A DNA stretch of 21,288 bases from Saccoglossus kowalevskii. Taxonomy: Eukaryota > Hemichordata > Enteropneusta > Harrimaniidae. The stretch spans positions 1-21,288 of the forward strand of contig NW_003112204.1 of the NCBI RefSeq assembly GCF_000003605.2. The letters are read 5' to 3'. Positions 1-21,288 of the stretch are shown here, piece by piece. Made by a program: the position numbers and the translations under genes. Within the stretch, counting starts at the first letter, position 1, and each line of letters begins with the position of its first letter. The notes beneath the pieces are model-generated. The model saw nothing but the letters and a program-made list of their open reading frames with translations, did no database searches and was not told the DNA's origin.

Positions 1-96
1 AATGCACCAGTTCTGGTCCGATCTCTGAAGTTAAGCTGAATCGGGTGTCGTTAGTACTTGCATGGGAGACAGGCTGGGATACCACGTGCAGTATGC
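1..96 (+). rRNA. 5S rRNA: 5S rRNA copy 1, cut by left window edge
   Basis: The window opens at 5S position 23. Variants are A26G, C37G, A46T, C61A, C68T, G71C, C93A and G117T, plus one A lost at 101/102. It is among the more diverged copies. G117T breaks a helix I pair and C68T and G71C weaken helix V. Confidence 0.85.
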
Positions 97-193
97 TTAT
101 CAACATTGTTATTCCACCGTACATACCAAATTTTTCCCGGGATTTTTTGCCTAGCCAAAGCGTTAAACCACAGACAATTCTGACGAATATTCA

Positions 194-312
194 GCCTACT
201 TTCAAACCATTGCAGAACACACAAGTTCTCGTCCAATCACTGAATTTAAGCTGCATCATGCGTGGTTAGTACTTGCATGGGAGACCGGCTGGGAATACCA
301 CGTGCAATAGGC
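194..312 (+). rRNA. 5S rRNA: 5S rRNA copy 2
   Basis: Full length behind a class A spacer. Variants G8T, C9T, T25C, C30A, G42A, G52T, G65A, G66T, G114A. The G42A/G52T pair marks the haplotype that always follows class A spacers. The G8T/C9T and G65A/G66T combination is shared only with copy 81 (16491). Confidence 0.88.
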
Positions 313-409
313 TCATCAACATTTTTATTCCACCGTACATACTAAGTTTGTCCCGGGATTTTTTGCCTAGCCGAAGTATTAAATTACATCCAATTCCGAG
401 GAATATTCA

Positions 410-528
410 GCCTACTGCCAAACCATTGCAGAGTACACCTGTTCGCGTCCGATCACTGAAGTTAAGCTGCATCGGGCGTGGTTAGTACTTGCATGGGAGA
501 CTTGCTGGGAATGCCACATGCAATAGGC
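410..528 (+). rRNA. 5S rRNA: 5S rRNA copy 3
   Basis: Class B spacer. Variants A24G, A31T, T36G, C93T, G94T, A104G, G109A, G114A. The A31T/T36G pair recurs in copy 82. G109A opposite C68 and A31T opposite T48 remove pairs in helices V and III. Confidence 0.88.
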
Positions 529-625
529 TTATCAACATTTTTATTCCACCGTACATACTATCTTTTTCCCTTGATTATTTGCCTAGCCGAAACATTAATT
601 GAAATCCAATTCCGACGAATATTTA

Positions 626-744
626 GCCTACAGCCAAACCATTGCAGAATACACCAGTTCTCGTCCGATCACTGAAGTTAAGCTGCATCGGGCGTGGTTA
701 GTACTTGCATGGGAGACCGGCTGGGAATACCACGTGCATTAGGC
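626..744 (+). rRNA. 5S rRNA: 5S rRNA copy 4, near consensus
   Basis: Class C spacer. Only T7A and G114T differ from consensus; both fall in helix I and neither is compensated. All internal promoter positions are intact, which makes this one of the better candidates for a transcribable copy. Confidence 0.9.
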
Positions 745-845
745 TGATCAATATTTTTTAATTCCACCTTACATACTAACGTTTTTCCCGGGATTTTTTT
801 GCCTAGCCGAAGTATTAAATTACCTCCAATTCCGACGAATATTCA

Positions 846-964
846 GCCTACTGCCAAACCATTGCAGAATACACCAGTTCTCGTCCGATCTCTGAAGTTA
901 ATCTGCATCGGGCGTTGTTAATACTTGCATGGGAGACCGGCTGGGAATACCACTTGTAGTAGGC
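846..964 (+). rRNA. 5S rRNA: 5S rRNA copy 5
   Basis: The class F spacer is 4 bp longer than usual through extended T tracts. Variants A46T, G57T, G71T, G76A, G109T, C112T. G57T, G71T and G76A lie in the internal control region. Duplicated as copy 23 (4373). Confidence 0.87.
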
Positions 965-1061
965 TTATCAACATTTTTATTCCACCGTACATGCCAAATT
1001 ATTCCCGGGATTGTTTGCCTAGCCGAAGCGTTAAACGACATGCAATTCTGACGAATATTCA

Positions 1062-1180
1062 GCCTACTGTCAAACCATTGCAGAACACACCAGTTCTCGT
1101 TCGATCACTGAATTTAAGCTGCATCTGGCGTGGTTAGTACTTGCATAGAAGACCGGCTGAGAATACCACGTGCAGTAAGC
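1062..1180 (+). rRNA. 5S rRNA: 5S rRNA copy 6
   Basis: Class H spacer. Variants C9T, T25C, C40T, G52T, G65T, G86A, G88A, G99A, G117A. G86A breaks helix IV and G88A changes its loop. The 119 nt are identical to copy 24 at 4589. Confidence 0.87.
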
Positions 1181-1277
1181 TCATCAAAATTTTTATTCCA
1201 CATTACATACTAACTTTTACTCATGATTTTTTGCCTAGCCGTAGGATTAAATGACATACAATTCCGACGAATATTCA

Positions 1278-1396
1278 GCCTACTGCCAAACCATTACAGA
1301 ATACACCAGTTCTCGTCCGATCACTGAAGTTAAGCTGCAACCTGCGTTTTTAGTACTTGCCTGGGAGACCGGCTGGGAATAGCACGTGCAGTAGGC
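1278..1396 (+). pseudogene. 5S rRNA: 5S copy 7 with internal T5 terminator
   Basis: Class D spacer. G71T and G72T turn positions 70-74 into TTTTT (1347-1351), a likely Pol III stop inside the gene, and remove two helix V pairs. Other variants are G19A, T63A, G65C, G66T, A84C and C105G. The 63-66 cluster recurs only in copy 25. Followed directly by a truncated copy. Confidence 0.85.
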
Positions 1397-1410
1397 TGAT
1401 GAACATTTTT

Positions 1411-1514
1411 ATTGCAGAATACACCAGTTCTCGTCCGATCACTGAAGTTAAGCTGCATCGGGCGTGGTTAGTACTTGCATGGGAGACCGGCTGGGAATAC
1501 CACGTGCAGTAGGC
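1411..1514 (+). pseudogene. 5S rRNA: 5S copy 8, 5'-truncated (positions 16-119)
   Basis: The spacer of the preceding copy stops after its T5 tract and joins the gene at ATT (position 16). This removes about 98 bp: the rest of the spacer, the TATA-like element, and 5S positions 1-15. The remaining 104 nt match consensus exactly. Helix I cannot form, and the start region is gone although the internal promoter remains. Confidence 0.88.
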
Positions 1515-1608
1515 TCATCAACATTGTTATTCCACATTACATACTATCTTTTTCCCATGATTTTTTGCCTAGACGAGCATAAATGACATACAATTCGGAC
1601 GATGTTCA

Positions 1609-1727
1609 GCCTACTGCCAAACCATTGCAGAATACACCATTTCTTGTCCGATCACTGAAGTTAAGCTGCATCGGGCGTGGTTAGTACTTGCATGGGAGAC
1701 AAGCTGGGAATAACACGTGCATTAGGC
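1609..1727 (+). rRNA. 5S rRNA: 5S rRNA copy 9
   Basis: The class E spacer carries small deletions (GACGAGCATAAATG) and a changed start-proximal palindrome (GATGTTC). Variants G32T, C37T, C93A, G94A, C105A, G114T. C93A and G94A rework helix IV. Confidence 0.86.
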
Positions 1728-1736
1728 TCATCAACA

Positions 1737-1741
1737 TTTTT
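1737..1741 (+). terminator. Representative Pol III terminator (T5), spacer after copy 9
   Basis: A TTTTT tract at 5S position +129 to +133. Nearly every spacer has it, at the same distance from position 119. A few spacers have only T4 (those after copies 36, 41 and 88, and the copy 86/87 junction) and a few have T6. A primary transcript would carry about 10 extra nt to be trimmed. Confidence 0.75.
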
Positions 1742-1791
1742 ATTCCACCGTACATACTAACGTTTTCCCGGGATTTTTTGCCTATCCGAAG

Positions 1792-1801
1792 TATTAAATT
1801 A
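1792..1801 (+). promoter_or_regulatory. Representative TATA-like element near -30
   Basis: TATTAAATTA lies at -33 to -24 of copy 10. A TTAA core or close variant (TTAAACCA, TTAAATGA, TTAATTGA, GTAAACGA) sits here in all spacer classes although flanking bases differ. Upstream TATA-like elements near -30 are known for insect 5S promoters. The regulatory role here is inferred. Confidence 0.6.
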
Positions 1802-1815
1802 CATCCAATTCCGAC

Positions 1816-1823
1816 GAATATTC
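1816..1823 (+). promoter_or_regulatory. Start-proximal palindrome GAATATTC (-9 to -2)
   Basis: A perfect 8-bp palindrome ends one base before the 5S start. It is kept in almost all units, more strictly than the spacer in general. Exceptions include the spacers before copies 9, 22, 36, 51, 76, 80 and 96. It may set the Pol III start. Confidence 0.5.
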
Positions 1824-1824
1824 A

Positions 1825-1943
1825 GCCTACTGCCAAACCATTGCAGAATACGCCAGTTCTCGTCCGATCTCTGAAGTTAAGCTGCATCGGGCGTGGTTAG
1901 TACTTGCATGGGAGACCGGCTGAGAAGAGCACGTGCAGTATGC
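1825..1943 (+). rRNA. 5S rRNA: 5S rRNA copy 10
   Basis: Class F spacer of the full 97 bp. Variants A28G, A46T, G99A, T103G, C105G, G117T. The T103G/C105G pair is found again in copy 70. G117T breaks helix I. Confidence 0.87.
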
Positions 1944-2040
1944 TCATCAACATTTTTATTCCACATTACATACTAACATTTACCCATGATTTTTTGCCTA
2001 GCCGTAGGATTAAATGACATACAATTCCGACGAATATTCA

Positions 2041-2159
2041 GCCTACTGCCAAACCATTGCAGAATACACCAGTTCTCGTCCGATCACTGAAGTTAAGCTG
2101 CATCGGGCGTTTTTAGTACTTGCCTGGGAGACCGGCTGGGAATACCACGTGCAGTAGGC
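2041..2159 (+). pseudogene. 5S rRNA: 5S copy 11 with internal T5 terminator
   Basis: Class D spacer. Consensus except G71T, G72T and A84C. TTTTT lies at 2110-2114 within the internal promoter region. Identical to copy 51. It heads a truncated-copy pair. Confidence 0.87.
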
Positions 2160-2173
2160 TGATGAACATTTTT

Positions 2174-2277
2174 ATTGCAGAATACACCAGTTCTCGTCCG
2201 ATCACTGAAGTTAAGCTGCATCGGGCGTGGTTAGTACTTGCATGGGAGACCGGCTGGGAATACCACGTGCAGTAGGC
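2174..2277 (+). pseudogene. 5S rRNA: 5S copy 12, 5'-truncated
   Basis: Same ATT junction as copy 8; starts at position 16 and matches consensus to position 119. No promoter-proximal spacer is present. Confidence 0.88.
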
Positions 2278-2373
2278 TCATCAACATTTGTATTCCACAT
2301 TACATACTAACTTTTTCCCATCATTTTTTGCCTAGACGAAGCATAAATGACATACAATTCGGACGAATATTCA

Positions 2374-2492
2374 GCCTACTGCCAAACCATTGCAGAATAC
2401 GCCAGTTCTCGTCCGATCTCTGAAGTTAAGCTGCATCGGGCGTGGTTAGTACTTGCATGGGAGACAAGCTGGGAATAACACGTGCATTAGGC
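2374..2492 (+). rRNA. 5S rRNA: 5S rRNA copy 13
   Basis: Class E spacer with CATAAATG (one T lost) at the TATA-like site. Variants A28G, A46T, C93A, G94A, C105A, G114T. Confidence 0.88.
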
Positions 2493-2589
2493 TCATCAGC
2501 ATTTTTATTCCACCGTACATACTAACGTTTTCCCGGGATTTTTTGCCTATCCGAAGTATTAAATTACATCCAATTCCGACGAATATTCA

Positions 2590-2708
2590 GCCTACTGCCA
2601 AACCATTGCAGAATACGCCAGTTCTCGTCCGATCTCTGAAGTTAAGCTGCATCGGGCGTGGTTAGTACTTGCATGGGAGACCGGCTGAGAAGACCACGTG
2701 CAGTATGC
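2590..2708 (+). rRNA. 5S rRNA: 5S rRNA copy 14
   Basis: Class F spacer. Variants A28G, A46T, G99A, T103G, G117T. Identical to copy 74 (14980), part of a duplicated block 12,390 bp apart. Confidence 0.88.
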
Positions 2709-2805
2709 TCATCAACATTTTTATTCCACATTACATACTAACATTTACCCATGATTTTTTGCCTAGCCGTAGCAGTAAACGACATCCAATTCCGACGAAT
2801 ATTCA

Positions 2806-2924
2806 GCCTACAGCCAAACCATTGCAGAATACACCAGTTCTCGTCCGATCACTGAAGTTAAGCTGCATCGGGCGTGGTTAGTACTTGCATGGGAGACAAG
2901 CTGGGAATAACACGTGCATTAGGC
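2806..2924 (+). rRNA. 5S rRNA: 5S rRNA copy 15
   Basis: Class G spacer. Variants T7A, C93A, G94A, C105A, G114T. The 5' part matches copy 75, but the 3' part matches copies 13 and 27, so it looks recombinant. Confidence 0.88.
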
Positions 2925-3021
2925 TCATCAACATTTTTATTCCACCGTACATACTAACGTTTTCCCGGGATTTTTTGCCTATCCGAAGTATTAAATTACA
3001 TCCAATTACGACGAATATTCA

Positions 3022-3139
3022 GCCTACTGCTAAACCATTGCAGAATACGCCAGTTCTCGTCCGATCACTGAAGTTAAGCTGCATCGGGCATGGTTAGTAC
3101 TTGCACGGGAGACCGGCTGGGAATACACGTGCAGTAAGC
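3022..3139 (+). rRNA. 5S rRNA: 5S rRNA copy 16 (118 nt)
   Basis: Class F spacer. Variants C10T, A28G, G69A, T85C, G117A; one C is missing at 105/106 in helix V. G69A is not compensated. Confidence 0.85.
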
Positions 3140-3234
3140 CCATCAACATTTTTATTCCACGTACATACTATCTTTTTCCCTTGATTTTTGCCCAGACGAA
3201 GAATTAAATGACATACAATTCGGAGGAATATTCA

Positions 3235-3353
3235 GCCTACTGCCAAACCATTGCAGAATACACCAGTTCTCGTCCGACCACTGAAGTTAAGCTGCATTGG
3301 GCGTGTTTAGTACTTGCATGGGAGACCTGCTGGGAATACCACATGCAGTAGGC
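3235..3353 (+). rRNA. 5S rRNA: 5S rRNA copy 17
   Basis: The spacer is a hybrid: class C at its start (CTTGATTT), class E near the gene. Variants T44C, C64T, G72T, G94T, G109A. G72T gives T3 only, so no internal terminator. Confidence 0.87.
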
Positions 3354-3454
3354 TTATCAACATTTTTATTCCACCGTACATACTATCTTTTTTCCCCCCG
3401 TGATTTTTTTCCTAGCCGAAGCATTAATTGAAATCCAATTCCAACAAATATTCA

Positions 3455-3573
3455 GCCTACTGCCAAACCATTGCAGAATAAACCAGTTCTCGTCCGATCA
3501 CTGAAGTTAAGGCGCATCGCGCGTGATTAGTTCTTGCACGGGAGACCGTCTTGGAATACCACGTTCAGTCGGC
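3455..3573 (+). rRNA. 5S rRNA: 5S rRNA copy 18, diverged
   Basis: Class C' spacer with a C6 run. Variants C27A, C58G, T59C, G66C, G72A, A78T, T85C, G95T, G98T, G111T, A116C. Helices I, II, IV and V are all hit. Related to copies 59 and 97 by G111T/A116C. Confidence 0.82.
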
Positions 3574-3670
3574 TCATCAACATTTTTATTCCACATTACA
3601 TACTAACTTTTTCACATGATTTTTTGCCTAGACGAAGCATTAAATGACATACAATTCGGACGAATATTCA

Positions 3671-3789
3671 GCCTACTGCCAAACCATTGCAGAACACACC
3701 AGTTCTCGTCCGACCACTGAAGTTAAGCTGCATCGGGCGTGTTTAGTACTTGCATGGGAGACCGGCTGGGAATACCATGTGCAGTAGGC
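3671..3789 (+). rRNA. 5S rRNA: 5S rRNA copy 19
   Basis: Class E spacer with TTCACATG. Variants T25C, T44C, G72T, C108T. C108T leaves a G-U wobble with G69. First unit of a block repeated at 6433. Confidence 0.88.
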
Positions 3790-3886
3790 TTATCAACATT
3801 TTTATTCCACCGTACATACCAACATTTTCCCGGGATTTTTTGCCTTGCCGAAGCGTTAAACGACATGCAATTCTGACGAATATTCA

Positions 3887-4004
3887 GCCTCCTGTCAAAC
3901 CATTGCAGAACACACCAGTTCTTGTCCGATCACTGAAGTTAAGCTGCATCTGGTGTAGTTAGTGTTGCATGGGAGACTGGCTGGGAATACCACGTGCAGT
4001 CGAC
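3887..4004 (+). rRNA. 5S rRNA: 5S rRNA copy 20 (118 nt)
   Basis: Class I spacer. Variants A5C, C9T, T25C, C37T, G65T, C68T, G71A, C93T, A116C, G118A. TTAGTACTTG is altered to TTAGTGTTG, which damages the intermediate promoter element. Confidence 0.82.
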
Positions 4005-4101
4005 TCATCAACATTTTTATTCCACATTACATACTAATTTTTTCCTAAGATTTTTTGCCTAACCGTAGCATTAAATGGCATCCTATTGCGACGAATATTC
4101 A

Positions 4102-4220
4102 GCATACTGCCAAACCAATGCAGAATACACCAGTTCTCGTCCGATCACTGAAGTTAATCTGCATCGGGCATGGTTAGTACTTGCATGGGAGACAGGCTGG
4201 GAATACCACCTGTAGTAGGC
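4102..4220 (+). rRNA. 5S rRNA: 5S rRNA copy 21
   Basis: Class J spacer. Variants C3A, T17A, G57T, G69A, C93A, G109C, C112T. The start GCATACTG and CCAATGC are shared with copies 35 and 79. Confidence 0.85.
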
Positions 4221-4317
4221 TTATCAACATTTTTATTCCACCGTACATACTAACTTTTACCCGGGATTTGTTGCCTAGCCGAAGTATTTAATTACATCCA
4301 ACTCCGACGATTATTCA

Positions 4318-4339
4318 GCCTACTGCCAAACCAATGCAG
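4318..4339 (+). pseudogene. 5S copy 22, 22-nt 5' fragment at a rearrangement joint
   Basis: Positions 1-22 (with T17A) are followed directly by class B spacer from AGTATTAAA, so the rest of the gene and the start of the next spacer are missing. The joint has a 2-3 base AG(T) overlap. The left side matches the block at 6433-7101; the right side leads into a block that matches 846-1943. Confidence 0.85.
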
Positions 4340-4372
4340 TATTAAATTACATCCAATTCCGAGGAATATTCA

Positions 4373-4490
4373 GCCTACTGCCAAACCATTGCAGAATACA
4401 CCAGTTCTCGTCCGATCTCTGAAGTTAATCTGCATCGGGCGTTGTAATACTGCATGGGAGACCGGGCTGGGAATACCACTTGTAGTAGGC
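4373..4490 (+). rRNA. 5S rRNA: 5S rRNA copy 23 (118 nt)
   Basis: Matches copy 5 except for three single-base length changes: TGTAATAC, ACTGCATG and ACCGGGCTGG. All are in short homopolymers, so base-calling error is possible. Upstream lies only the tail of a class B spacer. Confidence 0.82.
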
Positions 4491-4588
4491 TTATCAACAT
4501 TTTTATTCCACCGTACATGCCAAATTATTCCCGGGATTGTTTGCCTAGCCGAAGCGTTAAACGACATGCAATTTCTGACGAATATTCA

Positions 4589-4707
4589 GCCTACTGTCAA
4601 ACCATTGCAGAACACACCAGTTCTCGTTCGATCACTGAATTTAAGCTGCATCTGGCGTGGTTAGTACTTGCATAGAAGACCGGCTGAGAATACCACGTGC
4701 AGTAAGC
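4589..4707 (+). rRNA. 5S rRNA: 5S rRNA copy 24
   Basis: Class H spacer with one extra T (ATTTCTGACG). The gene is identical to copy 6, exactly 3,527 bp away. Confidence 0.87.
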
Positions 4708-4804
4708 TCATCAACATTTTTATTTCACATTACATACTAACTTTTACTCATGATTTTTTGCCTAGCCGTAGGATTAAATGACATACAATTCCGACGAATA
4801 TTCA

Positions 4805-4923
4805 GCCTACTGCCAAACCATTGCAGAATACACCAGTTCTCGTCCGATCACTGAAGTTAAGCTGCAACCTGCGTTTTTAGTACTTGCCTGGGAGACCAGC
4901 TGGGAATACCACGTGCAGTAGGC
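4805..4923 (+). pseudogene. 5S rRNA: 5S copy 25 with internal T5 terminator
   Basis: Class D spacer. G71T/G72T create TTTTT at 4874-4878. It shares T63A, G65C and G66T with copy 7 and also has A84C and G94A. Confidence 0.86.
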
Positions 4924-4937
4924 TGATGAACATTTTT

Positions 4938-5041
4938 ATTGCAGAATACACCAGTTCTCGTCCGATCACTGAAGTTAAGCTGCATCGGGCGTGGTTAGTA
5001 CTTGCATGGGAGACCGGCTGGGAATACCACGTGCAGTAGGC
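4938..5041 (+). pseudogene. 5S rRNA: 5S copy 26, 5'-truncated
   Basis: Same junction as copy 8; positions 16-119 match consensus. Confidence 0.88.
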
Positions 5042-5137
5042 TCATCAACATTTTTATTCCACATTACATACTATCTTTTTCCCATGATTTTTTGCCTAGA
5101 CGAAGCATAAATGACATACAATTCGGACGAATATTCA

Positions 5138-5256
5138 GCCTACTGCCAAACCATTGCAGAATACACCAGTTCTTGTCCGATCACTGAAGTTAAGCTGCAT
5201 CGGGCGTGGTTAGTACTTGCATGGGAGACAAGCTGGGAATAACACGTGCATTAGGC
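5138..5256 (+). rRNA. 5S rRNA: 5S rRNA copy 27
   Basis: Class E spacer with CATAAATG. Variants C37T, C93A, G94A, C105A, G114T. Identical to copy 73 (14764). Confidence 0.88.
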
Positions 5257-5353
5257 TCATCAACATTTTTATTCCACCGTACATACTAACGTTTTCCCGG
5301 GATTTTTTGCCTATCCTTAGTATTAAATTACATCCAATTCCGACGAATATTCA

Positions 5354-5472
5354 GCCTATTGCCAAACCATTGCAGAATACGCCAGTTCTCGTCCGATCTC
5401 TGAAGTTAAGCTGCATCGGGAGTGGTTAGTACTTGCATGGGAGACCGGCTGAGAAGACCACGTGCAGTATGC
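5354..5472 (+). rRNA. 5S rRNA: 5S rRNA copy 28
   Basis: Class F spacer (CCTTAGTATT). Variants C6T, A28G, A46T, C68A, G99A, T103G, G117T. C68A loses a helix V closing pair. Confidence 0.87.
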
Positions 5473-5569
5473 TCATCAACATTTTTATTCCACATTACAT
5501 ACTAACATTTACCCATGATTTTTTGCCTAGCCGTAGCAGTAGACGACATCCAATTCCGACGAATATTCA

Positions 5570-5688
5570 GCCTACGGCCAAACCATTGCAGAATACACCA
5601 GTTCTCGTCTGATCACTGAAGTTAAGCTGAATCGGGCGTGGTTAGTACTTGCATGGGAGACCGGCCGGGAATACCACGTGCAGTAGGC
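5570..5688 (+). rRNA. 5S rRNA: 5S rRNA copy 29
   Basis: Class G spacer with AGTAGACGAC. Variants T7G, C41T, C61A, T97C. Opens the ordered run G-A-B-C. Confidence 0.89.
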
Positions 5689-5784
5689 TTATCAACATTT
5701 TTATTCCACCGTACATACCAAATTTTTCCCGGATTTTTTGCCTAGCCAAAGCGTTAAACCACAGGCAATTCTGACGAATATTCA

Positions 5785-5903
5785 GCCTACTGTCAAACCA
5801 TTGCAGAACACACCAGTTCTCGTCCAATCACTGAATTTAAGCTGCATCGTGCGTGGTTAGTACTTGCATGGGAGACCGGCTGGGAATAGCACATGCAGTA
5901 GGT
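5785..5903 (+). rRNA. 5S rRNA: 5S rRNA copy 30
   Basis: Class A spacer, one G short in CCCGGATT. Variants C9T, T25C, G42A, G52T, G66T, C105G, G109A, C119T. C119T replaces the terminal G-C pair with G-U. Confidence 0.87.
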
Positions 5904-6000
5904 TCATCAACATTTTTATTCCACCGTACATACTAAGTTTGTCCCGGGATTTTTTGCCTAGCCGAAGTATTAAATTACATCCAATTCCGAGGAATATTCA

Positions 6001-6119
6001 GCCTACTGCCAAACCATTGCAGAGTACACCAGTTCGCGTCCGATCACTGAAGTTAAGCTACATCGGGCGTGGTTAGTACTTGCATGGGAGACCTGCTGGG
6101 AATGCCACATGCAATAGGC
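6001..6119 (+). rRNA. 5S rRNA: 5S rRNA copy 31
   Basis: Class B spacer. Variants A24G, T36G, G60A, G94T, A104G, G109A, G114A. G60A breaks helix II opposite C20. Confidence 0.88.
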
Positions 6120-6216
6120 TTATCAACATTTTTATTCCACCGTACATACAATCTTTTTCCCTTGATTATTTGCCTAGCCGAAACATTAATTGAAATCCAA
6201 TTCTGACGAATATTCA

Positions 6217-6335
6217 GCCTACTGCCAAACCATTGCCGAATACACCAGTTCTTGTCCGATCACTGAAGTTAAGCAGCATCGGGCATGGTTAGGACTTGCA
6301 CGGGAGACCGGCTGGCAATACCACGTGCATTAGGC
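6217..6335 (+). rRNA. 5S rRNA: 5S rRNA copy 32
   Basis: Class C spacer. Variants A21C, C37T, T59A, G69A, T77G, T85C, G100C, G114T. A21C and T59A hit the same helix II pair without restoring it. Confidence 0.86.
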
Positions 6336-6432
6336 CCATCAACATTTTTATTCCACATTACATTCTAATTTTTTCCCATGATTTTTTGCCCAGACGAAGC
6401 ATTAAATGGCATACAATTCGGACGAATATTCA

Positions 6433-6551
6433 GCCTACTGCCAAACTATTGCAGAATACACCAGTTCTCATCCGACCACTGAAGTTAAGCTGCATCGGGC
6501 GTGTTTAGTACTTGCATGGGAGACCGGCTGGGAATACCATGTGCAGTAGAC
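6433..6551 (+). rRNA. 5S rRNA: 5S rRNA copy 33
   Basis: Class E spacer. Variants C15T, G38A, T44C, G72T, C108T, G118A. C15T leaves a wobble with G65. Confidence 0.87.
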
Positions 6552-6648
6552 TTATCAACATTTTTATTCCACCGTACATACCAACATTTTCCCGGGATTT
6601 TTTGCCTTGCCGAAGCGTTAAACGACAAGCAATTCTGACGAATATTCA

Positions 6649-6767
6649 GCCTCCTGTCAAACCATTGCAAAACACATCAGTTCTTGTCCGATCACTGAAG
6701 TTAAGCTGCATCTGGTGTGGTTAGTACTTGCATGGGAGACTGGCTGGGAATACCACGTGCAGTAGAC
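6649..6767 (+). rRNA. 5S rRNA: 5S rRNA copy 34
   Basis: Class I spacer. Variants A5C, C9T, G22A, T25C, C29T, C37T, G65T, C68T, C93T, G118A. Counterpart of copy 20 but without its deletion. Confidence 0.86.
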
Positions 6768-6864
6768 TCATCAACATTTTTATTCCACATTACATACTAA
6801 CTTTTTCCTATGATTTTTTGCCTAACCGTAGCATTAAATGGCATCCAATTGCGACGAATATTCA

Positions 6865-6982
6865 GCATACTGCCAAACCAATGCAGAATACACCAGTTCT
6901 CGTCCGATCACTGAAGTTAATCTGCATCGGGCATGGTTAGTACTTGCATGGGAGACAGGCTGGGAATACCACCTGTAGCAGC
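6865..6982 (+). rRNA. 5S rRNA: 5S rRNA copy 35 (118 nt)
   Basis: Class J spacer. Variants C3A, T17A, G57T, G69A, C93A, G109C, C112T, and a shortened 3' end TAGCAGC. Helix I is weakened on both strands. Confidence 0.84.
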
Positions 6983-7079
6983 TTATCAACATTTTTATTC
7001 CACCGTACATACTAACTTTTTCCCGGGATTTGTTGCCTAGCCGAAGTATTAAATTACATCCAACTCCGACGTTTATTCA

Positions 7080-7198
7080 GCCTACTGCCAAACCAATGCA
7101 GAATACACCAGTTCTCGTCCGATCACTGAAGTTAAGCTGCATCGGGCGTGGTTAGTAGTTGCATGGGAGACAGGCTGGGAATAACACGTGCATTAGGC
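7080..7198 (+). rRNA. 5S rRNA: 5S rRNA copy 36
   Basis: Class F spacer with a changed start region (GTTTATTC). Variants T17A, C79G, C93A, C105A, G114T. From about 7101 onward the sequence repeats 980 bp downstream. Confidence 0.87.
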
Positions 7199-7514
7199 TC
7201 ATCAACATTTTATTCCACCGGACATACTAACGTTTTCCCGGGATTTTTTGCCAATCCGAAGTATTAAATTACGTCCAATTCCAACGAATATTCAGCCTAC
7301 TGCCAAACCATTGCAGAATACGCCAGTTCTCGTCCGATCTCCGAAGTTAAGCTGCATCGGGCGTGGTTAGTACTTACATGGGAGACCGGCTGAGAAGACC
7401 ACGTGCAGTATGCACATCAACATTTTTATTCCACATTACATACTAACTTTTACCCATGATTTTTTGCCTAGCCGTAGCAGTAAACGACATCCAATTCCGA
7501 CGAATATTCAGCCT
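7101..7514 (+). repeat. Duplicated block (partner about 8081-8494)
   Basis: Near-identical over about 400 bp at a shift of 980 bp, sharing the rare CCACCGGAC, CCAATCCGAA, CCAACGAA and TTACATGGGAG. Looks recent. Confidence 0.85.
7295..7413 (+). rRNA. 5S rRNA: 5S rRNA copy 37
   Basis: Class F spacer with CCACCGGAC and CCAACGAA. Variants A28G, A46T, T48C, G82A, G99A, T103G, G117T. Identical to copy 42. Confidence 0.87.
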
Positions 7515-7629
7515 ACTGTCAAACCATTGCAGAATACACCAGTTCTCGTCCGATCTCTGAAGTTAATCTGCATCGGGCGTGGTTAATACTTGCATGGGAG
7601 ACTGGCTGAGAATACCACTTGTAGTAGGC
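7511..7629 (+). rRNA. 5S rRNA: 5S rRNA copy 38
   Basis: Class G spacer. Variants C9T, A46T, G57T, G76A, C93T, G99A, G109T, C112T. Belongs with copies 5, 23 and 65. Confidence 0.86.
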
Positions 7630-7726
7630 TTATCAACATTTTTATTCCACCGTAAATGCCAAATTATTCCCGGGATTGTTTGCCAAGCCGAAGCGTTAAA
7701 CGACATGCAATTCTGACGAATATTCA

Positions 7727-7845
7727 GCCCACTGTCAAACCATTGCAGAACACACCAGTTCTCGTTCGATAACTGAATTTAAGCTGCATCTGGCGTGGTT
7801 AGTACTTGCATAGAAGACCGGCTGAGAATACCACGTGCAGTAAGC
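7727..7845 (+). rRNA. 5S rRNA: 5S rRNA copy 39
   Basis: Class H spacer. Variants T4C, C9T, T25C, C40T, C45A, G52T, G65T, G86A, G88A, G99A, G117A. T4C and C45A are shared with copy 66. Confidence 0.86.
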
Positions 7846-7942
7846 TCATCAACATTTTTATTCCACATTACATACTAACTTTTACCCATGATTTTTTGCC
7901 TAGCCGTAGGATTAAATGACATCCAATTCCGACGAATATTCA

Positions 7943-8060
7943 GCCTACTGCAAAACCATTGCAGAATACACCAGTTCTCGTCCGATCACTGAAGTTAAGC
8001 TGCATCGGGCGTTTTTAGTACTTGCCTGGGAGACCGGCTGGGAATACCACGTGCAGTAGC
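7943..8060 (+). pseudogene. 5S rRNA: 5S copy 40 with internal T5 terminator (118 nt)
   Basis: Class D spacer. G71T/G72T give TTTTT at 8012-8016. Also C10A, A84C and one G lost near 117/118, which shifts helix I pairing. Confidence 0.86.
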
Positions 8061-8075
8061 TGATGAACATTTTTT

Positions 8076-8178
8076 ATTGCAGATACACCAGTTCTCGTCC
8101 GATCACTGAAGTTAAGCTGCATCGGGCGTGGTTAGTACTTGCATGGGAGACAGGCTGGGAATAACACGTGCATTAGGC
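8076..8178 (+). pseudogene. 5S rRNA: 5S copy 41, 5'-truncated
   Basis: ATT junction as in copy 8 but after T6, and one A is lost in AGATACACC. C93A, C105A and G114T differ from the other truncated copies and match copy 36, so the 3' part came with the 980-bp duplication. Confidence 0.86.
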
Positions 8179-8274
8179 TCATCAACATTTTATTCCACCG
8201 GACATACTAACGTTTTCCCGGGATTTTTTGCCAATCCGAAGTATTAAATTACGTCCAATTCCAACGAATATTCA

Positions 8275-8393
8275 GCCTACTGCCAAACCATTGCAGAATA
8301 CGCCAGTTCTCGTCCGATCTCCGAAGTTAAGCTGCATCGGGCGTGGTTAGTACTTACATGGGAGACCGGCTGAGAAGACCACGTGCAGTATGC
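8275..8393 (+). rRNA. 5S rRNA: 5S rRNA copy 42
   Basis: Class F spacer. Same 119 nt as copy 37; the two spacers before them also agree, including CCAATCCGAA. Confidence 0.88.
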
Positions 8394-8490
8394 ACATCAA
8401 CATTTTTATTCCACATTACATACTAACTTTTACCCATGATTTTTTGCCTAGCCGTAGCAGTAAACGACATCCAATTCCGACGAATATTCA

Positions 8491-8609
8491 GCCTACGGCC
8501 AAACCATTGCAGAATACACCAGTTCTCGTCCGATCACTGAAGTTAAGCTGAATCGGGCGTGGTTAGTACTTGCATGGGAGACCGGCTGGGAATACCACGT
8601 GCAGTAGGC
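8491..8609 (+). rRNA. 5S rRNA: 5S rRNA copy 43, near consensus
   Basis: Class G spacer. Only T7G and C61A differ from consensus. C61A removes one helix II pair with G19; T7G faces A113 in helix I. Confidence 0.9.
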
Positions 8610-8706
8610 TTATCAACATTTTTATTCCACCGTACATACCAAATTTTTCCCGGGATTTTTTGCCTAGCCAAAGCGTTAAACCACAGGCAATTCTGACGAA
8701 TATTCA

Positions 8707-8825
8707 GCCTACTGTCAAACCATTGCGGAACACACCAGTTCTCGTCCAATCACTGAATTTAAGCTGCATCGTGCGTGGTTAGTACTTGCATGGGAGACCG
8801 GCTGGGAATACCACGTGCAGTAGGT
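8707..8825 (+). rRNA. 5S rRNA: 5S rRNA copy 44
   Basis: Class A spacer. Variants C9T, A21G, T25C, G42A, G52T, G66T, C119T. A21G is shared only with copy 91. It leaves a G-U wobble in helix II. Confidence 0.88.
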
Positions 8826-8922
8826 TCATCAACATTTTTATTCCACCGTACATACTAAGTTTGTTCCGGGATTTTTTGCCTAGCCGAAGTATTAAATTAC
8901 ATCCAATTCCGAGGAATATTCA

Positions 8923-9039
8923 GCCTACTGCCAAACCATTGCAGAATACACCAGTTCTCGTCCGATCACTGAAGTAAGCCGCATCGGGCATGGTAGGACT
9001 TGCACGGGAGACCGGCTGGGAATACCACGTGCAGTAGGC
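8923..9039 (+). rRNA. 5S rRNA: 5S rRNA copy 45 (117 nt)
   Basis: Class B spacer. One T is lost at 53/54 and one at 73/74, inside the internal promoter; also T59C, G69A, T77G, T85C. Copy 92 is similar without the losses. Confidence 0.83.
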
Positions 9040-9136
9040 CCATCAACATTTTTATTCCACATTACATTCTAATTTTTTCCCATGATTTTTTGCCCAGACG
9101 AAGCATTAAATGACATACAATTCGGACGAATATTCA

Positions 9137-9255
9137 GCCTACTGCCAAACCATTGCAGAATACACCAGTTCTCGTCCGACCACTGAAGTTAAGCTGCATT
9201 GGGCGTGTTTAGTACTTGCATGGGAGACTGGCTGGGAATACCATGTGCAGTAGGC
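9137..9255 (+). rRNA. 5S rRNA: 5S rRNA copy 46
   Basis: Class E spacer. Variants T44C, C64T, G72T, C93T, C108T. No length changes. Confidence 0.88.
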
Positions 9256-9352
9256 TTATCAACATTTTTATTCCACCGTACATACCAAATTTTTCCCGGG
9301 ATTTTTTGCCTAGACGAAACATTAAATGACATACAATTCGGACGAATATTCA

Positions 9353-9471
9353 GCCTCCTGTCAAACCATTGCAGAATACACCAGTTCTCATCCGATCACT
9401 GAAGTTAAGCTGCATCTGGTGTGGTTAGTACTTGCATGGGAGACTGGCTGGGAATACCACGTGCAGTCGAC
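9353..9471 (+). rRNA. 5S rRNA: 5S rRNA copy 47
   Basis: The spacer is a hybrid with class A front (CCAAATTTTTCCC) and class E back. Variants A5C, C9T, G38A, G65T, C68T, C93T, A116C, G118A. Confidence 0.86.
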
Positions 9472-9568
9472 TCATCAACATTTTTATTCCACCGTATATA
9501 CTAACGTTTTCCCGGGATTTTTTGCCTAGCCGAAGTATTAAATTACATCCAATTCCGACGAATATTCA

Positions 9569-9687
9569 GCCTACTGCCAAACCATTGCAGAATACACCAG
9601 GTCTCGTCCAATCACTGAAGTTAAGCTGTATCGGGCGTGGTTAGTACTTGCATGGGAGACCGGCTGGGAATACCACGATCAGTAGGC
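9569..9687 (+). rRNA. 5S rRNA: 5S rRNA copy 48
   Basis: Class F spacer. Variants T33G, G42A, C61T, T110A, G111T. C61T leaves a G-U wobble with G19; T33G breaks a helix III pair. Confidence 0.87.
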
Positions 9688-9784
9688 TTATCAACATTTT
9701 TATTCCACCGTACATACGAACTTTTTCCCGGGATTTGTTGCCTAGCCGAAGTATTAAATTACATCCAATTCCGACAAATATTCA

Positions 9785-9903
9785 TCCTACTGCCAAACCA
9801 TTGTAGAATACACCAGTTCTCGTCCGATCACTGAAGTTAAGCTGAATCGGGCGTGGTTAGTACTTGCATGGGAGACCGGCTGGGAATACCACGTGCAGTA
9901 GGT
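9785..9903 (+). rRNA. 5S rRNA: 5S rRNA copy 49, altered first base
   Basis: Class F spacer (CCGACAAATATTCAT). G1T changes the purine start; also C20T, C61A, C119T. G1T and C20T travel together in copies 62 and 95. Confidence 0.86.
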
Positions 9904-10000
9904 TCATCAACATTTTTATTCCACCGTACATACTAAGTTTGTCCCGGGATTTTTTGCCTAGCCGAAGTATTAAATTACATCCAATTCCGAGGAATATTCA

Positions 10001-10119
10001 GCCTACTGCCAAACCATTGCAGAGTACACCAGTTCGCGTCCGATCACTGAAGTTAAGCTAAATCGGGTGTGGTTAGTACTTGCATGGGAGACCTGCTGGG
10101 AATGCCACATGCAATAGGC
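10001..10119 (+). rRNA. 5S rRNA: 5S rRNA copy 50
   Basis: Class B spacer. Variants A24G, T36G, G60A, C61A, C68T, G94T, A104G, G109A, G114A. C68T with G109A gives a T-A pair, a possible compensation in helix V. Confidence 0.86.
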
Positions 10120-10216
10120 TTATCAACATTTTTATTCCACCGTACATACAATCTTTTTCCCTTGATTATTTGCCTAGCCGAAACATTAATTGAAATCCAA
10201 TTCCGACGAATATTAA

Positions 10217-10335
10217 GCCTACTGCCAAACCATTGCAGAATACACCAGTTCTCGTCCGATCACTGAAGTTAAGCTGCATCGGGCGTTTTTAGTACTTGCC
10301 TGGGAGACCGGCTGGGAATACCACGTGCAGTAGGC
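10217..10335 (+). pseudogene. 5S rRNA: 5S copy 51 with internal T5 terminator
   Basis: Unlike most T5 copies it follows a class C spacer (start region TATTAAG). G71T, G72T and A84C only, so identical to copy 11. TTTTT at 10286-10290. Confidence 0.87.
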
Positions 10336-10349
10336 TGATGAACATTTTT

Positions 10350-10453
10350 ATTGCAGAATACACCAGTTCTCGTCCGATCACTGCAGTTAAGCTGCATCGG
10401 GCGTGGTTAGTACTTGCATGGGAGACCGGCTGGGAATACCACGTGCAGTAGGC
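10350..10453 (+). pseudogene. 5S rRNA: 5S copy 52, 5'-truncated
   Basis: Same junction as copy 8. A50C is the only change from consensus over positions 16-119. Confidence 0.87.
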
Positions 10454-10549
10454 TCATCAACATTTTTATTCCACATTACATACTAACTTTTTCCCATCAT
10501 TTTTTGCCTAGACGAAGTATAAATGACATACAATTCGGACGAATATTCA

Positions 10550-10671
10550 GCCTACTGCCAAACCATTGCAGAATACACCATTTCTTGTCCGATCACTGAA
10601 AGTTAAGCTGCATCGGGGCGTGGTTAGTACTTGCATGGGAGACCGGCTGAGAATAACCACGTGCAGTATGC
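10550..10671 (+). rRNA. 5S rRNA: 5S rRNA copy 53 with three insertions (122 nt)
   Basis: Class E spacer (AGTATAAATG). Three one-base gains, each lengthening a run (CTGAAAGTT, TCGGGGCG, GAATAACC), plus G32T, C37T, G99A and G117T. The pattern resembles base-calling error as much as decay. Confidence 0.8.
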
Positions 10672-10767
10672 TCATCAACATTTTTATTCCACATTACATA
10701 CTAACGTTTTCCTATGATTTTTGCCTAGCCGTTGCAGTAAACGACATCCACTTCCGACGAATATTCA

Positions 10768-10886
10768 GCCTACTGCCAAACCATTGCAGAATACACCAGT
10801 TCTCGTCCGATCACTGAAGTTAAGCTCCATTGGGCGTGGTTAGTACTTGCATGGGAGACCGGCTGGGAATACCACGTGCAGTAGGC
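10768..10886 (+). rRNA. 5S rRNA: 5S rRNA copy 54, near consensus
   Basis: Class G spacer with CCGTTGCAG and ACTTCCGACG. Variants G60C and C64T only. G60C breaks the central helix II pair with C20. Confidence 0.89.
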
Positions 10887-10983
10887 TTATCAACATTTTT
10901 ATTCCACCGTACATACCAAATTTTTCCCGGGATATTTTGCCTAGCCAAAGCGTTAAACCACAGGCAATTCTGACGAATATTCA

Positions 10984-11102
10984 GCCTATAGTCAAACCAT
11001 TGCAGAACGCACCAGTTCTCGTCCAATCACTGAATTTAAGCTGCATCGTGCGTGGTTAGTACATGCATGGGAGACCGGCTGGGAATACCACGAGCAGTAG
11101 GT
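10984..11102 (+). rRNA. 5S rRNA: 5S rRNA copy 55
   Basis: Class A spacer (GGGATATTTTG). Variants C6T, T7A, C9T, T25C, A26G, G42A, G52T, G66T, T80A, T110A, C119T. The most diverged class A copy. Confidence 0.85.
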
Positions 11103-11199
11103 TCATCAACATTTTTATTCCACCGTACATACTAAGTTTATCCTGGGATTTTGTGCCTAGCCGAAGTATTAAATTTCATCCAATTCCGAGGAATATTCA

Positions 11200-11318
11200 G
11201 CCTACTGCCAAACCATTGCAGAGTACACCAGTTCGCGTCCGATCACTGAAGTTAAGCTGCATCGGGCGTGGTTAGTACTTGCATGGGAGACCTGCTGGGA
11301 ATGCCACGTGCAATAGGC
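11200..11318 (+). rRNA. 5S rRNA: 5S rRNA copy 56
   Basis: Class B spacer (TTATCCTGGG, ATTTTGTGCC). Variants A24G, T36G, G94T, A104G, G114A. Keeps G109, unlike copies 3 and 31. Confidence 0.88.
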
Positions 11319-11415
11319 TTATCAACATTTTTATTCCACCGTACATACTATCTTTTTCCCTTGATTATTTGCCTAGCCGAAACATTAATTGAAATCCAAT
11401 TTCGACGAATATTCA

Positions 11416-11534
11416 GCCTACTGCCAAACCATTGCAGAATACACCAGTTCTCGTCCGATCACTGAAGTTAAGACGCATCGGGCATGGTTAGGACTTGCAC
11501 GGGAGACCGTCTGGGAATACCACGTGCAGTAGGC
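11416..11534 (+). rRNA. 5S rRNA: 5S rRNA copy 57
   Basis: Class C spacer. Variants C58A, T59C, G69A, T77G, T85C, G95T. Two helix II and two helix IV pairs are lost. Confidence 0.86.
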
Positions 11535-11631
11535 CCATCAACATTTTTATTCCACATTACATTCTAACTTTTTCCCATGATTTTTTGCCCAGACGAAGCA
11601 TTAAATGACATACAATTCGGACGAATATTCA

Positions 11632-11742
11632 GCTACTGCCAAACCATTGCAGAATACACCAGTTCTCGTCCGATCAATGAAGTTAAGCTGCATCGGTCGT
11701 GGTTGCATGGGAGACCGGCCTGGAATACCATGTGCATTAGGC
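11632..11742 (+). pseudogene. 5S rRNA: 5S copy 58 with 7-nt internal deletion (111 nt)
   Basis: Class E spacer. GGTTAGTACTTGCATGG is reduced to GGTTGCATGG, a deletion between the two TT pairs that removes AGTACTT of the intermediate promoter element and loop E. One C is also lost at 2/3, with C47A, G67T, T97C, G98T, C108T and G114T. Very likely non-functional. Confidence 0.86.
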
Positions 11743-11839
11743 TCATCAACATTTTTATTCCACCATACATACTAACTTTTTTCCGGGATTTTTTGCCTAG
11801 CCGAAGTATTAAATTACATCCAATTCCGACGAATATTTA

Positions 11840-11958
11840 GCCTACTGCCAAACCATTGCAGAATACAGCAGTTCTTGTCAGATCACTGAAGTTAAGCTGC
11901 ATCGGGCGTGTTTAGTACTTGCATGGGAGACCTGCTGGGAATACCACGTTCAGTCGGC
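11840..11958 (+). rRNA. 5S rRNA: 5S rRNA copy 59
   Basis: Class F spacer. Variants C29G, C37T, C41A, G72T, G94T, G111T, A116C. The 3' end TCAGTCGGC is that of copies 18 and 97. Confidence 0.86.
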
Positions 11959-12055
11959 TCATCAACATTTGTATTCCACATTACATACTAACTTTTTCAC
12001 ATGATTTTTTGCCTAGACGAAGCATTAAATGACATACAATTCGGACGAATATTCA

Positions 12056-12174
12056 GCCTACAGCCAAACCATTGCAGAATACACCAGTTCTCATCCGATC
12101 ACTGAAGTTAAGCTGCATTGGGTGTGGTTAGTACTTGCATGGGAGACCGGCTGGGAATACCACGTGCATTAGGC
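12056..12174 (+). rRNA. 5S rRNA: 5S rRNA copy 60
   Basis: Class E spacer with TTCACATG. Variants T7A, G38A, C64T, C68T, G114T. Confidence 0.88.
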
Positions 12175-12271
12175 TCATCAACATTTTTATTCCACCGTAC
12201 ATACTAACGTTTTCCCGGAATTTTTTGCCTAGCCGAAGTATTAAATTACATTCAATTCCGACGAATATTCA

Positions 12272-12390
12272 GCCTACTGCCAAACCATTGCAGAATACAC
12301 CAGTTCTCGTCCAATCACTGAAGTTAAGCTGTATCGGGCGTGGTTAGTACTTACATGGGAGACCGGCTGGGAATACCACGAGCAGTAGGC
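12272..12390 (+). rRNA. 5S rRNA: 5S rRNA copy 61
   Basis: Class F spacer (CCCGGAATTTT). Variants G42A, C61T, G82A, T110A. Counterpart of copy 48, 2,703 bp upstream. Confidence 0.88.
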
Positions 12391-12487
12391 TTATCAACAT
12401 TTTTATTCCACCGTACATACAAACTTTTTCCCGGGATTTGTTGCTTAGCCGAAGTATTAAATTACATCCAATTCCGACGAATATTCA

Positions 12488-12606
12488 TCCTACTGCCAAA
12501 CCATTGTAGAATACACCAGTTCTCGTCCGATCACAGAAGTTAAGCTGCATCGTGCGTGGTTAGTACTTGCATGGGAGACCGGCTGGGAATACCACGTGCA
12601 AAAGGC
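12488..12606 (+). rRNA. 5S rRNA: 5S rRNA copy 62, altered first base
   Basis: Class F spacer ending TTCAT. Variants G1T, C20T, T48A, G66T, G114A, T115A. Helix I loses three pairs. Confidence 0.84.
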
Positions 12607-12706
12607 TTATCAACATTTTTATTCCACCGTACATACTATCTTTTTCCCCCCGTGATTTTTTGCCTAGCCGAAACATTAATTGAAATCCAATTCCGACGAA
12701 TATTCA

Positions 12707-12825
12707 GCCTACTGCCAAACCATTGCAGAATACACCAGTTCTCGTCCGATCACTGAAGTTAAGGCGCATCGGGCGTGCTTAGTTCTTGCACGGGAGACCG
12801 GCTGGGAAAACCAAGTTCAATCGGC
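12707..12825 (+). rRNA. 5S rRNA: 5S rRNA copy 63, diverged
   Basis: The spacer has a C' front (CCCCCCGTGATT) and a class C back. Variants C58G, T59C, G72C, A78T, T85C, T103A, C108A, G111T, G114A, A116C. Closely related to copy 84. Confidence 0.83.
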
Positions 12826-12921
12826 TCATCAACATTTTTATTCACATTACATACTAACTTTTTCCCATGATTTTTTGCCTAGACGAAGCATTAAATGACA
12901 TACAATTCGGACGAATATTCA

Positions 12922-13040
12922 GCCTACTGCCAAACCATTGCAGAATACACCAGTTCTCGTCTGATCACTGAAGTTAAGCTGCATCGGGCGTGGTTAGTAC
13001 TTGCATGGGAGACCGGCTGGGAATACCACGTGCATTAGGC
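12922..13040 (+). rRNA. 5S rRNA: 5S rRNA copy 64, near consensus
   Basis: Class E spacer, 96 bp. Variants C41T and G114T only. Internal promoter intact, TTAAAT at 12891-12896 and GAATATTC at 12913-12920. One of the best candidates for a working copy. Confidence 0.9.
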
Positions 13041-13137
13041 TGATCAACATTTTTATTCCACCTAACATACTAACGTTTTCCCGGGATTTTTTGCCTAGCC
13101 GAAGTATTAAATTACATCCAATTCCGACGAATATTCA

Positions 13138-13256
13138 GCCTACTGCCAAACCATTGCAGAATACACCAGTTCTCATCCGATCTCTGAAGTTAATCTCCAT
13201 CGGGCGTGGTTAATACTTGCATGGGAGACCGGCTGAGAATACCACTTGTAGTAGGC
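13138..13256 (+). rRNA. 5S rRNA: 5S rRNA copy 65
   Basis: Class F spacer. Variants G38A, A46T, G57T, G60C, G76A, G99A, G109T, C112T. Confidence 0.86.
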
Positions 13257-13353
13257 TTATCAACATTTTTATTCCACCGTAAATGCCAAATTATTCCCGG
13301 GATTGTTTGCCTAGCCGAAGCGTTAAACGACATGCAATTCTGACGAATATTCA

Positions 13354-13472
13354 GCCCACTGTCAAACCATTGCAGAACACACCAGTTCTCGTTCGATAAC
13401 TGAATTTAAGCTGCATCTGGCGTGGTTAGTACTTGCATAGCAGACCGGCTGAGAATACCACGTGCAGTAAGC
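13354..13472 (+). rRNA. 5S rRNA: 5S rRNA copy 66
   Basis: Class H spacer. Variants T4C, C9T, T25C, C40T, C45A, G52T, G65T, G86A, G88C, G99A, G117A. Differs from copy 39 only at position 88. Confidence 0.86.
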
Positions 13473-13568
13473 TCATCAACATTTTTATTCCACATTACAT
13501 ACTAACTTTTACCCATGATTTTTTGCCTATAGTAGGATTAAATGACATCCAATTCCGACGAATATTCA

Positions 13569-13687
13569 GCCTACTGCCAAACCATTGCAGAATACACCAG
13601 TTCTCGTCCGATCACTGAAGTTAAGCTGCATCGGGCGTGGTTAGTACTTGCATGGGAGACTGGCTGGGAATAACACGTGCATTAGGC
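13569..13687 (+). rRNA. 5S rRNA: 5S rRNA copy 67, near consensus
   Basis: Class D spacer with an altered GCCTATAGTAGG. Variants C93T, C105A, G114T. C93T leaves a G-U wobble in helix IV. Confidence 0.89.
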
Positions 13688-13784
13688 TCATCAACATTTT
13701 TATTCCACCGTACATACTAACGTTTTCCCGGGATTTTTTGCCTATCCGAAGTATAAAATTACATCCAATTCCGAAGAATATTCA

Positions 13785-13903
13785 GCCTACTGTCAAACCA
13801 TTGCAGAACACACCTGTTCTCGTCCGATCTCTGAAGTTAAGCTGCATCGGGCGTGGTTAGTACTTGCATGGGAGACCGGCTGAGAAGACCACGTGCAGTA
13901 GGC
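13785..13903 (+). rRNA. 5S rRNA: 5S rRNA copy 68
   Basis: Class F spacer whose upstream element reads GTATAAAATT, the closest to a canonical TATA box in the window. Variants C9T, T25C, A31T, A46T, G99A, T103G. Confidence 0.88.
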
Positions 13904-14000
13904 TCATCAACATTTTTATTCCACTGTACATACTAAGTTTGTCCCGGGATTTTTTGCCTTGCCAAAGTATTACATTACATCCAATTCCGAAGAATATTCA

Positions 14001-14119
14001 GCCTACTGCCAAACCATTGCAGAGTACACCAGTTCGCGTCCGATCACTGAAGTTAAGCTGCATCGGGCGTGGTTAGTACTTGCATGGGACACCTGCTGGG
14101 AATGCCACGTGCAATAGGC
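14001..14119 (+). rRNA. 5S rRNA: 5S rRNA copy 69
   Basis: Class B spacer with CCGAAGAATATT and GCCTTGCC. Variants A24G, T36G, G90C, G94T, A104G, G114A. Confidence 0.87.
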
Positions 14120-14216
14120 TTATCAACATTTTTATTCCACCGAACATACTATCTTTTTCCCTTGATTATTTGCCTAGCCGAAACATTAATTGAAATCCAA
14201 TTCGGACGAATATTCA

Positions 14217-14335
14217 GCCTACTGCCAAACCATTGCAGAATACACCAGTTCTCGTCCGATCTCTGAAGTTAAGCTGCATCGGGCGTGGTTAGTACTTGCA
14301 TGGGAGACTGGCTGAGAAGAGCACGTGCAGTATGC
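14217..14335 (+). rRNA. 5S rRNA: 5S rRNA copy 70
   Basis: Class C spacer. Variants A46T, C93T, G99A, T103G, C105G, G117T. Counterpart of copy 10. Confidence 0.87.
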
Positions 14336-14431
14336 TCATCAACATTTTTATTCACATTACATACTAACATTTACCCATGATTTTTTGCCTAGCCGTAGGA
14401 TTAAATGACATACAATTCCGACGAATATTCA

Positions 14432-14549
14432 GCTACTGCCAAACCATTGCAGAATACACCAGTTCTCGTCCGATCACTGAAGTTAAGCTGCATCGGGCGT
14501 TTTTAGTACTTGCCTGGGAGACCGGCTGGGAATACCACGTGCAGTAGGC
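14432..14549 (+). pseudogene. 5S rRNA: 5S copy 71 with internal T5 terminator (118 nt)
   Basis: Class D spacer. One C is lost at 2/3 (AGCTACTG), and G71T, G72T, A84C. TTTTT at 14500-14504. Same gene sequence as copy 86. Confidence 0.86.
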
Positions 14550-14563
14550 TGATGAACATTTTT

Positions 14564-14667
14564 ATTGCAGAATACACCAGTTCTCGTCCGATCACTGAAG
14601 TTAAGCTGCATCGGGCGTGGTTAGTACTTGCATGGGAGACCGGCTGGGAATACCACGTGCAGTAGGC
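14564..14667 (+). pseudogene. 5S rRNA: 5S copy 72, 5'-truncated
   Basis: Same junction as copy 8; consensus over positions 16-119. Confidence 0.88.
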
Positions 14668-14763
14668 TCATCAACATTTTTATTCCACATTACATACTAA
14701 CTTTTTCCCATCATTTTTTGCCTAGACGAAGCATAAATGACATACAATTCGGACGAATATTCA

Positions 14764-14882
14764 GCCTACTGCCAAACCATTGCAGAATACACCAGTTCTT
14801 GTCCGATCACTGAAGTTAAGCTGCATCGGGCGTGGTTAGTACTTGCATGGGAGACAAGCTGGGAATAACACGTGCATTAGGC
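14764..14882 (+). rRNA. 5S rRNA: 5S rRNA copy 73
   Basis: Class E spacer. Identical to copy 27: C37T, C93A, G94A, C105A, G114T. Confidence 0.88.
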
Positions 14883-14979
14883 TCATCAACATTTTTATTC
14901 CACCGTACATATTTACGTTTTCCCGGGATTTTTTGCCTATCCGAAGTATTAAATTACATCCAATTCCGACGAATATTCA

Positions 14980-15098
14980 GCCTACTGCCAAACCATTGCA
15001 GAATACGCCAGTTCTCGTCCGATCTCTGAAGTTAAGCTGCATCGGGCGTGGTTAGTACTTGCATGGGAGACCGGCTGAGAAGACCACGTGCAGTATGC
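14980..15098 (+). rRNA. 5S rRNA: 5S rRNA copy 74
   Basis: Class F spacer (CATATTTACG). Identical to copy 14. Confidence 0.88.
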
Positions 15099-15195
15099 TC
15101 ATCAACATTTTTATTCCACATTACATACTAACATTTACCCATGATTTTTTGCCTAGCCGTAGCAGTAAACGACATCCAATTCCGACGAATATTCA

Positions 15196-15314
15196 GCCTA
15201 CAGCCAAACCATTGCAGAATACACCAGTTCTCGTCCGATCACTGAAGTTAAGCTGAATCGGGCGTGGTTAGTACTTGCATGGGAGACCGGCCGGGAATAC
15301 CACGTGCAGTAGGC
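15196..15314 (+). rRNA. 5S rRNA: 5S rRNA copy 75, near consensus
   Basis: Class G spacer. Variants T7A, C61A, T97C. Starts another G-A-B run. Confidence 0.89.
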
Positions 15315-15412
15315 TTATCAACATTTTTATTCCACCGTACATACCAAATTTTTCCCGGGGATTTTTTGCCTAGCCAAAGCGTTAAACCACAGGCAATTCT
15401 GACGTCTATTCA

Positions 15413-15531
15413 GCCTACTGTCAAACCATTGCAGAACACACCAGTTCTCGTCCAATCACTGAATTTAAGCTGCATCGTGCGTGGTTAGTACTTGCATGGG
15501 AGACCGGCTGGGAATACCACGTGCAGTAGGT
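15413..15531 (+). rRNA. 5S rRNA: 5S rRNA copy 76
   Basis: Class A spacer with one extra G (CCCGGGGATT) and a broken palindrome (GACGTCTATTC). Variants C9T, T25C, G42A, G52T, G66T, C119T. Confidence 0.88.
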
Positions 15532-15628
15532 TCATCAACATTTTTATTCCACCGTACATACTAAGTTTGTCCCGGGATTTTTTGCCTAGCCGAAGTATTA
15601 AATTACATCCAATTCCGAGGAATATTCA

Positions 15629-15747
15629 GCCTACTGCCAAACCATTGCAGAGTACACCAGTTCTCGTCCGATCACTGAAGTTAAGCTACATCGGGCATGT
15701 TTAGTACTTGCATGGGAGACCGGCTGGGAATACCATGTGCAGTAGGC
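15629..15747 (+). rRNA. 5S rRNA: 5S rRNA copy 77, with a compensatory helix V change
   Basis: Class B spacer. Variants A24G, G60A, G69A, G72T, C108T. G69A and C108T together turn a G-C pair into A-U. G60A and G72T still break pairs. Confidence 0.87.
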
Positions 15748-15843
15748 TTATCAACATTTTTATTCCACCGTACATACCAACATTTTCCCGGGATTTTTTG
15801 CCTTGCCGAAGCGTTAAACGACATGCAATTCCGACGAATATTC

Positions 15844-15962
15844 GCCTCCTATCAAACCATTGCAAAACACACCAGTTCTTGTCCGATCACTGAAGTTAAG
15901 CTGTATCTGGTGTGGTTAGTACTTGCATGGGAGACTGGCTGGGAATACCACGTGCAGTAGAC
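15844..15962 (+). rRNA. 5S rRNA: 5S rRNA copy 78
   Basis: Class I spacer ending ATTC without the usual A. Variants A5C, G8A, C9T, G22A, T25C, C37T, C61T, G65T, C68T, C93T, G118A. Confidence 0.85.
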
Positions 15963-16059
15963 TCATCAACATTTTTATTCCACATTACATACTAACTTTT
16001 TCCTATGATTTTTTGCGTAACCGTAGCATTAAATGGCATCCAATTGCGACGAATATTCA

Positions 16060-16177
16060 GCATACTGCCAAACCAATGCAGAATAAACCAGTTCTCGTCC
16101 GATCACTGAAGTTGATCTGCATCGGCCATGGTTAGTACTTACATGGGAGACCGGGTTGGGATACTACGAGCAGTAGC
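16060..16177 (+). rRNA. 5S rRNA: 5S rRNA copy 79, diverged (118 nt)
   Basis: Class J spacer (TTGCGTAACC). Variants C3A, T17A, C27A, A55G, G57T, G67C, G69A and G82A, with a disrupted 3' quarter (ACCGGGTTGGGATACTACG) and end CAGTAGC. Probably a pseudogene. Confidence 0.8.
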
Positions 16178-16274
16178 TTATCAACATTTTTATTCCACCG
16201 TACATACTATCTTTTTCCCTTGATTATTTGCCTAGCCGAAACATTAATTGAAATCCAATTCCGACGAATATTTT

Positions 16275-16393
16275 GCCTACAGCCAAACCATTGCAGAATA
16301 CACCAGTTCTCGTCCGATCAATGAAGTTAAGCTGCATCGGGCGTGGTTAGTACTTGCATGGGAGACCGGCTGAGAAGACCACGTGCAGTAGGC
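16275..16393 (+). rRNA. 5S rRNA: 5S rRNA copy 80
   Basis: Class C spacer ending TATTTT instead of TATTCA. Variants T7A, C47A, G99A, T103G. Confidence 0.87.
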
Positions 16394-16490
16394 TCATCAA
16401 CATTTTTATTCCACATTACATACTAACTTTTACCCATGATTTTTTGCCTAGCCGTAGCGTTAAACCACAGACATTTCTGACGAATATTCA

Positions 16491-16609
16491 GCCTACTTTC
16501 AAACCATTGCAGAACACACCAGTTCTCGTCCAATCACTGAATTTAAGCTGCATCATGCGTGGTTAGTACTTGCATGGGAGACCGGCTGGGAATACCACGT
16601 GCAGTAGGC
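16491..16609 (+). rRNA. 5S rRNA: 5S rRNA copy 81
   Basis: The spacer is a hybrid: D/G front (ACTTTTACCCATG) and class A back (GCGTTAAACCAC). Variants G8T, C9T, T25C, G42A, G52T, G65A, G66T. Partner of copy 2. Confidence 0.87.
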
Positions 16610-16706
16610 TCATCAACATTTTTATTCCACCGTACATACTAAGTTTGTCCCGGGATTTTTTGCCTAGCCGAAGTATTAAATTACATCCAATTCCGAGGAA
16701 TATTCA

Positions 16707-16825
16707 GCCTACTGCCTAACCATTGCAGAGTACACCTGTTCGCGTCCGATCACTGAAGTTAAGCTGCATCGGGCGTGGTTAGTACTTGCATGGGAGACCT
16801 GCTGGGAATGCCACATGCAATAGGC
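16707..16825 (+). rRNA. 5S rRNA: 5S rRNA copy 82
   Basis: Class B spacer. Variants A11T, A24G, A31T, T36G, G94T, A104G, G109A, G114A. Partner of copy 3. Confidence 0.87.
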
Positions 16826-16922
16826 TTATCAACATTTTTATTCCACCGTACATACTATCTTTTTCCCTTGATTATTTGCCTAGCCGAAACATTAATTGAA
16901 ATCCAATTCCGACGAATATTTA

Positions 16923-17041
16923 GCCTACAGCCAAACCATTGCAGAATACACCAGTTCTCGTCCGATCACTGAAGTTAAGCTGCATTGGGCGTGGTTAGTA
17001 CTTGCATGGGAGACCGGCTGGGAATACCACGTGCAGTAAGC
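16923..17041 (+). rRNA. 5S rRNA: 5S rRNA copy 83, near consensus
   Basis: Class C spacer. Variants T7A, C64T, G117A. Partner of copy 4, though the 3' ends differ. Confidence 0.89.
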
Positions 17042-17138
17042 TCATCAACATTTTTATTCCACATTACATACTAACTTTTACCCATGATTTTTTGCCTAGC
17101 CGTGGGATTAAATGACATACAATTCCGACGAATATTCA

Positions 17139-17257
17139 GCCTACTGCCAAACCATTGCAGAATACACCAGTTCTCGTCCGATCACTGAAGTTAAGGCGCA
17201 TCGGGCGTGGTTAGTTCTTGCACGGGAGACCGGCTGGGAAAACCAAGTTCAGTCGGC
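17139..17257 (+). rRNA. 5S rRNA: 5S rRNA copy 84, diverged
   Basis: Class D spacer (CCGTGGGATT). Variants C58G, T59C, A78T, T85C, T103A, C108A, G111T, A116C. C58G and T59C break two helix II pairs. Confidence 0.84.
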
Positions 17258-17354
17258 TCATCAACATTTTTATTCCACATTACATACTAACTTTTTCCCA
17301 TGAATTTTTGCCTAGACGATGCATTAAATGACATACAATTCGGACGAATATTCA

Positions 17355-17473
17355 GCCTACATTCAAACCATTGCAGAATACACCAGTTCTCGTCTGATCA
17401 CTGAAGTTAAGCTGCATCGGGCGTGGTTAGTACTTTCATGGGAGACCGGCTGGGAATACCACGTGCATTAGGC
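17355..17473 (+). rRNA. 5S rRNA: 5S rRNA copy 85
   Basis: Class E spacer (ATGAATTTTTGCC, GACGATGC). Variants T7A, G8T, C9T, C41T, G82T, G114T. Four helix I pairs are disturbed. Confidence 0.85.
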
Positions 17474-17569
17474 TGATCAACATTTTTATTCCACCTTTAC
17501 ATACTAACGTTTTCCCATGATTTTTTGCCTATAGTAGGATAAATGACATCCAATTCCGACGAATATTCA

Positions 17570-17687
17570 GCTACTGCCAAACCATTGCAGAATACACCAG
17601 TTCTCGTCCGATCACTGAAGTTAAGCTGCATCGGGCGTTTTTAGTACTTGCCTGGGAGACCGGCTGGGAATACCACGTGCAGTAGGC
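17570..17687 (+). pseudogene. 5S rRNA: 5S copy 86 with internal T5 terminator (118 nt)
   Basis: The spacer is an F/D hybrid with GCCTATAGTAGG, as before copy 67. One C is lost at 2/3; G71T, G72T, A84C. TTTTT at 17638-17642. Confidence 0.86.
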
Positions 17688-17700
17688 TAATGAACATTTT

Positions 17701-17804
17701 ATTGCAGAATACACCAGTTCTCGTACGATCACTGAAGTTAAGCTGCATCGGGCGTGGTTAGTACTTGCATGGGAGACCGGCTGGGAATACCACGTGCAGT
17801 AGGC
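17701..17804 (+). pseudogene. 5S rRNA: 5S copy 87, 5'-truncated
   Basis: Same junction but with T4 before ATT, and AATGAAC for GATGAAC in the upstream leader. C40A is the only change within positions 16-119. Confidence 0.87.
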
Positions 17805-17901
17805 TCATCAACATTTTTAATCCACATTACATACTAACTTTTTCCCATGATTTTTTGCCTAGACGAAGCATTAAATGACATACAATTCGGACGAATATTC
17901 A

Positions 17902-18020
17902 GCCTACTGCCAAACCATTGCAGAATACACCAGTTCTTGTCCGATCACTGAAGTTAAGCTGCATCGGGCGTGGTTAGTACTTGCATGGGAGACAGGCTGG
18001 GAATAACACGTGCATTAGGC
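17902..18020 (+). rRNA. 5S rRNA: 5S rRNA copy 88
   Basis: Class E spacer. Variants C37T, C93A, C105A, G114T. The spacer after it has only T4. Confidence 0.88.
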
Positions 18021-18116
18021 TCATCAACATTTTATTCCACCGGACATACTAACGTTTTCCCGGGATTTTTTGCCTATCCGAAGTATTAAATTACATCCAA
18101 TTCCAACGAATATTCA

Positions 18117-18235
18117 GCCTACTGCCAAAGCATTGCAGAATACGCCAGTTCTCGTCCGATCTCTGAAGTTAAGCTGCATCGGGCGTGGTTAGTACTTACA
18201 TGGGAGACCGGCTGAGAAGACCACGTGCAGTATGC
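18117..18235 (+). rRNA. 5S rRNA: 5S rRNA copy 89
   Basis: Class F spacer with CCACCGGAC and CCAACGAA as before copies 37 and 42. Variants C14G, A28G, A46T, G82A, G99A, T103G, G117T. C14G breaks a helix II end pair. Confidence 0.87.
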
Positions 18236-18332
18236 TCATCAACATTTTTATTCCACATTACATACTAACTTTTACCCATGATTTTTTGCCTAGCCGTAGC
18301 AGTAAACGACATCCAATTCCGACGAATATTCA

Positions 18333-18451
18333 GCCTACGGCCAAACCATTGCAGAATACACCAGTTCTTGTCCGATCACTGAAGTTAAGCTGAATCGGGC
18401 GTGGTTAGTACTTGCATGGGAGACCGGCTGGGAATACCACGTGCAGTAGGC
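18333..18451 (+). rRNA. 5S rRNA: 5S rRNA copy 90, near consensus
   Basis: Class G spacer. Variants T7G, C37T, C61A. Partner of copy 43, 9,842 bp upstream. Confidence 0.89.
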
Positions 18452-18548
18452 TTATCAACATTTTTATTCCACCGTACATACCAAATTTTTCCCGGGATTT
18501 TTTGCCTAGCCAAAGCGTTAAACCACAGGCAATTCTGACGAATATTCA

Positions 18549-18665
18549 GCCTACTGTCAAACCATTGCGGAACACACCAGTTCGCGTCCAATCACTGAAT
18601 TTAAGCTGCATCGTGCGTGGTTAACTTGCATGGGAGACCGGCTGGGAATACCACGTGCAGTAGGT
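18549..18665 (+). rRNA. 5S rRNA: 5S rRNA copy 91 (117 nt)
   Basis: Class A spacer. Two bases are lost in GGTTAACTTG within the intermediate element; also C9T, A21G, T25C, T36G, G42A, G52T, G66T, C119T. Likely impaired. Confidence 0.83.
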
Positions 18666-18762
18666 TCATCAACATTTTTCTTCCACCATACATACAATCT
18701 TTTTCCCTTGATTATTTGCCTAGCCGAAACATTAATTGAAATCCAATTCCGACGAATATTCA

Positions 18763-18881
18763 GCCTGCTGCCAAACCATTGCAGAATACACCAGTTCTCG
18801 TCCGATCACTGAAGTTAAGCCGCATCGGGCATGGTTAGGACTTGCACGGGAGACCGGCTGGGAATACCACGTGCAGTAGGC
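18763..18881 (+). rRNA. 5S rRNA: 5S rRNA copy 92
   Basis: Class C spacer. Variants A5G, T59C, G69A, T77G, T85C. A5G leaves a G-U wobble in helix I. Confidence 0.87.
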
Positions 18882-18978
18882 CCATCAACATTTTTATTCC
18901 ACATTACATTCTAATTTTGTCCCATGATTTTTTGCCCAGACGAAGCATTAAATGACATACAATTCGGACGAATATTCA

Positions 18979-19097
18979 GCCTACTGCCAAACCATTGCAG
19001 AATACACCAGTTCTCGTCCGACCACTGAAGTTAAGCTGCATCGTGCGTGGTTAGTACTTGCATGGGAGACTGGCTGGGAATACCACGTGCAGTAGGT
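18979..19097 (+). rRNA. 5S rRNA: 5S rRNA copy 93
   Basis: Class E spacer. Variants T44C, G66T, C93T, C119T. The 119 nt are identical to the next copy. Confidence 0.88.
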
Positions 19098-19195
19098 TCA
19101 TCAACATTTTTATTCCACCGTACATACTAAGTTTGTCCCGGGATTTTTTTGCCTAGCCGAAGTATTAAATTACATCCAATTCCGAGGAATATTCA

Positions 19196-19314
19196 GCCTA
19201 CTGCCAAACCATTGCAGAATACACCAGTTCTCGTCCGACCACTGAAGTTAAGCTGCATCGTGCGTGGTTAGTACTTGCATGGGAGACTGGCTGGGAATAC
19301 CACGTGCAGTAGGT
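19196..19314 (+). rRNA. 5S rRNA: 5S rRNA copy 94
   Basis: Class B spacer with one extra T. Same gene as copy 93, the only adjacent identical pair I found, and probably a recent single-unit duplication. Confidence 0.88.
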
Positions 19315-19411
19315 TCATCAACATTTTTATTCCACCGTACATACTAAGTTTGTCCCGGGATTTTTTGCCTAGCCGAAGTATTAAATTACATCCAATTGCG
19401 ACGAATATTCA

Positions 19412-19530
19412 TCCTACTGCCAAACCATTGTAGAATACACCAGTTCACGTCCGATCACAGAAGTTAAGCTGCATCGGGCGTGGTTAGTACTTGCATGGGA
19501 GACATGATGGGAATACCACGAGCAGCAGGC
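19412..19530 (+). rRNA. 5S rRNA: 5S rRNA copy 95, altered first base
   Basis: Spacer with class B front but CCAATTGCGACG near the gene. Variants G1T, C20T, T36A, T48A, C93A, G94T, C96A, T110A, T115C. Helix IV is badly damaged. Confidence 0.82.
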
Positions 19531-19627
19531 TTATCAACATTTGTATTCCACCGTACATACAAAATTTTTCCCGGGATTTGTTGCCTAGCCGAAGTATTAA
19601 ATTACATCCAATTCCGTCGAATTTTCA

Positions 19628-19746
19628 GCCTACTGCCAAACCATTGCAGAATACACCAGTTCTCGTCTGATCACAGAAGTTAAGCTGCATCGGGCGTGGT
19701 TAGTACTTGCATGGGAGACCTGCTGGGAATACCACATGCAGTAGGC
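19628..19746 (+). rRNA. 5S rRNA: 5S rRNA copy 96
   Basis: Class F spacer with CCGTCGAATTTTC. Variants C41T, T48A, G94T, G109A. Confidence 0.87.
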
Positions 19747-19846
19747 TTATCAACATTTTTATTCCACCGGACATACTATCTTTTTTCCCCCGTGATTTTT
19801 TTCCTAGCCGAAGCATTAATTTAAATCCAATTCCAACAAATATTCA

Positions 19847-19965
19847 GCCTACTGCCAAACCATTGCAGAATACACCAGTTCTCGTCCGATCACTGAAATT
19901 AAGGCGCATCGCGCGTGGTTAGTTCATGCACGCAAGACCGTCTGGGAATACCACGTTCAGTCGGC
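19847..19965 (+). rRNA. 5S rRNA: 5S rRNA copy 97, diverged
   Basis: Class C' spacer. Variants G52A, C58G, T59C, G66C, A78T, T80A, T85C, G87C, G88A, G95T, G111T, A116C. Many internal promoter changes; probably a pseudogene. Partner of copy 18. Confidence 0.81.
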
Positions 19966-20062
19966 TCATCAACATTTTTATTCCACATTACATACTAACT
20001 TTTTCACATGATTTTTTGCCTAGACGAAGCATTAAATGACATACAATTCGGACGAATATTCA

Positions 20063-20181
20063 GCCTACAGCCAAACCATTGCAGAATACACCAGTTCTCG
20101 TCCGATCACTGAAGTTAAGCTGCATCGGGCGTGGTTAGTAATTGCATGGGAGACCTGCAGGGAATGCCACGTGCAATAGGC
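20063..20181 (+). rRNA. 5S rRNA: 5S rRNA copy 98
   Basis: Class E spacer with TTCACATG. Variants T7A, C79A, G94T, T97A, A104G, G114A. Confidence 0.87.
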
Positions 20182-20278
20182 TTATCAACATTTTTATTCC
20201 ACCGAACATAATATCTTTTTCCCTTGATTATTTGCCTAGCCGAAACATTAATTGAAATCCAATTCCGACGAATATTCA

Positions 20279-20396
20279 GCCTACTGCCAAACCATTGCAT
20301 AATACACCAGTTCTCGTCTGATCTCTGAGTTAAGCTGCATCGGGCGTTTATAGTACTTGCATGGGAGACCGGCTGGGAATACCACGTGCAGTAGGC
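20279..20396 (+). rRNA. 5S rRNA: 5S rRNA copy 99 (118 nt)
   Basis: Class C spacer. Variants G22T, C41T, A46T, G71T, G72T, T73A and one A lost at 50/51. GCGTTTATAG resembles the T5 copies, but T73A leaves only T3. Confidence 0.83.
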
Positions 20397-20494
20397 TCAT
20401 CAAACATTTTTTATTCCACATTACATACTAACTTTTCATCATGATTTTTTGCCTAGACGAAGCATAAATGACATACAATTCGGACGAATATTCA

Positions 20495-20614
20495 GCCTAC
20501 TGCCAAACTATTGCAGAATACACCAGTTCTTGTCCGATCACTGAAGTTAAGCTGCATCGGACGAGGGTTAGTACTTGCATGGGAGACCGGCTGAGAAGAC
20601 CACGTGCAGTATGC
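20495..20614 (+). rRNA. 5S rRNA: 5S rRNA copy 100 (120 nt)
   Basis: Class E spacer with CATAAATG and an altered CTTTTCATCATG. Variants C15T, C37T, an irregular TCGGACGAGGGTTAG, G99A, T103G, G117T. Confidence 0.83.
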
Positions 20615-20712
20615 TCATCAACATTTTTATTCCACATTACATACTGACATTTTACCCATGATTTTTTGCCTAGCCGTAGCAGTAAACGACATCCAATTCC
20701 GACGAATATTCA

Positions 20713-20831
20713 GCCTACGGCCAAACCATTGCAGAATACACCAGTTCTCGTCCGATCACTGAAGTTAAGCTGAATCGGGCGTGGTTAGTACTTGCATGGA
20801 AGACCGGCCGGGAATACCACGTGCAGTAGGC
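20713..20831 (+). rRNA. 5S rRNA: 5S rRNA copy 101
   Basis: Class G spacer (ACTGACATTTTACCC). Variants T7G, C61A, G88A, T97C. Confidence 0.88.
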
Positions 20832-20928
20832 TTATCAACATTTTTATTCCACCGTACATATCAAATTATTCCCGGGATTTTTTGCCTAGCCAAAGCGTTA
20901 AACCACAGGCAATTATGACGAATATTCA

Positions 20929-21047
20929 GCCTACTGTCAAACCATTGCAGAACACACCAGTTCTCGTGCAATCACTGAATTTAAGCTGCATCGTGCGTGG
21001 TTAGTACTTGCATGGGAGACCGGCTGGGAATACCATCTGCAGTAGGC
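20929..21047 (+). rRNA. 5S rRNA: 5S rRNA copy 102
   Basis: Class A spacer (TCAAATTATTCCC). Variants C9T, T25C, C40G, G42A, G52T, G66T, C108T, G109C. Confidence 0.87.
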
Positions 21048-21144
21048 TTATCAATATTTTTATTCCACCGTACATACTAACTTTGTCCCGGGATTTTTTG
21101 CCTAGCCGAAGTATTAAATTACATCCAATTCCGAGGAATATTCA

Positions 21145-21263
21145 GCCTACTGCCAGACCATTGCAGAGTACACCAGTTCGCGTCCGATCACTGAAGTTAA
21201 GCTACATCGGGCGTGGTTAGTACTTGCATGGGAGACCTGCTGGGAATGCCACATGCAATAGGC
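21145..21263 (+). rRNA. 5S rRNA: 5S rRNA copy 103
   Basis: Class B spacer. Variants A12G, A24G, T36G, G60A, G94T, A104G, G109A, G114A. The window ends 25 bp into the next spacer, so the array continues. Confidence 0.88.
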
Positions 21264-21288
21264 TTATCAACATTTTTATTCCACCGTA

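Follow-up and report, generated by a model that had tools for sequence, protein, structure and literature searches.

Seven damaged pairs of copies within a satellite-like, 5S-derived repeat array of Saccoglossus kowalevskii

Introduction

How did the same two kinds of damage come to lie side by side at seven places in one array of 5S-like repeats? The array occupies a whole contig of 21,288 bp (the window) in the 572-Mb genome assembly of the hemichordate Saccoglossus kowalevskii. A sequence-only reading of the window had picked out seven linked pairs, each made of a copy with an internal T5 stop followed by a 5'-truncated copy, and had proposed that the pair arose once and spread as part of larger segments. 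We find that the seven pairs are nothing out of the ordinary: they ride along in a large repeat family that is decaying and has been reshuffled again and again.

Results

The 216-bp family. The window holds 102 head-to-tail units with a 216-bp period, each unit being a gene-like part of 120 bp and a spacer of 96 bp. Units were delimited by an anchor scan; the 95 Rfam 5S matches at the gathering score and the seven truncated copies, all of which lie outside these matches, add up to the same 102. The sole 271-bp step in the window is due to a tandem duplication, which brings in an additional 5' fragment of the gene near 4,310. The copy numbers of the sequence-only reading run one too high from copy 25 on, which fits the counting of this fragment as a copy.

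A spacer pattern finds 4,151 matches in the assembly, versus 39 for a reversed-pattern control, which puts the family at about 4,100 units. Proper 5S genes are found in other arrays, with units of 1.1-1.6 kb, on contigs C3485, C2212 and C3801, and score up to 112.9 bits versus 97.7 for the best window unit. The gene-like part differs from proper 5S in 11 of 120 columns, and the mean distance between units is 11%. High in copy number and separate from the proper 5S arrays, the family has the character of a satellite. A phage collection searched with one pair gave no match. In the standard reading, the mitochondrial COX1 is interrupted by seven in-frame TGA codons; it is open once TGA is read as Trp, in keeping with an animal genome.

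The seven pairs. The same lesions in the same order are present in all seven pairs, as had been claimed (Table 1). Each first copy combines T5 at gene positions 70-74 with A84C (GCGTTTTTAGTACTTGCC), and the seven occurrences of TTTTTAGT on the + strand of the window are the seven first copies. Each is followed by an identical joint, ATT/GCAGA, at which spacer ATT passes into gene GCAGA; ATT is common to the spacer (CATTTTTATT/CCAC) and the gene (AAACCATT/GCAG). The step across the joint is 118 bp in five pairs and 117 bp in two, versus the usual 216, with an indel of one base at the joint or close by in pairs 4 and 7. The loss is therefore 216 - 118 = 98 bp, in agreement with the earlier estimate of about 98 bp missing at a 3-bp ATT repeat. 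The first copies lie 763, 2,764, 3,138, 2,274, 4,214 and 3,138 bp apart, the spacings given before except for the fifth, which had been put at 4,215.

By the general biology of 5S genes, the first copy is presumably dead twice over, its internal promoter changed and a Pol III stop placed inside the gene; the second copy retains the internal promoter stretch and presumably cannot form helix I. Directly 3' of the gene, CATCAA or TATCAA is replaced by GATGAA in six of the seven first copies and by AATGAA in pair 7. We gave up an explanation of GATGAA as a four-base micro-inversion of CATCAA on finding partly changed forms, namely that of pair 7 and GATC in two normal-spacer units of the window.

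Table 1. Positions of the array, the duplication and the seven pairs in the window
Feature	Position	Strand	Remarks
Array, 102 units of 216-bp 5S-derived repeat	1..21288	+	95 Rfam 5S matches; 101 full anchors and 1 cut copy
55-bp tandem duplication with extra 5' gene fragment	4283..4394	+	sole 271-bp step
Pair 1, first copy	1278..1397	+	T5 at 1347-1351, A84C
Pair 1, second copy	1411..1515	+	without gene positions 1-15 and most of preceding spacer; joint ATT 1411-1413
Pair 2, first copy	2041..2160	+	T5 at 2110-2114, A84C
Pair 2, truncated second copy	2174..2278	+	
Pair 3, first copy	4805..4924	+	T5 at 4874-4878, A84C
Pair 3, truncated second copy	4938..5042	+	
Pair 4, first copy	7943..8062	+	T5 at 8012-8016, A84C
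Pair 4, truncated second copy	8076..8179	+	3' part and spacer of unit type H
Pair 5, first copy	10217..10336	+	T5 at 10286-10290, A84C
Pair 5, truncated second copy	10350..10454	+	
Pair 6, first copy	14431..14550	+	T5 at 14500-14504, A84C
Pair 6, truncated second copy	14564..14668	+	
Pair 7, first copy	17569..17688	+	T5 at 17638-17642, A84C
Pair 7, truncated second copy	17701..17805	+	joint one T shorter

Mosaic flanks. How did the pairs multiply within the window? Unit types recur in the same order, as in a higher-order repeat: a nine-unit cassette, D-E-F-G-H-I-O-A-B, in which F denotes the T5 copy and G its truncated neighbour, recurs in pieces, and 21 unit trigrams are repeated, whereas 5,000 shuffles gave 0.4 on average and never more than 4. 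The proposed spread with larger segments is thus supported for the window. The segments are not blocks of one kind, however, as their limits vary from pair to pair, reaching 0-600 bp to the left and 60-1,140 bp to the right by a crude extension in 60-bp blocks. On both sides of pair 5 the flanking units are unlike those at most other pairs. The second copy of pair 4 has a G-like start, then groups with type H, and is one unit short; since type H makes up its spacer and 3' part, recombination between G and H with the loss of one unit seems to have produced it. The seven pairs differ among themselves in private bases and flanks, and appear to go back to a single pair, which travelled together with its neighbouring units. 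The idea that the pair has been unusually successful was rejected, because other unit types in the window number six to nine members each and equal or outnumber it.

The joint and T5+A84C across the assembly. Do the two kinds of damage keep company elsewhere? Pattern searches place the joint at 174 sites in the assembly (reversed-pattern control, 0) and T5+A84C at 22, of which 21 have the joint behind them; the two patterns differ in length and in allowed mismatches, and both miss copies with indels. The pair is not specific to the window array, since 14 more T5+A84C+joint pairs lie on other contigs, and among 100 of the 174 places listed the joint is carried by at least 22 contigs. Once three double counts are taken from 52 rows, 49 distinct joints were read, seven in the window and 42 elsewhere, the latter being not a random sample but the first exact matches in contig order together with joints at loci examined otherwise. 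Further joints lie in four of eleven short stretches that were also read. Three of the 42 have a first copy without the T5/A84 stretch and one is cut by a contig end, leaving 38 readable; in 36 of these 38, neither T5 nor A84C is present. The lesions are also met apart: one T5+A84C copy is without the joint, three copies on contig C2220 have T5 without A84C or the joint, and three copies have A84C without T5 or the joint.

GATGAA stands before 37 of the 42 outside joints, but it does not belong to the joint alone, because 31 of 380 normal-spacer units carry it. TATCAA stands before two of the 42; these two may have come about by recombination, or by a second deletion at that ATT. With 174 joints, 22 T5+A84C copies and 21 of the latter on the joint, we infer that the joint is probably the older and T5+A84C a later sublineage, and that the two kinds of damage probably have separate origins. 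How common a variant is tells only indirectly how old it is, and T5 might be old yet rare.

Constraint and drift. Is the gene-like part under selection now? A matrix of 517 unit rows was assembled, in which 46 rows, mainly those starting at a joint, fit the consensus poorly in the first 16 columns; the constraint tests use the other 471 rows, whereas the counts of consensus differences and of T runs include the 46. Counts of T runs internal to the units, which mostly pick up the joint, were left aside. Private variants are found at 43 of 119 gene sites and 39 of 97 spacer sites (p 0.66), which reveals no purifying selection acting on the gene-like part today. Among single-sided changes at base pairs, pairing is kept in 437 of 1,491, with 460 expected, and double changes number 26 (7 paired), below the 40 expected under independent columns. 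Since new mutations are equal in gene and spacer and blind to base pairing, the array behaves as a neutral satellite, which we infer to lack function. Yet variants that are commoner, and presumably older, have a lower mean minor frequency in the gene (about 5%) than in the middle spacer (about 11%), and for this reason weak or past constraint on the gene-like part is possible.

The units fall short of the intact sequence and structure, and of the homogenised copies, of a functional 5S. In 92 window unit rows, which include the truncated copies and exclude the seven T5 copies, the gene differs from consensus at two positions at the fewest and seven in the median; in the assembly the consensus gene occurs 14 times exactly and 595 times within 3 mismatches, versus about 4,100 units. 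Against proper 5S, three helix pairs (7-113, 17-62 and 31-48) have changed on both sides and are still paired, which suggests that the family descends from a gene whose product was 5S RNA. Within the promoter stretch, 49-97, the consensus and proper 5S are identical except at column 62, and 490 of the 517 unit rows, misaligned ones among them, are followed by at least four consecutive Ts.

Discussion

Might both lesions have arisen together, as one pair that spread by duplication of larger segments? All seven window pairs have both, and nearly every T5+A84C copy in the genome is backed by a joint. But almost all readable joints outside the window are without T5 and A84C, joints far outnumber T5+A84C copies, and T5 and A84C are also found apart and without the joint. 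A common origin is unlikely genome-wide, decidedly so as a full account, and holds mainly as a local description of the window contig. It is harder still to believe that the pairs are artefacts, produced by an assembler that collapsed or duplicated a read segment. All-repeat contigs are where assemblers fail, and the 22 sampled family contigs are 10-31 kb long, but contig C1639, also with family matches, exceeds 51 kb; private bases and flanks vary among the seven pairs, and the same joint recurs on many contigs.

Could the family instead be a second kind of 5S gene that still works, perhaps one specific to the germline, in which truncated and T5 copies are tolerated or used? The compensated helix pairs, the nearly unchanged promoter consensus and the T runs would fit, but copies at or near the consensus are few, every window row counted departs from it, and new mutations favour neither the spacer over the gene nor the keeping of pairs, so that we regard this as unlikely. 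Quite unlikely, too, is a further reading of the family as a fossil second 5S type turned satellite, namely that the joint was favoured or kept as it still recruits the Pol III machinery without yielding 5S RNA. Selection at the RNA level would have come first, as the three compensated pairs suggest, followed by release and satellite amplification; the joint would put the T run of the previous unit just before the retained internal promoter stretch, and may serve as a decoy or as a source of short hybrid RNAs.

The account that we prefer, with a probability of roughly 0.86, is that of a satellite-like, 5S-derived family in which the joint came first, T5+A84C came later, the cassette was copied in pieces, and drift prevails. 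The satellite-like family of about 4,100 units would go back to a 5S gene type that had diverged and was formerly functional. Slippage or microhomology repair at the three-base ATT repeat may then have fused the T run of one unit with the ATT that occupies bases 16-18 in the gene after it, creating the 118-bp unit, and unequal exchange, conversion or both would have carried the joint to at least 174 places. A84C and T5 would have been acquired later, in either order, in the upstream copy of one joint-bearing lineage. In the contig that lineage lies inside the nine-unit cassette, whose copying in overlapping pieces would have produced the seven pairs. Neither lesion appears to matter, because the whole family now seems to drift.

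Several known systems resemble this one in part. The 5S repeat of Xenopus laevis, reportedly described by Jacq et al. in 1977, is a gene-pseudogene repeat. There, as here, a 5S-like copy lies beside another and the two are multiplied together in tandem; in Xenopus one member is said to be the gene itself, whereas both window members are damaged and lie among other changed copies.

PcP190 satellite DNA of frogs has units of about 190 bp with a 120-bp 5S-like region and a variable rest, is distinct from the true 5S arrays, is thought to derive from 5S rDNA, and is reported as transcribed (PMC11675491). By description only, our family is alike in joining a 5S-like 120-bp part to another part, away from the true 5S arrays. 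An average similarity of about 70% is given for PcP190 (PMC11675491), whereas the gene-like part of our family departs from proper 5S at 11 of 120 columns.

Tribolium castaneum and T. freemani have truncated 5S pseudogenes with one fixed deletion in many array copies; in T. freemani 30 bp are missing from the gene start in 32 of 113 copies, the short copies occur only in a Jockey-like-element arrangement, and the full-length 5S genes of Tribolium are highly similar (PMC11202950). The single fixed deletion repeated in many array copies is shared, but in the window the deletion takes spacer as well and the whole family is diverged. Esox pikes have long 5S arrays with mixed variants and a higher-order arrangement in long reads, greater diversity in spacer than in gene, where it is low (Pi 0.0145), and genes that the title calls 'potentially functional' (PMC5437419). 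Mixed variants, higher-order arrangement and a more diverse spacer are common to both, whereas the window units differ by 11% on average and their cassettes bear marked lesions.

What do the pairs tell us? The joint and the T5+A84C lineage nested within it supply two ordered markers within a single repeat family, and single sequences therefore suffice to follow array growth, unit loss and the transfer of changes from contig to contig; the suggestion that the pairs mark array growth is upheld. Taken with the drift of today, the earlier compensated changes suggest that a 5S gene type became satellite DNA. The biology is otherwise that of ordinary array turnover.

Lesions of the pairs and their predicted effect

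The seven pairs of the window share the same damage, as the sequence-only reading had held: every first copy (7/7) has T5 (TTTTT at gene positions 70-74) together with A84C, and an identical joint, at which the spacer of one unit meets the next gene at a shared ATT, lies behind all seven. On the + strand of the window, TTTTTAGT is confined to these first copies. Within a pair the step shrinks from the usual 216 bp to 118 bp (five pairs) or 117 bp (two pairs). The loss thus amounts to 98 bp, made up of 80 bp of spacer and 18 bp of gene when the shared ATT is counted once, in agreement with the figure of about 98 bp reported earlier. Among the earlier spacings between first copies, 4,215 is corrected to 4,214 bp, and the earlier copy numbers from 25 on are consistent with the counting of a 5' gene fragment inside a 55-bp duplication (see the table).

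In 5S genes the internal promoter lies at about positions 50-97, and four or more consecutive T act as a stop for Pol III. The first copy would thus carry an altered intermediate element and box C, and a Pol III stop within the gene. By its sequence the second copy retains the promoter stretch but has lost the 5' strand of helix I.

Order of the joint and T5+A84C

Did the joint and the two base changes arise together? With up to 3 mismatches allowed, a 30-base joint pattern has 174 matches in the genome, 81 of them exact, and the reversed pattern, searched genome-wide as a control, matches none; among the 100 of the 174 matches listed, the joint is on at least 22 contigs. A 25-base T5+A84C stretch, allowed up to 2 mismatches, matches 71 places, with both T5 and C84 in 22 (18 exact, 4 with one mismatch). 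Copies with indels escape both patterns. We read 49 distinct joints, seven in the window and 42 elsewhere, the latter within 29 merged stretches from 16 other contigs. T5 and A84C accompany 7/7 joints in the window versus 2/42 elsewhere; of the remaining 40, 36 show the stretch without T5 or A84C, three have first copies without the stretch, and the last is truncated by the end of its contig. The joint is behind 21 of the 22 T5+A84C places, the exception being on contig C3259, and at one of the 21, on C3156, it is a one-base variant. A84C is found without T5 or joint in three stretches, and together with both GTGTTT and the joint in one further stretch; three copies on C2220 carry T5 but neither A84C nor the joint.

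The earlier claim that the pair arose once is supported for the linkage of both lesions in the window (7/7), and is unlikely as genome-wide inseparability, given the 36 outside joints that show the stretch with neither T5 nor A84C. On the simplest reading of these sequences the joint would be the older, T5+A84C having been added later on one joint-bearing lineage. This order is likely, though not proved: the 42 outside joints form a non-random sample, and frequency is an indirect guide to age. T5 and A84C would each also have arisen or moved separately.

Among the matches listed, the joint recurs at 334-bp steps (118+216) on C4492, C576, C981, C2147 and C3712, and at about 766-bp steps on C3149; C588 has consecutive 118-bp joint steps. 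The spacer type behind the joint differs from contig to contig, so that the joint was probably brought together with many partners by within-gene exchanges. GATGAA precedes 37 of the 42 outside joints; of the 380 outside units whose spacer is normal, 31 have it too. On C576 and C981 there are joints followed by GCAGAA(T/A)ACATAGTAA and then by spacer-like sequence, a form that is, to judge from its sequence, a second rearrangement common to the two contigs. In other first copies the spacer runs directly into the gene at GGGAGACC, and most of the gene is missing ahead of the joint.

Positions of features in the window and on other contigs
Feature	Sequence	Position	Remark
55-bp tandem duplication with second 5' gene fragment	window	4283-4394	sole 271-bp step in window
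209-bp unit step	window	11646	
432-bp period (Tandem Repeats Finder)	window	8076-14566	
432-bp period (Tandem Repeats Finder)	window	10350-17700	
Joint, then GCAGAA(T/A)ACATAGTAA	C576_1826_10304	1842, 2922	
Joint, then GCAGAA(T/A)ACATAGTAA	C981_3842_6871	1841	
Spacer directly into gene at GGGAGACC	C1891_10025_13240	958	
Spacer directly into gene at GGGAGACC	C576_1826_10304	1508	
Spacer directly into gene at GGGAGACC	C981_3842_6871	1508	

Growth of the array

The window, the entire contig C629 (21,288 bp) of an assembly of 572 Mb in 4,830 contigs, is one array, with 95 Rfam 5S matches, all on the + strand; an anchor scan finds 101 full anchors and one cut copy, for the most part spaced by 216 bp, and the seven units without an Rfam report are all truncated second copies. 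Clustering of the 102 units yields recurrent types. The first copies are type F, and type G comprises six truncated copies together with a full-length unit (82), which differs from these by 4.5-5.6%. The order D-E-F-G-H-I-O-A-B is complete at units 22-30, and pieces of this cassette recur at units 5-10, 11-14, 37-43 (without G), 50-51, 70-75, 85-89 and 99-102 (IOAB); units 64-66 are D-E-H. Repeated unit trigrams number 21, whereas 5,000 shuffles give 0.4 on average and never more than 4. The truncated copy at units 39-40 clusters with H, not G, as if one unit had been lost through within-gene exchange. By a crude extension from the joints in 60-bp blocks, which is asymmetrical between partners, the flanks shared by the pairs extend 0-600 bp leftward and 60-1,140 bp rightward. 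The pair is indeed a good marker of array growth, as first proposed. We rejected the idea that it is a favoured element, since four other unit types, with eight or nine members each, outnumber the seven of the first-copy lineage.

A 209-bp unit step, seen 19 times, once in the window and also on C1444, C3145, C3892, C4165 and in other stretches, is possibly another marker. The 432-bp period also given for the array would fit an alternation of two spacer types.

The family and 5S genes, past and present

Searched with up to 2 mismatches, a 21-base pattern from the spacer of the window family has 4,151 matches in the genome, versus 39 for the reversed pattern, so that the window is about 2.5% of a large family. 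Better-scoring 5S genes are found elsewhere, in arrays whose unit measures about 1.14 kb on C3485 and mostly about 1.58 kb on C2212 and C3801. Their Rfam scores reach 112.9 bits, versus 97.7 for the best window unit; this score and their uniformity suggest that these are the working 5S genes. The arrays on C3485 and C2212 are of two kinds, with a nearly identical gene and with spacers of about 1.0 and 1.46 kb that look different by eye.

Jacq et al. reportedly described a gene-pseudogene repeat in Xenopus. Of the systems compared, the nearest in kind to the window family is the frog satellite PcP190, a short satellite with a 5S-like 120-bp part, apart from the true 5S arrays (PMC11675491); in Tribolium 5S arrays one fixed deletion recurs in many copies (PMC11202950), and 5S arrays of higher order are present in pikes (PMC5437419). 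A limited search found no title on a comparable joint, an absence that says little.

Is the gene-like part under selection? Its present variation gives little sign of this. At least 14 exact copies of its consensus are among the genomic matches listed, and 595 copies are within 3 mismatches. Across 471 units, 43 private variants fall in 119 gene sites versus 39 in 97 spacer sites (p 0.66), and variation is slightly higher in paired (5.1%) than in unpaired gene columns (4.2%). Of 1,491 single changes, 437 leave the pairing intact, versus an expectation of 460 based on the spectrum at unpaired columns, and 26 double changes (7 paired) are observed versus 40 expected by independence. Just 3' of each gene-like part, at unit consensus positions 122-140, is ATCAACATTTTTATTCCAC, which contains a T run; in a matrix of 517 unit rows this stretch is among the least variable of the unit (minor variants 0-8% per column), and private variants there are no rarer.

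The past may have been different. The family consensus differs from the proper 5S in 11/120 columns, and three helix pairs have changed on both sides and are still paired (7-113 GC to TA, 17-62 CG to TA, 31-48 GC to AT); one further pair has gone from GT to AT. In all, 32/34 pairs are kept, the two beside a one-base insertion being mismatched in the register of the model. The compensated pairs point to a past period in which the family was a working 5S gene. Counting against a lack of present constraint, the commoner variants are rarer in the gene (about 5%) than in the middle spacer (about 11%), and this lower frequency may be a remnant of that past constraint.
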